Both the position numbers and the translations under genes were made by a program. Shown one piece after another: positions 1 through 64,000 of a DNA stretch of 64,000 bases. Under the pieces are notes generated by a model. It worked only from the letters and a program-made list of their open reading frames with translations, ran no database searches and was not told the origin of the DNA. Source of the stretch: Tridacna crocea. Taxonomy: Eukaryota > Mollusca > Bivalvia > Cardiida > Cardiidae. Location of the stretch: assembly GCA_943736015.1 (NCBI GenBank), contig OX031058.1, positions 16,951,001 to 17,015,000 of the forward strand, written 5' to 3'. The first letter of the stretch is position 1, and every line of letters begins with the position of its first letter.

Positions 1-346
1 GTTTAGGCTATAGATGACAAAGTTATATTCCAGACGAGCAGAAAATGCTGTAAAAATGATAATCAAAGGGAAATAACTTACAGACAGTATACGGTAGAGT
101 TATGGATCTTTCACATTGCACTCTGCATTATTGCAACAAACACAAATATCAAGTTTCAAGTCAATCAGACTGGAGATGACAAAGTTATGCTCTGGATTAA
201 GAACTATTATAAAGAACTTTCTAATTCAAGGGCAAATAACTCCAGTTGTTTGCCTCCGATTATACCCATAATTAAACTCATCCAAGATCTTATGGTCATA
301 TATATTTTGATAAAGTTTGGTGCTGATTGGTAGATATTTATAGATG

Positions 347-1483
347 CTAGAGTGTAAACAAAGTGAAATACAGCAATTTTTCTAATTCAAGGGCAAATAA
401 CTCCAGATGTTCTGATCTGATTAGACCCAAAATCGAACTCATCCGAGATCTTATGGTCATATATACTTTGACTAAGTTTGGTGCTGATTGGTTGATATTT
501 GTAGATACTAGAGTGTAAACAAAGTGAAATACAGCAATTTTTCTAATTCAAGGGCAAATAACTCCAGATGTTCTGGTCCGATTAGACCCAAAATCGAACT
601 CATCCGAGATCTTATTGTCATATATACTTTGACCGAGTTTGGTGCTGATTGGTTGATATTTGTAGATGCTAGAGTGTAAACAAAGTGAAATACAGCAATT
701 TTTCTAATTCAAGGGCAAATAACTCCAGATGTTCTGGTCCGATTAGACCCAAAATCGAACTCATCCGAGGTCTTATGGTCATATATACTTTGACCAAGTT
801 TGGTGCTGATTGGTTGATATTTGTAGATGCTAGAGTGTAAACAAAGTGAAATACAGCAATTTTTCTAATTCAAGGGCAAATAACTCCAGATATTCTAGTC
901 CGATTAGACCCAAAATCAAACTCATCCGAGATCTTATGGTCATATATACTTTGACCAAGTTTGGTGCTGATTGGTTGATATTTGTAGATGCTAGAGTGTA
1001 AACAAAGTGAAATACAGCAATTTTTCTAATTCAAGGGCAAATAACTCCAGATGTTCTGGTCCGATAAGACCCAAAATCGAGCTCATCCGAGATCTTATGG
1101 TCATATATACTTTGACCAAGTTTGGTGCTGATTGGTTGATATTTGTAGATGCTAGAGTGTAAACAAAGTGAAATACAGCAATTTTTCTAATTCAAGGGCA
1201 AATAACTCCAGATATTCTAGTCCGATTAGACCCAAAATCAAACTCATCCGAGATCTTATGGTCATATATACTTTGACCAAGTTTGGTGCTGATTGGTTGA
1301 TATTTGTAGATGCTAGAGTGTAAACAAAGTGAAATACAGCAATTTTTCTAATTCAAGGGCAAATAACTCCAGATGTTCTGGTCCGATAAGACCCAAAATC
1401 GAACTCATCCGAGATCTTATGGTCATATATACTTTGACCAAGTTTGGTGCTGATTGGTTGATATTTGTAGATGCTAGAGTGTA
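347..1483 (+). repeat. 161-bp tandem repeat, about seven units
   Basis: The landmark CTAGAGTGTAAACAA recurs at 347, 508, 669, 830, 991, 1152, 1313 and 1474, always exactly 161 bp apart. The period is invariant and units differ by only a few substitutions. Units 830-990 and 1152-1312 share variants (ATATTCTAG, AATCAAACTC) that units 991-1151 and 1313-1473 lack, so the array alternates between two unit types, which suggests amplification of a dimer. Confidence 0.95.
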
Positions 1484-1499
1484 AACAAGAAAATGTGAA

Positions 1500-1546
1500 C
1501 GGACGGACGGACGGACGGACGGACGGACGACGGACACCGACGGACG
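1500..1546. repeat. GGAC tetranucleotide microsatellite
   Basis: About seven uninterrupted GGAC units followed by imperfect CGGACACCGACGGACGG. It lies between the last 161-bp unit and the 3' hairpin, the position it takes in pearl elements. Confidence 0.9.
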
Positions 1547-1612
1547 GTGAGTGATCACAATAGCTCACTCTGAGCACTTCGTGCTCAGGTGAGCTAACAA
1601 GAGAAATAGAAT

Positions 1613-1840
1613 TTAACCCTTTACTACACAATTACAACTTTTAACGACCCCTAGAAAGAATCCTTTTGAATACACTGTGGGAACAGGAGAAAATGCTTTT
1701 AACCAGCATTTTCTCCTTTTCCCACAATGTGTTCTTCCCTGCTGGAAACAAATTTCAATTTTTCAGTTATGTTTAATTTGTCATCCCAAGTGCTTTCAAT
1801 TTGGACCAGTAAAGAACTATGTCATTTGGTAAAGAGTTAA
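1613..1840 (+). mobile_element. PB-A MITE (TTAA, piggyBac-type ends)
   Basis: Begins TTAACCCTTTACTACAC and ends TTTGGTAAAGAGTTAA. The central palindrome at about 1670-1735 has a mismatched centre (GCTTTTAACCAGC). Known: piggyBac-superfamily elements insert at TTAA and start with CCC; no transposase is encoded, so it is classed as a MITE by inference. It starts 16 bp after the Helentron-like terminus. Confidence 0.88.
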
Positions 1841-1841
1841 T

Positions 1842-2069
1842 TTAACCCTTTCCCAAACAAGCCCTGGTTTTTACGTGAATGCAGTACAAGTCTTTAGAAA
1901 ACACTTTGGGAAAAGGAGAAATTGCTCGTAACAAGCAATTTCTCCTTTTCCCACAGTGTTTTCTACCCTTTTTAAGAACTTTTTGCCATTTTGTCAAACT
2001 CTAAAATTGTCGTCTGCAAACTCTTTCGGTTTGGAAGAGTCCAAAATTTGTTGTTTGGGAAAGGGTTAA
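1842..2069 (+). mobile_element. PB-C MITE
   Basis: Ends are TTAACCCTTTCCCAAAC and GTTTGGGAAAGGGTTAA. The central hairpin has the centre GCTCGTAACAAGC and outer arms like PB-A. Left arm carries GTGAATGCAGTACAAGTC, shared with the copy at 61643. Only one base separates it from the preceding PB-A copy. Confidence 0.85.
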
Positions 2070-2277
2070 AATAGTTGGTAAATACAGCCCTTAGAAGCTG
2101 TAAAAGGGGAAAATGGATCAAAGGCAAATTAGGGGAAGTTCCAGGGCACATTTCAAAGCAACTTTACAACAAATCATACCATTATTCTTTCATAAAACCT
2201 ATAATTGTTGCCTTCTAAATCTGAAAGATAACTAAACTCCATTTGCCACTAAGATTCATTAAAAAATGTAAGCCATT

Positions 2278-2611
2278 AGCCCCAGTAGCTCAGTTGTTAG
2301 CATACAGGACTTGAGAACAGGGGGTCCCTTGTTCAATCCCTGGCTCAGCCAATCTCTTTCCTAGGACAGATGATGGTCATTGCTATAGATTCATTCCTCT
2401 CTAAACTGGTGATAAACTGCTGACAATTGTTTCGACAATACTTATAGGGGAAAGGAGCCAAGGGCTTGGAAAGAATATTGTGTACAGTACTGGTAAAAGA
2501 AACTCCAGAGAAGCATGGATAAGTCCATTGGCCAGTGAAATATAACTACAATGGATAAGTCCACTGGCCAGTGAAATATAACTACAATATGTTGAAAATG
2601 GCATTAAACAC
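2278..2611 (+). mobile_element. tRNA-derived SINE
   Basis: The head has an A-box-like TAGCTCAGTTGTTAG (2287-2301) and a B-box-like TTGTTCAATCC (2328-2338), about 30 bp apart as in a tRNA promoter. The body ends in a GTTGAAAATGGCATTAAAC tail that recurs in other SINE tails here. A 36-bp stretch is duplicated in tandem (2515-2550 and 2551-2586). I see no clear target duplication. It is not a working tRNA gene because no cloverleaf with paired acceptor ends forms. Confidence 0.7.
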
Positions 2612-2879
2612 TATAAGCTCAGAAAAATGCAATAAAATGGTACACATGATGATCAAAAGGCACTTTTTGGCCACTTTTTCACAATGCTTTCCTGGTGTTA
2701 GTATTGTTCTTTGTGTACATAGCCTTAATGATTCAAATTTGTTATTAATGAATTATACACCCTTGTTCTATAATTATTAATAAAGTTTTACTCATAAGTT
2801 TAATTGAAATCAGTTTGAGAACAGGAGAATTTTTTTGTCACTGCTTGCAATTTCTTCCTTTGACACTAACTGCCCTGCA
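2612..2879. other. Unclassified spacer
   Basis: AT-rich. I see no gene, hairpin or repeat, apart from a weak polyadenylation-like AATAAA-type context near 2780. Confidence 0.4.
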
Positions 2880-3250
2880 AAGTGGTCTCCAACAAGATGT
2901 GGTAAAACGAGAAAATGCTATTCAAATGCATTTTCTCTTTTTCCAAGTTATTTTCTACCCTATCAAAGACCGAAATCATCATTGGAAAACTTGAGATTGT
3001 CATCTGCAAATGCTTTGAATTTGAATAAGTCTAAAAATTTGTCATGCAGTAAAGAGTTAACAGTTATTAAATCTTATCCAGATAACAAAATTTTTATATG
3101 TCTAAATCTGAAGCATGTGCAAATAAAACTAGAAATTTTCTTTGAAAGATAAGAAAACATTGAAAGAAAAGGAGCAAAATACTGGTTACCATCAAATTCC
3201 TTATTTTTCAATACTATTTTTGAACTCAGGATTGTGTGGTGAAGGGCACT
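2880..3250. mobile_element. Two decayed PB-A copies (+ then -)
   Basis: 2880-3060 keeps GAGAAAATGC...GCATTTTCTC and a right end GCAGTAAAGAGTTAA. 3066-3250 keeps AACAAAATTTT and a right end GGATTGTGTGGTGAAGG in the opposite orientation. Both have lost palindrome pairing at many positions and read as old copies. Confidence 0.6.
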
Positions 3251-3383
3251 GTTTTCAAAAATGGTTTTGTTTTTCCCCCTTACAAAACCACTTTTATTCA
3301 AACACTCCATGATTTATTTGCTGTCTAGGGTCATGCAAACTGCAGGCTAATGACCATATGTTGACCATGGCACCATCTGCTAT

Positions 3384-3612
3384 TTAGCCCTTTACCACAA
3401 AATCCTGAATTTTAAGGACCACAGAAAAACAAGCATGAAAACATTGTGGGTGAAAAAGAATTTGCTGGAAACCACCATAATTATTCCCTTTTTCTCACCA
3501 TGTTTTCATTGACTCCAAAAAACAAATTTTAGTTTTGAGTGACTTCTTTTTTATTGTTTGCATTTCGAATTAATTTGGACAAATCAAAATTTTCTTGTCT
3601 GGTTAAGATTAA
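3384..3612 (+). mobile_element. PB-A MITE, diverged
   Basis: Left end TTAGCCCTTTACCAC, right end TCTGGTTAAGATTAA. Hairpin arms GAAAACATTGTGGG...CACCATGTTTTC survive but the centre is eroded. Confidence 0.75.
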
Positions 3613-3775
3613 CTGGTAGCTAAATATGGGCCAAAAATGTGACATACATAAAAATCTGGACCAAACAGCGCAGGACATGCATTCTGATGTTGGATCTACC
3701 ATGCACAAAATTCAGTAACAAAAATCTGGTCAAAACAACGCAAGTTGATCAGCAACATGGCTTCCTCTATACAAG

Positions 3776-3945
3776 CTATGACGACCCTGAGAAAGAAGCC
3801 TTTAGAAAATATTGGCGGAAAAAGAGAAAATGCTTATAACTCCATTTCCCACAATGTTTTCTACCCTTCACAAAACAAATTTTGTCGCCTGCAAGTGCTT
3901 TCGATTTGGACAAACCTAAAATATTGTTGTTTGGTAATGAGTTAA
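3776..3945 (+). mobile_element. PB-A MITE, 5'-truncated, CATTACC subtype
   Basis: Begins inside the left arm at ATGACGACCCTGAG and runs to GTTTGGTAATGAGTTAA. The hairpin centre is damaged (GCTTATAACTCC). Confidence 0.75.
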
Positions 3946-3980
3946 TGAAAACGCGTTTCATCCCCGCAGCAATTCAAATG

Positions 3981-4190
3981 TTAACTCCCTGCCACACAAA
4001 CAGCCCTGATGGAAAAGACTTTTCAAAACAATGTGGGAGAAAATAGGTTTAACCAGGAATTTTATCTCTTGTACAACATTTTCTATCAATTTCAAGACTA
4101 ATTTTACAATTTGGGTCACATTTGCCTTGTCGACCGCAAATGCTTTCAATTTGGACTAGTCTTGAATTTGTCATCTGTTGAAGAGTGAAA
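3981..4190 (+). mobile_element. PB-A MITE, diverged
   Basis: Starts TTAACTCCCTGCCACAC; the right arm keeps GCAAATGCTTTCAATTTGG but the final TTAA is lost (GAGTGAAAGG). The hairpin is imperfect. Confidence 0.7.
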
Positions 4191-4833
4191 GGATAAAAGT
4201 TCACTGCCTGAAAGCACAAGTACCTGCACAGGTGCTGTAAAGGTACTTGGCTTCTTTCATTCTTCCATGATTGTAATTCCAGATCTTTGCTGTAAATTGA
4301 TCATAAATATAAATGAGCAGTAAGTTCACACCCTGCTTAGGTCCTAATGTTAACTTCAATATACCCCAAGTTTCCACTGTCTCTGTTTGTTTTATGCCTA
4401 TTAGTAATTGCTCACAAATTTTGACTGATACCTTACTAACTTATTATAAGAAAGGTAAAGGTAAGAGATTTTTTCTAAACACAGGATGTTTTCACACTTC
4501 AGACAAATCTATTTGGTCATTGTCCACATGATATCACTTTCAAGTGGCTTGATTCCAGCTCTCATGGTCAAGGCAAGGAGATACTAGAATTAGAAGAACC
4601 ACCAATGATTGTCACATGCTGTGACTGTCTAGATGGTTGACCCATCACCTCCACTTGTCACAAGGCTCATTCTGTACCTATATCTGACTGTCTGTATCTA
4701 TGGGATTTCAATGTGCTCTCATTGGTATTCAAAATTACAGTGGTGCCAAATAAAAATGGACTGCTAAAGACATCTACAACCACCATACAGATATTCATAA
4801 TTGCTAATGTGTCTGTTAAAATTGTTGATGAAA
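4191..4833. other. Unclassified, no gene seen
   Basis: Short open frames only; none shows codon bias, splice context or a family I recognise. No repeat structure seen. Confidence 0.4.
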
Positions 4834-5133
4834 TTAACCCTTCACCAAGCAACAACATTTTAGACTTCTCCAAATTAAAAGCATTTGCAGGTGACAAAAT
4901 AAAGGTAACTCGGAAATTGAAATTAGTTTCCAGCATGGTAGAAACAATTGTGGGAAAAGGAGATGACAAAATAAAGGAGACTGAAAAATTAAAATATGGT
5001 TTGGGAAGGGTAAAAAACACTGGGGGAAAAGAAGAAAATGCTGGTTACCAGCATTTTCTCTTTTTCCATAATGTTTTCTAAAGGCTTCTTTCTCAAGGGC
5101 ATCAAAAGTCGGGATTGTGTGGTAAAGGATTAA
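4834..5133 (-). mobile_element. PB-A MITE with internally duplicated arm (300 bp)
   Basis: Ends TTAACCCTTCACCAAGC and GTGTGGTAAAGGATTAA. About 70 bp longer than the usual 228 bp: the stretch from the AAATAAAG arm to the hairpin start GTGGGAAAAGGAGA occurs twice (about 4897-4971 and 4976-5040). The second copy leads into an intact GCTGGTTACCAGC hairpin. Confidence 0.85.
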
Positions 5134-5463
5134 AGAGATGAGAGTCGAGGACAACCACCTCCTACCATCAGAAGTTTGAAGGGTTTACAAGTTAAACAAA
5201 ATAGATGTGGGAAAATTGTCACAATTACCAGATAATGGTATCATCATTATGTGTACTTATTTTTACTCCTGCTTCAAGCTGGGTCTTTCAATGAAACGAA
5301 ACACCTTTGATAGTAGAACAATTTTGACACTGCATAATATCCTCTTACAACATTCTATTAGCTTTTTTTTAAATACACTATTTGTTCAAATTAGCTAACT
5401 ATTTACCTGAGTTTGTTACAGATTGACTAAATCCTGAGAGACCTAAATACAGTAAAATGTGTC
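5134..5463. other. Unclassified, no gene seen
   Basis: I see no recognisable repeat or coding signal here. Confidence 0.4.
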
Positions 5464-5692
5464 TTAACCCTTTACCAAACAATCCCTGGTTTTTACGACC
5501 CTGAGATAGAAGCCTTTTGAAAACATTGTGGGGAAAGGAGAAAATGCTGGTAACCAGCATTTTCTCCTTTTCCAACAATATTTTCTACCCTGCTGGAAAC
5601 AGATTGCAATTTTTGAGTTATCTTTATTTTGTAGTCTACAGGTGCTTTCAATTTCGACCAGTCTAAAATTCCATTGTTTGGTAAAGGGTTAA
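5464..5692 (+). mobile_element. PB-A MITE, full length
   Basis: TTAACCCTTTACCAAACAAT to TTGTTTGGTAAAGGGTTAA gives an 18-bp terminal inverted repeat. Left arm CCCTGGTTTTTACGACC and CTGCTGGAAAC mark the CTTTACC subtype. Hairpin centre GCTGGTAACCAGC is intact. Confidence 0.92.
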
Positions 5693-5721
5693 AAACATGT
5701 CAGCATTGAGTGGTATCAGGT

Positions 5722-5931
5722 TTAACCCTTTACCACACAATGATGACTTTTGACAACCGTGTGGAAGAAGCCTTTTGAAAACATTGTGGGAAAAGGAGAA
5801 AATGCTGGTAACCACAATGTTTTCTTTCCTTTATAGAACAAATTTCAATTCTTTAGTCACATTCATTTGGTCCTATGCAAATGCTTTCAATTTGGTTCAG
5901 TCCAGAATTTTGTCGTTTGGTAAAAGGTTAA
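5722..5931 (+). mobile_element. PB-A MITE, hairpin half-deleted
   Basis: TTAACCCTTTACCACACAAT to GTCGTTTGGTAAAAGGTTAA. GCTGGTAACC is followed directly by ACAATGTTTTC, so ~19 bp of the right hairpin arm is missing. Left arm has the variant GATGACTTTTGACAACC. Confidence 0.85.
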
Positions 5932-5979
5932 GAACCACTGGCCCACTTTCACAAACCATCTTTAGTTTCTTGGTCTTGT

Positions 5980-6240
5980 TATCCCCCACCAAAGGTGGAG
6001 GGATATAGTTTTAGAGTTGTCCGTCTTTCCATCCATCTGTCCGTGTGTCTATCACAGTGAATGTCTACAATACCATTGGACAGAATTTCGTTAAACTTTA
6101 GACATGCATACAGTAACCAATTCTGCCAAAACATTTTTTTTCTATTCAATGCAAATTAAGAATGGCCAACTGAGAGCAATTTTAAGTTCCGCAGGTTTTT
6201 TTGGCGGAGGATATCATTTCAACAAAATTGCTTGTTTTAG
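5980..6240 (+). mobile_element. Short Helentron-like non-autonomous element
   Basis: The left end is a hairpin CCCCCACC-AAA-GGTGGAGGG (5983-6002). TATCCCCCACCAA (5980-5992) matches the inverse of TTGGCGGAGGATA (6202-6214) at 11 of 13 positions, i.e. short subterminal inverted repeats. GTCCGTCT/GTCCGTGTGTC follows the left end. Known: Helentron-type elements carry such subterminal repeats and a terminal hairpin. Probably a deletion derivative. Confidence 0.55.
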
Positions 6241-6269
6241 ATTTAAGAGTCTAGATACTAGATCAAATA

Positions 6270-6325
6270 TTTTGGCCAATCAGAAGTTGTGTTACCTTTA
6301 AATCTTGAAAATTCTTGACAGTTCG
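6270..6325. repeat. Half of a palindromic CCAATCA repeat
   Basis: TTGGCCAATCAGAAGTTGTG and GAAAATTCTTGA match the right half of the inverted-repeat element at 9756-9951; the left half is absent. Confidence 0.5.
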
Positions 6326-6867
6326 ACTACAGATATACTGTAGAATAGTTGTTGAAAGATGGCCCTGGACTAGAGTATCAGCCACTCTATCATTTTCACA
6401 TTTCAGTATAGACCTGCCATGAGACTTGATTCGTTCAAGGGTTACCATGACACAATTGGAGCAGCAAGATTTCAGGAATTCTCACCCCATAAACACTTGT
6501 ACATCCCCACACCTTGACATCGGAAATTACCATACCTGTCTCCCACTAATGATCCCTTTTTAAATTTACACCCAACTCATTATGGGCTTCTTTATCAGTG
6601 CAGTATAGAGGGGGGTGATAAAATAGGAGTGACAGACAGGCAACAGGGGGTGTTATGTAACATTCTGGGTTATGGGTACAGAAACTGTCCCACCCATTTC
6701 TACAAAATTTATGTAACTTAATTTGATGGTCCTTTAGTAAATCTCCCTTATCTGATCCTTTTCTACTCCACAGATTTCTGAAAAACGTCTTCACTATTTT
6801 CCCCACTGCCTTTTCTCGGGTGTAGCATACTCTTTGGAACTGGAAGCTTTTATCATTGTTTAGCCTG
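6326..6867. other. Unclassified, no gene seen
   Basis: No repeat or coding signal recognised. Confidence 0.35.
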
Positions 6868-7055
6868 TTAACAAGCCATAATATCTACAACTGGTCAAAA
6901 TTAAAAGCTTTAGAAAATGACAAAATATGGCTAAAATCATAGGATTTGTCTTTGAAAGGCCAGAAAACACAGATAGAAAGGAAAAAAATGACGGTTCCCA
7001 CCATTTTCTCCTATTTCCACAATGTTTTCAAAAGACTCCATCTGCAGGACCTTAA
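6868..7055 (-). mobile_element. PB-A MITE, decayed and 3'-truncated
   Basis: Starts TTAACAAGCC with AACTGGTCAAAATTAAAAGC. The hairpin centre is disrupted, and it stops at GACTCCATCTGCAGGACC without the final TTAA. Confidence 0.65.
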
Positions 7056-7912
7056 ACAGTGTTGCATCCAGGAATTCTGCCAAGAGGGGGAGATCCCCCA
7101 TGGAATTTTCAAAATGGGGGGAGTAAAAATTTTCGGGGGTGGGTGAAAGAAAATAAGTATACGCAAAATATGTATTTTTCTGGTCAATTTCCTTTTTTGA
7201 ATGGAAATGAATTCTGTCTTTCAAGGGCTGATAGGATATTTGCTACATCTATATTTCTACGGCCGACAGGGGAGGGTTGATGCCTATTGGGTTGATCTTA
7301 CCTTATTTCTAACACCAAACATTATAGCTTCTATAGATGTACATATCATTTTTGTTCATGATTACAATACATTCTCGGTAGTAAGTCAGAATCTGGGGCC
7401 AAACAAACTTAAGTTTATTCCCCCGCTGTTTTCACTCAATTCTTTCCATAATATCATCGTATGAACCATCGGCGTCGGGCAATAGAACCAATGAAAGTCT
7501 TTGACATGTTTCCTTTCATCGGAATACATGACAAATCGCAAGTTTAAAAGCGCCGGGTTCTTCAATTCATCAGCATTATGAAAGTAAACATTCAATGCGC
7601 ATGCTTAGATATATTGTTTCCCCGCTTAAACAGAATCTTCACTACGAAATCGGAAACCACCTGGAACAGTCTACCTGTAAGGAAGCATTGTCAGACTTCC
7701 GATTATTTTATTCAAATGACTTGAAACCAGACCCGACTTTCTTAATTTCTCTTTTATGCACGCAGCTGTGTCTTCTTTTTGCAGGAGTTACACCGATATT
7801 GCACAATTGCTCCCCCATCATATTCACGGAATTGCGTGACGGCAGAAAATAAAGCATGAATCCCGCAATCGCGTGGCCTGGATGTAACACTGCTTCAATC
7901 TTGTGACTGTCT
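7056..7912. other. Unclassified, CpG-containing, possible decayed coding remnant
   Basis: 7270-7860 is more CpG-rich than its surroundings. On the minus strand two open frames lie in a row (7938-7708 and 7595-7386) with plausible protein-like composition but different frames and no splice context I trust. No family is recognised. It could be an old gene or transposon fragment, or chance. Confidence 0.25.
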
Positions 7913-7985
7913 CTTAACTCTTTACTAGAAAACAACAATCAAGACTTGTCCATATTCCAGGCATTTGCAGATCACAAACTAATGA
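7913..7985 (-). mobile_element. PB-A fragment (left end only)
   Basis: TTAACTCTTTACTAG and GGCATTTGCAGATCACAAA; truncated just before the next copy. Confidence 0.6.
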
Positions 7986-8004
7986 TTGATTGAATGCATG
8001 GTGT

Positions 8005-8202
8005 TTAAATCTTTACCAAACAAGTCTTGGTTTTTACAACCCTGGGATAGAAGCCTTTTGGTAACCAGCATTTTCTCCTTTTCCCACAATGTTTTCTACC
8101 CAGCTGGAAACACATGTCAGTTTTTGACTTACGTTAATATTCTGTCTGCAAATGCTTTCAATTTTGACCTGTCTAAAATTTCGCTGTTTGATAAAAAGTT
8201 AA
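8005..8202 (+). mobile_element. PB-A MITE, left hairpin arm deleted
   Basis: TTAAATCTTTACCAAAC to CTGTTTGATAAAAAGTTAA. GAAGCCTTTTG jumps straight to GTAACCAGCATTTTC, removing the left half of the palindrome. Confidence 0.85.
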
Positions 8203-8319
8203 TACCTCTTTCAACATTTTTCAGTCTTATCACCGTCAGTGCACCTATCCATGCTTTCCCTGGTTTTCTTTTACCAGTAATCCGCAGAATATTTTTATTC
8301 TGCGCTACTGACTGCAATA

Positions 8320-8465
8320 CTCTGGGGCTTGGCATGACAAACATTGATCAAATAGTAAGGTTTGTCAGTGACAGGACAGAAAACATTACAGCAATGGGAG
8401 AAAATATTAGTTACCAGCATTTTCTTCATTTCTGCACTGTTTTCAAAAGCGAGCACAGCTATGGT
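8320..8465 (-). mobile_element. PB-A remnant
   Basis: Only the hairpin region (AGAAAACATTACAGCAATGG...TTACCAGCATTTTC) and TTTTCAAAAGC survive. Confidence 0.5.
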
Positions 8466-8467
8466 CA

Positions 8468-8697
8468 TTAACTCATTACCAAACCACCAAATTTTAGGCT
8501 TGTCCAAATCGAAAGCATTTGCAGGCGACATAATAAAATTGATTTAAAATTTGAAAATTGTTTTGTAAGGGATAGAAAACACTGTGGGAAAAGGAGAAAA
8601 TGCTGGTTACCAGCATTTTCTTCTTTTCCCACAGTGTTTTTTAAAGGTTTCTTTCTCGGGGGGCATCAAAAGTAGGGATTGTGTGGTAATGGGTTAA
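8468..8697 (-). mobile_element. PB-A MITE, full length, CATTACC subtype
   Basis: TTAACTCATTACCAAAC to GTGTGGTAATGGGTTAA. Both ends carry the CATTACC/GGTAATG variant. Intact hairpin with centre GCTGGTTACCAGC. Confidence 0.92.
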
Positions 8698-8802
8698 CAC
8701 TCACATTGTGTGGTAGAGGATAAAAGGGTTTAAGAGAACTGTTACACTGACAATACTTACAGACAGGGATTCTGATTCTTATCTCCCTATCTGACAGGGC
8801 CC

Positions 8803-9026
8803 TTAACTCTTTACCATACAACAGAATTTTATTCTTGTCTAAATTTGAAAGCATTTTACAAATGACAAAAAATATAAGTGACTCAAAACTTGAAATTCGC
8901 TTTAAGAGGGATAGAAAACAATGTGGGAAAAGGAGAAAATGCTGCTTTCTCCTTTTCCCACAATGTTTTCAAAAGCCTTCTCTTTTTGGGGATGTTAAAA
9001 GTCAGGATTGTGTGGCAAAGAGCTAA
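8803..9026 (-). mobile_element. PB-A MITE, centre of hairpin lost
   Basis: TTAACTCTTTACCATAC to GTGTGGCAAAGAGCTAA. The hairpin reads GAGAAAATGCTGCTTTCTCC, so the right GGTTACCAGCATT portion is gone. Confidence 0.87.
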
Positions 9027-9191
9027 AGCAATCAAAGCATGAAAACACTTGCCATCATCACTTGATTGATAATTAGGTAATTGAGACTTATCTCCCCCTG
9101 AACGATAGTCATCGCAGTTCCACCACAATACTATCTAGCAAGGGTTACCAAGGGAAGTTGCAAAGATCTACATATGGTGAGCAGCAGAGGT

Positions 9192-9418
9192 TTAACCCTT
9201 CAACACACAATCCCGACTTTTAACGACCCTGTGAAAGAAGCCTTTTAAAAACATTGAGGGAAAAGGAGAAAATGCTGGTAACCAGCATTTTCTCCTTTTC
9301 CCACAAAGTTTTCTTCCCTTCCTAAAACAAATTTCAATTCTATAGTCACATTTAATTTCTGGTCTGAAAAGGCTTTCATTTTGAACTAGTCTAAAATTTT
9401 GTTGTTTGGTAGAGTTAA
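9192..9418 (+). mobile_element. PB-A MITE, full length
   Basis: TTAACCCTTCAACACAC to TTGTTTGGTAGAGTTAA; hairpin centre GCTGGTAACCAGC intact; right arm CTTCCTAAAACAAATTTC. Confidence 0.9.
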
Positions 9419-9489
9419 ATTTCTGTTTTCTTGAGTTTTCTTCTAATTATCAAGAAAATTAGTTAACAGTTTGGCAAGCTGCAGACAAG

Positions 9490-9680
9490 TTTTTTACTCT
9501 ACCAGAATACAAAATTTTGGACTTCTACCTGAAAGCATTTGCAGAGGACACATAAAAATGTGCTGCAAAACTTTAAAATTGTTATCACAATGGGAGAACA
9601 CATCGTGGAAAGAGACAAAGGGCTGGTTCCCTGCATGTTTTCCTTTGCTCACAGTGTTTTCAAAGCCTTTTACTACAAGG
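9490..9680 (-). mobile_element. PB-A remnant
   Basis: Recognised from AAAATTTTGGACTTCTACC, GAAAGCATTTGCAGAGGACA and CACAGTGTTTTCAAAGCC; ends lost. Confidence 0.5.
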
Positions 9681-9755
9681 TTACTAACACATACAATTAT
9701 TTGGAAAAAGTTTAAATAACAGTTGTTCCATTCTACATATTACTCACCCGACCTG

Positions 9756-9951
9756 GGCCCGTATTCACCAACCAGTCTTAAAAATATTCTTAGTCTTATT
9801 CTCCAAGGTTTTCTAAATTTGTAAGTGACACTGCGTCTGATTGGCCAAACTGAATAGTTTAGCCAATCAGAAGATGTGTTACTTTCAAATGTAGAAAATT
9901 CTGGAGAATAAGACAAAGAACATGCTTAAGAATGGTTAGTGAATACGGGTC
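9756..9951. mobile_element. Palindromic MITE with CCAATCA core (~195 bp)
   Basis: Left GGCCCGTATTCACCAACCA pairs with right TGGTTAGTGAATACGGGTC. The inner arms GATTGGCCAAAC/GTTTAGCCAATC also pair, so nearly the whole element folds back. Related copies: 30431-30529 (half) and 35377-35546. Target duplication not resolved. Transposon class unknown. Confidence 0.7.
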
Positions 9952-10753
9952 AATTAAGGTAGCTGAGCAGTGGTTTGCTTATGTGACTCATGACCTGCTG
10001 GTTGGGATGCGATACCCAAATAGTAGGAATTTTTTAAGTGATCTGTCGCCTCTAACCGCCGATATATGCGAGAAAAGTAGTCAGTTGCTTCTAAAGAAAG
10101 TTAAGTCATCTATGGTATGAGAAAGCTACAAAATATGTGTGTGTATATGACCTTCCAGTAAGCTGTTAAAAACGGCATATAAACTCCCAATACAAATATA
10201 TCAGTCAGTCAAAAATGTGAGCTGTTATTGTTGAATTTTTAGTTTGTTGAGCCACTGATTTTTCTTTCAATTCCAAATATAACAGATGAAAATCTTTCCC
10301 ATTATATCTTTTACTGTACATCTGCCTTTGACACAGATGTCATTTTCGAGTCTATGAAGAAAAGGAATGACAGGAAGTAATGATTGTGGTCCATGCTGTG
10401 ATTCTTTTATGGTGCCCATCAATACTTATTATGACAAAGAGTAACAATCAAGAAACCAGCATAAATCACAAATATAGCTTCCTAATACATTGCATGGGAT
10501 TATTAGCTATGAATTATGGGAGATGATAAATTGTTGTCCCTTATAATGCTAAATAAATGAAAAGGATAGTATCTGTCAGTATAAAAAGAACATGTCATAA
10601 GGACTAAACATTTTTTCTGGCTACAATGTTCCAGAGTATCAACATGTGAGACAGTGTAGACCCCCAGATAAGCTTATATAGATTTTGAGCAGTTTGATAC
10701 CATGATCTCCTCTATCAGACCAGGAAGTGCAAGTTGTGCTCACATTCAAGGGT
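9952..10753. other. Unclassified; contains a SINE-type tail
   Basis: 10157-10208 (GCTGTTAAAAACGGCATATA... and TATCAGTCAGTCAA) matches the 3' tail of other SINEs here, but no tRNA-like head is present. The rest shows nothing I recognise. Confidence 0.4.
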
Positions 10754-10982
10754 CTAAATCTTTACCAAACAACAAAATTTTAGACTGTTCCAAATTGAAA
10801 GCACTTGCAGACAACAAAATAAACGTTACTCAATAATTGAAATTTGTTTCCAGCAGGGTAGAAAACATTGTGGGAAAAGGAGAAAATGCTGGTTACCAGC
10901 ATTTTCTCCTTTCCCCACAATGTTTTCAGAAGGCCTTTATCCCAGGGTCGTAAAAACCAGGGATTGTTTGGGAAAGGGTTAA
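10754..10982 (-). mobile_element. PB-A MITE, full length
   Basis: Left TSD mutated to CTAA; TCTTTACCAAACAACAAA to TTGTTTGGGAAAGGGTTAA. GTAAAAACCAGGG marks the CTTTACC subtype. Intact GCTGGTTACCAGC hairpin. Confidence 0.9.
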
Positions 10983-11159
10983 GCTAGTTTATGGGTATTT
11001 TCATGATGGAGGTCTAGCACATAATTACTTGAGCCTGGGAAATGAGGCATCCCAATTGAAGATCTTTCCATAACTAGACAAGAACTGGAGCTGTCACTGA
11101 ATGTAACTAAATACCCTCACCAGCTCTTTGACAGAAACAGGCAATTACTAGTATTTTGT

Positions 11160-12045
11160 ACACAGACAGACACACAGACAGATGGGCGGATGGATGGACC
11201 CACAGATGGACACAAGCACAGACAGGCTAATTCCAGCATACCCTACAAAACATTCGTTTTGCGAATATATAACAAGAGCAATTAGAGACAGTTGTATTTT
11301 TTTTTACAAAAGAAGGAGTTATCAGAGTAGGATGTCCCCTATTCACAAAGGCTACCATTCGTATTACAATAATGGAAAAATTTCAAAGGCCTGTGAATCA
11401 AAGAAAAATCATCAAACTAAAATATGCAGACAACATTCTTCTGACCTCCTTGTCAGGAAAGCTTCATATAAAATTTTGTTGAACTCTATTCAGTGATTCC
11501 CATGAAATAGCATGGTAACAAAATAGGAAACTAAATGGTCAGAGGGCCATTACTGTGATAAAAAAAAATCATCATACCAGAAAATGCTTATAAAATGCCC
11601 ATGTCCTTTTTACAAGGAAGCTCCTTGCATGAAGTTTCATTGCATTCTACCCAGCTTCTCTAACAAGAGGACACAGGTATAGTATCAGCTTCCCATAAAG
11701 TTTCATTGAATTTGACTATGCAGTCATTGAGAAAAAGTATGGACAAGAAATTGGTGCCAGAAAAATTCTAAGGGCTGTTTCTGAGTAAACAAGCAAAATA
11801 CTGAAAAATCAAAAAAGGGAAATGACTGAATAATTAATTATGACAGGCTTATGGTTCTTTAGCTTTGCAATTCTTCTCATTGCTCCCAGTATTATGAAGT
11901 TTCATTCAGTTCACTTCTATACATATGGTCAATGTTTGAACTTCCAGATATATACCATGGTAAAAAGTGTAGTGGATAGAAGTACAAATAGAAGAACAGA
12001 CAAAGGGGCAACTACGGGCTCACATTTCAGTGAGCAATAAAAGAT
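11160..12045 (+). repeat. Degenerate tandem-array element, probably Helentron-like
   Basis: Opens with an ACAGACAGAC/GATGGATGGAC simple-sequence tract and contains at least three diverged copies of an AAGTTTCATTGAATT box (about 11630, 11698, 11890). It ends in a small hairpin GCTCAC-ATTTCA-GTGAGC (12019-12036). The structure resembles the array elements elsewhere but is too decayed for certainty. Confidence 0.4.
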
Positions 12046-12240
12046 ATAGCATGAGTTTTACCACCATTCCACTAGGCCGCAATCTAAGGCACTCTATGCG
12101 CTCATACAGAGTGCTGTAGATGCTGCCGGATTGGTGATTATGAGGACACTCCCGCTCAGATAACAACCAGATGACCCTCCGCTAGCGATCAAATAACAAC
12201 CATTGAGATCAGATAGCCTCAATAGGTGTTGTGACCTCCC
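12046..12240. other. Unclassified spacer
   Basis: CpG-containing, with ATAACAACC repeated twice and no coding signal. Confidence 0.3.
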
Positions 12241-12560
12241 CTGCGAAACAAAATGCATGAAATCAAGAATTTTTCACTCCTTTAAGAATACTTCATGAAC
12301 TATTCTTAATCAATGCTTGAAGTCATATTCATGAAGTTTTATTCATGAAGTATGTCACTATTCACTTCATGAAGAGGTCAAGAATTATTGAAGAGTTCCA
12401 AATGTTCATGAAGTATTCATGATAGTATCACAGAGATTTTTTTGATTATTTCATGAATAAATGTGTTCCTTAAAAGTTCAAGAATCATGAATTACTAGTT
12501 TTCAAATTAACATCAACTTGAAATGGACTACCTTTCAAGAATAGTTCATGAATTTCTAAA
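12241..12560. repeat. TTCATGAA-rich fold-back repeat
   Basis: Starts CCCCTGCGAAACAAAATGCA, then many spaced TTCATGAA/TTCAAGAA octamers. It shares the CCCCTGC border and octamer with 19205-19675, 24830-25020 and 26391-26600. Confidence 0.6.
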
Positions 12561-12718
12561 GTAGTTGGCTTTTTGTTTTAAGAAAGTTGTGTAATTAACC
12601 AAGGGTCACAGTTTTACATAAATGAATGAATACTAATTATTCTTTAAAATATTTTACAAAAATTTCTGTATTCATATTTAATACACAGCTGATTTTTGGA
12701 CAATCAATACTAAAAAGA

Positions 12719-12830
12719 CTCAGAACTTTTAATGACCCTGAGGAACTAGGCATTTGCAAACGTAAGAAAGGGAATAATGCCGATACCAGGTTTTTTTCTC
12801 CTCTTCATACTATAATTCTCACCTTCTAAA
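12719..12830 (+). mobile_element. PB-A remnant
   Basis: ACTTTTAATGACCCTGAGGA and weak hairpin traces only. Confidence 0.4.
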
Positions 12831-13298
12831 CATAAAAAGGAACATCTCTTTAAAATTATTTCAAAATCTGACATGCAGTTTCAGAGAAGAAGAATTTTTA
12901 AGAATTCCTTCATTTATGTGTAGTGCAAGTAGCCCCCATTCACCAGAGCCACGTTTCTTGACGGATCAGAATTTCACGAACACTGTTTGAAAAGGGTCAC
13001 CAAATGAACATCTCTGAGAAATTATTTCAAAATCTGTCCTGCAGTTTTAGAGAAGAAGATTGTCAAAAAAAATCCTAGAAAATTCCATGTGGTTGCCATG
13101 GCAACCACAGTTTTTGATGGAATCAAATTTTGTGAACAATTTTAAAGAGGACCTCCCAAGGAACATTCCAGCCAAGTTTGGTCCAAATTGGCCAAGTGGT
13201 TTAGGAGGCGTTGATGTTTAAAGAATTGTTGACAACGCATGATTGACACCGGGTGATCCTAAAAGCTCCGCTTGAGCATGTTGTGCTCAGGTGAGCTA
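12831..13298 (+). mobile_element. Helentron-like array element, two core units
   Basis: GAACATCTCT recurs at 12840 and 13006 (166-bp period) with matching ATTATTTCAAAATCTG. A terminal hairpin at 13264-13298 (TTGAGCATGTTGTGCTCAGG, GTGAGCT) matches those at 1561-1597 and 34399-34434. The microsatellite is absent. Confidence 0.65.
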
Positions 13299-13302
13299 AA
13301 GA

Positions 13303-13505
13303 CAAATGCAGAAAAGAAGAAATTGCTATATACAGGGGTTTTCTCAATTTCCAACAATGTTTTCTATCTTAAGGTTACAAATCCCAGCATTTGAACCATG
13401 TGATGTAAGCACACTAAGTTTTTTTTTCCTAGATCCTGACATAATAGCCAGTGATAAAAAGTTGTCAAATTTGCGTACAGTGCACAATGCCTTTGCAGTT
13501 GACAG
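13303..13505 (+). mobile_element. PB-A remnant
   Basis: AGAAGAAATTGC and CAACAATGTTTTCTATC survive from the hairpin; ends gone. Confidence 0.4.
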
Positions 13506-14861
13506 TTAATTTGATTCCATAATTCATGAGTTGAAAAGTAGCAAATTGGTATTAGTCTTCAATAAAAGCAAAAAAAGTGCCACAATAAAGCTTAGCTTTG
13601 TGTCCTGGATTAAGTGGTGTGGAGAACGAGAGGCTCTTGGGAGCCTGAATTTGATTGACCAACAGGGATTTTGCTTATTTTCCAGCAAAAATCACTAATT
13701 CTTCACGGAAAATGTAACACATTTCGGAAGTGAAATAAAACTTTTTGATTTTTTAAGGATCGTTTTTAGTATTCATATTTCATAATCATTGATTAAGAAT
13801 GGGTGCCAGCCCAGTTTAGTAGGGTGCCGGGTCACACGTGAGTAAGTAAAAGATTCTGCGAATGGAATGGATTGGCAAAAAAAAAAAACGCAAACGAAAA
13901 TAGGGACGAATGTATTCCTACCATTTTTCCCGTGTTCGCTATGCAAAAATTTATAAGAGTAATACCATGCGTCGGCCAAAGCAAACGCTTACAAACGTAA
14001 AAATTTTTCGTCTGATAATTCGCCTTTTTACACATTGTAGCAACAACTTTCGATGTTTTACATCACTCATCCCCGTGACTCTTGGACGACGTAAATAGAT
14101 GACGAATTAGACCGGATATTGTATTTAGCCAATATGCGGGTTCCACCTAATGTAATCAAGGATTTCCGATGGTTCGTACATTTACGACGTAAACCGGACT
14201 GAAAGAAACGTTTCAAACAGATCATATTTTGCATCTGTTTAATTTCTGTTAGTGTTTGTATAATTTTTTCGATAGAAATCTCGTATTAATTCACATTTCC
14301 ACGGCATTCCTTTCCAAATGAAATTAAAGAAATTACCTCGGAAAGTTTCGGCAATTTCCGACATTTACCATGCGTTTGAAGTTGAAGCTGGTCCGGTCGA
14401 AGCAAATGAAACGGAACTTTCGAAACTATTTCCTGACGTTATGGACCCAAGAAAATGCTTGGCTGTTGCAAACACCGAGGGAAGGAGAGAGGCCATCGAC
14501 GAGATTTAGCGGATGGGTTTATCAAGCTCTTATAGCGAACTACAAAAACTGTAAGTGGATTTCTCGGTGTACGTATTCGCCCCCTTGAATTATCACCCCC
14601 AATTTGCTTTGGAACCAATACTTTGGAGAAATCATACCAAAGTTCATGTAGGAAAATTTGTTGTATACATACTTCGAATTCACTTATATAAATTCAGGAT
14701 GTCAACTGCAACACTTTCCTCCTTGTATCTTCTAAGTATTTTATTAACCCCCTTTCCTGCTTAATTAGGTGAAATGAAACTTTCAAACCGATTGAAAAAT
14801 TTAAATTTTGCTGTTTCTAACGTTTTTTTTTTTTTTTTTTAGGGAATGATAATCCTGCCTT
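13506..14861. other. Unclassified, relatively CpG-rich; weak candidate exon at 14513-14550
   Basis: 13800-14600 has more CpG than its surroundings and no repeats I recognise. On the plus strand an ATG at 14513 opens 12 codons (MGLSSSYSELQK) ending at a consensus donor GTAAGT (14551). An 18-base T tract followed by AG (14823-14842) looks like an acceptor, but joining there gives a stop two codons later. It could be a 5' exon with a different acceptor, or chance. Confidence 0.2.
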
Positions 14862-14926
14862 GGAGAGTGTAGATCTAAGATCAGACTGCACATTCTCTGC
14901 AGTCTGATCTTAACCTACACTGGCTC
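14862..14926. repeat. Small palindrome, GATCAGACTGCACA family
   Basis: AGATCAGACTGCA (14879-14891) pairs with TGCAGTCTGATCT (14899-14911), and GTGTAGATCT with AACCTACAC outside. Relatives at 23993, 29101, 31640, 45158, 53436 and 62976. Confidence 0.7.
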
Positions 14927-15151
14927 TAAACGATCAGTGAGTCGGGCTTAGCGAACTAGTAAGAAATACAAGTACTGTTTGATTGCCATGTCATTCTTGC
15001 TAAAGTAAATTTCACACAAACAGGGTACTTTCAACACCTGTCACAGACATGTGTGGATGAAGAGCAAGGGACTGTCTCAAGTCATAATGACTTGCTAATA
15101 CATTGGATTCCAATAACTTGCAAGTCATATTTATTGGAGTAAATATTTTGA

Positions 15152-15377
15152 TTAACCCTTTACCACACAGTCCCAACTTTTGACGACCCTGAGATAGAAG
15201 CCTTTTGAAATAATTGTGGGAAAAGAAGAAAATGCTGGTAACCAGCATCTTCTCCTTTTCTCACAATGTTTTCTACCCTGCTGGAAACAAATGTCAATTT
15301 TTGAGTTACATTTATTTTGTCGTCTGCAAGTGCCTTCATATTGGACCAGTCTAAAATTTTGTCCTTTAGTAAAGTAA
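15152..15377 (+). mobile_element. PB-A MITE, full length
   Basis: TTAACCCTTTACCACAC to CCTTTAGTAAAGTAA (right TSD mutated). CTGCTGGAAAC right arm; hairpin centre GCTGGTAACCAGC. Confidence 0.9.
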
Positions 15378-16167
15378 CTTTTGCTGAAAATATAAACAAA
15401 GATCAGACTGCAAAGTAAGTGTAGTCTTATTTTAAATCAACTATGTCCATATTTTTACCAAAACAAGGTGTAAATAGCCATGTTTTTGCCATTTTTTTTC
15501 TACCTGAAAATAACATTTATTTCTACACTAATCAGTTTCCAGATTTAATGACCTAAGCATTACAGGCTTATGAATACATTGTGGAAAAAGAAGAAAATGC
15601 TTGTACCCTTCCCAAAGGTAAAAAGCGATATTGAGACAATTTTAATTTTTTGTCTGTAACTGCGTTCACAGATGCACCAGCTTGATACAATATACAAGCA
15701 AAGGCTACATTGTCACAGCCAAGATATAGTTGTATGCATTTATTTCAGATTAAGATTATCTAATAGAGAAGGTGCATATTTACAAGATTTCGTCAATGTT
15801 GTCCATGTTGATGGAGAATGAGTTGGAGGCATCTGAACATGTGGAGAGGATAAGCTGGGAATATAGTAAGCATGAATCATTATTTATCAATTTTTGATAG
15901 GTTTTTTCTGAAACATTTGCTAGGCAATTGACAAAATTTTTCAAACATCGACTGATCAGAGGCACTTAAAACTATCTTATCATTTTTTATGATGAATTTC
16001 AAGAGTAAATAACTTTGTGTACACAAATTCCTGTTTAAAGCATTATCAGTATAAAAATTTGGAAAACTTTTGGTTGCATTTGGAATGAAAATATGTAATA
16101 ACCAATTAATTAGATGAGGATGCGGAAAGAATGGAGGTTGAACCTTCTCGTCTTACAGTATAAGCAC
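15378..16167. other. Mostly unclassified; PB-A remnant at 15530-15680
   Basis: The remnant keeps AATACATTGTGG, AAGAAGAAAATGC and ACCCTTCCC. The rest shows no gene or repeat. Confidence 0.4.
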
Positions 16168-16380
16168 TTAACTCTTTACCACACAAGAAAATTTTACACT
16201 GGTCCAAACTGAAAGCATTTTCAGACAACAAAATGAAGGTGACGAAAAAATAGAAATTTGTTCGGGAAGGGTAGAAAACACTGGGGGGAAAGGAGAAAAT
16301 GCTGGTTACCAGCATTTTCTCCTTTTTCCACAGTGTTTTTCAGAGGCTTCTATCTCCGGGATTGTTTGGTAAAGGGTTAA
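16168..16380 (-). mobile_element. PB-A MITE, right arm shortened
   Basis: TTAACTCTTTACCACAC to TTGTTTGGTAAAGGGTTAA. After the intact hairpin the right arm lacks the GGGTCGTTAAAAG segment (CTCCGGGATTG). Confidence 0.9.
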
Positions 16381-16679
16381 AACTTTTTAAATTTGATTTT
16401 TACAGTCCAGTTGTGAAGAGTCCAAATCTTGGTTACAAATTTGTGAGGAATACTAAGGCTTGTTGAATCTGGTCAAAACGTAACACAAAGGTGGAGAAGA
16501 ACAAACTGAGCTGCTAATAAACCCCATGGTTTTGAGAAATTATCTCCTATGAAGAGGAAACTGAAGAAAAATTCACGGATATTAGAAAAATCAGATGACA
16601 GAGAAATTCCAGTTGGTACAGAAAGAATTCAGGAGAAATGCGAAAAAATACAGATGAAGATCCATGTTACAGCCCCGTT
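16381..16679. other. Unclassified
   Basis: An open frame begins at 16549 (plus) without recognisable similarity; it overlaps the next MITE remnant and is not called. Confidence 0.3.
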
Positions 16680-16831
16680 TGATGGCTTATACCAAACAAT
16701 TCTGTGTTTTAACGACACTTATGAAGAGAAAGCGTTTGAAAGTAGTTAGGGGAAAAATGAGAAAATATTGCTTACCAGTATTGCTCCTGTTCTCACAATG
16801 TATTTACGATTTGAAGAACAAAAATCCTCTT
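16680..16831 (+). mobile_element. PB-A remnant
   Basis: ACCAAACAATTCTGTGTTTT and AGAAAATATTGC...GCTCCTG with CTCACAATGTATTTAC; right half missing. Confidence 0.5.
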
Positions 16832-17046
16832 TCAACCCTTTACCACACAACAAAATTTCAGACCTATTGAAAGTATTTCCAGATAACAGTTTCAGTGTGG
16901 CTCATATCAAATGATTTTAGGGTAGAAAACATTGTAGGAAAAGGAGAAAATGCTGGTAACCAGCATTTTCTCCTTTTCCCACAATATTTTCAAAAGCTTT
17001 CTCTTTCAGGGGTGTTAAAAGTCGTCATTGTGTTGTAAAGGGTTAA
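16832..17046 (-). mobile_element. PB-A MITE, GTCGTCATTGTG subtype
   Basis: Left TSD TCAA; CCCTTTACCACACAAC to TTGTAAAGGGTTAA. Intact hairpin but its centre is GCTGGTAACCAGC, inverted relative to most minus copies. Shares GTTAAAAGTCGTCATTGTG with the copy at 50518. Confidence 0.88.
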
Positions 17047-17339
17047 GCTTCACTTAGTCTTCTGCTAAGCTTTCAATTTGGATCTATCTAAAATTCTGTT
17101 GTTTGGTGGAGGGTTGAACATTTTCAAGTGACTGTAGAGAATAGGGATGTTTATGATATTTTTGTTCCTTCCATATCATTGGCATTGTAAAAGGTCTTTA
17201 TCTGGCTTTCGTTTTAGTAATAATCAAGATGGTGGTAAAACTTCATGAATAAAGAGTTCAGTTTGGGTCTATATAAAATTTTGTCATTAGGTAAAGAGTT
17301 TTGCAAATGACTACGTACCATAGAGATGTCTCTGATATT

Positions 17340-17500
17340 TTTCTTTCCATGGAAAGCAGCCAGTGGCTTGGAAAGAAAAGTGTGCAAAGGTACTGGTAAA
17401 AGAAATTCATGGGACACATGGTTAGGTGCACTGGGTGCTGTGATATAACTGAAATAATGTTTGAAACGCCGTTTAACACCATCAATCCATATCATTTGCA
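17340..17500 (+). mobile_element. SINE 3' fragment
   Basis: GGCTTGGAAAGAAAAGTGTG, ACTGGTAAAAGAAA and GTGATATAACTGAAATAATG match the 3' half of the SINE at 2278-2611, followed by the GAAACGCCGTTTAACACC tail. No head. Confidence 0.65.
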
Positions 17501-17755
17501 TTGTAAAATGTCTTGACTTAGCTATTATTTTAGTGATAATCAAGTTGGGTGTCAAAACTTAAAAAATTTAAAACAATGTGGGAAAAGGAGAAATTGCTGC
17601 TTACCTGCATTTTATCCTCTTCTCATAATGTATGTACTATTTCAGGAACAGAAATTATCTTTAAAGTATCGCTAATTTGTCATCGGCTAAAGCTTTTAAT
17701 TTGGATCTGTCGAAATTTTAGTCATCTGGTACAGAGTAACTATTGCAAGTGAATA

Positions 17756-18214
17756 TGTCGTAGGCCAGATTGGAATCTAGGCAGATCCGGAATCTGCCTA
17801 GACCAAATTAGAATTCAAATTTTGTGTAGACCATAATGCATTGTTTTCTAATATTTTTTTTTTAATATATTGATTTAATTATGTTTACAATTGAGAGGTA
17901 TTTTCATTTAAAGCATGTTACATGATTTTTTTCCACACTCGCTCTTTTTTTCCACCTTTTTTATTAGTACAAACATTCAAAATTTATATTTACTCTGAAT
18001 TTCTGACTAAAATTTCTTTTATTTTGGGGTTTACATTTTAGAGTAAGATGATTCATATGTAGACGCCCTATATTCAACGAGAAATTATTAAAAGTTTGTT
18101 TAGGCAGATTGTAGAGTTGCAAAGCTAAACTGGAATCCTGATTTGTTATAGACAAATTCCAGTTTGGTCTAGGCAGATTCCGGATCTGCCTGGATTCCAG
18201 TTTGGACTACGACA
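17756..18214. mobile_element. 459-bp terminal-inverted-repeat element with AATA duplication
   Basis: Left end TGTCGTAGGCCAGATTGGAA and right end TTGGACTACGACA are inverted copies, and homology extends about 60 bp inward. Each end itself contains a perfect palindrome, CAGATCCGGAATCTG-like on the left and GGCAGATTCCGGATCTGCC on the right. AATA flanks both sides (17752-17755, 18215-18218). The AT-rich interior encodes nothing convincing. Superfamily not recognised. Confidence 0.8.
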
Positions 18215-18755
18215 AATATATAGAATAGAGATGTTCATGATATTGTTGTATGGTTCATGTATTTTGCACTGTAAAATGTCTTGACCTGGCATTCATTTTC
18301 TGAAAATTCTGATTAGAGGCAGTACTGATGAAGAGGATGTTTGAAAATAATGTGGAAAAAAGAGAAAATGCTGTTAAACAGCATTTTCTCCTCTTCTCAC
18401 AAAACTTTTACCATTTCAATAATAGAAATCAACTTTCAAACTTCACTGAATGTGTCGTCTGCGGAAGCTTTCAATTTGGATCTATCTAGAATTTTGTTAT
18501 CTAGTAGAAAGTTTAACTATTGAAGTGGCTATATACTGTAGCTTAGTGATGTTTATCTGGCATTCATTTAAGTGATAATCAAGTTAGTAGAGAAACTAAA
18601 TAGAGCATTTGAAAACAGTGTGGGAAAAAGAGAAAATACTGGTAACCAGTGTTGTTTCATGGTTATGAACTGACGATGACTGCATTTTGCAGGGTTCATG
18701 CTAGAGTACATTCTGTGCAATTGGAGTGCATCTTGGCAGGGTGTGGTAAGGAATT

Positions 18756-19204
18756 AAACATTTGGCATCACCTAACCAGGCATCTAACCCACACCCTCTT
18801 ATATTAAAGGATTCAATATCATTTGTAACAGACTAGAATTTGTAAACTAAATTACTTTAATATACATTGATCATATGTTGAAGTTTTGCAAGACGCCATT
18901 TGGAAGCATTAACTCCCCTTAGCTGAAAAATTAGACACTTTTTTGCTGGCAGGGGTATCAAATCACATTCAGTGACAGCTCTAGTTGGATTTTTGTGTTG
19001 GATCAATGAGCAATTTCAGTTAGACCATGGTCAGTTAGGCCATAATGGTCACTTTCACCATAAATTAAAAAGGAAATATTCTACTGTATGAATTGTTCTT
19101 GAATCTCTTATTTCATGCCTGATAAACTGTTGAAAACGGCGTAAAACGCCATTCAGTCAATCCATATTTCATGACATTTTAATGTATTTTGCACATCTTC
19201 TGCT
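18756..19204. other. Unclassified; SINE-type tail near 19130-19180
   Basis: CTGTTGAAAACGGCGTAAAA and CAGTCAATCCAT match SINE tails elsewhere in the window; the head is not identifiable. Confidence 0.4.
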
Positions 19205-19675
19205 TGCCTCATATTCATGAAGTATTCATGAATTTGACCAATTTAAAAACTTGTTTTCATGAAGTATTCATGAATACTCTACTAGACAAAATTCATGAAA
19301 TTTCAAGAATATTAATTCATGAAGAATTCATGAAGAAGAAGTGAACAGAAAATGAGACAATACGTTTATGAATAAAAAAATGCATGAAAACTTCATAAAA
19401 AATGTATGTTCATAAAAATTTCATGAATTCTTCATGAAGATAAACCAATGCTTCATTCATGATTTTTTTAAGAACTTGTATGTGTTCTTGATTTATGAAT
19501 GTTTTATGCATTTTATTCTTCATGAACAATTCATGAACCATTATTTCACGATTTTTTCATGAATTTGTCTCATTTTCTGTTCACTTCTTACTCATGAAGT
19601 ATTCATGAATTCAACTCATGAACACTTCATGTTGTTTTCATGAAATATTCATGAAGAATTCATAAACACGACACA
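19205..19675. repeat. TTCATGAA fold-back element (~470 bp)
   Basis: More than fifteen TTCATGAA or near-identical octamers. A 24-base block, AGAAGTGAACAGAAAATGAG plus ACAA (19337-19360), recurs exactly inverted at 19564-19587, so the element folds around about 19462. Its outer border ACAGGGGC is the inverse of the CCCCTG border of its relatives. Confidence 0.7.
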
Positions 19676-19689
19676 GGGGCTTATACAAC

Positions 19690-20128
19690 CTGTTTTCGCT
19701 CTGTTAGCAATCAAAGGCTTTGACACTCCTTTCGCTCTTTCCCCTGGGAGGCATACTGTAGTTGACTTAAGAATTCATTGTACCTACACCAGGTGGTCTC
19801 CAAATGCGAAATGATGATATGATGACTATGTAGGATTAAGGTCCCTCTGCGCTCGAGGCATTTATGGCACGGACCATTAAAGAAAAAATCGGATACAAGG
19901 AAATCCGGGTACAAGTCATGGGCTCTTCTTAGAATATACCTCCTTGGTTCCTCAACGTGCCCAGTGTAAATCACCGACACACCCAAGGCTACCTCTGGGT
20001 TCCAAACCAGTCCACCTTGTGGGAAACACATGGTGTCTCAGAAAGGTCCTGGTTGGGCCAGGTATCAAACCTTGGGCCTCAGAATTGAAAGTTCAGGATT
20101 TACCATTGCACTACCAGTCTGAGTGACC
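19690..20128 (-). mobile_element. tRNA-derived SINE, minus strand
   Basis: Read on the minus strand: ACTGGTAGTGCAATGGTAAA (A-box-like), then AGGTTTGATACCTGG (B-box-like) ~45 bp on, then GGGCACGTTGAGGAACC resembling the CACGTCAAAGAACC core of the SINE at 25935, then a body ending in GAGCGAAAACAGG. No target duplication seen. Not a functional tRNA. Confidence 0.5.
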
Positions 20129-20149
20129 TCCAATAGCGCGATCAGAGTG

Positions 20150-20253
20150 CCACCATATTGCCACTTGATCGTAACGGAGTGTTATCCTATCACCACTTGA
20201 TTGCAACAGAGCGCTATCATATCGCCACTTGATCGCAATGGAGCGCTACTGCA
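20150..20253. repeat. 32-bp tandem repeat, three units
   Basis: CCACTTGAT begins at 20161, 20193 and 20225; units end in GAGCGCTA or GAGTGTTA. A further inverted relative (GCGCTCTTGAGTGATCCGAT) lies near 20319. Confidence 0.8.
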
Positions 20254-20544
20254 TCTCTAATGGTCGCTATCGGATCACATAGGAGCACAATGACTGGCAT
20301 ACTGAAGGAACATTTGCGCTCTTGAGTGATCCGATATCGCTCCATTTATGATGTTTACGTTCAAGTTGCGTTTTGATAGTGATTTCAGCAATTAAGTAGC
20401 AATGTGACGGTCTTCTGAACAGACCGCCATGGATCTTTGTGCAAGGGAGTAGACTGGTGGTGATCTGTTAAAGATCTGTTGGCGTTCTTGGCCTTCTTGG
20501 CTCTCTGCATGGAGATCTACAGTGCTCCATGAGAGAGTATTTGG
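20254..20544. other. Unclassified
   Basis: Contains ATCGGATCAC and GTGATCCGAT as an inverted pair (about 20271/20325); otherwise nothing recognised. Confidence 0.3.
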
Positions 20545-21150
20545 TCATTTAACTATTGAAATGCGATGGTATAAGACAAGCTAAAGTCATATCCTGACTT
20601 AGTAGCACAGCTTCTGTATATCAGCTTTGCATGTAGTCAGTATGATATAACGATAAAAGGTTTCTTCATGTGCACTTGAACTTACCATTTACTCATGTCC
20701 AAAGAAAAGTAAAATAGCACACAGTGTTTTAAATTGGACTACTAATGGCCATTTCACTATTGAAATCCAATGGCATAAGACAGGCTAAAGTTATGTCCTG
20801 ACTTAGTACCACAGCTTCTGTATATCAGCTTTGCATGTAGTCAGTATGATATAACGATGAAAGGTTTCTTCATGTGTACTTGAACTTACCATTTAGTCAT
20901 GTCAAAAGAAAAATAAAATAGCACAGAGTGTTTTAAAATTGGACTACATGGTCATTTCACTAATGAAATGCAATGGTATAAGACAGGCTAGTGTTATGTC
21001 CTGACTCAGTACCACAGCTTCTGTATATCACCTTTGCATGTAGTCAGTATGATACAATGATGAAAGGTTTCTTCATGTGTACTTGAACTTACCATTTACT
21101 CATGTCCAAAGAAAAGTAAAATAGCACACAATGTTTTAAAATTGGACTAC
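20545..21150 (+). repeat. 203-bp tandem repeat, three units
   Basis: CACAGCTTCTGTATATCA recurs at 20606, 20810 and 21013 (periods 204 and 203). Units include ATGTAGTCAGTATGATA and AAAATAGCACA and differ by scattered substitutions. No terminal hairpin or microsatellite is attached, unlike the Helentron-like arrays. Confidence 0.93.
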
Positions 21151-21242
21151 TTAGTGAAAACTGCAACTGACATTATATGTACCTATCCAAGTCAAGTATG
21201 CAATTCTTTAGTCTTTCTAAACAATTGTCAGTGTCAAAGTGG

Positions 21243-21499
21243 TTAACCCTTTACCAAACAAGATCATAATTTAACCCATTACCACACAATCCCTGCTTCT
21301 GACGACCCTGAGAAAGAAGCCTTTAGAAAACATTGTGGGAAAAGGAGAAAATGCTGGTAACCAACATTTTCTCCTTTTCCCACAATGTTTTCAACCCTTT
21401 ACAAAACAAATTTCAAATTTTCAGTCACATTTATTTTGTCATCTGTAATAGCTCTCAATTTGGACCAGTCTAATATTTTGTCGTTTGGTAAAGAGTTAA
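21243..21499 (+). mobile_element. PB-A MITE (21271-21499) preceded by a 27-bp PB-A end fragment
   Basis: TTAACCCTTTACCAAACAAG at 21243 is a bare left end. A second left end, TTAACCCATTACCACAC, starts at 21271 and the element runs to GTCGTTTGGTAAAGAGTTAA. Hairpin nearly intact (GGTAACCAACATT). Confidence 0.88.
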
Positions 21500-21729
21500 C
21501 TCTTTACCACACAATCCCGACTTTTAACGACCCTGAGAAAGAAGCCTTGTGAAAACATTGTGAGAAAAGGAGAAAATGCTGGTAACCAGCATTTTCTCCT
21601 TTTCCCACAATGTTTTTTTTTCTTCCCTTTCCAAAAGCAATTTCAAATATTCAGTCACTTTGATTTTGTCGTCTGCAAATGCTTTCAATTTGGACCAGTC
21701 TAAAATTTTGTCGTTTGGGAAAGGGTTAA
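21496..21729 (+). mobile_element. PB-A MITE, sharing TTAA with previous copy
   Basis: Starts at the TTAA that ends the previous copy. GTCGTTTGGGAAAGGGTTAA right end. A T-run (CAATGTTTTTTTTTCTTCCC) expands the right hairpin shoulder. Confidence 0.92.
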
Positions 21730-21751
21730 ATCACCTTGAGGAAGAAATTTA

Positions 21752-21949
21752 TCAACCCTGTACCACACAATCCTGAGTTTTAATGACCCTGAAGAAGACC
21801 CTAGTAACCAGCATTTTCTCTGGTCCCACAATGTTTTCTTTTCAGTCAAATGCAGAAATCACTCACTCTATAAACAACATTTAATTTCATGTCTGCAAAT
21901 ACTTTCAGTTTGTTCAAGTTCAAAATTTTAATGTATGGTAAAGAATTAA
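21752..21949 (+). mobile_element. PB-A MITE, left hairpin arm deleted
   Basis: Left TSD TCAA; CCCTGTACCACACAATCC to ATGTATGGTAAAGAATTAA. GAAGAAGACCCTAGTAACC shows loss of the left arm. Confidence 0.8.
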
Positions 21950-22291
21950 AAGCATTGTCGGAAAAAGAAAAATCTCTTAGAAAATGCATTTTATACTTAT
22001 CAGAGTTCACTTGTCTCAGTATTGAATTTGTCATCTGCAGAATTTTTCATTTGTCTTTTCAGAAAGGGATGAAGGTCTGGAATAAACATCTTCTCTCATT
22101 GTTATTTTTTTTGTCGGTGAAATAAAAATTGACTGGAGTGTAATCAAGATTTAATGGCCAGACTCACATGTGTGCTGCATGCCAAATTAAAAATTGATGC
22201 ACTCAGATTATTTGTCTTCCAGCCATTGCCTTGTAATGCAATACAGCAGTTTTTTGACCCTTTAACACTCTACCAAGTTAACATTTGTTTT
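21950..22291. other. Unclassified
   Basis: No gene or repeat recognised. Confidence 0.3.
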
Positions 22292-22430
22292 AATGAATGA
22301 ATGAATGAACAAACCAACCACCAAACCAACCAACCAAACAAACTACGAGGAAACCAACAAATGAACTAAAGAATGGACCGACTATAGAATGAATGAATGA
22401 ATGAATGAATGAATGAATGAAAGAAAGAAG
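22292..22430. repeat. GAAT/GAAA and AACC simple repeats
   Basis: Three TGAA(T) units, then AACCAACC/AAACCAACC runs, then eight GAAT units changing to GAAAGAAA. A minus-strand open frame here (HSFIHSFIHS) is just the microsatellite translated. Confidence 0.95.
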
Positions 22431-22964
22431 GAAAATGTGATAATGTGATCTTTTTTCAAGAATATTTTTACCTTTCAAAAAGTAATCCAATCATTGAAAT
22501 AATTTTTATTTTCTTATCCACATAACAGGCAGGTCCAGAAAATTGCATTTTTTTTAATCAAAATATCGAAAGTATTTAAAGAAAAATCAAAATGAGGTTC
22601 AAATGATGGTATTGGTCCTTGAAAGGATACAAATATGGTGGGAAAAGCTGCTTAGCAATAATTGACCAGCATTTCATCTCTTTGACAATTTTTGGTTGAG
22701 GTTTTGTTTCTTAAACTATCTGCTTGTTTGAAAAATCTAAAGTAAGTACTACTGGATTTTCACTAAAACACATTTTTCCATGAGCAAATATTTTACAATG
22801 AATAATGCTAAAGAAAAAACTAATAAGAGTAGTTCCGCAATAAATCTCTGACTAGCTTTAATATAGATAAAAGCGTTCTGTTGTAAAAGAAGTTAAGAAC
22901 CTTCATCACTCAATAACAATGCCCCATAAACACTTCAAGCTTTAACTCCAGCATGAAATTTAAG
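22431..22964. other. Unclassified
   Basis: AT-rich; no coding or repeat signal recognised. Confidence 0.3.
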
Positions 22965-23100
22965 CTTGGTCGAAATGGAAAATTTTTGCAGAAAACAAAT
23001 TATATATAAATCAAAACACAAATTATTTCTATGAAAATGTAGGAACATTTTAGGAAAAGAAGAAAATGCTGGTTACCAGCATTTTCTTCTTTTCCTTTAA
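22965..23100 (-). mobile_element. PB-A remnant
   Basis: Intact inner hairpin GCTGGTTACCAGC with AAGAAGAAAATG/CATTTTCTTCTTTTCC, but both ends lost. Confidence 0.65.
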
Positions 23101-23491
23101 AGGTGGCCCTTCAGATTTTTGGGCGAAAATTTTACAAGAACACAAAAAAAATCATCCTTATACTCCAAAAGCCTTACAATTTTCATTCATAAAACCCCAG
23201 TAGTCAAAAACCATCTGACAACATGAGAAATTAGAGATTTACTACAGCCCAGGTCGACACCAACGGGAAACACGGTCTATTTTTACATAAGCAACTCGCT
23301 CATTTACACACCGGAAATGTACAGATGAAGCTTCAAACATAGCATCGAAAGAAGACAGTATGGAAAATAATTACATGTTTGTTATGTTATGGAATTTTTA
23401 GAGTCATTAGTCACTTAACATTCCCACAATGTGTTTTTTTTTAATTTTTGGTGGGAAATCTAAAAATAGCTTAAAGAGGCTACATAGCCTT
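23101..23491. other. Unclassified
   Basis: Includes a short less AT-rich stretch (23245-23340) with CpGs. No exon can be defended. Confidence 0.3.
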
Positions 23492-23720
23492 TTAACCCAT
23501 TACCTCACGAGAAAAATTTGGACAGGTTCAAATTGAAAGCATTTGTAGACGACAGAATAAAGGTAACTGAAAAATTGAAATTTGTTCTGGGAAGGGTAGA
23601 AAACCCTGTGGGAAAAGGAGAAAATGCTGGTTACCAGCATTTTCTCCTTTTCCCACAGTGTTTTCAAAAGGCCTCTTTCTCGGGGGCGTCAAAAGTAGGG
23701 ATTGTGTGGTAATGGGTTAA
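23492..23720 (-). mobile_element. PB-A MITE, full length, CATTACC subtype
   Basis: TTAACCCATTACCTCAC to GTGTGGTAATGGGTTAA; both ends carry the CATTACC/GGTAATG variant; GGGGGCGTCAAAAGTAGGG; perfect GCTGGTTACCAGC hairpin. Confidence 0.93.
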
Positions 23721-24180
23721 GGGAATACCATAATTTTTTTTTTTTGTAATTATGTGATTCTTAATTATTGATGATTTGAATTGTTTTTCTTTTATATAAA
23801 TTTCAGTGATATATATATTTCTTACTTTGTTGGCATGTGAAAATTCTAAATACCCACCTTTAATGTTGTCAATACTTCATTTTCAGGGTCATTTTAAGTT
23901 GTAATTGTGTTGTACTAGGTTCAATTAACATGTCACACATGAAACCTTTCAGATCACACTAAAGTGCCTTTCAAATCTGTTACTGCCTTAGCGGCCACAA
24001 AACGTGCAGTCTGATCTTTGATCTACACTGTCTGCCTTGCTGAGACATTTTGAATACTAACAAGCTTGGCATTGCAATTATGAAGGACAAATTAGGAGAA
24101 TGAGGTGCTCCTTGGATTTATTCTAGGCTATAACTCTTTACAAAATGACAACATTTTAGACTTCTACCAAAATTAATGAT
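23721..24180. other. Unclassified with small repeats
   Basis: Half of a GATCAGACTGCACA palindrome (GTGCAGTCTGATCTTTGATC and CTACACTGTCTGCC, 24005-24040) and a PB-A end fragment (TTTACAAAATGACAACATTT, 24135-24165). Confidence 0.5.
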
Positions 24181-24412
24181 TTAACTCTTTACAAAACAAC
24201 AAAATTATAGACTGGTCCAAATTGAAAGCATTTGCACACCACAAAATAGAGGTGACTGAAAAATTGAAACTTGTTTTGAGAAAGATAGAAAACATTGTGG
24301 GAAAAGAAGAAAATGCTGGTTACCAGCATTTTCTCCTTTTTCCACAATGTTTACAAAAGGCTTCTTCTTTCTCGGGGTTGTTAAAAGTTGGGATTGTGCG
24401 GTAAAGAGTTAA
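24181..24412 (-). mobile_element. PB-A MITE, full length
   Basis: TTAACTCTTTACAAAAC to GTGCGGTAAAGAGTTAA; hairpin centre GCTGGTTACCAGC; right arm CTTCTTTCTCGGGG. Confidence 0.92.
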
Positions 24413-24443
24413 ATGATCTTGCAGAAAAGGGTCAGGGTTAAGA

Positions 24444-24672
24444 TTAACCCATTACTACACAATCCCTACCTTTGACGCCCCTGAAAAAGAGGCCTTTAGA
24501 AATCATCGTGGGAAAAGGAGAAAATGCTGGTAACCAGCATTTTCTCCTTTTCCCACAATGTTTTCTAACCTTCACAGAACAAATTTAAAATTTTCAGTCA
24601 CATTTTTTTTGTCGCCTGCAAAGTCTTTCAATTTGGACCAGTCTAAAATATTGTTGTTTGGTAATGGGTTAT
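24444..24672 (+). mobile_element. PB-A MITE, CATTACC subtype
   Basis: TTAACCCATTACTACAC to TTGTTTGGTAATGGGTTAT; TTTGACGCCCCTGA arm; perfect GCTGGTAACCAGC hairpin. Confidence 0.92.
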
Positions 24673-24805
24673 AAGTCATCACAGAATCAAAAAGTTTATT
24701 TTTAAACTCTCGATCTTTTATGAAACTCTAATCCCTCTGCACTTAGGGGCAGCTAAATGCATTTCTGCAGGCAGTAGCAAGATCAGAATGCACTAAACAA
24801 GCTCT

Positions 24806-24821
24806 CCCCCCCCCCCCCCCC
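24806..24821. repeat. C16 homopolymer
   Basis: Sixteen consecutive C followed by GCGC, at the border of the adjacent TTCATGAA repeat. Its length may be unreliable in an assembly. Confidence 0.9.
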
Positions 24822-24829
24822 GCGCAAAA

Positions 24830-25020
24830 AGTAGTTCTTGAGTTCATTTTCAGTTCATGAAGTGTTCTTGAACTATCCAAGAACAGGTAGAACAATTCTT
24901 GAACTGTCAGGTGGTATTTCGTGAACTGGTGGTTCATGAACTCCATGTTAATGAACTATTACTAACAGTTCATGAAATAGACCCTGACATCAGTTCAAGA
25001 ACTGATTATTCTTGAACAAT
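24830..25020. repeat. TTCATGAA-family repeat
   Basis: Border CGCGCAAAAAGTAGTTCTTG matches, inverted, the AAGAACTACATTTTGC border at 26582; GTTCATGAA and GTTCAAGAAC octamers fill it. Confidence 0.6.
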
Positions 25021-25060
25021 TTGGACCAGTCTAAAATTTTGTTGTTTGGTAAAGAGTTAA
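25021..25060 (+). mobile_element. PB-A right-end fragment
   Basis: TTGGACCAGTCTAAAATTTT through TTTGGTAAAGAGTTAA, directly joined to the TTCATGAA repeat, which seems to have replaced the rest. Confidence 0.75.
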
Positions 25061-25064
25061 ATAT

Positions 25065-25296
25065 TTAACCCATTACTACACAATCCCTACTTTTGACAAC
25101 CCTGAGAGAGAAACCTTTAGAAAACATTGTAGGAAGAGGAGAAAATGCTGGAAACCAGCATTTTCTCCTTTTCCCACAGTGTTTTCTATCCTTCACAAAA
25201 CAAATACAAATTTTTAGTCACCTTTATTTTAATGTCTGCAAATGCTTTCGAATTGGATGAACGTAAGTAAAATTTTGTCGTTTGGTAATGAGTTAG
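25065..25296 (+). mobile_element. PB-A MITE, CATTACC subtype
   Basis: TTAACCCATTACTACAC to GTCGTTTGGTAATGAGTTAG; hairpin centre GCTGGAAACCAGC (one central change); right arm has a small ACGTAAGT insertion. Confidence 0.9.
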
Positions 25297-25644
25297 GTGG
25301 TACCATTCTAATGGAAAACAGCTATTTCCACTATAATAGTATCCTAAAAAAGTTGCTATGATAGAAAATGAGAATTATTGTACTACTATGACATAGCCAC
25401 TTTTTCCATCTAAGAATTATCAATTATAATTCTACGCCATTCTATTCTCATTACAAAAGGAGACAAAAATTACCTCCCTTTTCTGAAAAATAACAAAATA
25501 TCAACAAATAATTTCAAGAAGGACATAAAATGAATTTCTGGTCAGTTAGAAATGTGCGAAATACATAGCAGTATAAATCCTTATTTATCAACTAATAAGA
25601 AATTTCATTTCATGTTGAGCTACAAGCATCAGGATGGTAATACC
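25297..25644. other. Unclassified
   Basis: GATAGAAAATGAGAATTATT (about 25361) and AGAATTATCAATTATAATTC (about 25413) give weak self-complementarity; no gene seen. Confidence 0.3.
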
Positions 25645-25873
25645 TTAACCCATTACCACACAATCCCTACTTTTGACGCCCCCGAGAAAGAAGCCTTTTG
25701 AAAATACTGCGGGAAAAGGAGAAAATGCTGGTAACCAGCATTTTCTCCTTTTCCCACTGTGTTTTCTACCCTTCCCAGAACAAATTTTAGTTTTTCAGTC
25801 ACCTTTATTTTGTCGTCTGCAATTGCTTTCAATTTGGACCAGTCTAAAATTTTCTCGTGTGGTAAAGAGTTAA
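25645..25873 (+). mobile_element. PB-A MITE, full length
   Basis: TTAACCCATTACCACAC to CTCGTGTGGTAAAGAGTTAA: the left end is the CATTACC variant, the right end the GGTAAAG variant. Perfect hairpin. Confidence 0.93.
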
Positions 25874-25934
25874 ACCACTTTCAGTCTTGCAAATTTGCAG
25901 ATATTTATTGTAAGGGGATTAACACAATTCATAA

Positions 25935-26243
25935 ACAAGCCGATATAGCTCAGTAGGTAGAGAGTAGGACTCGTGAACACAATGATTCTGGTCACTACAG
26001 GTTGTGGGTTTGAATCCCCGACTGGCCAACTAAAATTGCTAATCGTCTTTCAGATGAGACGTTAAACCGAGGTCTCATGTGATGGTGCTATATGCAGAAC
26101 ACGTCAAAGAACCAGGCAAAGCTCTCAGTAGTTTCGACCTGTACTATCCTTGCACTATCCCCTGTAACAACTAACCGTCTTCTGGGGGCGTGGCTCAGAT
26201 GGACAACCAGTAGTGATGATAAATAAACAAAAATAACCTACCT
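25935..26243 (+). mobile_element. Complete tRNA-derived SINE of the V-SINE type
   Basis: A-box TAGCTCAGTAGGTAGAG and B-box GGGTTTGAATCCCC form a tRNA-like head. The core contains GATGAGACGTTAAACCGAGG followed by CACGTCAAAGAACCAGGCA, the conserved central domain I recognise from V-SINE-group elements. The 3' end is AT-rich (AAATAAACAAAAATAACC). Perfect 13-bp duplications ACACAATTCATAA lie at 25922-25934 and 26244-26256, the mark of L1/RTE-type retroposition and a fairly recent insertion. Confidence 0.9.
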
Positions 26244-26390
26244 ACACAATTCATAACAGTATTCAGTTACATCATGGTATACCCACTAATTTCTTTCCAA
26301 GCTACTTGCTGCTGCAACCTAACTGAATAAAGGTAACTGAAGGATTGGGGTTTATGATCCAAGGTTTTCTTGTAGGAAAATGTTCGAGAC

Positions 26391-26600
26391 GCAACCATTT
26401 CATGAACTTTGATTCATGCAACTGATTAAGAGCTGTTATTCATAAACAGTTCATCAATTGTTCATGAACAGTTCATTGAACCAAAACAAAGGTTCATGAA
26501 CAAAATAGTTCCTGAATCAACCATTTGCTGTTCATGGGATTGTTCATGAACTGTCATTCAAGAATTGTTCATGAATTCAAGAACTACATTTTGCAGGGGA
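26391..26600. repeat. TTCATGAA-family repeat
   Basis: Spaced GTTCATGAA octamers between CGCAACCATTTCATGAAC and TTCAAGAACTACATTTTGC, ending GCAGGGG (inverse of the CCCCTGC border). Confidence 0.65.
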
Positions 26601-26602
26601 AC

Positions 26603-26805
26603 TTAACTCTGCCAGATAACAAAATACTACAACTGTTGAAAGAAAGATATTAGCAGACTACAAATTAAATATCATTCAACAGGACTGGTGACATTTGTCA
26701 TGGAGAGGGGAGGAGTGGTGGTGGAAAAAAGAAAAATTTGGTTACCCTCATTTTCTCTTATTGCCAAAACTTTTCAAAAATGGGTATCTCAAGGTCATCA
26801 AAACA
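26603..26805 (-). mobile_element. PB-A MITE, decayed
   Basis: TTAACTCTGCCAGATAAC start; hairpin reduced to GGTTACCCTCATTTTCTCTT; right end missing. Confidence 0.6.
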
Positions 26806-27440
26806 GAATAGAAATGTTTACTGAGCTAGATAACACACATGAAAATAAGTACTTTAGTGAAAAACCAACCTCAAATTGAGTATCAGTCAGTCTTTTATCC
26901 TTGGTGCTAATTTACCGGCAGATCAGAACGTAAAACCTCTCAAGAAAGAGGACTGTTTAAAGTTTTTGTCTGTTTAATCACTGCAAACACTGATTAATCC
27001 AATACAGAAAACACATTGATCTGAAAATTCTGACAATTTTTTTTCTACTATCATGAAATCCACGACTTCTCAAGAATTACTTCCAGTTTCTACATCCAAT
27101 ATAATAAAGCTGCTGAATTTTAAACTCTTACAACATTACATGTTAACTGAATAACAATAATAATCTATCAATAACAGAATCTTTTATAGCCTAAAAAAAG
27201 AGAGTTTAATTATCAATCATAAAATGTAACAATTCCAGCAAAAGGGATCCAATACTACATGGAGACTGTATCAAGCCTCACTGTGTGAAGAACTCACTCA
27301 GACAGTGACAGTATAGAAGGTTTTGTCTGGCTCCCCCTCCCACATTGCCACCTCTCCATCAGCCCACCAGAGAGATAATCACCCATCATTTTATCTGTCA
27401 CCCAGCATCAACCTTCTTTTTACTTTTGAATAAATTTAGT
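26806..27440. other. Unclassified, no gene seen
   Basis: Nothing I can assign. Confidence 0.3.
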
Positions 27441-27765
27441 TCAGCCTATTACCAAACCATCCCTTGGTTTAAAGACCCCAAAAAATGGCTTTTGGAATCA
27501 TTTTTCTGAAAAATAATGCTTGGTAACAGTGATTTCTCTTTTAACCCTTTACCAAACCCTGGTTTTTACGACCTTGAGAAAGAAGCCTTTTGAAAACATT
27601 GTAGGAGAAGGAGAAAATGCTGGTAAACAGCATTTTCTCCTTTTCCCACAATGTTTTCTACCCTGCTGGAAACGATTTTTAATTTTTTAGTTATGTTCAT
27701 TTTGTTGTCTGCAATTGCTTTCAATTTGGACCAGTCTAAAGTTTTGTCATTTGGGAAAGGGTTAA
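27441..27765 (+). mobile_element. PB-A fragment (27441-27540) joined to full PB-A MITE (27541-27765)
   Basis: The fragment keeps ATTACCAAACCATCCCTTGG and half a hairpin. The full copy runs TTAACCCTTTACCAAAC to GTCATTTGGGAAAGGGTTAA, with a 4-base deletion in CAAACCCTGG, a CTGCTGGAAAC arm and centre GCTGGTAAACAGC. Confidence 0.87.
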
Positions 27766-28010
27766 GAACATGTCTGTTGTACTTTTTCAAAGACAATTTT
27801 TTCATTCGAGTCACATCAGCAAACTTATAGCAATACACAAACAACTGAATTTTATTTTCTTAACTACAATACAGTTAGTGCAGCAGAATGGTGCATAAAC
27901 ACTGCACACAATTTGTCGCGACTCTAGCACAGTCACATGTTGACGTCTTCAGCATGCTGATCCAGAACATTGCCATCACATGTAATGTTATTGCTTAGTT
28001 TGTTCTATAT

Positions 28011-28239
28011 TTAACCCTCTACCACACAATCCCTACTTTTGACGCCCCTAAGAAAGAAGCCTTTTGAAAACACTTTGGGAAAAGGAGAAAATGCTAGTAA
28101 CTAGCATTTTCTCCTTTTCCCAGAGTGTTTTCTACCCTTCTCAGAACAAATTTCTATTTTCTAGTCACCTTTATTTTGTGGTCTGCAAATGCTTTCAATT
28201 TCGACCAGTCTAAAATTTTCTCGTGTGGTAAAGAGTTAA
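28011..28239 (+). mobile_element. PB-A MITE, full length
   Basis: TTAACCCTCTACCACAC to CTCGTGTGGTAAAGAGTTAA. Compensated hairpin centre: GCTAGTAACTAGC instead of GCTGGTAACCAGC, and AACACTTTGGG facing CCAGAGTGTTTTC. Confidence 0.92.
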
Positions 28240-28441
28240 CCCTGTACCACACAATTCCGACTTTCATCAACCTCGAGAAAGAAGCCTTTTGAAAACAGTG
28301 TGGGAAAAGGAGAAAATGCTGGTGTGACCAACTGATAATCTGTGACAGAAAATTTTATGTATTGAGTTACATACAATTTGTATTCTGCAAATGCTTTGAA
28401 CATGGTCAAGGCCAAATTTCTTGTCATTTGGGAAGCGTTAA
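28236..28441 (+). mobile_element. PB-A MITE sharing TTAA, right hairpin arm lost
   Basis: Starts on the TTAA of the previous copy; GAGAAAATGCTGGTGTGACC shows the right arm replaced; ends GTCATTTGGGAAGCGTTAA. Confidence 0.85.
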
Positions 28442-28495
28442 GGAGAAGGCACAGGTTAAATCAGTTAAGGCCAATTTCTGTATCATTGACAAGTT

Positions 28496-28733
28496 ATTCC
28501 TTCAGCACACAATCCCATGTTTAAACGACTCTGGAGAAGAAAGCACTGTGGAAAAAAAAGAAAATGCTAGTAGCATTTTCTTCCTTTCCTACATCCTTTC
28601 TTGTCGACCCATTAACCCTTTCCCTTTCCCTCCAGAATGAATGCACTCGCAGAAGACAAAATAAATGACTCAAAAATTGAAATTAGTTTCCAGCAGGGAT
28701 ACAATGTGGAAAAAGGAGAAAATGCTGGTTTCC
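28496..28733. mobile_element. Two PB-A remnants (+ then -)
   Basis: 28496-28605 keeps CACACAATCCC and a shortened hairpin AAAATGCTAGTAGCATTTTC. 28640-28733 keeps AGACAAAATAAATGACTC to GAAAATGCTGGTTTCCAG, cut off by a G-rich tract (28733-28750). Confidence 0.6.
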
Positions 28734-28805
28734 AGGGGGGGAGGGGGGAGGGTTTTGACCATTCTCGAGTCTGATCCAAATCCACCATTGCTCTGTACTT
28801 GCCTT

Positions 28806-29047
28806 TATCTCTTTACCAAACAACAAATTTTGTCCAATTTTGTCCAAAATTTGTCCAACAACTTGGAAGCATTATTTTGCACACGACAAAACAAATTTGA
28901 CTTGAACATTAGAACCTGACTTTTGACAAGTAGGAAATAATATGGAAAAAGGAGAAAATAATGTTAACCAGCGTTTTCTCCTTTTCGCACACTGTTTTCA
29001 GAAGACTCATGATCATTAAAATCAGGGATTGGTTGGTAAAGGGTTAA
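28806..29047 (-). mobile_element. PB-A MITE with expanded left arm
   Basis: CTCTTTACCAAACAACAAAT to TTGGTTGGTAAAGGGTTAA. TTTTGTCCAA is repeated three times in the left arm, lengthening the copy. Confidence 0.8.
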
Positions 29048-29100
29048 AGAGTGGGAAGCTGCAGAGAAAATGAAGACATCAAGGTAAGGCAGCATAGGTC

Positions 29101-29135
29101 ATTCAGTCTGATCTTGAACCTACACTGTCTGCCAC
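29101..29135. repeat. Half of the GATCAGACTGCACA palindrome
   Basis: CAGTCTGATCTTGAACCTAC followed by ACTGTCTGCC. Confidence 0.55.
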
Positions 29136-29213
29136 TTTTCATTATATAGACCAAAACAACCTTGTCATGGTAATATACCGAATGATTTTCTTCATGCTTC
29201 TACAAATGACCAT

Positions 29214-29442
29214 TTAACCCATTACCACTCAATCCCTACTTTTGATGCCCTTGGAAAAGAAGCCTTTTGAAAACATTGTGGGAAAAGAAGAAAATGCTGG
29301 TAACCAGCATTTTCTCCTTTTCCCACAATGTTTTCTACCTAATCAATAAACAATTGCACCATTTTAGCCACACTAAAATTGTCAGCTGCAAATGCTTTCA
29401 ATTTGGACAGAGCTAAAATTTTGTCGTCTGGTAAAGGGTTAA
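29214..29442 (+). mobile_element. PB-A MITE, full length
   Basis: TTAACCCATTACCACTC to GTCGTCTGGTAAAGGGTTAA; perfect hairpin; right arm ACCATTTTAGCCACACTAAA differs from most copies. Confidence 0.92.
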
Positions 29443-29885
29443 TAAATTCATTACAATGGCCTTATTACAGCTTCTTATAAATTGTTACTCTCCTCAGTGA
29501 TATAACAAGTTAGGCCTTTCTGTACTTAGAATTCTTAGAATATACATCGATTTATTTGGCAGTCTAAGAGAAGGTCGTAAGTAAATATGGGACATTGACT
29601 CACAGTGTACTTACATCTAGTGTTTCAAAGGAAATAATACTATATTCCCACAATCCATTGCATGGTTATAATAGTGAGAAGGAAATGCATGTTTTCATTG
29701 GAATCTCGTTCAAAGTAATTTTATCAATAGGCAACATCCGGGGATAAAAGGCAAAACTGTGAACAATTACTTGGATAATGAATTGACTCAATCTAATTGT
29801 TTCCTGAATAACACTTTGCTGTACATGCAATATTTCTAATTTAGCCAATAGACTGTGCGAACTGTTTCCAAAACAATTACATGGT
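29443..29885. other. Unclassified, no gene seen
   Basis: A minus-strand open frame (29920-29666) has no family signature. Confidence 0.3.
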
Positions 29886-30088
29886 TCATCAATATTGAGA
29901 AAGAATGCTTCCGATTGCATCGTGGTTAAAGGAAAAAACGCTTGTCACTAACATTTTCTCCTTCTCCCACAATGTTTCCTGACTTTTGACAAGTAAGTCC
30001 CATCATCTTAGCCACACTGGTTTTGATATCTGAAATTATACTCTCAAATGAGACAAGTCTAAAATTTTATCATTCGGTAAAGAGTTCA
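29886..30088 (+). mobile_element. PB-A MITE, 5'-truncated and diverged
   Basis: From TCAATATTGAGAAAGAATGC to CATTCGGTAAAGAGTTCA; arm CATCTTAGCCACACTGG relates it to the copy at 29214. Confidence 0.7.
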
Positions 30089-30096
30089 GGGAGACA

Positions 30097-30325
30097 TTTA
30101 CTCTTTGCAAAACGACAACATTATAGACAGGTCCAAATTGAAAGCATTTGCAGACGATAAATTAAAGATGGCTCAAATAGCATAATTTGTCCTGTATAGA
30201 GTAGGAAAAATTGTGGGAAAAGGAGAAAATGCTTGTTACCAGCATTTTCTCCTTTTCCCACAATTTTTTCTAAAGGCTTCTTTCTCAGGGTCGTTAAAAG
30301 TCCGGATTGTGTGGTAAAGAGTTAA
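30097..30325 (-). mobile_element. PB-A MITE, full length
   Basis: Left TSD TTTA; ACTCTTTGCAAAACGACAAC to GTGTGGTAAAGAGTTAA; centre GCTTGTTACCAGC (one arm change). Confidence 0.9.
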
Positions 30326-30430
30326 AGCCACCACACTGCTGTGTTTTCGTCACAAAGCAGACCATGTGGAAAGCATGGTTGCAAAAATGATACATTATTT
30401 TTCCAAAGCTATCCAGATGATTCTTGGATA

Positions 30431-30529
30431 TGTATTCACCAACCATTCCTTAGAACATTGTCAGTATTATAAATGCCACAATTTTCTAGATTTACAAAGT
30501 AATATGACTTAATATGATTGGCTAAATCA
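30431..30529. mobile_element. Left half of CCAATCA palindromic MITE, interrupted by PB-A
   Basis: TATTCACCAACCATTCCTTA to ATATGATTGGCTAAATCATT matches the left half of 9756-9951. It stops exactly at a PB-A TTAA; the right half does not resume after 30748. Confidence 0.65.
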
Positions 30530-30748
30530 TTAACCCATTACCATACAATCCCTATTTTGACGTACCTGAAAAAGAAGCCTTTAGAAAACATTGTGGGAAA
30601 AGAAGAAAATGCTGGTAACCAGCATTTTCTCCTTTTCCCACAATATTTTCTACCCTTCACAAAACAAATTTCAAATTTTCAGTCACTTTTATTTTGTCGT
30701 GCTTTAATTTGTACCAGTCTAAAATGTTCTTGTGTGGTAAATCATTAA
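30530..30748 (+). mobile_element. PB-A MITE, CATTACC left end
   Basis: TTAACCCATTACCATAC to TTGTGTGGTAAATCATTAA; perfect hairpin GCTGGTAACCAGC; ~10 bp missing in the right arm (GTCGTGCTTTAATTTG). Confidence 0.9.
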
Positions 30749-31063
30749 ACATTTTGGAAAAGTACCATGGCTTATTATTGCCTAAACCATTTGGTTAAGC
30801 AAGATTTGAATTGCATATCCGGTGTAGGTCTGGTAACCTTGTTCTAAATAAGATTCAGCAAAATCAAATTCTTGGTGCCAAATGGAGTTTGAGTGACAAC
30901 CATGTTAAAAAAAAAAAAACGTCAAGGGGACCCAGATTGCTTCAGACAATTTCTTCTGAAATCAGCACATTTCATCTGCTATTAAATTTTTATCTTCAGG
31001 GGATTTCATGAAATTGGGAGTCCAAAAAAATATGACCCTGCCTCAGCAATAAAATGCCTGTCT
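30749..31063. other. Unclassified
   Basis: An A12 run at 30908-30919; no gene or repeat assigned. Confidence 0.3.
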
Positions 31064-31292
31064 TTAACCCTTTACAAAAAAATCCCAACTATTAATGACC
31101 CTGAGGAAGAAGCGTTTTGAAAACATTGTAGGAAAAGTAGAAAATACCAGTAACAAGCATTATCTCCTTTACCAATAATGTTTTCAACCCTACCAAAGGC
31201 AGCAATCATCAATGTAGCAACATTTAATTTGTCATTTGCTAATGATTTCATTTTGGTGCAGTCCAAAATGTTGTCGTTTGGTACTGAGTTAA
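31064..31292 (+). mobile_element. PB-A MITE, diverged
   Basis: TTAACCCTTTACAAAAAAAT to GTCGTTTGGTACTGAGTTAA; hairpin decayed (ATACCAGTAACAAGC). Its right TTAA is shared with the next element. Confidence 0.85.
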
Positions 31293-31516
31293 CCCTGTAC
31301 CCCTAAGGCATTTCTATGGTATCTCTAATTGACCCTGACTAACAGCAAGGATGAAGCCGTTTCATATGAGTATATGACACATTTTGATAGTGTACAAAAC
31401 ATTGTGGCAAAAGGTGAAATTGCTCGTAACGAGCAATTTCACCTTTTGCCACAATGTTTTCCAAAGGCTTCTACAAGCAATGCGTAGAAATGAGTATCTG
31501 TGGAGTAAAGGGTTAA
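31289..31516 (-). mobile_element. PB-B MITE
   Basis: TTAACCCTGTACCCCTAAGG to GTGGAGTAAAGGGTTAA. Hairpin AAAACATTGTGGCAAAAGG ... CCTTTTGCCACAATGTTTTC with centre GCTCGTAACGAGC is perfect. Arms (GACCCTGACTAACAGCAAGG, CTACAAGCAATGCGTAG) are unrelated to PB-A. Confidence 0.9.
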
Positions 31517-31639
31517 AAAAGATAATAGAACCTTGTATTGCCAAATAGATGAACCTGACAGTCTCAGTTTGTACTAAAGTTATTGCAATTTTGAAGCTGA
31601 TCTTGTAAGGATGGTTGACAAAGAAGAGGATGGGGTAGA

Positions 31640-31690
31640 TGCAGGATCAGAGTGCATATTCTATGCAATCTGATCTTGATCTAGTCTGTC
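31640..31690. repeat. Palindrome, GATCAGACTGCACA family
   Basis: GGATCAGAGTGCATA faces TATGCAATCTGATCT (31643-31680), with GATCTAGTCTGTCC outside. Confidence 0.65.
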
Positions 31691-31801
31691 CACATAAGCA
31701 ATTGATTCCAAGTTCCATGCTAAACAATTGGTTTCAAGTTCAGAGCTAAAAGCTCTGCATTAGAACACACACTTTTACATGTTCAGTGAATGTGGCTTCA
31801 T

Positions 31802-31865
31802 GTTCTACCACACAATTCCCAACAACACTTAGGCAGAAGGCTTTTGAAAACATTTTAGGAACAAG
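31802..31865 (+). mobile_element. PB-A MITE, left part, split by insertion
   Basis: CTACCACACAATTCCC to GAAAACATTTTAGGAACAAG, i.e. left arm and half of the hairpin. The complementary part resumes at 34435. Confidence 0.8.
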
Positions 31866-33106
31866 AGCGGCAAATTGTCGCAAGATACGCCCGTCTTACC
31901 CCAAATTGTAAAGCTGGGGCATGCACTGGACAAAATTCAAGTATGAAAAACAACAAAAGGCAATAACACAAAAAGTAAGCGAGCAAGAGTTATGATTCCT
32001 GTGCACTGCGCTCCCCCTTGATGAGATCTATCCACCCATGAAATTTCATAACCCTAGCTAGTATAGTTTTGGAGATATCCTCCGGACAAAATTCAAGTAT
32101 GAAAAACAACAAAGGGCAATAACTCAAAAATTAAGCAAGCAAGAGTTATGATTTCTGTGCACTGCGCTTCCTCTTGATGAGTTCTATCCACCCATGAAAT
32201 TTCATAACCCTAGCTAGTATAGTTTTGGAGATATGCTCCAGAGAAAATTAAAGTATGAAAAATAACAAAGGGCAATTACTCAAAAATTAAGCAAGCAAGA
32301 GTTATGATTCCTGTACACTGCACTCCCCCTCGATGAAATCTATCCACCCATGAAATTTCATAACACTAGGTAGTATAATTTTGGAGATATGCTCCGGACA
32401 AAATTCAAGTATGAAAAACAACAAAGGGCAATAACTCAAAAATTCAGCATGCAAGAGTTATGGTTCCTGTGCACTGCACTCGCCCTCGATGAGATCTATC
32501 CACCCATGAAATTTCATAACCCTAGGTAGCATAATTTTGGAGATATGCTCCGGACAAAATTCAAGTATGAAAAACAACAAAGGGCAATAACTCAAAAATT
32601 AAGCAAGCAAGAGTTATGGTTCCGGTGCACTGCACTCCCCCTTAATGAGATCTATCCACCCATGAAATTTCATAACCCTAGCTAGTATAGTTTTGGAGAT
32701 ATGCTCCGGACAAAATTCAAGTATGAAAAACAACAAAGGGCAATAACTCAAAAATTAAGCAAGCAAGAGTTATGGTTCCTGTGCACTGCACTCCCCCTTG
32801 ATAAGATCTATCCACCCATGCAATTTCATAACCCTAGCTAGTATAGTTTTGGAGATATGCTCCGGACAAAATTCAAGTACGAAAAACAACAAAGAGCAAT
32901 AACTCAAAAATTAAGCGAGCAAGAGTTATGGTTCCTGCACACTGCACTCCCCCTCGATGAGATCTATCCACCCATGAAATTTCATAACCCTAGCTAGAAT
33001 AGTTTTGGAGATATGCTCCGGACAAAGAACTGGACGCCGCCCGCCCGCCCGCCCGGACGCCACGGGTGATCCCATAATACGTCCCATCTTCGACGGGCGT
33101 ATAAAA
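31866..33106 (+). mobile_element. Helentron-like tandem-array element
   Basis: ATACGCCCGTC (31885-31895) near the left end is the exact inverse of GACGGGCGTAT (33092-33102), which is also the right arm of a hairpin with ATACGTCCC (33077-33085). Between them lie seven 156-bp units and a CCGC microsatellite (33035-33053). Subterminal inverted repeats plus a 3' hairpin are Helentron/HINE hallmarks. No coding capacity. Confidence 0.78.
31928..33019 (+). repeat. 156-bp tandem repeat, seven units
   Basis: GGACAAAATTCAAGTA (or variant) begins at 31928, 32084, 32240, 32396, 32552, 32708 and 32864, and the next junction is at 33020: exactly 156 bp each time. Most units carry AGCAAGCAAGAGTTATG and CCTAGCTAGTATAGTTTTGG. 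Confidence 0.95.
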
Positions 33107-33111
33107 AAAGA

Positions 33112-34434
33112 CAAAAGGGCCATGATGGCCCTGAAATCACTCACCTGAGCCTATTGACCAAACATGAACCATTTTCAATCTAGTGACCTAGTGAACTAGT
33201 TTTTTATCACACATTACCCATTAGCAATCACTTGAGATTTCCGTAAGACAAACATTCTGATCAAGTTTCATGAGATTGGACTAAAAAATGTAGCCTCTAA
33301 AGAGTACAAAAGTTTTTTCTAAGATTGGACCAATTGACCTGGTTTTTGACCCAACATTACCCATTACCAAACTCTCTTGAGACATCACCAAAACAAACAT
33401 TCTGACCAAGTTTGAAGAGTATCGGGCTGAAAATGTGGCCTCTAGATTGTACACAAAGTTTTAATAATTTCTGACCCAGTGACCTAGTTTTTGACCCCAT
33501 ATGACCCATTTTCAAACTCATACAAGGTATCGCCAAGACAAGATATTCTGAACAAGTTTCAGGAGTATCAGACTGAAAATGTGTCCTCCAGAGCATACAC
33601 AAGGTCTTTATAAAATTTGAACCATTGACCTAGTTTTTGACCCATTTTCAGACTCATCCAAGGTATTATCAAGGGAAACATTTTGACCAATTTTCAAGAG
33701 TGTTGAACTGAAAATGTGGCATCTAGAGCATGTACAAGGTTTTTCTAAGATTTGACCTGGTGACCTAGTTTTTGACCCGACATGACCCATTTTGAAACTC
33801 ATTTGACCAATTTTCAAGAGTTTTGGACTGAAAATGTAGCGTCTAGAGCATACACAAGGTTTTTCTAAGATTTGACCTGGTGACCTAGTTTTTGACCTGA
33901 CATGACCCACTTTCAAGCTTGTACGAGACATCATTAAGACAAACAGTCTGACAAACTTTCAAGAGTTTTGGACTGAAAATGTGGCCTCTAGAGCATACAC
34001 AAGGTATTTCTAAGATCTGTCCTGGCGAGTTCTTGATCTGACATGACCCATTTTTTTTAACTCATCCAGGATATTATTAAAGCAAACATTCTGACCAATT
34101 TCCAAGAGTGTTGGACTGAAAATGTGTCCTCCAGAGCATACACAAGGTTTTTCTACCATATGACCTATTGACCTAGTTTTTGATCTGACATGACCCATTT
34201 TCAAACTCATCAAAGATATCATTAAGACTAACATTGTGACTAAATGTTCAAGAGTTTTGGACAGAAAATGTGGCCTCTAGTTCGTACACAAGGTTTTTCT
34301 AAGATTTTACCTAGTTTTTGACCGAACATGACCCATTTTCAAACTCGTCCAAGATATTATCAAGGCAAACAACAGACGCTGGACACAGCAAGATTAAAAT
34401 AGCTCACCATGAGCACTTTGTGCTTGGGTGAGCT
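33112..34434 (+). mobile_element. Second Helentron-like tandem-array element
   Basis: Left end GGGCCATGATGGCCCTGAAA with CTCACCTGAGC (33140-33150). Right end hairpin AGCTCACCATGAGCAC...GTGCTTGGGTGAGCT (34401-34434). CTCACCTGAGC is the inverse of GCTCAGGTGAG, the hairpin arm in the 1597 relative. It holds about eight diverged units with GACCTAGTTTTTGACC (spacing 120-155 bp: 33336, 33481, 33627, 33762, 33882, 34170...), so it is older than its left neighbour. Confidence 0.75.
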
Positions 34435-34573
34435 GAAAATGCTGGTAACCAACATTTTCTGATTTTTTCACAATGTTTTCTATCCCATTAATAATTTTAG
34501 CCACATTTAAAATGCCACCACTGAATATTTCAAGTTTAAAGAAGTCTGCAATTTCGATGTGGGGTAATAACTT
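34435..34573 (+). mobile_element. PB-A MITE, right part, split by insertion
   Basis: GAAAATGCTGGTAACCAACA through TTTTAGCCACATTTAAAATG to GATGTGGGGTAATAACTTAA; continues the fragment at 31802-31865 at the expected point of the hairpin. Confidence 0.75.
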
Positions 34574-34872
34574 AATTCAATTGAAGCTAAACTTGTCCTG
34601 AAATTAGATGAAATTAAAATCAGCATTAAAATCTTTTCACTTGAATGATTTGATGCCAAAATTGCTGCCTTTGTTGAAAAATCATTATCTATCACAAACA
34701 TACTTGCTATTGCAGTCATCTTAGGTCAAGATCAGAATGTAAAAAACCAAGGAATCTATCTTTGGTCTAAAAAATCTGATATGTTATGAACCAAATAGAA
34801 CTAAGAAGTTGCAATTAATTTGGAGTTTCCTCAGGCTGAAACTTCCTTTCTGCTAATTTCACATTTTCAGGG

Positions 34873-34990
34873 TTAATTCTTTACCAAATGATCAAAGTAT
34901 GGACTTGTCCAAACTCAAAATGTTTGCAGAAGACAAAATAAATGCTGCTAAAATGATAGGATTTCTCTTTTGAAGGGGATAAAAAATTGC
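34873..34990 (-). mobile_element. PB-A left half
   Basis: TTAATTCTTTACCAAATGAT to GGGGATAAAAAATTG; the hairpin and right arm are absent. Confidence 0.6.
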
Positions 34991-35376
34991 AAATAATATG
35001 ACATTTTTAAAGTACATTTATGTGTTTTTTTTTAAATTTTTACAGCAAAGTTTTGCTCTGAAAAATGCCACTAACACAAGATTAAGTGAAATTTTGATTT
35101 TCAAAGGGTAAAAGAGTATGTTTTTCAATCTATAATATCCAAAATATTCAGTGTCTAAAAACCAGATTTAAAAACCAAAGGCACAGGTAAAAATGGTGTG
35201 AAATTCTGTTTCGAGGTGTTAAATTTTTTGTCCTGACCCACACCTATCAAACAGTACTAAAAATATAGTAAAACCTGACAAATTTATGATGGATTAGCAG
35301 ATTTGATCTCTTTCATTGTCATAATGACAAAAACGTGCTTTTATTGAACATTTTCGTATTTGCTCCCAGCTGGTAG
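34991..35376. other. Unclassified, no gene seen
   Basis: AT-rich spacer. Confidence 0.3.
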
Positions 35377-35546
35377 TGTTCACCCAACATTCTAAAATAT
35401 ATTCTTTGCCTTTTTCTAGATTTAGAAAGTAACACAACATTTGATTGGCTAAACAGTTTAGCCAATCAAATTTTGTGTTATTTTCAAATGCAGAAAATTC
35501 TTGAAAATAAGACTAAGAATGTTCTTCAGAATGGTTAGTGAATACA
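35377..35546. mobile_element. Palindromic CCAATCA MITE
   Basis: GTTCACCCAACATTCT faces AGAATGGTTAGTGAAT; the central GATTGGCTAAAC-AGTTTAGCCAATC pairs perfectly. Closest relative is 9756-9951. Confidence 0.7.
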
Positions 35547-35698
35547 TACCCTGGATCATCCCTGTGCATCATCTTCAGGAGTTCTAGTGATGATTCTTAC
35601 AAATCTTACCATGTAAAACCAATCACATAGATCTATCAATCATTTAGAAATGTTGAAGGAAAATAAGAAAATGCATTTGATAAGCACTTGACATCTGA

Positions 35699-35928
35699 TT
35701 AACTCCTTACCACACAATCCCGACTTTAAACGATCTTGAGGAGGAAGGCTTTTGAAAACATTGCGGGAAAAGAAGAAAATGCTGGTAACCAGCATTTTCT
35801 CCTTTTCCCACAATGTTTTTATACCCTTCCAAAATCAAAGTTCAATGTTTGAATTAAATTTATTTTGTCTTCTGCAAGTGCTTTCAATATGGACTAGTCC
35901 AAAATTTCATTGTTTGGTAAAGAGCTAA
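35699..35928 (+). mobile_element. PB-A MITE, full length
   Basis: TTAACTCCTTACCACAC to ATTGTTTGGTAAAGAGCTAA; perfect hairpin. Confidence 0.9.
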
Positions 35929-36151
35929 AACTTTACCAAATGACAAAATTTAAGACTGGTCCAAATTTATATAATATTAACATAATAGATAACATTAATG
36001 TGATTGAAAATTTGAAGTCTGTTTCGGGATGGGTATAAAACAGTGGGAAAAGGAGAATATGCTTGTAACCACCATTTTCTCCTTTTCCCACAATGTTTTC
36101 AAAGTTTTTCCCAGGGTCGTTAAAAGTCAGGGTTATTTGGTAAAGAGTTAA
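35925..36151 (-). mobile_element. PB-A MITE sharing the CTAA/TTAA junction
   Basis: CTAAAACTTTACCAAATGAC to TTATTTGGTAAAGAGTTAA; ATATTAACATAATAG marks a diverged left arm; hairpin centre GCTTGTAACCACC. Confidence 0.85.
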
Positions 36152-36377
36152 ACCTTTGCTAAACAGTCACCAGTCTGACGATTCTGAGGAAAAAATACTT
36201 TTGAAAACATTGTGGGAATTAGGATAAATAGCATTAATTTTTTTTCTCCTTTATTCAATTATGTTTTCTTCTCTTTTACAGGTAAGCTTAAACTTTTGTG
36301 CCTCTTAGTGATCTGTCATATGGGTACAGGCTATGAACTTTGACAGTTCTAAAATTTTACCTTTGATAAAGACCTAA
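36148..36377 (+). mobile_element. PB-A MITE, diverged, third in chain
   Basis: TTAAACCTTTGCTAAACAGT to CCTTTGATAAAGACCTAA; AAAACATTGTGGGAATTAGG survives but the right hairpin arm does not pair. Confidence 0.75.
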
Positions 36378-36404
36378 ACTTGAACATTCTGCATAAATCA
36401 GCAT

Positions 36405-36632
36405 TTAACCCTTTACCAAACGACAAAATTTTGGACTTTTCCGAATTGAAAGCATTTGCAGACGACAAAATAGATGAGACTCAAAAATTGTAAATTGATT
36501 TGAAAAGGGTAGAAAACATTGTGGGAAAAGGAGAAAATGCTGGTTACCAGCATTTTCTCCTTTTTCCACAATGTTTTCAAAGGCTATCTTTCTCAGGGCG
36601 TTAAAAGTCGGGACTGTGTGGCAAAGAGTTAA
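36405..36632 (-). mobile_element. PB-A MITE, full length
   Basis: TTAACCCTTTACCAAACGAC to GTGTGGCAAAGAGTTAA; perfect GCTGGTTACCAGC hairpin. Confidence 0.93.
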
Positions 36633-36954
36633 AGGGTATTACAGCATAAAATCATGTATTACCCTCTCAATCTTTCAAGTTTTATTGTTACTTTTTTCAC
36701 AAATACTGCATGTTTGAATTGTATTGACTTTTTTGTTATCAGAAATTAATATTTCCCTGTCCGGTAAAATAAAAGAGAGTAAAGAATAAATATGACCATA
36801 AAAATGTTCACACCTGTAGGTCAAAAGTTTAGTGCAAACTGAACTATGCAAATTTGTGAGAGTCCAGGGCTCCTTGGATAAGAGGGAGTGATGGCATTTT
36901 AAATCTGTTATTTCTTTTCAAAAACCTATGTTGTGGGAACTCAGTAGAATCGTC
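36633..36954. other. Unclassified
   Basis: No gene or repeat assigned. Confidence 0.3.
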
Positions 36955-37104
36955 TTTACTGGTAACCAGCATTTTCTCCTTTTCCCACAATGTTTTCTTC
37001 CCTTCCTAAAACAAATTTTACCCCTATAGCCACATTAATTTTGCCGTCTGCAAATGCTTTCAATTTGGACCAGTCCAGAATTTTGTCATTTGGTAAAGAG
37101 TTAA
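36955..37104 (+). mobile_element. PB-A right half
   Basis: Begins at the hairpin centre (ACTGGTAACCAGCATTTTC) and runs to GTCATTTGGTAAAGAGTTAA, with a distinctive ACCCCTATAGCCACATTAAT arm. Confidence 0.9.
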
Positions 37105-37194
37105 CCCTTTACCAAACAACAAAATTTTAGACTGGTCCAAATTGAAAGCGTTTGCAGACGGCAAAATTAATGTGGCTATAGGGGTAAAATTTGT
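37101..37194 (-). mobile_element. PB-A end, inverted mirror of the preceding copy
   Basis: TTAACCCTTTACCAAACAAC to TATAGGGGTAAAATTTGT. Shares TTAA 37101-37104 and mirrors 37011-37104 at 88 of 94 positions by my count. Confidence 0.9.
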
Positions 37195-37423
37195 TTAACC
37201 TTTTACCAGATGACAAAATTTTAGCCTTGTCCAAATTGAAAGCATTTGCAGACGATATATTCACTCTGGCTCAAATGGTTAAATTGTACTTTGATAGGGT
37301 AGAAAACATTGTGAGAAAAGAAGAATATGCTGGTTACCAGTATTTTCTTCTTTTCCAACAATGTTTTAAACTGGCTTCTTTCCCAGGGTCATTAAAAGTT
37401 GGTATTGTGTGGTAATTGGTTAA
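37195..37423 (-). mobile_element. PB-A MITE, full length
   Basis: TTAACCTTTTACCAGATGAC to GTGTGGTAATTGGTTAA; hairpin with small changes (ATATGCTGGTTACCAGTATT, still pairing). Confidence 0.9.
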
Positions 37424-38083
37424 GAAAAGAAAAAATCATAGTGGGAAAAGGAGAAAATACTAGTTACCTGCATTTTCTGTTTTTCCAACAAAGAGTTATA
37501 TAATACTTCAGCTTGATGCTGTGCTAATCATCAGTACCAATCCATCATGGAGTGTGTGAGTTTCTTGCTATTGGCTGCTTTCCCACATGAACTTTTAATT
37601 AATGGCAAGAGAATTTTATTGTCACAAACACTGATCCTGCAGTCAGAGAGCTACACCAAGCTGGGATTCAAACTTGCGGTGTTCTACCAACAGGAGACAA
37701 AATGCACTGTGCCAGATAAAGAATTATCATCTTGAATCAAACCACTTTTGAAAATAATGTGATAAATGGAGAAATTTCTCATTGCAAGCAACTTTGCTCT
37801 TTATCACAATGTTTTCCATGTAAAAACTTAATTCTATACCAAATAATAAATTTTTAGACAAGTATAGTAGTTGAAAATATTTGCATCTGCCGACAAATTG
37901 ATGTGGCACAATGATCCAACATGACAAATTCAAGACTCTTCCAAACTGAAAGTATTTGCAGAGGTCCACACTACAGAATCAAAGTTCTATGAAAGGTTTG
38001 AAAATATGGTGGGAAAAGCAGAACACTGTTTCTAGCATTTTCACCTTTTCCCACCATGTTTTCAAAAGCCATCTCCTTCAGGA
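37424..38083. mobile_element. Cluster of decayed PB-A pieces
   Basis: 37435-37505 hairpin remnant; 37740-37830 remnant (AAATAATGTGATAAATGG); 37835-38080 minus remnant (ATACCAAATAATAAATTTTT, GGGAAAAGCAGAACACTG). 37506-37739 between them is unclassified. Confidence 0.55.
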
Positions 38084-38294
38084 TTAACCCTTTTCCACAC
38101 AATCCTGAGTTTTAATGAGCCTTTTCAAAACATTGTGAGAAAATGCTGGAAACCAGTAAGTTCTCCTTTTCCCACAATGTTTCACAGACTATGTTATCCA
38201 AATTGCATCAATTGTGCTATATAATTGTTGTCTTCTGCAAATGCTTTCAAAGTGAACCTGTCTAATATAATGTTTTTGAATAGAAAAGAGTTAA
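38084..38294 (+). mobile_element. PB-A MITE, diverged
   Basis: TTAACCCTTTTCCACAC to TGAATAGAAAAGAGTTAA; hairpin left arm shortened (GTGAGAAAATGCTGG). Confidence 0.8.
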
Positions 38295-38370
38295 CTCTTT
38301 ACCTCAAAATCCTGAGTTTTAACAACTCTAGGTAATTAAAAAAGCCTTTTCAAAACATGGACAGAAATTA
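38291..38370 (+). mobile_element. PB-A left end sharing TTAA
   Basis: TTAACTCTTTACCTCAAAAT through CTTTTCAAAACATGG, then lost. Confidence 0.7.
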
Positions 38371-38372
38371 AG

Positions 38373-38601
38373 TTAACCCATTACCACACAATCCCTACTT
38401 TTGATGACCCTGAGAAAGAAGCCTTTAGAAAAAATTGTAGGAAAAGGAGAAAATGCTGGTTACCAGCATTTTCTCCTTTTCCCACAACGTTTTCTACCCT
38501 TCACAAAACAAATTTCAAATTTTCAGTCACTTTCATTTTGTCGTCTGCACATGCTTTCAATTTGAACCAGTCTAAAATTTTGTTGTGTGGTAAAGAGTTA
38601 A
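38373..38601 (+). mobile_element. PB-A MITE, CATTACC left end
   Basis: TTAACCCATTACCACAC to TTGTGTGGTAAAGAGTTAA. Hairpin centre GCTGGTTACCAGC is flipped relative to other plus-oriented copies. Confidence 0.92.
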
Positions 38602-38762
38602 GGAAATGCTGGTTACCAGCACTGTTATCCTTTTGCTACCAAATGTTTTACTAATCCAATGGTAAATCTTTATTTATCTATTTATAGTCACAATTATTTT
38701 GTCACATGCAAAAGCTTACAAGTTGGACAAGTGTAGAAGTTTGTCATTTGGGAAAGCGTTTG
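38602..38762 (+). mobile_element. PB-A right half, decayed
   Basis: GAAATGCTGGTTACCAGCAC to TGTCATTTGGGAAAGCGTT, directly after the previous copy. Confidence 0.65.
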
Positions 38763-38953
38763 AGCAAGTTTTTTTCAGAAGGCAATGAGTTAAAGGCTAA
38801 GTAGCCAAATAAGGAAACCTGCATTTCCTTCTCCAATATCAAATGGAAGTTAACAGTTTTCCCCTACCATTCATTGCTATAATGATGGCAGGATTCATCC
38901 ATGGAGACAATTATGTAACCTGAAGCAATATCATGCTTTTTTTTTTGTTTGCT

Positions 38954-39106
38954 TCCTTCCCTTTGCCAAACAACAATTTTAAATGGCTCCAAACTCAAAA
39001 CATTTGCAGACAACAAACTTACAATTACTCAAAAACTGGTCTTTCTCCTTTTCTGGCAATGTTTTCCAAGATTGTTAAAACTCTAAATTATATAGTATAG
39101 GGTTAA
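38954..39106 (-). mobile_element. PB-A MITE with hairpin deletion
   Basis: CCTTTGCCAAACAACAATTT to ATAGTATAGGGTTAA; CTGGTCTTTCTCCTTTTC shows only the right arm remains. Confidence 0.65.
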
Positions 39107-39271
39107 AATTCTTTGTATTATCAGAAAACTTTGAAGTATCCATCACAGCTCTGTTGCAGTCAGTCTTTTATCACATGAAAATCTCAGTCATTGATTTCAT
39201 ACACATTTAGCTAGAATAGGCCAGAGTCCCAATATCAGCCATAAGTATACAATGCAGGCATAGAAATACAT

Positions 39272-39499
39272 TTAACTCATTACCAAACAACAATATTTTA
39301 GGCTTGTCCAAAATGAAAGCATTTGCAGACAATAAAATATAAGTGACTGAAAATTTGAAATTTGTGTTGTAAAGATTAGAAAACATTGTGGGAAAAGGAG
39401 AAAATGCTGGTTACCAGCATTTTCTCCTTTTCCCACAATGTTTTCTAAAGGCTTTTTCAGCGGTGTCAAAAGTAGGGGTTGTGTGGTAATGGGTTTTAA
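39272..39499 (-). mobile_element. PB-A MITE, full length, CATTACC subtype
   Basis: TTAACTCATTACCAAAC to GTGTGGTAATGGGTTTTAA; perfect hairpin; CGGTGTCAAAAGTAGGG. Confidence 0.92.
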
Positions 39500-39666
39500 A
39501 TGCAAGGATGACAATCTCATATTGTGTATTTTGTTGATGTGTTCAGGCTGAAAAATGAAATCTAGGTTAAAAGCTGCCAAGTGTGCAATCAGATTTTTAT
39601 GATCTTCTGAAACAGCTAGTATGATCTATAACCTCCTTCAATTCCAAAATTTCTCTTTGATTTCTT

Positions 39667-39825
39667 ATAACTCTTTACCAAACAATCCCACACGTTCTCC
39701 TTTTCCCAAAATGTTGTCTACCCTTTCCCAAACAATTATAAATTTTTAAGTCACTTTGATTTTGTCATCTGCAAATGCTTTCAATTTGGACTAGTCCAAA
39801 ATTTTGACGTTCGGTAAAGATTTAA
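39667..39825 (+). mobile_element. PB-A MITE with internal deletion
   Basis: ACTCTTTACCAAACAATCCC jumps to CACGTTCTCCTTTTCCC; the left arm and left hairpin are missing; ends GACGTTCGGTAAAGATTTAA. Confidence 0.8.
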
Positions 39826-39970
39826 TCCTTTACCACACAATTCCGACTTTTAACGACCCTGAAGGAGATAGCTTTTGAAAACGTTGTGGGAAAAGGAGAA
39901 AATGCTAGTAACCTAAGCATTTTCTCCTTTTCCCACAACGTTTTCTATCCTATCAAAGACACAAAACATC
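39822..39970 (+). mobile_element. PB-A left two-thirds, sharing TTAA
   Basis: TTAATCCTTTACCACAC; hairpin with centre GCTAGTAACCTAAGC (2-base insertion) and paired AACGTTGTGGG/CCCACAACGTT changes; cut by the next copy. Confidence 0.8.
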
Positions 39971-39973
39971 ATA

Positions 39974-40172
39974 TAACTCTTTAACAAACGACAAAATTTT
40001 GGACTTGGCCAAATTCAAAGCATCTGCAGACGACAAGTTAAATCTTGGTAACATGATGATTATGTGGGAAAAGCAGAAAATATTGTGTGAATTTTCTCCT
40101 TCTCCAAAAGTGTTTTCTATAAGCTTCTTTCTCAGGGTCATAAAAAGTTGGGATTGTGTGGTAAAGAGTCAA
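39974..40172 (-). mobile_element. PB-A MITE, decayed hairpin
   Basis: ACTCTTTAACAAACGACAAA to GTGTGGTAAAGAGTCAA; hairpin reduced to AAAATATTGTGTGAATTTTC. Confidence 0.8.
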
Positions 40173-40247
40173 GCTACATTTATATTGCAGTATGCAAATG
40201 CTTTCAATTTGGTTGAGTCCACAAATTTGTCTTTGGGAAAGAGTTAA
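40172..40247 (+). mobile_element. PB-A right end
   Basis: GCAAATGCTTTCAATTTGG to GTCTTTGGGAAAGAGTTAA only. Confidence 0.75.
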
Positions 40248-40829
40248 AAACTCCTCTTCCTTCAAAATCACAAGAGTTAAATCCAATCAAATGAAACAAC
40301 ATTTGGTGCATATCAGATTATGAGACAATTAAAGTGCAAGAAATTATGAATATTGAATGAAATAGCGTCTGTGCTCTAAAAATGCTTTGTAAGCTGGAGA
40401 AACCTTGCACCATTCTTTAATGAAACCCTTTTACAAATTACCAAGTGGAGACAGCCGTTTCTTTTTCTGTGAACAAGAAACTGCTTTTCGAAGCATTATA
40501 GCACTCTCAATAATATCACCCTTATTATGTTTTTCCTCCTAATGGCTTTTTTCAACATCTTACTTGATTTTTTCTCATGTATTAATTTTTTCCCTTTTTT
40601 TAAAACTCTACTCCCCTTTTACTTTACCAAGATGTCTGTTTGTAAAAAAGTCATGCCCCTCCCCTACTGCCACATTGATACAGGAAGTGGCACAGTTCAT
40701 AACCTGATATCATAACGCGATTTCGCTTTTTCCCAGTCAACTTTGATGCTTACTACGTCCCTGATAATATGTGAATAAAATGTTAGAGCTACAAGTTGAG
40801 CCACATTATGATGATTTTCGAGAGACTTT
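40248..40829. other. Unclassified, no gene seen
   Basis: No repeat or coding signal recognised. Confidence 0.3.
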
Positions 40830-41790
40830 GAATGGCTTAAGTGGCGAATGGCAGCATGGGCCCTGAATCATCTGGTGGTCACTGTGACCTTGACCTTTCA
40901 CAGATGAATCTTAAAATCGATAGGGATCATTTTAACTCCAAGATAAATACCTGTAAAGATTTTGAAGGACGTAGGTTAATTCTAGGTGTAGTTATCATGT
41001 GGACAAGGTTTGGTCTATACATCATTAAGTTGAAGGCCACTGTGACCTTGACCTTTGATGGATTAATCTCGAAATTGATAGGGATCATTTATACTCTTGA
41101 GATGAATAACTGTACAGAATCTGAAGAACTTATTTCAATTCTATTTCCATTTATCATCTAGAGAAGGTTTGGTCTATATATCATTAAGTTGAAGGCCATT
41201 GTGACCTTTACCTTTGATGGATTAATCTCAAAATCATCTACACACCGAGACAAATGTCTGTGCCAAATTTGAAGAATCTAGGTCAATTCTGTGTCTAGTT
41301 ATGATCATGACAAGGTTTGGTCTATGTATCAACATGTTGATGGTTACCGTGACCTTGACATTTGACCAATTGACCTCAAAATCAATATGGATCATCTACA
41401 CTCTAAGACGCATGTCTGTTCAAAATTTGACCAACCTAGGTCAATCCTGTGTTCTAGTTAACATCCTGACAAGTTTTGGCCTATATATCAACATGTTGAT
41501 GGTCGCTGTGACCTTGACCTCAAAATCAATAGGGATCATTTACTCTCTAAGACGCATGTCTGTGCCAAATTTGACGAACCTAGATCAATTCTGTGTCTAG
41601 TTATCATCCAGACAAGGTTTAGTCTGTATGTCATCATGTTAACGAACAGTGACCTTGACATTTGACTTCTTAACCAATAGGGATCATCTACACTCCGAGA
41701 CACATGTTAGTGCCAAATTTGACAAAATTAGGTCAATTCTTTGACTAGTTATTATCCGGACAAGGTAAGGAAACCCTTTTGATGACAAAA
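40830..41790 (+). repeat. Degenerate ~155-bp tandem array with GTGACCTTGACC motif
   Basis: The motif lies near 40883, 41042, 41202 (partly), 41349, 41508 and 41649, with GGTTTGGTCTATA and AATAGGGATCAT boxes between. Spacing varies between about 140 and 160 bp and copies are diverged. Such GTGACCTTGACC arrays are familiar from bivalve DNA; probably a decayed array-bearing transposon, but I see no terminal hairpin. Confidence 0.75.
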
Positions 41791-41817
41791 AACTTTTTAT
41801 AGTTAAAGTCAATAAAA

Positions 41818-41846
41818 CATTCTGTTCTGTTCTATTCTATTCTGGC
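41818..41846. repeat. TTCTG/TTCTA pentanucleotide microsatellite
   Basis: ATTCTGTTCTGTTCTATTC follows AATAAAAC, possibly a retroposon 3' tail of ATTCT type. Confidence 0.7.
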
Positions 41847-42749
41847 AACTTCATTGTGACTGAAAAAAAAAATGACAATCACCATGAACTGGCAAGGATC
41901 TACGAGAGGTTGCAGTGGCGTGGCCAAAAGGTTGTGGTACTAAATTAATTGCAGCCAGTATCTTGAACATGCACAAAAACCTGTCAATGATTATTTGATT
42001 GTAAAGGTTATGACATGATCTCAACTTCATCGCGTATTAGTTTGCTGATTGATCAGTGATTTGTTGGCATTTGTTTTCGCCGAATACATTTCTGCCGACC
42101 TGTCTGTGACTTAGTGGTGAAGTTTTGGTGAACTACCTGGGCTCTAGCAGCCATTAGTTGTTGACAAGTTGCAACATGGTTTCAATCATGTGCAGAACAA
42201 CCACAAACTTCAGTGCCATTCATATCGTCACTTTTCGTTGGGCACTTGCGTGGTTATAATAACAGGGAAATCCCACCACCTCTTGAAATATTGGAGCAGA
42301 AAGCTGTAAGGAGACAAGAGACAGCAGCAGAGCCACAAGTACCTGCTGAAGAAATCTCCATAACTGTTCAGATAAGGGTCCAAGGACTAATTTAACCTGT
42401 TGACATTTTGACGATGTGGATAGAAATGATTTTATCACTTCTGATGGAATGTTGATTTCAATTACCTACATGTATACAAGTAATCGCCTTTTAGAACCAA
42501 ATCGGCCACTCTAAGGTTCGCCGGCTACTCACTGAACGGTTGCAACAAATTGCAGAACAATTGCCAAATATGCGGCTAATAATTCCCAACTAATCGCAGC
42601 ACAATCACTGACCAGCTGCAAACTGTATTGCCGACCATGTTTGTATTCCATGTATGGGCATAGATTAGTTGCAATTGTCTCATTATTTACAGACCTACAG
42701 ACAGCGGTCGCATAGCAATCGCAAGCTCTGTGCAAGCCTTACAAAGCTT
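41847..42749. other. Unclassified; small open frames only
   Basis: 42213-42395 (plus, 60 codons) and 42735-42529 (minus, 68 codons) are open but show no family and no splice signals I trust. Less AT-rich than the MITE zones. Confidence 0.3.
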
Positions 42750-43050
42750 AATTATGTCGTCTGCAAAATGCTTTCAATTTGGACCAGTTGAGCATTTTGT
42801 ATGTTTGACAAAAAGTTAAAAATACAATCCCTTCACAACACATACTGACTTTGTATGACCTTTACAAAGAAAACTTTGAAAAACATTATTATAAAAGGAG
42901 AAAAGCTGGTAAAAAGCATTATCTCATGTTCCTACAATGTTTCCTACCCATCAAAAAAGTTTTTCATATTTCTTGTTGCATTTAAATTGTTGTCTGCAAT
43001 TGCTTTTAATTTGGAACGGTCTAAAATTTTGTTGTTTGATAAAGGGTTAA
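42750..43050 (+). mobile_element. PB-A right-end fragment plus diverged full PB-A MITE
   Basis: Fragment 42750-42819 (GTCGTCTGCAAAATGC to AAAAAGTTAA). Copy 42816-43050 runs to TTGTTTGATAAAGGGTTAA with a decayed hairpin (AAAGCTGGTAAAAAGCATT). Confidence 0.75.
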
Positions 43051-43134
43051 GTCTCAAAGAATAATGTTGGTTACCAATATTTTCTCCATTTTCCCAGAAA
43101 GTTTCCTTCTCTTTCAAATACAAATGCCATCTCT

Positions 43135-43364
43135 TTAATTCTTTACCCCATAGGGCATTTCTATGGTATATCTGATTGATCCTAAATAACAGTAGGGATG
43201 AAGCCGTTTTCATGGGTATATGACAATCTTTTTGATAGCATAGAAAACACTGTGACAAAAGGTGAAATTGCTTGTCACGAGCAATTTCACCTTTTGCCAC
43301 AATATTTTCCAAAGGCTCCTACAAGCAATGTGTAGAAATGAGTATCTATGGAGTAAAGGGTTAA
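43135..43364 (-). mobile_element. PB-B MITE
   Basis: TTAATTCTTTACCCCATAGG to TATGGAGTAAAGGGTTAA; hairpin centre GCTTGTCACGAGC; arm CCTAAATAACAGTAGGG. Same orientation as 31289-31516. Confidence 0.9.
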
Positions 43365-43580
43365 TTCTTTGTCGAAAGATAAAATTTTGGATATATCCAA
43401 ATTAAAGCATTTGCAGACAACAAAAGTAGCTAAAATGAAGAAAGCAGTCCTTATTGGATAGAAAATATTGGCGGAAAAGTAGAAAAATGCTGATTACCAG
43501 CACTTTTTCCTTTTCTAACAATGTTCAAAAGCTTCTTCTTCAGGGTTGTTAAAACTTGTAACCATTTGGTCAGAGGTTAA
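43361..43580 (-). mobile_element. PB-A MITE sharing TTAA with PB-B
   Basis: TTAATTCTTTGTCGAAAGAT to TTTGGTCAGAGGTTAA; hairpin AAATGCTGATTACCAGCACT imperfect. Confidence 0.82.
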
Positions 43581-43963
43581 AATGTTTTATGGAAAAGAGA
43601 ATTGGGTTCATAGAACATTTGGTATTTTACCATGCTCTGCTTTAAAATTCTCCCTAAAATCAACGTCCACATCCTAATTAAAGGGTATTTACAGCCGACT
43701 GTTTTCTGCAAAAGATACCTTTAATCTTATAAATTACCAGAAGATGAAAAGCACAGGGAACTGGGCATGGCAAGATATCGTAAAAACTGAAACAGTAGAC
43801 AACTCCTTTTTGGGAGTTTATCACCAGACATCAAAAGCTAAACATGGTGTCAAAACACTTAATTTTGCATTAAATTGTCCAGACTGGAAAAAAAATGCAA
43901 ACATGTGAGGAAACACATAATTGTCACGAACTGTGCATTGCACCCATGTCGTAACTACAGCCA
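43581..43963. other. Unclassified, no gene seen
   Basis: Spacer. Confidence 0.3.
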
Positions 43964-44192
43964 TTAACTCATTACCAAACGACAATATTTTAGGGTTCTC
44001 CAAATTGAAAGCATTTGCAGATGACAAAATAAAAGAGACTGAAAATTTGAAATTTGTTTTGTGAAGGGTAGAAAACTTTGTGGGAAAAGGAGAAAATGCT
44101 GGTTACCAGCATTTTCTCCTTTTCCCACAATGATTTTTGAGGGCTTCTTTCTCATAGTCGTCAAAAGTAAGGATTGTGTGGTATTGGGTAAA
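43964..44192 (-). mobile_element. PB-A MITE, CATTACC subtype
   Basis: TTAACTCATTACCAAACGAC to GTGTGGTATTGGGTAA; perfect inner hairpin GCTGGTTACCAGC. Confidence 0.92.
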
Positions 44193-44393
44193 CTCTTTTA
44201 CCACTTGGAAAAAATTTAGACCCATCCAAATTTCAAGCTTTTAGTCAACAATTCAACTTTGGCAAAAACAATGAGATTTTCCTTTCTGTGTGGGAAAAGA
44301 AAAACATGCTGGCATTTCTCTTTTTTCCACAATATTTCAAAAGTCTTCGTCCTTGGGGTTGTTCAAAGTTGACATTGTGTTGTAAAGGGTTTA
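44189..44393 (-). mobile_element. PB-A MITE, hairpin shortened
   Basis: Abuts the previous copy at GTAA; right end GTGTTGTAAAGGGTTTA; AAACATGCTGGCATTTCTC lacks the centre. Confidence 0.8.
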
Positions 44394-44614
44394 CCCATTA
44401 CCATACAATCCCTACTTTTGACGAACTTGAGAAAGAAACTTTTACAAGACATTGTGGGAAAAGGAGAAAATGCTGGTAACAAGCATTTTCTCCTTTTCCC
44501 ACAATGTTTTCTACCCTTCACAGAAAAAATTTCAAATTTTCAGTACATTTTGTCCTCTGCAAATGCTTTCGATTTGGACAAACCTAAAAATTTTGTCATT
44601 TGGTAATGAGTTAA
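44390..44614 (+). mobile_element. PB-A MITE, CATTACC subtype, third in chain
   Basis: TTTACCCATTACCATAC to GTCATTTGGTAATGAGTTAA; both ends CATTACC/GGTAATG; hairpin centre GCTGGTAACAAGC. Confidence 0.9.
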
Positions 44615-44620
44615 AGCACT

Positions 44621-45111
44621 TTAACTCTTTACCAAGCAACAGAATTTTAGACATGAGTCTACTTTCAAAGCAAACCACAAAATGAGTATTAGGCTCAACT
44701 GACATCATTTTCATATAAAGGGTAGAAAACATTGAGAGAAAAGGTCCTGAGAAATTGCTGAATACCAGCATCTTCTATTTTCCCTACTTTGTGTACAACA
44801 GTCTAGATTTATTTGGGCTCTTAGATTGTCTCTTGAAGTCTAATGAAAATGAAATTTTCAGTAAGAGAAAAAAGACAGAAAACTTCCAGTTTGACTCTTT
44901 CTCCATTAAAAAAAATCCCTGAGAAAGATGGTTGATGAAAACATTGTGAGAAAATGAGAAAATGCTTGCAACATGCATTATTTCTTTTTTCCCAAAAATG
45001 TTTTCTAACTTTTAGACATGTATGAATCTCATTTTGCAAATTTAATTTGCACTACTCTACTGCTTTGATTTTGGACAAGTCTTAAATTTTTTTGTTTGGT
45101 GAGAGAGTTAT
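44621..45111. mobile_element. Two decayed PB-A copies (- then +)
   Basis: 44621-44795: TTAACTCTTTACCAAGC and AGGGTAGAAAACATTGAG. 44916-45111: GAAAACATTGTGAGAAAATG to TTGTTTGGTGAGAGAGTTA. Confidence 0.65.
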
Positions 45112-45157
45112 GGGCCATTTTTTGACAATTGACATTGACAAAATATAAAAAAAAAAT

Positions 45158-45228
45158 TGGGCAGTGTAGGCCCAAGATCAGAATGCACATTCTTCCATTC
45201 TGATTTTAATCTGCATTGTCAAATATAA
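45158..45228. repeat. Palindrome, GATCAGACTGCACA family
   Basis: GCAGTGTAGGCCCAAGATCA faces TGATTTTAATCTGCATTG, with AGAATGCACA-TTC in the middle. Confidence 0.65.
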
Positions 45229-45297
45229 GCAGACATGATCAGAGTTTGTTCGAATCGTTGCTTTTTCTCTCGACATCATAAAATTTAATGTTTTAAC

Positions 45298-45476
45298 TTA
45301 ACTCTTTAGCAAACAACAAAATGGTAGTCTTGTCCAAACTTAAAGCATTTTGTAGATGACAAATTTGTGTCTCAAAAGATGGAGCTTGTCAAATAGGATA
45401 GTAAACATTGTCTGAAAAGGAAAAAAATGCTGGCTACCATAACATAGCCTTCTTTCTTCCTGTCGTTTGAGAGTTA
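45298..45476 (-). mobile_element. PB-A MITE, right hairpin arm lost
   Basis: TTAACTCTTTAGCAAACAAC to GTCGTTTGAGAGTTAA; GCTGGCTACCATAAC shows the break. Confidence 0.75.
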
Positions 45477-45555
45477 ATGTAAGTGCAGAAAAAACGAAAA
45501 TACTTTTTAATACTTTATACTTCTGAATAATAGAATACCTACATATTTTTGAGTT

Positions 45556-45590
45556 GCCTGTTTGCTACGCAAACAGGCTCTCATTCATAC
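45556..45590. repeat. Isolated terminal hairpin
   Basis: GCCTGTTTGC-TAC-GCAAACAGGC is a perfect 10-bp stem. It resembles the terminal hairpins of the Helentron-like elements, but I cannot find the partner end. Confidence 0.55.
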
Positions 45591-47600
45591 CTCCGGCCGT
45601 GTACTGCTTCCTGTCCCAAGTTCCGGTTTACGAGATAAAACAGTTTTCTAATTATTCGAGGAACAACCCAGTTTTTTTCTGTTGTAAATAATTTACAATT
45701 GTGCCTTTGTGATAATGAATATGTCTATAAAGACTGGGCTGTTTAACGGTTCAATAACAATAATTTCATCAACAAGGGTACACATTAGCCTAATGTCTGT
45801 GTAAGACATCATCTCTTAAAATAGCGCATTACGTATATTATGTAAAAATAGCTGCCGTGAACTAAACAAGTCTGCGGACACGCTGAGGTATCTTCAACTA
45901 CAAGCATCTTTTCTGCTTCTATTTGTGGACAATTCTCAGTGAAAATTGTTAGATAATTACCTATTAGAAGTACACTCTAACTCTTACAATCTTACAATCC
46001 TAACTGCAAGTCTTATTTCAATTCAACGCTCAACCTATGATTGATGCCGAAAGGCGATGCCGAGTTAACATGGAAGCTTTCAATTGCTTTTTTTCTCAAC
46101 AGTAGGCTAATTCTTTTAACGAATTTATAACGACTTGGAATGGTTGCATTGCCTTCTTGGACATTCTTACACGTTGCTTCTTCCCAGCTCTTTAATCTAG
46201 ACTTTAGATACTTTGCACACCCACATTCTGGGTGCACCAGAGATCGTACATAGCGTATGCAATGTACACGCTTCTAGGCTGTACCAAGTTATCGCTTTGC
46301 AGGTGTTTTCTGGAATGTAGCTTCGCGACAAATATAGATCTTGTAATCACGTGACCTATAAACGTCATTTGCACCACGGAAATCTTTATGAATTTACATA
46401 TTTATGAATCAGTCGCTGAACCGGCCTTTACTTTCAACGTGCACCGACCTATGTAGAGAGAGTGCTTTGAAGTTTGCTATATTTAATTGGTTTTCGTTCA
46501 TAAAGACGGCCAAATTTGTTAAAGTCTGCAGTTTTTTTTTCAATGAGTGATTAACCTAGATCTAGTATTTATTAAACAACAATTTGTACTAGTGCGGGTG
46601 TTAGAACGCAAGGTGCTTTTGTAACTGCCAAAATCTGAATTTACACTACACATGCAGTTCTAACAACCAGCAATCTGAGAAATTGACTTTTTCCTCCGCT
46701 ATAATTCAAATATAATAAAACAGATCAGTGTTTACCCGCTCGAACAAAAAGTTCTTTATTGGAGTGTTTGTAATCTTGTGAAGGGTCTTTGTAAAGGGTA
46801 ATAAAGCGAATCGAAAACATTTAATTTACACCGAAGCAATATACATGTAGACAATTTTCGATTGGTGTGGAAGCACTATAATCCCTAAGACGTTATAAAA
46901 CGCAGACAAATATTAAAGGCTGATGATCATGCTGATGGGTTATAGATTTTATTGATTTGTAGCAGCCACATTCATAGAGTCCATTGCTGGTCTAAACCTC
47001 AACCTGGACAACAACAAAAACAAATTATTTCCAAAAGACAGGTAGATCACCGAGTTAAATATTTGTTTGTGCTCCAAAGGCTACAGTTCAGTCCAATGAT
47101 CATGAAATTGTCCGGCTGTTTGGCTCAATAATATTTTTGACAAAACTGAATATAGGTCACCTGGGGTTAAAAGAAAAAGCCTAAGGTTGTCATTAGGTCA
47201 AATCAGACGAAACCGTAATAGAGCTGTAGAATCCATTTATGTTCAGTCTAATACTTATGAAACTTTGTCAGACTGCTAAGATTAGATATGATTGAGTTGC
47301 AAAAGGGCATTTTTGGGTCTAAAAGTATGTCACTAGATCCTATACCAGAAGATAATCTGGTCTTTATTTGTAAAGGGTTGTTGTCTGTGAGTAAAAAACG
47401 TTGAACTTATTAAAGCTGGTCCTGGTGCCTAAATTTTAATTTCCACCACATTTTTTTAAATGTAAAATTTAATACAGATATTTTGAATTTTAGGATGACA
47501 ACTCAGAAATATGCTTGCATATAATACTGTCCTGTGGTTAAATTATTTTGTATCTTGAATGCTTTTAATAGATTTGAACAAGAAAGGGTGAAAACTTCTA
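45591..47600. other. Repeat-poor unclassified stretch
   Basis: The longest stretch here without PB copies. Contains CACGTG (46349) and scattered CpGs around 45590-46450. A minus-strand open frame (46237-46013, 74 codons) has no family I recognise. It could hold regulatory sequence or a small exon. Confidence 0.3.
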
Positions 47601-49277
47601 ACCCATTACCCTACAGGCGACTCTCAGGACTATCAGTCCTTTGATTACTACTACTTGGACAGAAAAGGGTGAAAAGTGGGCTGGATAAAAAAAACAAATT
47701 CTTTCTCATTTTTCAAACTGACCAGGTGTTAACAGTTTCTCTCCACCTCACCATTGCCACTGTGGGCCTGTCCAATATTTTATACCTTCATATCATTGAC
47801 AGTTTAAGGTTAACAACTTTTAAAATATACCTTAAAGGCAAACTGATCATAACATACATATCCTACTTTTGCCGCTATGTTTTCACAAGTTACAAATTCA
47901 AATCAATGAAGGGAGGTAACCCAATTGCTTTCAAGAACACCAGATTATTCTTAGATCATTCACAGACAACTCTGTAAAACAGGACCAGAATGAAGCATTG
48001 GGGTCAGGGAAGAACATGTTACCTTGGGTCTGATAAATGGTGAAATGGTGAAATTGCTAATTTCGAGGATTTTGTCTATTTCCTTCAATGTGACCAGTAA
48101 CCATACATTTAACTAGCTGTCGGTTCACCGACCAGCGATATCAGAACAACCTCCTGGCAGGGCTCGAACCTTTGACCTCCTGTTCCAAACAGCAGTGATC
48201 CCTACAATTCCGTACTGTGCCGTATTGCAACGAAGTAAACCGTAAAAGACCTTGAAAATCCCTGCCTCTCCGCAGTGCATCGTGACTTTCTGTGACAAAT
48301 CTGTATCATAACTGTAGCGAATACATGGTGTAACCGTACTAATACATAGTTTTTCGTATCAAATCCTAAAAGATTTTGGGCCAACGAATTAGTATGGACT
48401 GATACGGTTTTCATACGGACTAGAGCATATCAGTATGGTCCAATACAGACTAGTAAGGTTGTTTGATCCGTAGAAATTTTTTCTGCATCTTCAAAAATAG
48501 TCAATCATCGCTACAGATATACACCGACTACTGTCAAGCTAGACGTTGTGGACAGAATGCTAAATCATTGTAGGTCTGTATCGATCAGTGACGATTAGTA
48601 CTACTCCGTATATTTGTACTAATCCATACTTGTACCGTAGCAAAATTCATAGTGTAATCTGTAGTATAATCGTCCTGATTTGCGTCGCTCTGCATTAAAC
48701 CGTGTCGAACCTTAACAATCCATATCTCTCCAGGTGCTTTTACCTACATTTTAGCGGTAGATTTATCTAACTCCATGCTCACACCGGTTGACATTTCTGT
48801 AGTCATCCGTGAGCAATTAGACCCTAGCTCTTCCATGGCGGTCTTCCATGATTATGTGACCGGGGCTTTACATGATGGTCATTTGACCTTACGGCGTGTT
48901 CAAGTCACATGATCTTGTCCATTGATCTTCTTTCTCTGTTAAACGAAATTCTTCTTATTTTTTCTTCTGCTAAGATTTATTTGCTTAAAGAAAAATTACA
49001 TTATTTGAGAGGTAAAAAAAGACAATCTTTTTTTCCAGTAGATTTTGTTTCAGCTAGTGAAATATGCCAAATTTATTAATTTGGCACCATGAGTATAGGC
49101 ATATAGGGTAAAGACAAATAATCATCTGCAAACAAGTGGGTTCTAATAATGTTAGACTACATAAATCATTAAAGGTATATTAAGATAGGAAATTTGTAAC
49201 CTTTGTAGCAACTCTTTAATAACCTTTGTAGTAACTCTTTATGGATGACGTAAAAGTTGAGAATCGCAGTCCCTTTC
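47601..49277. other. Unclassified, with small hairpin and SINE-like piece near 48111-48190
   Basis: GTCGGTTCACCGAC (48119-48132) is a palindrome. It is followed by GGCAGGGCTCGAACCTTTGA, which on the minus strand reads as a B-box-like GGTTCGAGCC. 48199-48720 has several CCGTA/TACGG words. No gene is called. Confidence 0.35.
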
Positions 49278-49499
49278 TTAACCTTTTACAAAGTTACAAA
49301 ATGTTAGACTGGTCAATCAGAAAGTGTGAAGAGACAACAATATTAATATGGCACAAATGATGGGGTTTGTATCAAATAGTCTAGAAAACATTGTGGGAAA
49401 AGGAGAAAATGCTGCTTACCAGCATTTTCTCCTTTTCCCACAATGATTTCAAAAGGCATCTTTCTAGGGATGATTAAAATCCAGGTGGTAAAGGGATAG
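49278..49499 (-). mobile_element. PB-A MITE
   Basis: TTAACCTTTTACAAAGTTAC to GGTGGTAAAGGGATAG; hairpin centre GCTGCTTACCAGC; ~10 bp missing near the right end. Confidence 0.87.
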
Positions 49500-49504
49500 G
49501 CAGG

Positions 49505-49660
49505 ACAACAATTAAGATACAAGTGAATTGATGGATTTTGTCTTTGAAACATTAGAAAACATGGCGACAAAAGGAGAAAATGGTGGACACAAGCATTTCT
49601 CCTTTTCCCTCATTATTTTTTATTTTCAAAAGCCTCTTTCCTCAGTCTGTAAAAAAACAG
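49505..49660 (-). mobile_element. PB-A remnant
   Basis: AAAACATGGCGACAAAAGG...TTTCTCCTTTTCCCTC; ends lost. Confidence 0.5.
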
Positions 49661-49981
49661 AAAACAGTGTAGTTCGATGGAGGATTCAAAAGTACTTGCC
49701 GGTGATTTATGGATACATTTGTATGGAAAGGGTCTTGATGGCATGGCATAAATGAATAAAGAGATTCTATTTATCACCAAAATGCCAAGGTGAGTTCATT
49801 ACTGCATTATAATACACTGTTGACAATTAGGGAGGCTGACATCACAATCTTAACTAGAGTGGCTAATTTGTTCCCATTCTATTCTGACACACATTTTCTC
49901 AACTGTACAACATCAGCCATAATTTATTATGGTGACTCTCGCTGATAAAGTTGCTTTTGTAGCCAGAGTGATGATCATCAT
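49661..49981. other. Unclassified
   Basis: No feature recognised. Confidence 0.3.
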
Positions 49982-50210
49982 TTAACCCTTTACCAAACAA
50001 TCCCTGGTTTTTACGACCCTGAGATAGAAGCCTTTTGAAAACATTGTGGGGAAAGGAAAAAATGCTGGTAACCAGCATTTTCTCCTTTTCCAACAATGTT
50101 TTCTACCCTGCTGAAAACAAATTGCAATTTTTGAGTTATGTTTATTTTGTAGTCTGCAGGTGCTTTCAATTTGGACCAGTCTAAAATTCCGTTGTTTGGT
50201 AAAGGGTTAA
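49982..50210 (+). mobile_element. PB-A MITE, full length
   Basis: TTAACCCTTTACCAAAC to CGTTGTTTGGTAAAGGGTTAA. Near-identical in arm words (GATAGAAGCC, TTTGTAGTCTGCAGGTGC) to the copy at 5464, about 44 kb away. Confidence 0.93.
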
Positions 50211-50435
50211 CTCGTTACCACACAATCCCTACTTTTAACGACCCTGAGAAAGAAAGCCTTTGAAAACATTGTGGGAAAAGGAGAAAATGCTGGTAACCAG
50301 CATTTTCTCCTTTTCCCACAATGTTTTCTACCCTTCCCAAATCAAATTTTGATCTTTCAGTGACTTTTATTTTGTCGCCTGCAAATGCTTTCAATTTGGA
50401 CCACTCTAAAAATTTGTTCTGTGGTAAAGTGTTAA
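50207..50435 (+). mobile_element. PB-A MITE sharing TTAA, different subtype
   Basis: TTAACTCGTTACCACAC to TCTGTGGTAAAGTGTTAA; perfect hairpin; CCCTACTTTTAACGACC arm. Confidence 0.93.
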
Positions 50436-50517
50436 CTGCACAAAAACAACTCTCTGATATTTGATGTACAGTGTCTGCTTTGGTAAAAGATCTTACTCTA
50501 GAATGAAAATCTAGATA

Positions 50518-50746
50518 TTAACCTTTTACCACACAACAAAACTTTAGACCTGTCGGAAATGAAAGCATTTGCAGATACAGTTTTATGTGGCTCATGTGAA
50601 ATGATGTTTCTTTGATAGGGTAGAAAACATTGTTGGAAAAGGAGATAATGCTGGTAACCAGCATTTTCTTCTTTTTCCCACAATGTTTTCAAAAGTCCTT
50701 TCTTTCAGGGTTGTTAAAAAGTCGTCATTGTGCGGTAAAGGGTTAA
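50518..50746 (-). mobile_element. PB-A MITE, GTCGTCATTGTG subtype
   Basis: TTAACCTTTTACCACAC to GTGCGGTAAAGGGTTAA; hairpin centre GCTGGTAACCAGC. Arm TTATGTGGCTCATGTGAAAT relates it to 16832-17046. Confidence 0.9.
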
Positions 50747-50769
50747 ACATTTAGCAGCCATTTTCTCTT

Positions 50770-50990
50770 AAGTCCTTAGCAGGAAACAAAATTTTAGACT
50801 TATCTGTCTTGAAAGCACTAATTATTGCAGACGACAAAATCAATACTGATCAAAATTTAATGTTTGTGCTCATTTTTCAGGGAAGAAAACAGTGTGGGAA
50901 ACAGAGATAATGCTGGTTTACCAACATTTTTCTCTTTTCCTACAATGTTTTCAATATTTTCTTCTGAAGGGTTGCTGAAACATAACCATA
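50770..50990 (-). mobile_element. PB-A MITE, decayed
   Basis: CCTTAGCAGGAAACAAAATT; hairpin TGCTGGTTTACCAACATT imperfect; right end lost. Confidence 0.65.
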
Positions 50991-51031
50991 ATAGAGAGGG
51001 CTTTGAAAATGTGGGGAAGGAGAAAATCCTG

Positions 51032-51260
51032 TTAACCCATTACCACACAATTCCTACTTTTGACGACCCTGAGAAAGAGGCCTTTTGAAAACACTGTAGG
51101 AAAAGGAGAAAATGCTGGTAACCAGCATTTTCTCCTTTTCCCACAGTGTTTTCTACCCTTCCCAGAACAAATTTCAAATTTTCAGTCACTTTTATTTTGT
51201 CCTCTGCAAACGCTTTCAATTTGAACCAGTCTAAAATTTTGTCGTGTGGTAAAGAGTTAA
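51032..51260 (+). mobile_element. PB-A MITE, full length
   Basis: TTAACCCATTACCACAC to GTCGTGTGGTAAAGAGTTAA; perfect hairpin. Confidence 0.93.
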
Positions 51261-51341
51261 CCAATATTTTCTCCTTATCCACAAGTGCATATAAACCAAA
51301 CTCTGTGGAAAGGGGGGCTTAATGCATCTGCGAAAAGTGTG

Positions 51342-51515
51342 GACCACGGTCAGTCTGGGCAGTCCAGCCTAGCTGACCTTGGTGAAAACTTTTCGCTATC
51401 AGTCAATTTTCCATATGTCCAAGGACCAGACCACGGTCAGTCTGGGCAGTCCAGCCTAGCTGACCTTGGTGAAAACTTTTCGCTATCAGTCAATTTTCCA
51501 TATGTCCAAGGACCA
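51342..51515 (+). repeat. Exact 87-bp tandem duplication
   Basis: GACCACGGTCAGTCTGGGCA starts at 51342 and again at 51429, and both 87-bp units appear identical through GTCCAAGGACCA. Each unit has an imperfect hairpin (CACGGTCAG...CTGACCTTGGTG). A related palindrome lies at 54648-54692. Confidence 0.95.
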
Positions 51516-51540
51516 GTCTACCTTATGATTAAGTCGGTTG

Positions 51541-51770
51541 ATAACCCTTTACTCCATAGATACTTAATTTCTACGCATTGCTTGTAGGAGCCTTTGGAAA
51601 ACATTGTGGCAAAAGGTGAAATTGCTCATGACGAGCAATTTCACCTTTTGTCACAATGTTTTCTTTGCTATCAAAAGGTGTCATATACACATAAGAAATT
51701 GTTTCATCTTTGCTGTTATTAAGAGTCAATTAGAGATACCATACAAATGCCTTATGGGGTAAAGGGTTAA
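51541..51770 (+). mobile_element. PB-B MITE
   Basis: Left TSD ATAA; CCCTTTACTCCATAGATAC to CTTATGGGGTAAAGGGTTAA; hairpin centre GCTCATGACGAGC. Opposite orientation to 31289 and 43135. Confidence 0.9.
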
Positions 51771-52077
51771 AAAAAGTGGCCATTATGGATTCATGATACT
51801 GTGATGACTTGCTTGGTATCATGCATCAAAGAGATGTATGAAGCCCCCTTTTGCCAGAGCATGGTTCATGTCCTTTCACTGAGAAATCATTATTTTAGCT
51901 ACTTTTTGTTCCTTACAAGTGTTTTTCTTAGGTAAAGGGTTAGGGATAAATCTGAAAGAAAATGTATCAAAGTAAGTAATTCACTTTTACCAGCAATTCC
52001 TTCTTTTGCCACATTGTTTTCAAATAGTTCTTCAGCATGTTAGACTCTGCTTTTGGTAGCATTTCAGCCATTACCTT
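51771..52077. other. Unclassified, PB-type traces
   Basis: TTTTACCAGCAATTCCTTC and GCCACATTGTTTTCAAATAG (51984-52027) suggest a very old hairpin copy. Confidence 0.4.
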
Positions 52078-52285
52078 TGAACTCTTTACCAAACTGGACT
52101 ACACCAAACTGAAAGCAATTGCAAACAACAATTTTTAATGCACTTTTTGATTTCCGTCTTTGATAGGGTAAAAATCATCAAGGGAAAGGGAGAAAATACT
52201 GGTTACCAGCATTTTCTCATTTTCCAACAATGTTTTCTCTTTTCTCAGGATCATTAAAACTTGGGATTGTGTTGAAAAGGGTTAA
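52078..52285 (-). mobile_element. PB-A MITE next to the exon
   Basis: Left TSD TGAA; CTCTTTACCAAACTGG to GTGTTGAAAAGGGTTAA; hairpin AATACTGGTTACCAGCATT; lies 85 bp beyond the exon's donor, inside the predicted intron. Confidence 0.82.
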
Positions 52286-52370
52286 CTTTTTTGTATACTG
52301 TATGTATAAATTACAACATTGTCATAATTTATAAAGTTCGGGAGGCCTACAAGAACTGAAAGCTACTTAC

Positions 52371-53147
52371 CACAGCTACTGTTTCTCCTCCAGGGTACAT
52401 CTGGCGTAAGGCCTGCCTCTTCAGTTCCAACAAGCAATTATTACATCCCTCACACATAATTCCTACATGATTAGTTATCTCCCTTAGTCTCCTCTCTTTA
52501 GCACCAGGAGGGAGAGGTGGCAATGGACGACTTTTAAGGCCTGCAACCCGCTTTGAGGGTGCAACCTCACTGACTGCAACCCCCTTAGAGTCAAATGGTG
52601 GAGAGAGACAACGTTTAAGGCTAGACTCAGTCACCATTGGTGACACTGGCCGTCCCAGAACAAAGGACATCTCTTCCTTAGAGTTATCTTCCTTGTTAGC
52701 ACCATCATCCTTCAGAGAAGTGATTGTCCCAAGTATAGTGTAATCCATTGTAGAATAATCAGGCTCATTCTTATTTCTAATAATTTTCATTGGCATACTT
52801 TCTGCTTTGAAATCTACAACAGCATTACTAGTGTTTTCTATAGCATCATCTAGAAACTGTTCATAACTTGGTATTTCATTATCATCAATGTTGTCATAAG
52901 TCTCTAACTCACTGATTCCATTTATTTCTGACAGACTACTCAAGGGTTTATCTAAAACATCTTCAGTATCATCATGGAAGTTTCCATTCTTGTTTACCAT
53001 TGTGGCAGAAGGCACTTTAGTTTGACTTTTCTCTTGCTGTGGCTTGCTATTAGGCGTAGGAATACGTCTTATAATAGCTTGACCCCCAAACATGTTGGCA
53101 GTGGAACTCACACTAACCGACTCTGAATAACTTTTTCCACACTCAAC
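52371..53147 (-). CDS. Internal exon, probable KIF26-like kinesin N-terminal region (partial gene)
   Basis: A 777-bp block open throughout in one frame (259 codons, phase 0 at both ends). On the minus strand it is preceded by TAATTTTTTTCAG and followed by GTAAGT, i.e. consensus acceptor and donor. The first ATG upstream lies in the presumed intron, so the true start is elsewhere. The protein is low-complexity and acidic/serine-rich for about 190 residues (FGGQAIIRRIPTPN near residue 20), then has a proline run PLPPLPP (exon residues 208-214). It ends with CEGCNNCLLELKRQALRQM, with Cys at 232, 235 and 238. I recognise the Cys-x2-Cys...ELKRQAL block from the N-terminus of KIF26A/B-type kinesins; the motor domain would lie in later exons, not seen here. 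Known role of that family: non-motile, microtubule-binding kinesins in cell migration and signalling. The splice structure is strong; the family call is moderate. Confidence 0.7.
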
Positions 53148-53236
53148 CTGAAAAAAATTACAAATGCAAGATAATACAGGTGACACACAACTTTCAACTT
53201 GGTCTTCAACTATTTATATCTCTGCAGGAGAATTTT

Positions 53237-53356
53237 TTAACCCTTTTCCAAACAATCCCTGGTTTTTATGACCCTGAGATAGAAGCCTTTTGTACACTTT
53301 GTGGAAAAAGGAGAAAATGCTGGTTTTCTACCCTGCTGGAAACAAATTTCAATTGG
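53237..53356 (+). mobile_element. PB-A left part just upstream of the exon
   Basis: TTAACCCTTTTCCAAAC, CCCTGGTTTTTATGACC and GAGAAAATGCTGG, then the right hairpin arm is missing; ends in CTGCTGGAAAC. Confidence 0.75.
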
Positions 53357-53435
53357 AAGAGGGAGAAAATGCTGAAAGCCAACAATTTCTTCTACCTTAT
53401 TAAAGACAGGAACCATTCACATTTTTTCAACAGCA

Positions 53436-53492
53436 TAAGATCAGACTGCACAGACTCTGCTGTCTGATTCTGTATATTATTCTGTCTGCTTT
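53436..53492. repeat. Palindrome, GATCAGACTGCACA family
   Basis: AAGATCAGACTGCACAGA faces TCTGCTGTCTGATTCTG. Confidence 0.6.
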
Positions 53493-53661
53493 GGTTAAAC
53501 CTGTAAGATAATAAGGGTCATTCTTACATTTGCATGAAGTGTCATCATGGATCAGCCAGCGCCGTCCGCACACTTTAATCTGAGAAGGCACTTTATGTCT
53601 ACATTAGATTTTGTTCCTCAGTAGACTTGCGCAAAACAGAAAAATTATGTAAAATCAGAGA

Positions 53662-53713
53662 GTGTCATTTGGATTAGTCTGCCCAGACTAGCCAGGCTAA
53701 TCCAAGACGACAC
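53662..53713. repeat. Small palindrome, GGATTAG type
   Basis: GTGTCATTTGGATTAG faces CTAATCCAAGACGACAC across a short loop (GTCTGCCCAGACTAGCCAGG). Confidence 0.65.
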
Positions 53714-53758
53714 TTTCTGCCAATGTCTGAATGCCCCTTTTTGCCTGTTGTAAGCCCG

Positions 53759-53980
53759 ATAACTCATTACCAAACACAATATTTTAGGCTTGTCCAAAAC
53801 GAAAGCATTTGCAGATGACAAAGTAAAAGTGACTGAAAATTTGTTCTGCGAAGGGTAGAAAATATTGTGGGAAAAGGAGAAAATGCTGATTACCAGCATT
53901 TTCTCCTTTTCCCACAATGTTTTCTACAGGATTCTTTCTCAGGGGGCGTCAAAAATAGGGATTGTGTGGTAATGGGATAA
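53759..53980 (-). mobile_element. PB-A MITE flanked by matching ATAA
   Basis: ATAACTCATTACCAAAC to GTGTGGTAATGGGATAA; both quartets are ATAA rather than TTAA. CATTACC subtype; hairpin centre GCTGATTACCAGC. Confidence 0.9.
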
Positions 53981-55085
53981 TCATCTGAACCTTATTCCTT
54001 TTTTTATCAACAAAATGCTTCCAAAATAAATGCAACTCTAAAAAATTTATTTAATGGAAAAGAGATCACAAGGAAGAAATAATTAAGTAATAAAAATTAA
54101 TAATATACAATCCTAAAAATTTTCATGATAAAAGTTGGCTACCTGCAATAAAATAAGACTTAGTTTCATACCTATTTTATGTGATTCATTTCACCCTTTT
54201 ATTAAGTCATACACATTATATACTATATCAATTTCATTCCATCATAAATGATATTTCTAATATTTTACTAAGAAACACTGGCTTGATAGAATATTAATCA
54301 ACCTTCATCAAGTCTCGATTAATTTTTCCATTAAACAGCACAAGCAGACCAAAAACAAAATGGAGAAACTGTGATTAACAGGAAGATCATTTTACAGTTT
54401 TAGAAAAACAATGTAGGAAAAGGATAACTGCTTGAAATATCTCATTTTCCCACAATCTGTTTTGACAAGACGGGTGTAAAAAATATTTGAGCTCTGCTCT
54501 GGAAAAAGGAAGCTTAATGTATCTCCTCAATTCATTGTACCAATCCATTAAACACAATTATGGATACCACATAAATCCAACCAACACAATCATGGGATAG
54601 TCTGGTCCACTGACAAGCAGGGAACTGACCAATAACACAAAAATTTAACCTAGGTCAGCCTGCAGGAACAGCACAGGCTGACTGACCTAGGTGGCTACTT
54701 TTTGCAGAGTGACTAAGACCCATTTTTAAAGATAATTCATTTCTATATTCATACATTGCTGAGAAGTTGTATAATTCAAAGAAAAAAAAATATAGTCATA
54801 TTAGCTTCATGGCTAGACAAGATTTCACATTTAATTCCAATAAATTACATTTCTTTTGAAGACACAAACTTTGTAAAATGGTCTGAAATTGCACTGAAGT
54901 TTGAATTTATTCATAAAAGTAAATATAACAGAACATTATATAAATTGATGTTTGTTTCAATTTAGCCTGCATTTGTAAGGTCTTATAAACCAAGGATGAA
55001 AAGTTTTATCAAAGATTTACTAACCCTAAACACAATTCAATTTTTAGTTTCTCTGTTTTTTTTTTAACCAACTGCTTCGTACTGT
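53981..55085. other. Mostly unclassified; small palindrome 54648-54692
   Basis: ACCTAGGTCAGCCTG faces CAGGCTGACTGACCTAGGT (54648-54692). A decayed PB-type hairpin lies at 54405-54455. Otherwise very AT-rich with nothing recognised. Confidence 0.5.
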
Positions 55086-55312
55086 TTAACCCATTACCAA
55101 ATGACAAAATTTTAGATCTGTCAAAATTGAAAGGAATACCAGACGACAAAATAAAAGTGACTGAAAATTTAAAATTTGTTTATGAAGGGTAGAAAACATT
55201 GTGGGAGAAGGAGAAAATGCTGGTTACCAGCATTTTCTCCTTTTCCCACAAGTTTTCTTAAGGCTTCTTTCTCAGGGTCGTTAAAACTAGGGATTGTGTG
55301 GTAATGGGTTAA
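55086..55312 (-). mobile_element. PB-A MITE, full length, CATTACC subtype
   Basis: TTAACCCATTACCAAATGAC to GTGTGGTAATGGGTTAA; near-perfect hairpin. Confidence 0.92.
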
Positions 55313-55627
55313 GTGTTTGAAACTTATCATTCACCAAGGTTTTTACCATAATCATAACTGCTGCAAAAAACTGTGAAAAAAACAGGGAAACCCACACCTA
55401 CAGCTTCAAACTTTTCAATTTCCATCTATATTTCATTTAAGTGCATTCAAACTTATAACGGTTCTGGGTAAAACACCAGCTTGACCTTTATAGTGCTAAA
55501 TAATGAATCGATTCAGTGCAAAAAATCAGGATACTGCAATTTTCCAGTCTCTTTTGTACAACACACTCTGGTTACAAGCATTTTCTTTTCCCCACACTGT
55601 TTGCAAAGCATTTCTCTTCAAGATCAT
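55313..55627. other. Unclassified; PB-A remnant at 55560-55627
   Basis: The remnant keeps CTGGTTACAAGCATTTTC and CCCACACTGTTTGC. Confidence 0.45.
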
Positions 55628-55853
55628 TTAAAACTCTACCACACAATCCCAAGTATTAACGACCCCAAGGAAGATGCCTTTTGAAAACATTGTTGGAGAA
55701 GGAGAAAATGCTGGTAACCAGCATTTTCTCCTTTTCCAACAATGTTTTCTATCTTTTCAGAAACAAACTATTTAATGCATGTTTAATTTGTCGTCTGCAA
55801 ATGCTTTGAATTTGGATGGGTCTTAAAAATTTCCTTGTGTGGTTACCAGTTAA
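55628..55853 (+). mobile_element. PB-A MITE
   Basis: TTAAAACTCTACCACAC to TTGTGTGGTTACCAGTTAA; perfect hairpin with compensated ACATTGTTGGAGAAGG-type arm. Confidence 0.88.
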
Positions 55854-56171
55854 ACACTGAATTGCTTGATGAGGAACGAGGCATAAAGTTTCTGAACCAC
55901 TGCCTCAGACTGGTGCCGATGGTCTCAATTTTTTTCCAGAATCTCAGTCTGCGTATATTGGAGAAATCTGACCAAAATGACTAAGACTCCCATGTGCCAT
56001 ATTTACTCCTATTTGCTCATATTTTCTCCCAGAAAAACCAATTTATCCAAGGAAGTTATAATGTACTGCAAATAAATAGTAAATCATCCCACTTACAATG
56101 CTTGTTACTTTGTGCCCCAATAAATAGTATCTCCTGAATTTGATCCTTCACCTTGTGATTCCATGTTTTCT
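55854..56171. other. Unclassified, no gene seen
   Basis: Spacer. Confidence 0.3.
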
Positions 56172-56406
56172 TTAACTCTTTACCACACAAGAAAATTTTA
56201 GACTGGTCCAAATTGAAAGCATTTGCAGAAGACAAAACAAAGTTGACTCAAAAATAGAAATTTGTTCTGGGAAGGGTAGAAAACACTGTGGGAAAAGGAG
56301 AAAATGCTGGTTACCAGCATTTTCTCCTTTTCCCACAGTGTTTTCAAAAGATTTCTTTCTCGGGGGGGGGGGGGTCAAAAGTAGGGATTGTGTGGTAATG
56401 GGTTAA
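56172..56406 (-). mobile_element. PB-A MITE with G13 expansion
   Basis: TTAACTCTTTACCACAC to GTGTGGTAATGGGTTAA; perfect hairpin. The usual CTCGGGG... tract has grown to 13 G (56362-56374). Confidence 0.92.
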
Positions 56407-56454
56407 GAGTATGAAAATGACAACTTTCCAATGCATTATGGTATGCTGCATTTG

Positions 56455-56796
56455 TCCCATTTCCTTCAATATCTTCTATCTTTTCAGAGGCAAACCCAAA
56501 CATTGCAGCAAAGTGTGTCATCTGCAATTACCTTAGATTTGGATGAGTCTAACATGTTATTGTTTGGGGTACCCTTTACTGCACTACTCAAAGTTTTAAC
56601 GATCCTGAAAAAGATGGCTTTTGAAGATATACGGAAAAGAAGAAAATGCTGGAAATGCTGTTAGCTAGCAATTTCCCCTTTTGACACAATTTTTTTTCCA
56701 CCCAATTAGGAACAAAAGTTATTACTTGAGCTACAACTAATTTTGTCTGAAAATGCTTTCTGTATAATCAAGCCCAAGTCTTTGGTAGAGTGAGAC
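56455..56796 (+). mobile_element. Two decayed PB-A copies
   Basis: 56455-56569 keeps the right half (GTCATCTGCAATTACC, TTGTTTGGGG). 56570-56796 keeps ACCCTTTACTGCACTACTC and a hairpin with a duplicated AAATGCTGG. Confidence 0.65.
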
Positions 56797-57025
56797 TTAA
56801 CTCTTTACAAAACAACAAAATTTAAGACTGATCCAAATTGGAAGCATTTGCAGACAACAATTCACATGTGGCTGATTTGATAGAATTTGTAAATGACAGT
56901 CCAGAAATCATTTTTGGAAAAGGAGAAAATGCTGGTCACCAGCATTTTCTCCTTTTCTCACAATGTTTTCAAAAGCCTTGTTTTTCAGGGTGGTTAATAC
57001 TTGGAATTGTTTGGAAAAGAATTAA
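56797..57025 (-). mobile_element. PB-A MITE, full length
   Basis: TTAACTCTTTACAAAACAAC to TTGTTTGGAAAAGAATTAA; hairpin centre GCTGGTCACCAGC. Confidence 0.9.
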
Positions 57026-57418
57026 TTCAACCCTCAAAGTTCATGTACAGTTTTAGACTTAATTAAGCAGGCACTGTAGATTTAGATCAAAACGCAAAGA
57101 ACTTGCAGACAGGCTTTGGATCCTTATGTCCCCTTCCTTTTGAGGCTGTCTAAAATGTTGGCCTCAATAATTCGATTATTTTCTGGCCTTTCTATATGAC
57201 TGAATCGCCCACCACACTGACTTGGCATTGTCTGGGTTGCTCCTTTACTTTACTCCTTTGATTAATTAACTAATTAAAATCTGGCACAAATTAAAAATTA
57301 CACAAAGAATAGGAAAATCATTTCTTAAATTTATATAAAAAAAATTGCAGAAAACCAAGCAACTTCTGCTATTTCCTATATTGTCTGGGTGCTATAGTTG
57401 CATAAGTTTGCTAATGGA
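57026..57418. other. Unclassified, no gene seen
   Basis: Spacer. Confidence 0.3.
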
Positions 57419-57624
57419 TTAACTTATTACCAGACAACAACGTTTTAGATCTGTCCAAATTGCAATCTTTTAAAGGCAGAAAAATGAATCATAGCCAAGG
57501 TGACTTTATCTTTTGAAGAACAGAAAAATTTGTGAACCAAATGCTGAGTAACCTTTATTTTTTCTTTCAAACCCCTTCTTATCATAAGATCATTTCAAGT
57601 TCAGAATGTATTATAAAGGGTTAA
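57419..57624 (-). mobile_element. PB-A MITE, decayed
   Basis: TTAACTTATTACCAGACAAC to ATTATAAAGGGTTAA; hairpin reduced to AATGCTGAGTAACC; right TTAA shared with PB-B. Confidence 0.75.
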
Positions 57625-57849
57625 CCCTTTACTCCATAGATACTCATTTCTACGCATTGCTCGTTGGAGCCTTTGGAAAACATTGTGGCAAAAGATGAAA
57701 TTGCTCGTGACGAGCAATTTCACCTTTTGCCACAATATTTTCTACACTATCAAAAGGTGTCATATACACATAAGAAACGGTTTCATCCTTGCTGTTATTT
57801 AGGGTCAATTAGGGATACCACAGAAATGCCTTATGGGGTAAAGGGTTAA
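57621..57849 (+). mobile_element. PB-B MITE, full length
   Basis: TTAACCCTTTACTCCATAG to TATGGGGTAAAGGGTTAA; hairpin centre GCTCGTGACGAGC; arm ATCCTTGCTGTTATTTAGGG. Very close to 51541-51770. Confidence 0.93.
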
Positions 57850-58248
57850 CTAATTTCCTGATAAGATATTGATTTCATATTTTAATGGGGAAGGAGTTTT
57901 AGCCTTTCCCACCCATTGGGCTTCTTCTGGTAATTTTCCAACACTGTGATTATTAAAAAAAAAACAATGTGGAAATCTTTGGTATCTTCATGCCAAATGC
58001 TGGCCCTTGCATGGTAGCATAGATTGCAACCAATAGAAAATGTAATTTCATTTTCTTGGCGCCATCAAAAAAATGACTGTTGTAATGTCTCTGGTTTCAA
58101 ACTGAAGATTTCTGATACATGTATTTATATCTTAAGCTATCTTTATTAGTAATTTATCTATGATGACACAGCAGACTCAATTTTGAACCGTTCTACAGCG
58201 TATCAAATTATTCTAGCATTTTTTTTCTTTCGTTGTAAGGATGTATCT
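57850..58248. other. Unclassified, no gene seen
   Basis: Spacer; nothing recognised. Confidence 0.3.
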
Positions 58249-58477
58249 TTAACCCCTTACCAGACAATTCCTAGTTTTTACGACCCTGAGAAAGAAGCCT
58301 TTTGAAAACATTGTGGGAAAAGGAGAAAATGCTGGTAACCAGCATTTTCTCCTTTTCCCAAAATGTTTTCTACCCTGCTGGAAACAATCTTCAATTTTTG
58401 AGTTACATTTATTTTGTCGTTTGCAAGTGCTTTCAATTTGGACCAGTTTAAAATCTTATCGTTTGGGAAAGGAATAA
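58249..58477 (+). mobile_element. PB-A MITE, full length
   Basis: TTAACCCCTTACCAGACAAT to ATCGTTTGGGAAAGGAATAA; CTGCTGGAAAC arm; near-perfect hairpin. Confidence 0.92.
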
Positions 58478-58835
58478 GGAGTACTTGAAACAACGGGAAA
58501 AATTATATTGACAAGAATGGAATATATGTCATTTTTTTCTTTATTAATCAATGCCTGTTCATTTTTTTCATTCCAGAAAAATTAGGCTTTGACAATGAAA
58601 TCAGCCATTATGGCATTAATTAAACCATTGCTTAAAACTCAGTTAATTGTAATTCTACCCAGATCATTCATTTAAATCATTCCTACTCTTTCTTTAATAT
58701 TGGAATCGCTATCGATGATCCTGAGAAATAGGAGACAGAAAAGATTAACAGCGTAAATTTGCCTGAGCAAATAGGCAAGGACCCTTAGAATAAACAGGTC
58801 TTTATTTAGTCCACAGAATCCTTAGAAAAATCATT
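58478..58835. other. Unclassified, no gene seen
   Basis: Spacer. Confidence 0.3.
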
Positions 58836-59142
58836 AGTCGCCGCGCAGAAGCGCGCGACTATATTTTTAATAGTTTTTCGAGTTAGGACATGGATAGTGG
58901 GAATTTCGTTTTTTTAGGGATGTTAGGTTAACAAGGAATCTTTCTAACGTTACTTCGCCTTAAACTGGCTTTTTAATTCATTCTTAAACTACGAAATTGC
59001 AATACGATACTATTTTTGTTCTATTAATACTTACAACATCAAAAAACCGCCTAATTATTTCTTTTATTGTCGCTATTCGTGTGAAATGGACTCGTCCACA
59101 TAAATGCCTTGTTTCCATTGGTCAAGGCTGTACAGGTTTCCA

Positions 59143-59258
59143 GTCATTTCGTACCTTGTTAATTTCGTACCTAGGTCATTTCGTACGATTTTGGTCATTT
59201 CGTACCTACTTATACTTTCAATTTTGGTCATTTCGTACCCAGTTGGTCGTTTCGTACA
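59143..59258 (+). repeat. Irregular short repeat GTCATTTCGTACC
   Basis: TTTCGTAC occurs six times (near 59147, 59163, 59177, 59196, 59232, 59252) at irregular 14-36 bp spacing, mostly preceded by GGTCA. A decayed version is at 60511-60640. Confidence 0.85.
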
Positions 59259-59723
59259 AACTTTGTACACAGGTTTAATAATCATTTTTGATTATTTTGT
59301 AGATAGTTTTTCCTACTATTTGTGTGTTTTTTGTTGAATGACCACTGCTAAAATTGTGCATTGCTGAAATTGTGCTAAATTCCGTCGAAGAACGGGTATG
59401 ATGGTTATGATTGTATCTGACCATTATTGGTTATTTATTTCTAAGTTTAGTTTTTACAACAAAGATAGTTTAGAACTCCTTTGTTTATTTCTCAACAAGC
59501 TCTGCATAAATTTAATTTGTGGAAAAAATCTGAAGAGAGGCCACTTTTTCGCTGTGTTGTTCATAATGATAAAGCGCAATGCAAAACCATGATTCTTTAT
59601 GAACACTGTTCACCAAACACTATAGTCTTAGACTTGTTTAAATTGAAAGCATGCCTTGCAAACTTACGTCCTCTTGAATCATACTTTCCTAGGACAGCAA
59701 CATTTTAGTAACTTAGCCCTGCT

Positions 59724-59953
59724 TTCACCACTTTCCCAAACAAACACGGGTTATCACATGTGTGCTATCAAATTCTTTTGTCAAAACATGTTGGATAAGG
59801 AGAAATTGCTCGTTATAAGCAATTTCTTCTTTATTAAATACTTTTTCCCCACTACTAGCGAATTTTCCACCATTTTTGCAGCTTTTTAAATTGTCATCTG
59901 CCAACTCTTTGAATGTGGAAGAGTCTGATATTTGTCGTTTGGAAAAGAGCTAA
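59724..59953 (+). mobile_element. PB-C MITE, diverged, nested in the Helentron-like element
   Basis: ACTTTCCCAAACAAACACGG to GTCGTTTGGAAAAGAGCTAA; hairpin GAGAAATTGCTCGTTATAAG...CAATTTCTTC. A separate PB-A end fragment (AAATTGAAAGCAT) lies at 59610-59660. Confidence 0.7.
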
Positions 59954-60325
59954 GAGAGCGCTGTGCTAGGGTATTAGATACTGTAACAGAAGACAAGTTT
60001 TGATATAGGTTACTATTCACATAATTTCATAATGTGTTAAAAAATCTGCTGATGAAAACTGACATTTACTTACTTGCCCTGGCTTTCTTGAAGCATTAAA
60101 CAAATTTTTTTGCGGCGACTTTGATGCTTTGCATCAACTTTTTCTTGTTTTTACATTTTAACCATATTTTTTACCAATCACAATGTTCCAATTCTTCATT
60201 TATTATCAGTAACTAGAAGTAGGTCAAAATCCAGCAAATCAGCTATGCCAAAAAAGAATGCTCTGATCAGCTCTGATAGTAAAAGCCATATGAAGAGCAA
60301 GTTTTCACAATTCTTGACCAAACAT

Positions 60326-60416
60326 TTAAAGTCCTTTACCACACAATGACAACTTTTGACAACCACGAGGTAGAAGCCTTTTGAAAACATAATGAGAAAA
60401 GGAGAAAATGCTGGTA
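60326..60416 (+). mobile_element. PB-A left half, truncated at a Helentron-like end
   Basis: TTAAAGTCCTTTACCACAC to GGAGAAAATGCTGGTA, stopping at the hairpin centre about 13 bp before the next element. Confidence 0.75.
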
Positions 60417-60428
60417 GTTATTATTGTG

Positions 60429-61100
60429 ATGTCGCATGAGCGGCTGTACTATATTTTTATTCGGTTTTGAAAAGTACCCATGGAGGCAGCCAATTATTCT
60501 TTAGTTTGCTTCCAGTCATTTCGTAATTATATAGGTCATTTCATACCTAAGCCATTTCGTACCCACCTTTCCCTTTTATTTTGGGCATGTTGTACTCACT
60601 TTGATAATTTTGTAACCATTTTGGTCATTTCACACCTCTTTTTTTTATATCAATTCGTTAATATAGAACCTAGTTTTAATACCATTTTCTTACGTTGGTT
60701 GTCAAATGACAACTGATTTTGAACATAGCTCAACAACTGCTTTTACATAGTTATTACAAAATGTGTTGCATAACTTTTTATTACATTTCATGTAATCACA
60801 ACGCATTTTGTAATACTTGTAACATTTTGCAGGTTTATTACAAAATGTGTTGTAACATAGCTCCAATTGAAACTATGTTAAATTTCGCCGAAGAATGGCT
60901 GTGATTGTGTCTTATTATTTGTTTCTTTTTTAAGTTTTATGTTGCATTCTACAGATTGTCTGGGACTTCTAAATTCATTTCTCACCGAGTTCTGCATAGA
61001 TTTACTTTGGTCAGTTTTGAAATGCTGGAATGTGCCTTATTTCAGAAACAACAGATTTGCGGTGCCATTAATGTTACGCATCAATATTTTCTTGTTTTGC
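60429..61100 (+). mobile_element. Second, older Helentron-like element
   Basis: GTCGCATGAGCGGC...ACTATATTTTT start and GCGGTGCCATTAATG...GCATCAATATTTTCTTG end correspond to the ends of 58836-60150. CATTTCGTA words and AATTTCGCCGAAGAATGGCT (compare AATTCCGTCGAAGAACGGGT at 59380) confirm kinship. Diverged and shorter. Confidence 0.6.
60748..60860. repeat. TTACAAAATGTGTTG direct and inverted repeats
   Basis: TTATTACAAAATGTGTTG occurs at 60751 and 60836; AACGCATTTTGTAAT (60799) is an inverted copy between them, so alternative hairpins are possible. Confidence 0.75.
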
Positions 61101-61377
61101 TGATTTTATCATTTTATCATTCGTACAACCCACTTCCTTGGGGGAACATGTTGGTACCCAATTAAATGAAAGAGTTCACTATCAGAGGAAAAAAAGGTTT
61201 ATAAATGGTACTAGTCAAAGCAAAGATATATCATTAATATGGATGCATAAATCGTCATATTCTATTGTTAAAGAAAATGATGGAAAAAGTAAACATTGCG
61301 TTTGGGTACAGCTTTTCGTCAGACCTCCCGCAGACTGTACATGTCTATGACGAAAGACTGTGGTAAAAGCAGCTGAC
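61101..61377. other. Unclassified
   Basis: No feature recognised. Confidence 0.3.
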
Positions 61378-61572
61378 TTAATTTACTGAGTGACAAAATT
61401 TTAGAAAATTTTGTCTAAATAAAAAGCATTTGCATACAACAAATCAAGGCGGCTCTAATGACAAAATATACCACTGTTAGAGTAGAAAACATTGTTGGAT
61501 AAGAAGAGATTTTGCTGTTTACTTGCATTTTTCTTCGTTTTTGTAAGTTACGACTGTGTGGTACAGGGTTAA
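61378..61572 (-). mobile_element. PB-A MITE, decayed
   Basis: TTAATTTACTGAGTGAC to GTGTGGTACAGGGTTAA; hairpin broken (TTTGCTGTTTACTTGC). Confidence 0.78.
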
Positions 61573-61642
61573 AAAGATGTGAAGAACAATGAGAATAAAG
61601 GAAAAAGAAAAGCTATTGCTCCTGTAAACAGTAAATATTGCC

Positions 61643-61870
61643 TTAACTCTTTCCCAGACAAGCCCTGGTTTTTACATATCTGCAGTACAAGTCTTCAGAA
61701 AACACAGAGGGAAAAGGAGAAATTGCTCGTAATGAGCAATTTCTCCTTTTCCCACAGTGTTTTCTAGCCTATCGGAAAACATTCTGCCATTCTCACCAAA
61801 TTCAAAATTGTCATCTGCAAACACGTTGAGTTTGAGAAAGTCTAAAATTTGTTATTTGGGAAAGGGCTAA
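61643..61870 (+). mobile_element. PB-C MITE, full length
   Basis: TTAACTCTTTCCCAGAC to TTATTTGGGAAAGGGCTAA; hairpin centre GCTCGTAATGAGC; CTGCAGTACAAGTC as in 1842-2069. Confidence 0.9.
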
Positions 61871-62809
61871 AGCAAGCTTCATAATTTCCTTGGTAATCAG
61901 TGAACCTGTGATACTTTTAGTTGGCCAGAGATGAGTTATTGGCGTTCCATGCCCAAGCTCTCCACAAACATAGCCTTCTGTATTTTGCAGAAGCTTGATT
62001 TATGATGATAAGGGGAAAATCTATAATCATGATGAAGATTGAAAAAGATTGATAAAGATCAATACATAAAGAAGATGATAGTTTGTTTTGGGTCTGTGAT
62101 TTACATAAAATACCCATTCAAACCCCATTAGGCTTACCCAGCATGAAATCTGGATTACCATGCAGCTTTCTTAACAAATAATAAAGCTTCTGATCACAGT
62201 TTTAATTATCATTTCCACCATTCAATTTTTTTTTCAACTAATGATTTTTCTAAAACCCTTCTCTCTGATGACATTTCAGACCTTATTTAGTGTTGCTTTT
62301 GTTTCTAAAGGTTTTTTGTTCTTACTGTATAAACTGTGATAATAAGGACCACTCCAATGTCATTATTAATCAAACAGTAAGAAATTTCTCTACGATCACA
62401 TACTTTTAACAACTATTCCAAAATTATCTAGCAAATGTAAAATTAAAAGATAATGACTCCCACAATTCTTCAATTTTTAGCTGACCAAACTTAAGTTTTT
62501 TTTTTTGTTTAAATTGGATGCTAAAGCCATTTTAACACCCTAGGTCACATCACATCAGTCACTACACCTATGCATGACTGTGTTTCCTGGTTTTTTCACA
62601 GAAGTAGTGGTCAACTTTCCTATTAAGTCACTGACTACTTTTCTAAAATGCAAAAGAGATGAGAGGTGAAAAATCGGTGGTAAAAAAAATTGCCTCATTC
62701 GGGTTTCAAACTGTAACCAGTAGGTTACAAGCCAAATGTACTAGTCACTAGGCTGCAAGTAACACTGACCAAAATTCAAATGCTGTAGATCCTTCAAATT
62801 TCAAAATAA
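61871..62809. other. Unclassified, no gene seen
   Basis: 62700-62760 (GGGTTTCAAACTGTAACC) could be a minus-strand B-box of a decayed SINE, but no A-box is clear. Confidence 0.3.
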
Positions 62810-62950
62810 AAAGAGACTGCAAGTAAGACATTCATGTCTAAAATGGTAAGATCTGTCTTTGTAAGGATAGAAAACATTGTAGAAGGAAGAGAAAACAGCT
62901 TAGTTACAAACACTTTCTCCTTTTTCCACAAAAGCCTTTAGGTCGTTAAG
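62810..62950 (-). mobile_element. PB-A remnant
   Basis: GATAGAAAACATTGTAGAAG...CTTTCTCCTTTTTCCAC and TAGGTCGTTAAGTGC. Confidence 0.5.
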
Positions 62951-62975
62951 TGCAACTCGTTGACCTTTTGCAGGC

Positions 62976-63033
62976 AATGTAGATCAAGATCAGATTGCAC
63001 AAACTGTGCTGGTTGATCTTAAATATACAAAGT
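62976..63033. repeat. Palindrome, GATCAGACTGCACA family
   Basis: GATCAAGATCAGATTGCACA faces TGTGCTGGTTGATCTTAAAT. Confidence 0.65.
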
Positions 63034-63102
63034 CTAGTAAGAGAATAGTTTTTCTCCTAAAATCGAAGTTGAAATAGCAACATTTTGATCTTTATCATCA
63101 GC

Positions 63103-63330
63103 TTAACTCTTTCCAAACGACAAAATTTTAGACTAGTCCAAATTGAAAGCACCTGCAGACGACAAAATGAATGTAATTCAAAAATTGAAATTTGTTTCCA
63201 GCAGGGTAGAAAACATTGTGGGAAAAGGAGAAATTGCTGGTTACCAGCATTTTCTACTTTTCCCACAATGTTTTCAAAAGGCTTCTATATCAGGGCCATA
63301 AATACCAGAGATTGTTTGGGAAAGGGTGAA
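63103..63330 (-). mobile_element. PB-A MITE, CTTTACC-type arms
   Basis: TTAACTCTTTCCAAACGAC to TTGTTTGGGAAAGGGTGAA; CAGCAGGGTAG arm; hairpin GAAATTGCTGGTTACCAGC. Confidence 0.9.
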
Positions 63331-63338
63331 AAGTTTCA

Positions 63339-63535
63339 TTGACCTTTTTACCAAATGGCAAAATTTTAGACCGGTCCAAATTGAAACCATTTGCATACGA
63401 GAAAATAAACATAACACAGTAATTGAAATTTGTTTTCAGCAGGGTAGAAAACATTGTGGGAAAAGAAAAAAATGCTGTTTACCAGCATTTTCACCTTTAC
63501 CAATAATGTTTTCATAGGGCTTCCATGTCAGGGTC
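63339..63535 (-). mobile_element. PB-A MITE, right end missing
   Basis: TTGACCTTTTTACCAAATGG to ATGTCAGGGTCAA, where it runs into the next copy; the GTTTGGTAAAGGG end is absent. Confidence 0.85.
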
Positions 63536-63760
63536 AACTCTTTACCAAACGCCAAATATTTAAGACTGGCCAACATTGAAACCACTTGCAGATGACAAAA
63601 TAAACGAAACCAAAAAATTGGAACTTGTTTCAAGCAGGGTAGAAAACGTTGTGGGAAAAGGAAAAAAATGCTGGTTACCAGCATTTTCATCTTTACCCAT
63701 GTTTTCAAAAGGCTTTTATGTCAGGGTCGTAAAAACCAAGGATTGTTTGGTAAAGGGTAA
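63534..63760 (-). mobile_element. PB-A MITE, head-to-tail with previous
   Basis: Left TSD TCAA; CTCTTTACCAAACGCC to TTGTTTGGTAAAGGGTAA; hairpin centre GCTGGTTACCAGC. Confidence 0.88.
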
Positions 63761-63952
63761 AAAGGGCTAAATCATGATATAACTAAGTAATAGCTTAAAA
63801 AACTGTTTCTTTGCCATTATTTGACCAAAGGTAACCAGCTTTACAGACTGTAGTTTATGATGAGTTATTACTTGTCCAGTTGGAAACTTTTGAAGCATTC
63901 TGCAAAAAACCTACCTCTGCAATCTGCTTTATCTCGTGAATCCTGTTACAGT

Positions 63953-64000
63953 TTATTCTTTGCCAAAATATGTGTTTTCATGAACCTGAGGAAAAGTTCG
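63953..64000 (+). mobile_element. Start of a possible PB-A copy cut by window end
   Basis: TTATTCTTTGCCAAAATATG and CATGAACCTGAGGAAAAG resemble a diverged left arm. Confidence 0.4.

Follow-up and report, generated by a model that had tools for sequence, protein, structure and literature searches.

The window, that is the whole 64-kb stretch of Tridacna crocea DNA analysed here, is occupied to a large part by copies of one MITE family. Using an iterated profile search we found 129 non-redundant MITE stretches, 66 on the plus and 63 on the minus strand, which take up 22,351 bp or 34.9% of the window, and 69 of them are near full length with a size of about 229 bp. Together the copies reach from 1613 to about 63761, in agreement with the extent (1613..63760) given in a first-pass annotation made from the sequence alone. 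That annotation had described about 100 hairpin copies of about 228 bp in both orientations filling roughly a quarter of the window: the family, its size and its two orientations were found again, the copy number was too low and the share was an underestimate. The observation is confirmed as real, and it was understated; what is new beyond it is the genome-wide scale and the evolution of the hairpin. The near-full copies are as follows (coordinates in the window, strand, lineage and peculiarities; each line is one MITE copy, and number pairs such as 63/115 denote palindrome pairs).

1613..1839, +, lineage A
1842..2068, +, lineage C, 63/115 C-G and 81/97 T-A
3069..3246, -, lineage A, old
3384..3608, +, lineage A, old
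3981..4186, +, lineage A, old
5464..5692, +, lineage A, both ends read exactly TTAACCCTTTACCA
5722..5930, +, lineage A
8005..8201, +, lineage A
8468..8697, -, lineage A, nested in another copy, join gap-free
8804..9025, -, lineage A
9192..9414, +, lineage A
9500..9715, -, lineage A, old
10755..10982, -, lineage A
15152..15374, +, lineage A
16169..16380, -, lineage A, 63/115 C-G
16834..17046, -, lineage A, inside another copy, join with 3-nt gap
21271..21498, +, lineage A, TTAA shared with next copy
21496..21728, +, lineage A, 7% from consensus
21754..21948, +, lineage A
23493..23720, -, lineage A, 63/115 C-G
24182..24412, -, lineage A
24444..24671, +, lineage A
25065..25295, +, lineage A
25645..25872, +, lineage A, 63/115 C-G
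27541..27764, +, lineage A
28011..28238, +, lineage A, TTAA shared with next copy
28236..28434, +, lineage A
28807..29047, -, lineage A
29214..29441, +, lineage A
29860..30086, +, lineage A, old
30100..30325, -, lineage A
30530..30741, +, lineage A
31064..31291, +, lineage A, TTAA shared with next copy
31290..31516, -, lineage B, four compensated palindrome pairs
35699..35927, +, lineage A
35927..36151, -, lineage A, TTAA shared with next copy
36148..36375, +, lineage A, old
36406..36632, -, lineage A
37196..37423, -, lineage A, inside another copy, gap of 1 nt beside join
38084..38293, +, lineage A
38373..38600, +, lineage A, inside another copy, gaps near join
39273..39495, -, lineage A
39974..40171, -, lineage A, nested, join gap-free, site copies now ATAA and TCAA
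42829..43049, +, lineage A, old
43136..43364, -, lineage B, TTAA shared with next copy
43363..43580, -, lineage A, old
43965..44189, -, lineage A
44197..44391, -, lineage A, old
44393..44613, +, lineage A
49279..49497, -, lineage A
49982..50209, +, lineage A, TTAA shared with next copy
50207..50434, +, lineage A
50519..50746, -, lineage A
51032..51259, +, lineage A, sits in the centre of another copy's palindrome, join gap-free
51542..51769, +, lineage B
52080..52285, -, lineage A, old
53760..53980, -, lineage A
55087..55312, -, lineage A
55629..55852, +, lineage A, adjoins piece of another copy, alignment ends at join
56173..56406, -, lineage A, 63/115 C-G
56798..57025, -, lineage A
57420..57624, -, lineage A, old, TTAA shared with next copy
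57621..57848, +, lineage B
58249..58472, +, lineage A
59729..59952, +, lineage C, old
61383..61572, -, lineage A, old
61643..61869, +, lineage C
63105..63329, -, lineage A
63536..63758, -, lineage A, adjoins a fragment of another copy with a 3-nt gap, alignment ends at join

Intact copies measure 228–229 bp and the near-full ones span 178 to 241 bp. Their divergence from the consensus runs from 7% to 43%, and several amplification lineages are present, as expected from the near-perfect to badly decayed copies and the several bursts proposed before. The terminal sequence TTAACCCTTTACCA has 118 matches in the window at up to two mismatches compared to 0.95 expected from shuffles, and the same MITE profile gave no match in the reversed window. 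A Pfam scan of 27 out of 241 ORFs (45 aa or more, outside MITE copies and tandem arrays) detected no transposase domain, which fits the earlier impression that the window holds none. The family shows what is characteristic of MITEs: its copies are short and uniform in size, have TIRs, lack coding capacity and are very numerous.

Ends, target site and superfamily

An exact TTAA is present at the 5' end of 52, at the 3' end of 45 and at both ends of 35 of the 69 near-full copies. Where neighbouring copies lie within 12 bp of each other, nine of twelve cases overlap by exactly 4 bases, seven reading TTAA. We also found 18 candidates for nested insertions, in six of which the host copy aligns well across the join; three of these six are gap-free at the join on one 4-bp site, one shows a 1-nt gap beside it and two show gaps at or near it. 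The end repeat is 17 bp long including TTAA, with two mismatches, and the termini begin with CCCTT or CCCAT (CCCTTT and CCCATT variants), the consensus starting with CC at the left end and, on the right, with CT when read from the tip inward. CCCTT and CCCAT are described among the best-kept piggyBac terminal motifs (PMC10813416), and CC(C/T)T or CCCAT as the start of piggyBac TIRs (PMC10813416, PMC2872659). The TTAA boundaries and CCC...GGG ends first noted as fitting piggyBac have held up, and TTAA duplication, TIR start and a transposase-coding element with related ends (see below) support the prediction that the family is a piggyBac-type MITE inserting at TTAA targets.

TTAA duplication would also be expected if the family belonged to Kolobok, the other superfamily with this target. 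Kolobok termini, however, are given as 5'-RR and YY-3' (PMC9587614, PMC6004289), a pattern that the MITE termini, 5'-CC (or CT) and GG (or AG)-3', do not show, and the genome carries piggyBac elements with related ends, making Kolobok an extremely improbable home of the family. The Kolobok/T2-MITE of Xenopus resembles our MITE in its TTAA target and as a very long-lived MITE family but differs in its terminal AGGRR or RR instead of CCC (PMC6004289).

Autonomous piggyBac elements with related ends

The genome contains 118 piggyBac DDE matches, of which 20 were examined with their flanks. Four of these loci carry MITE-type ends, L019 both of them and L020, L023 and L026 one each within the stretch examined, and all these ends sit outside any long MITE copy. 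The other 16 loci comprise 12 with different ends, which fall into eight kinds, and four (L012, L013, L024 and L028) that gave no clear end type. The L019 element (C7:18507265-18513640) is 6,376 bp long with a piggyBac transposase frame of 508 aa, and its two ends are identical over 18 of 18 bases, TTAA included. Its left end matches columns 1–38 of MITE lineage A at 34 positions with a score of 49, which none of 1000 shuffles reached; the end of L026 (score 25) was equalled by one of 1000, compared to 153–935 of 1000 for 11 ends of eight other piggyBac loci. A 23-bp motif of MITE column 16 recurs at 16, 51, 86 and 121 in L019 and at 16, 51 and 86 in L026, so that the autonomous elements have three to four copies at 35-bp spacing and the MITE has one. 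L020, L023 and L026 are sister to L019, with transposases about 80% identical. Like the MITE, these elements have TTAA plus CTCTTTCCCACACA, CTCATTACCACTCA or CCCATTACCGTTCA ends; in contrast to it, they are 6.4 kb and at least 7.1 kb long and possess a transposase gene. The suggested genome search for a transposase flanked by TTAACCCTTTACCA-type ends was therefore successful as to the elements but not as to the exact sequence, as their ends read TTAACTCTTTCCCACACA, TTAACTCATTACCACTCA and TTAACCCATTACCGTTCA and not exactly TTAACCCTTTACCA.

An autonomous family with related ends hence exists in the same genome, and with its open frames it is a candidate for the helper that had been supposed to lie elsewhere. 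Judging from these ends, the MITE is most likely moved in trans by an L019/L020-type piggyBac transposase. Lineage A would have kept the outer end of the autonomous family together with one copy of the 35-bp-spaced subterminal repeat, a putative transposase-binding sequence. Beyond the tip of 17–18 bp only the left ends of MITE and L019 are alike and the right ends differ. The match of lineage B to L019 spans 10 bp only, and so lineage B may use another helper.

Scale in the genome

A search of the 1.05-Gb genome for a 27-bp core of the central palindrome gave 223,657 exact matches and none for the reversed control, and ten 4-kb genome samples showed a mean MITE coverage of 19.7% (range 0–38%). 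Extrapolation from this coverage gives a total of about 1.1–1.2 million copies, the MITE occupying roughly a fifth of the genome. To our knowledge, a million copies and such a share of a 1.05-Gb genome seem extreme for one MITE family, and a literature search found no MITE case of comparable scale.

Structure of the central palindrome

The central palindrome is 67 bp long and consists of two 33-bp arms around one centre base. In the window 53 of the 55 palindromic centres fall within MITE copies (one shuffled control: none), as the term hairpin had implied. The arms pair strongly, with an MFE of -30 to -38 kcal/mol in six copies (DNA parameters; 0 of 200 shuffles for each), and one copy has perfect arms:

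50260..50330, +, palindrome in the centre of a copy, both 33-bp arms perfect

Its MFE as single-stranded DNA is -38.1 kcal/mol (z -16.5). Pairing of this strength would also suit a constraint on RNA, i.e. a transcribed dsRNA or microRNA-like precursor favouring the element or serving the host, and microRNAs derived from MITEs are known (PMC1784062). Nevertheless, one-sided changes to G-U do not outnumber those to A-C on this strand (150 vs 189 in lineage A and 60 vs 86 in the window), although the ratio turns round on the other strand and would be compatible with a minus-strand RNA, and no Rfam family matched at gathering score. We regard such a constraint as very improbable.

The autonomous elements compared did not show the 67-bp palindrome as a native part; the MITE-like palindromes that lie within them have the appearance of inserted MITEs. 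A near-terminal palindrome is present in six of nine other piggyBac elements. As neither end of L019 has a palindrome in columns 12–60 (best 2 and 4 pairs, no shuffle baseline), docking by analogy is weakened. Compared to the MITE palindrome, those described for piggyBat/piggyBac ends are about 12–19 bp and subterminal, a central 67-bp palindrome not being part of that description (PMC11707139).

Evolution of the palindrome

Between lineages A, B and C the spacers are 38–63% identical and the palindromes 85–91% (A vs C 63% and 91%, A vs B 42% and 85%). Of 15 arm differences in A–B plus A–C, 14 belong to complete compensated pairs, five of them distinct: all six changes between A and C form three complete pairs, and eight of nine between A and B form four. 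Two of the five pairs are common to B and C, and not all lineage changes are therefore independent. Both sides had changed in 34 cells; shuffles gave 7.2, with none of 500 reaching 34, and slid controls gave 3–11. Among 35 young A copies shared changes amount to 0.024 in the palindrome vs 0.10–0.11 in the spacers, and single-copy changes to 0.018 vs 0.025 (p 0.056). Indels between A and B number 0 vs about 5–7 expected, copies of other lengths being left out, and the spacers are apparently free to change in sequence and little in length. The palindrome is conserved between the source lineages, and its changes are compensated.

Pair states are patchy across the lineages, with that of 63/115 found in C and parts of A and those of 81/97 and 86/92 in B and C. 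Such a patchwork would result if the palindrome were a passive remnant of the origin of the MITE and shared states came from gene conversion or recombination among lineages. This is distinctly unlikely, as it accounts neither for a palindrome far better conserved than the spacers nor for joint arm change in 14 of 15 cases.

Among resident copies decay is mostly uncompensated: of the places counted as changed at pair 81/97, 2,008 (97.6%) are altered on one side and 49 are compensated. As 49 exceeds the roughly 4.5 expected under independence (hand arithmetic), a degree of copying from arm to arm, or of mixing with lineage C, may be involved. Copying between arms during replication or repair would keep them complementary without function or selection, and in line with it 153 lineage A copies show, without pair 63/115, 26 compensated doubles vs 15.5 in shuffles (5 of 500 reach 26), while pair 63/115 switches state at least four times on the tree among standard pairs. 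Yet uncompensated doubles in the same copies are enriched as much (35 vs 17.3), one-sided changes dominate at 81/97, and arm copying preserves the likeness of the arms and not their sequence, whereas A–B palindromes remained far more alike than the spacers. As a full explanation it therefore appears rather unlikely to us. Since resident copies rarely compensate, it is in the transposing lineages that the palindrome is maintained, and halves that stayed matched while most else changed hint that the mirror stretch aids spread.

Role of the palindrome and known systems

The explanation that we favour overall, and consider somewhat probable, is a piggyBac MITE moved in trans whose palindrome has a role in cis during mobilisation. 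We infer this role from sequence comparison; the palindrome might serve as a symmetric docking site for the transposase or as an extruded DNA hairpin. Copies with matched arms would have gone on multiplying, and for this reason the lineages would show compensated changes. More tentatively, it is possible that the palindrome itself is the amplification signal and that the transposase picks up the 229-bp element far more often than ordinary MITEs, through a symmetric site or extruded hairpin perhaps coupled to replication, which would account for the roughly one million copies of this family.

Among the sequences inside a MITE that may let it multiply so far, the compensated palindrome is a concrete candidate open to testing. 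Lineages A, B and C, which differ largely in their spacers but share the palindrome, come close to a natural deletion experiment. If the palindrome is such an amplification signal, the MITE would contain a DNA structure kept by compensatory selection, a new kind of cis element in cut-and-paste transposons.

The CMITE families of Acropora corals are likewise piggyBac/TTAA MITEs with CCCTTT-type TIRs, tandem copies and an internal region that varies less from family to family than the TIRs do (PMC2872659), and a role of this region in multiplication was suspected by their authors (PMC2872659). They differ in being about 100 bp long, with an estimated 1,600 or so copies in A. millepora, and their 75-bp internal region is not described there as a palindrome (PMC2872659). 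In the Tridacna MITE, the conserved part is the 67-bp palindrome with its compensated changes, present in about a million copies.

MITE copies in the window and across the genome

Using an iterated profile search we identified 129 non-redundant MITE copies in the window, 66 on the + strand and 63 on the - strand. Near-full-length copies make up 69 of them and all copies together cover 34.9% of the window, which is above the genome mean; the same profile gave no match on the reversed window. The pattern TTAACCCTTTACCA with up to two mismatches was found 118 times in the window compared with 0.95 times in shuffles. Intact copies are 228–229 bp long, and copies differ from the consensus by 7–43%. 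From the outer left to the right the element is composed of a TIR, a 37-column left spacer, the central palindrome (columns 56–122, with arms of 33 bp each and a single centre base), an 88-column right spacer and the second TIR. Scans of the window with Rfam at gathering score and for tRNA gave no matches, and one ORF matching Herpesvirus glycoprotein M (E 0.015) lies so far under the domain cut-off that we took it as chance.

In the genome (1,048,827,098 bases in 31 contigs, with the window at C3:16951001-17015000) the 27-bp palindrome core has 223,657 exact matches and its reversed pattern none. The window contains 26 of these cores, and scaling its copies per core to the whole genome yields about 1.1 million MITE copies, of which about 0.59 million would be near full length. 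Ten 4-kb stretches sampled at round coordinates on eight contigs contained 47 copies, 22 of them near full, with a coverage of 19.7% (0–38% in individual samples), and extrapolate to about 1.2 million copies. The two estimates agree, though the sampling is small.

Conservation of the palindrome between lineages

A tree of 67 of the 69 near-full window copies, reconstructed without the palindrome columns, splits them into three lineages, A, B and C, and exact 31-bp palindrome cores of the two rarer ones occur 15,594 (B) and 10,018 (C) times in the genome. For their comparison we used 167 distinct near-full copies from the window and elsewhere in the genome (A 153, B 7, C 7). Between the consensuses A–C, A–B and B–C the spacers are 63%, 42% and 38% identical, the TIRs 86%, 78% and 75%, and the palindrome 91%, 85% and 88%. 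In 35 young A copies, changes found in a single copy (unique within the window, not within the genome) are nearly even along the element, with 0.018 in the palindrome, 0.025 in the spacers (p 0.056 between these two) and 0.016–0.018 in the TIRs. Changes common to several of these copies amount to 0.024 in the palindrome, 0.10–0.11 in the spacers and 0.06–0.09 in the TIRs. The transposing lineages have conserved their central palindrome.

The spacers of A and B show no net indel, while resident copies gain 0.035–0.05 indels per substitution, from which about 5–7 would be predicted between A and B (hand arithmetic). Spacer length looks to be under constraint, with a bias from copies of other lengths being left unscored. 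The A and B spacers match at 0.40 with zero offset, whereas 30 other offsets average 0.28 and reach 0.35 at most, so these spacers seem to be anciently related and not exchanged. A motif CCTTT(A/T)CC common to TIR and palindrome arm (A p 0.008, C p 0.015, B p 0.59) gives a hint only of a likeness between the two in A and C but not in B.

Compensated changes in the palindrome arms

Between A and C all six arm changes fall into three complete pairs, namely 63/115 (T-A to C-G), 81/97 (A-T to T-A) and 86/92 (G-C to C-G). A 3-copy consensus of C from the window had appeared unpaired at 86/92 and 87/91, and the 7-copy consensus is fully paired. Between A and B eight of nine arm changes form four complete pairs (69/109, 76/102, 81/97 and 86/92), the ninth being column 110, which is unpaired in the 7-copy B consensus. 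Both comparisons together give 14 of 15 arm changes paired in five distinct pairs; 81/97 and 86/92 are common to B and C and may each reflect a single event. Double transversions account for four of the five distinct pairs, so in these no G-U intermediate connects the two states. The chance that eight random arm positions form four complementary pairs is about 9e-8.

Within the window, counting pairs in the 44 of 69 near-full copies without palindrome indels (the 60 partial copies were left out of every pair count), we found 34 two-sided changed cells compared with 7.2 in shuffles, none of 500 being as high; controls with the pairing shifted by 1–3 columns gave 3–11 cells. Relatedness among the copies raises this number, and the stronger case therefore rests on comparing lineages. 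Of the eight pairs counted, 63/115 switches most often, with at least four changes between T-A and C-G along the tree; recombination between lineages or a mutational hot spot could explain this.

There is little compensation among resident copies. With pair 63/115 set aside, lineage A has 26 compensating doubles compared with 15.5 in shuffles (5 of 500 as high) and 35 non-compensating ones compared with 17.3, and thus the enrichment of the former is not above that of the latter. For 81/97, the single pair that we counted genome-wide, one-sided changes stand at 1,012 and 996 places and two-sided changes at 49. The latter number is an eleven-fold excess over the ~4.5 expected if the sides were independent (hand arithmetic) and is compatible with rare arm copying or with mixing with lineage C, but 97.6% of the changed places stay unpaired. 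Since 14 of 15 arm changes between lineages are paired and those in resident copies mostly are not, the simplest reading is that elements with matched arms would be those that go on transposing.

A divergent palindrome related to that of the MITE (CCATTGCT...AGCAATGG) is present at L027:3576-3650, in another piggyBac transposase locus, and is perhaps a fourth lineage with more compensated pairs.

Insertion at TTAA

An exact TTAA is found at both ends of 35 of the 69 near-full copies. Twelve neighbouring MITE pairs lie at most 12 bp apart, and nine of them overlap by exactly four bases, which are TTAA in seven, CTAA in one and TTTA in one. Of 18 candidates for nested insertion, six have a host copy that is well aligned across the join; these are the first six entries below, and the last two are not counted among them.

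Nested MITE insertions and candidates, from host alignments
8468-8697: gap-free join, one 4-bp site kept
39973-40172: gap-free join, one 4-bp site kept
51032-51260: gap-free join, one 4-bp site kept
37195-37423: 1-nt gap adjoining the join
16832-17046: gaps at or near the join
38373-38601: gaps at or near the join
55628-55853: candidate, host alignment ends at the join
63534-63761: candidate, host alignment ends at the join

One host site is the palindrome centre and another the TTAA at consensus columns 29–32. The insertion data fit TTAA targeting with a 4-bp duplication, as read from the present sequence.

Superfamily and candidate helper elements

The MITE termini are CCCTT and CCCAT, which rank among the best-kept piggyBac motifs in the excerpt of PMC10813416. 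Kolobok does not fit, as the RR...YY termini given for it in excerpts of PMC9587614 and PMC6004289 are not matched.

The first-pass annotation had called the family piggyBac-type with its helper elsewhere in the genome, and a search for piggyBac transposases with MITE-type ends indeed led to L019 (both ends) and to L020, L023 and L026 (one end each). The DDE domain PF13843 has 118 matches in the genome, the best with open frames of ~490–670 residues, and we examined 20 of these loci with ~4 kb of flank on either side. Twelve of the 20 carry TTAA-CCC ends of eight other kinds (L009; L010; L011; L014-L016; L017; L018/L021/L022; L025; L027); L012, L013, L024 and L028 were assigned to no end type. 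Pairs of MITE-type ends around the L010, L014, L016 and L018 transposases were rejected as element ends because they belong to MITE copies, as were three palindrome-like stretches within L010 as shared modules, which look like decayed MITE insertions.

L019 is a 6,376-bp element (C7:18507265-18513640) with a transposase frame of 508 aa and two ends that are identical over 18 bp (TTAACTCTTTCCCACACA) and fall outside any long MITE copy. Its left end matches MITE-A columns 1–38 at 34 positions. MITE-A columns 5–60 score 49 against this end (0 of 1000 shuffles as high) and 25 against the L026 end (1 of 1000), whereas the scores against 11 ends of eight other loci were reached by 153–935 of 1000 shuffles; judged from these alignments, the likeness to the L019 left end is specific. 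L020, L023 and L026 form a sister family, the transposase being ~80% identical to that of L019, with the end TTAACTCATTACCACTCA in L020 and L023 and TTAACCCATTACCGTTCA in L026. L020 and L023 are 97.8% identical over 6.76 kb, and their repeat stops exactly at the MITE-type end. Five DDE matches, L020 among them, have 492-aa frames with nearly equal scores, which suggests several young copies. The L019 left end carries a 23-bp motif four times (columns 16, 51, 86 and 121) and the L026 end three times (columns 16, 51 and 86); the MITE retains it at column 16. At the right end L019 and the MITE share no more than the outer 17–18 bp, and in lineage B the match to the left end of L019 is limited to 10 bp. 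The L019 family is a likely candidate for the helper of the MITE, and finding it strengthens the piggyBac classification.

Possible roles of the palindrome

The transposase dimer of piggyBac and piggyBat binds an internal palindrome through two cysteine-rich domains (PMC11707139, in excerpt). We found a palindrome of 14–18 bp located 20–46 bp from one end in six of nine other piggyBac elements examined (18 ends tested, each palindrome equalled by at most 8 of 300 shuffles, L018 and L022 being one family). The L019 ends carry no such near-terminal palindrome, so the analogy is not simply transferable to the likely helper and the idea of a docking site is weakened. Within L019 and L023, the stretches that carry a palindrome resemble inserted MITE copies; with these set aside, the alignment of the two elements covers the transposase gene, the right end and two shorter stretches, and a profile search of the aligned parts found no palindrome at matching places. 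The palindrome may equally serve as a hairpin or cruciform. Folded as DNA, the arms of six copies have an MFE of -30 to -38 kcal/mol (0 of 200 shuffles as good). A role as RNA is not favoured, as one-sided changes to G-U (150) do not outnumber those to A-C (189) on this strand, with the reverse ratio on the other.

In the autonomous elements subterminal copies of the 23-bp motif are spaced exactly 35 bp apart (L019:866-1030; L026 end at 9456), and the arms of the MITE palindrome, which are 33 bp long with centres 34 apart, are in a similar register, possibly by chance.

Known relatives

The nearest published case that we found is CMITE of Acropora corals, described in the excerpt of PMC2872659 with TTAA, CCCTTT-type TIRs, tandem copies and ~1,600 copies in A. 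millepora. An internal region of 75 bp is better conserved between CMITE families than their TIRs are, and the authors suspected a role of this region in transposition (PMC2872659, same excerpt). In contrast, the window family has a palindromic, compensated version and several hundred times the copy number. Neither a MITE with a compensated palindrome nor a million-copy MITE family was found in the accessible parts of the open-licence literature, and literature searches on the TIR sequence and on a bivalve-like repeat motif gave nothing relevant. The palindrome has no matches in viral contigs or prokaryote genomes.

Other features

Further features of the window
52347-53213, - strand: 288-aa ORF, sub-threshold match to the KIF26A/B tri-helical domain (E 2e-4)
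218-1488: long tandem array, unit 161 bp
20542-21151: long tandem array, unit 203 bp
31921-33026: long tandem array, unit 156 bp
33184-34371: long tandem array, unit ~145 bp
40877-41766: long tandem array, unit ~159 bp
51342-51516: perfect two-copy 87-bp tandem duplication, close to the lineage-B copy 51542-51769

The 288-aa ORF scores 21.9 bits, below the cut-off of 27, and no relative was found for it in the PDB; it may belong to an animal gene of the KIF26 type, possibly as an exon. Likeness of the tandem repeats to those of molluscs may point to a mollusc host. A second palindromic small element, unrelated and outside the TTAA family, is present at 9761-9946 and 35376-35545 in copies ~75% alike, with arms ...GATTGGC(C/T)AAAC...GTTTAGCCAATC... 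Elsewhere in the genome L014, L015 and L016 represent a young piggyBac element of ~2,765 bp with the TIR CCCTTTATATAC. L014 and L016 are 99.6% identical and equal-scoring DDE matches occur on more contigs, and this element was probably recently active.
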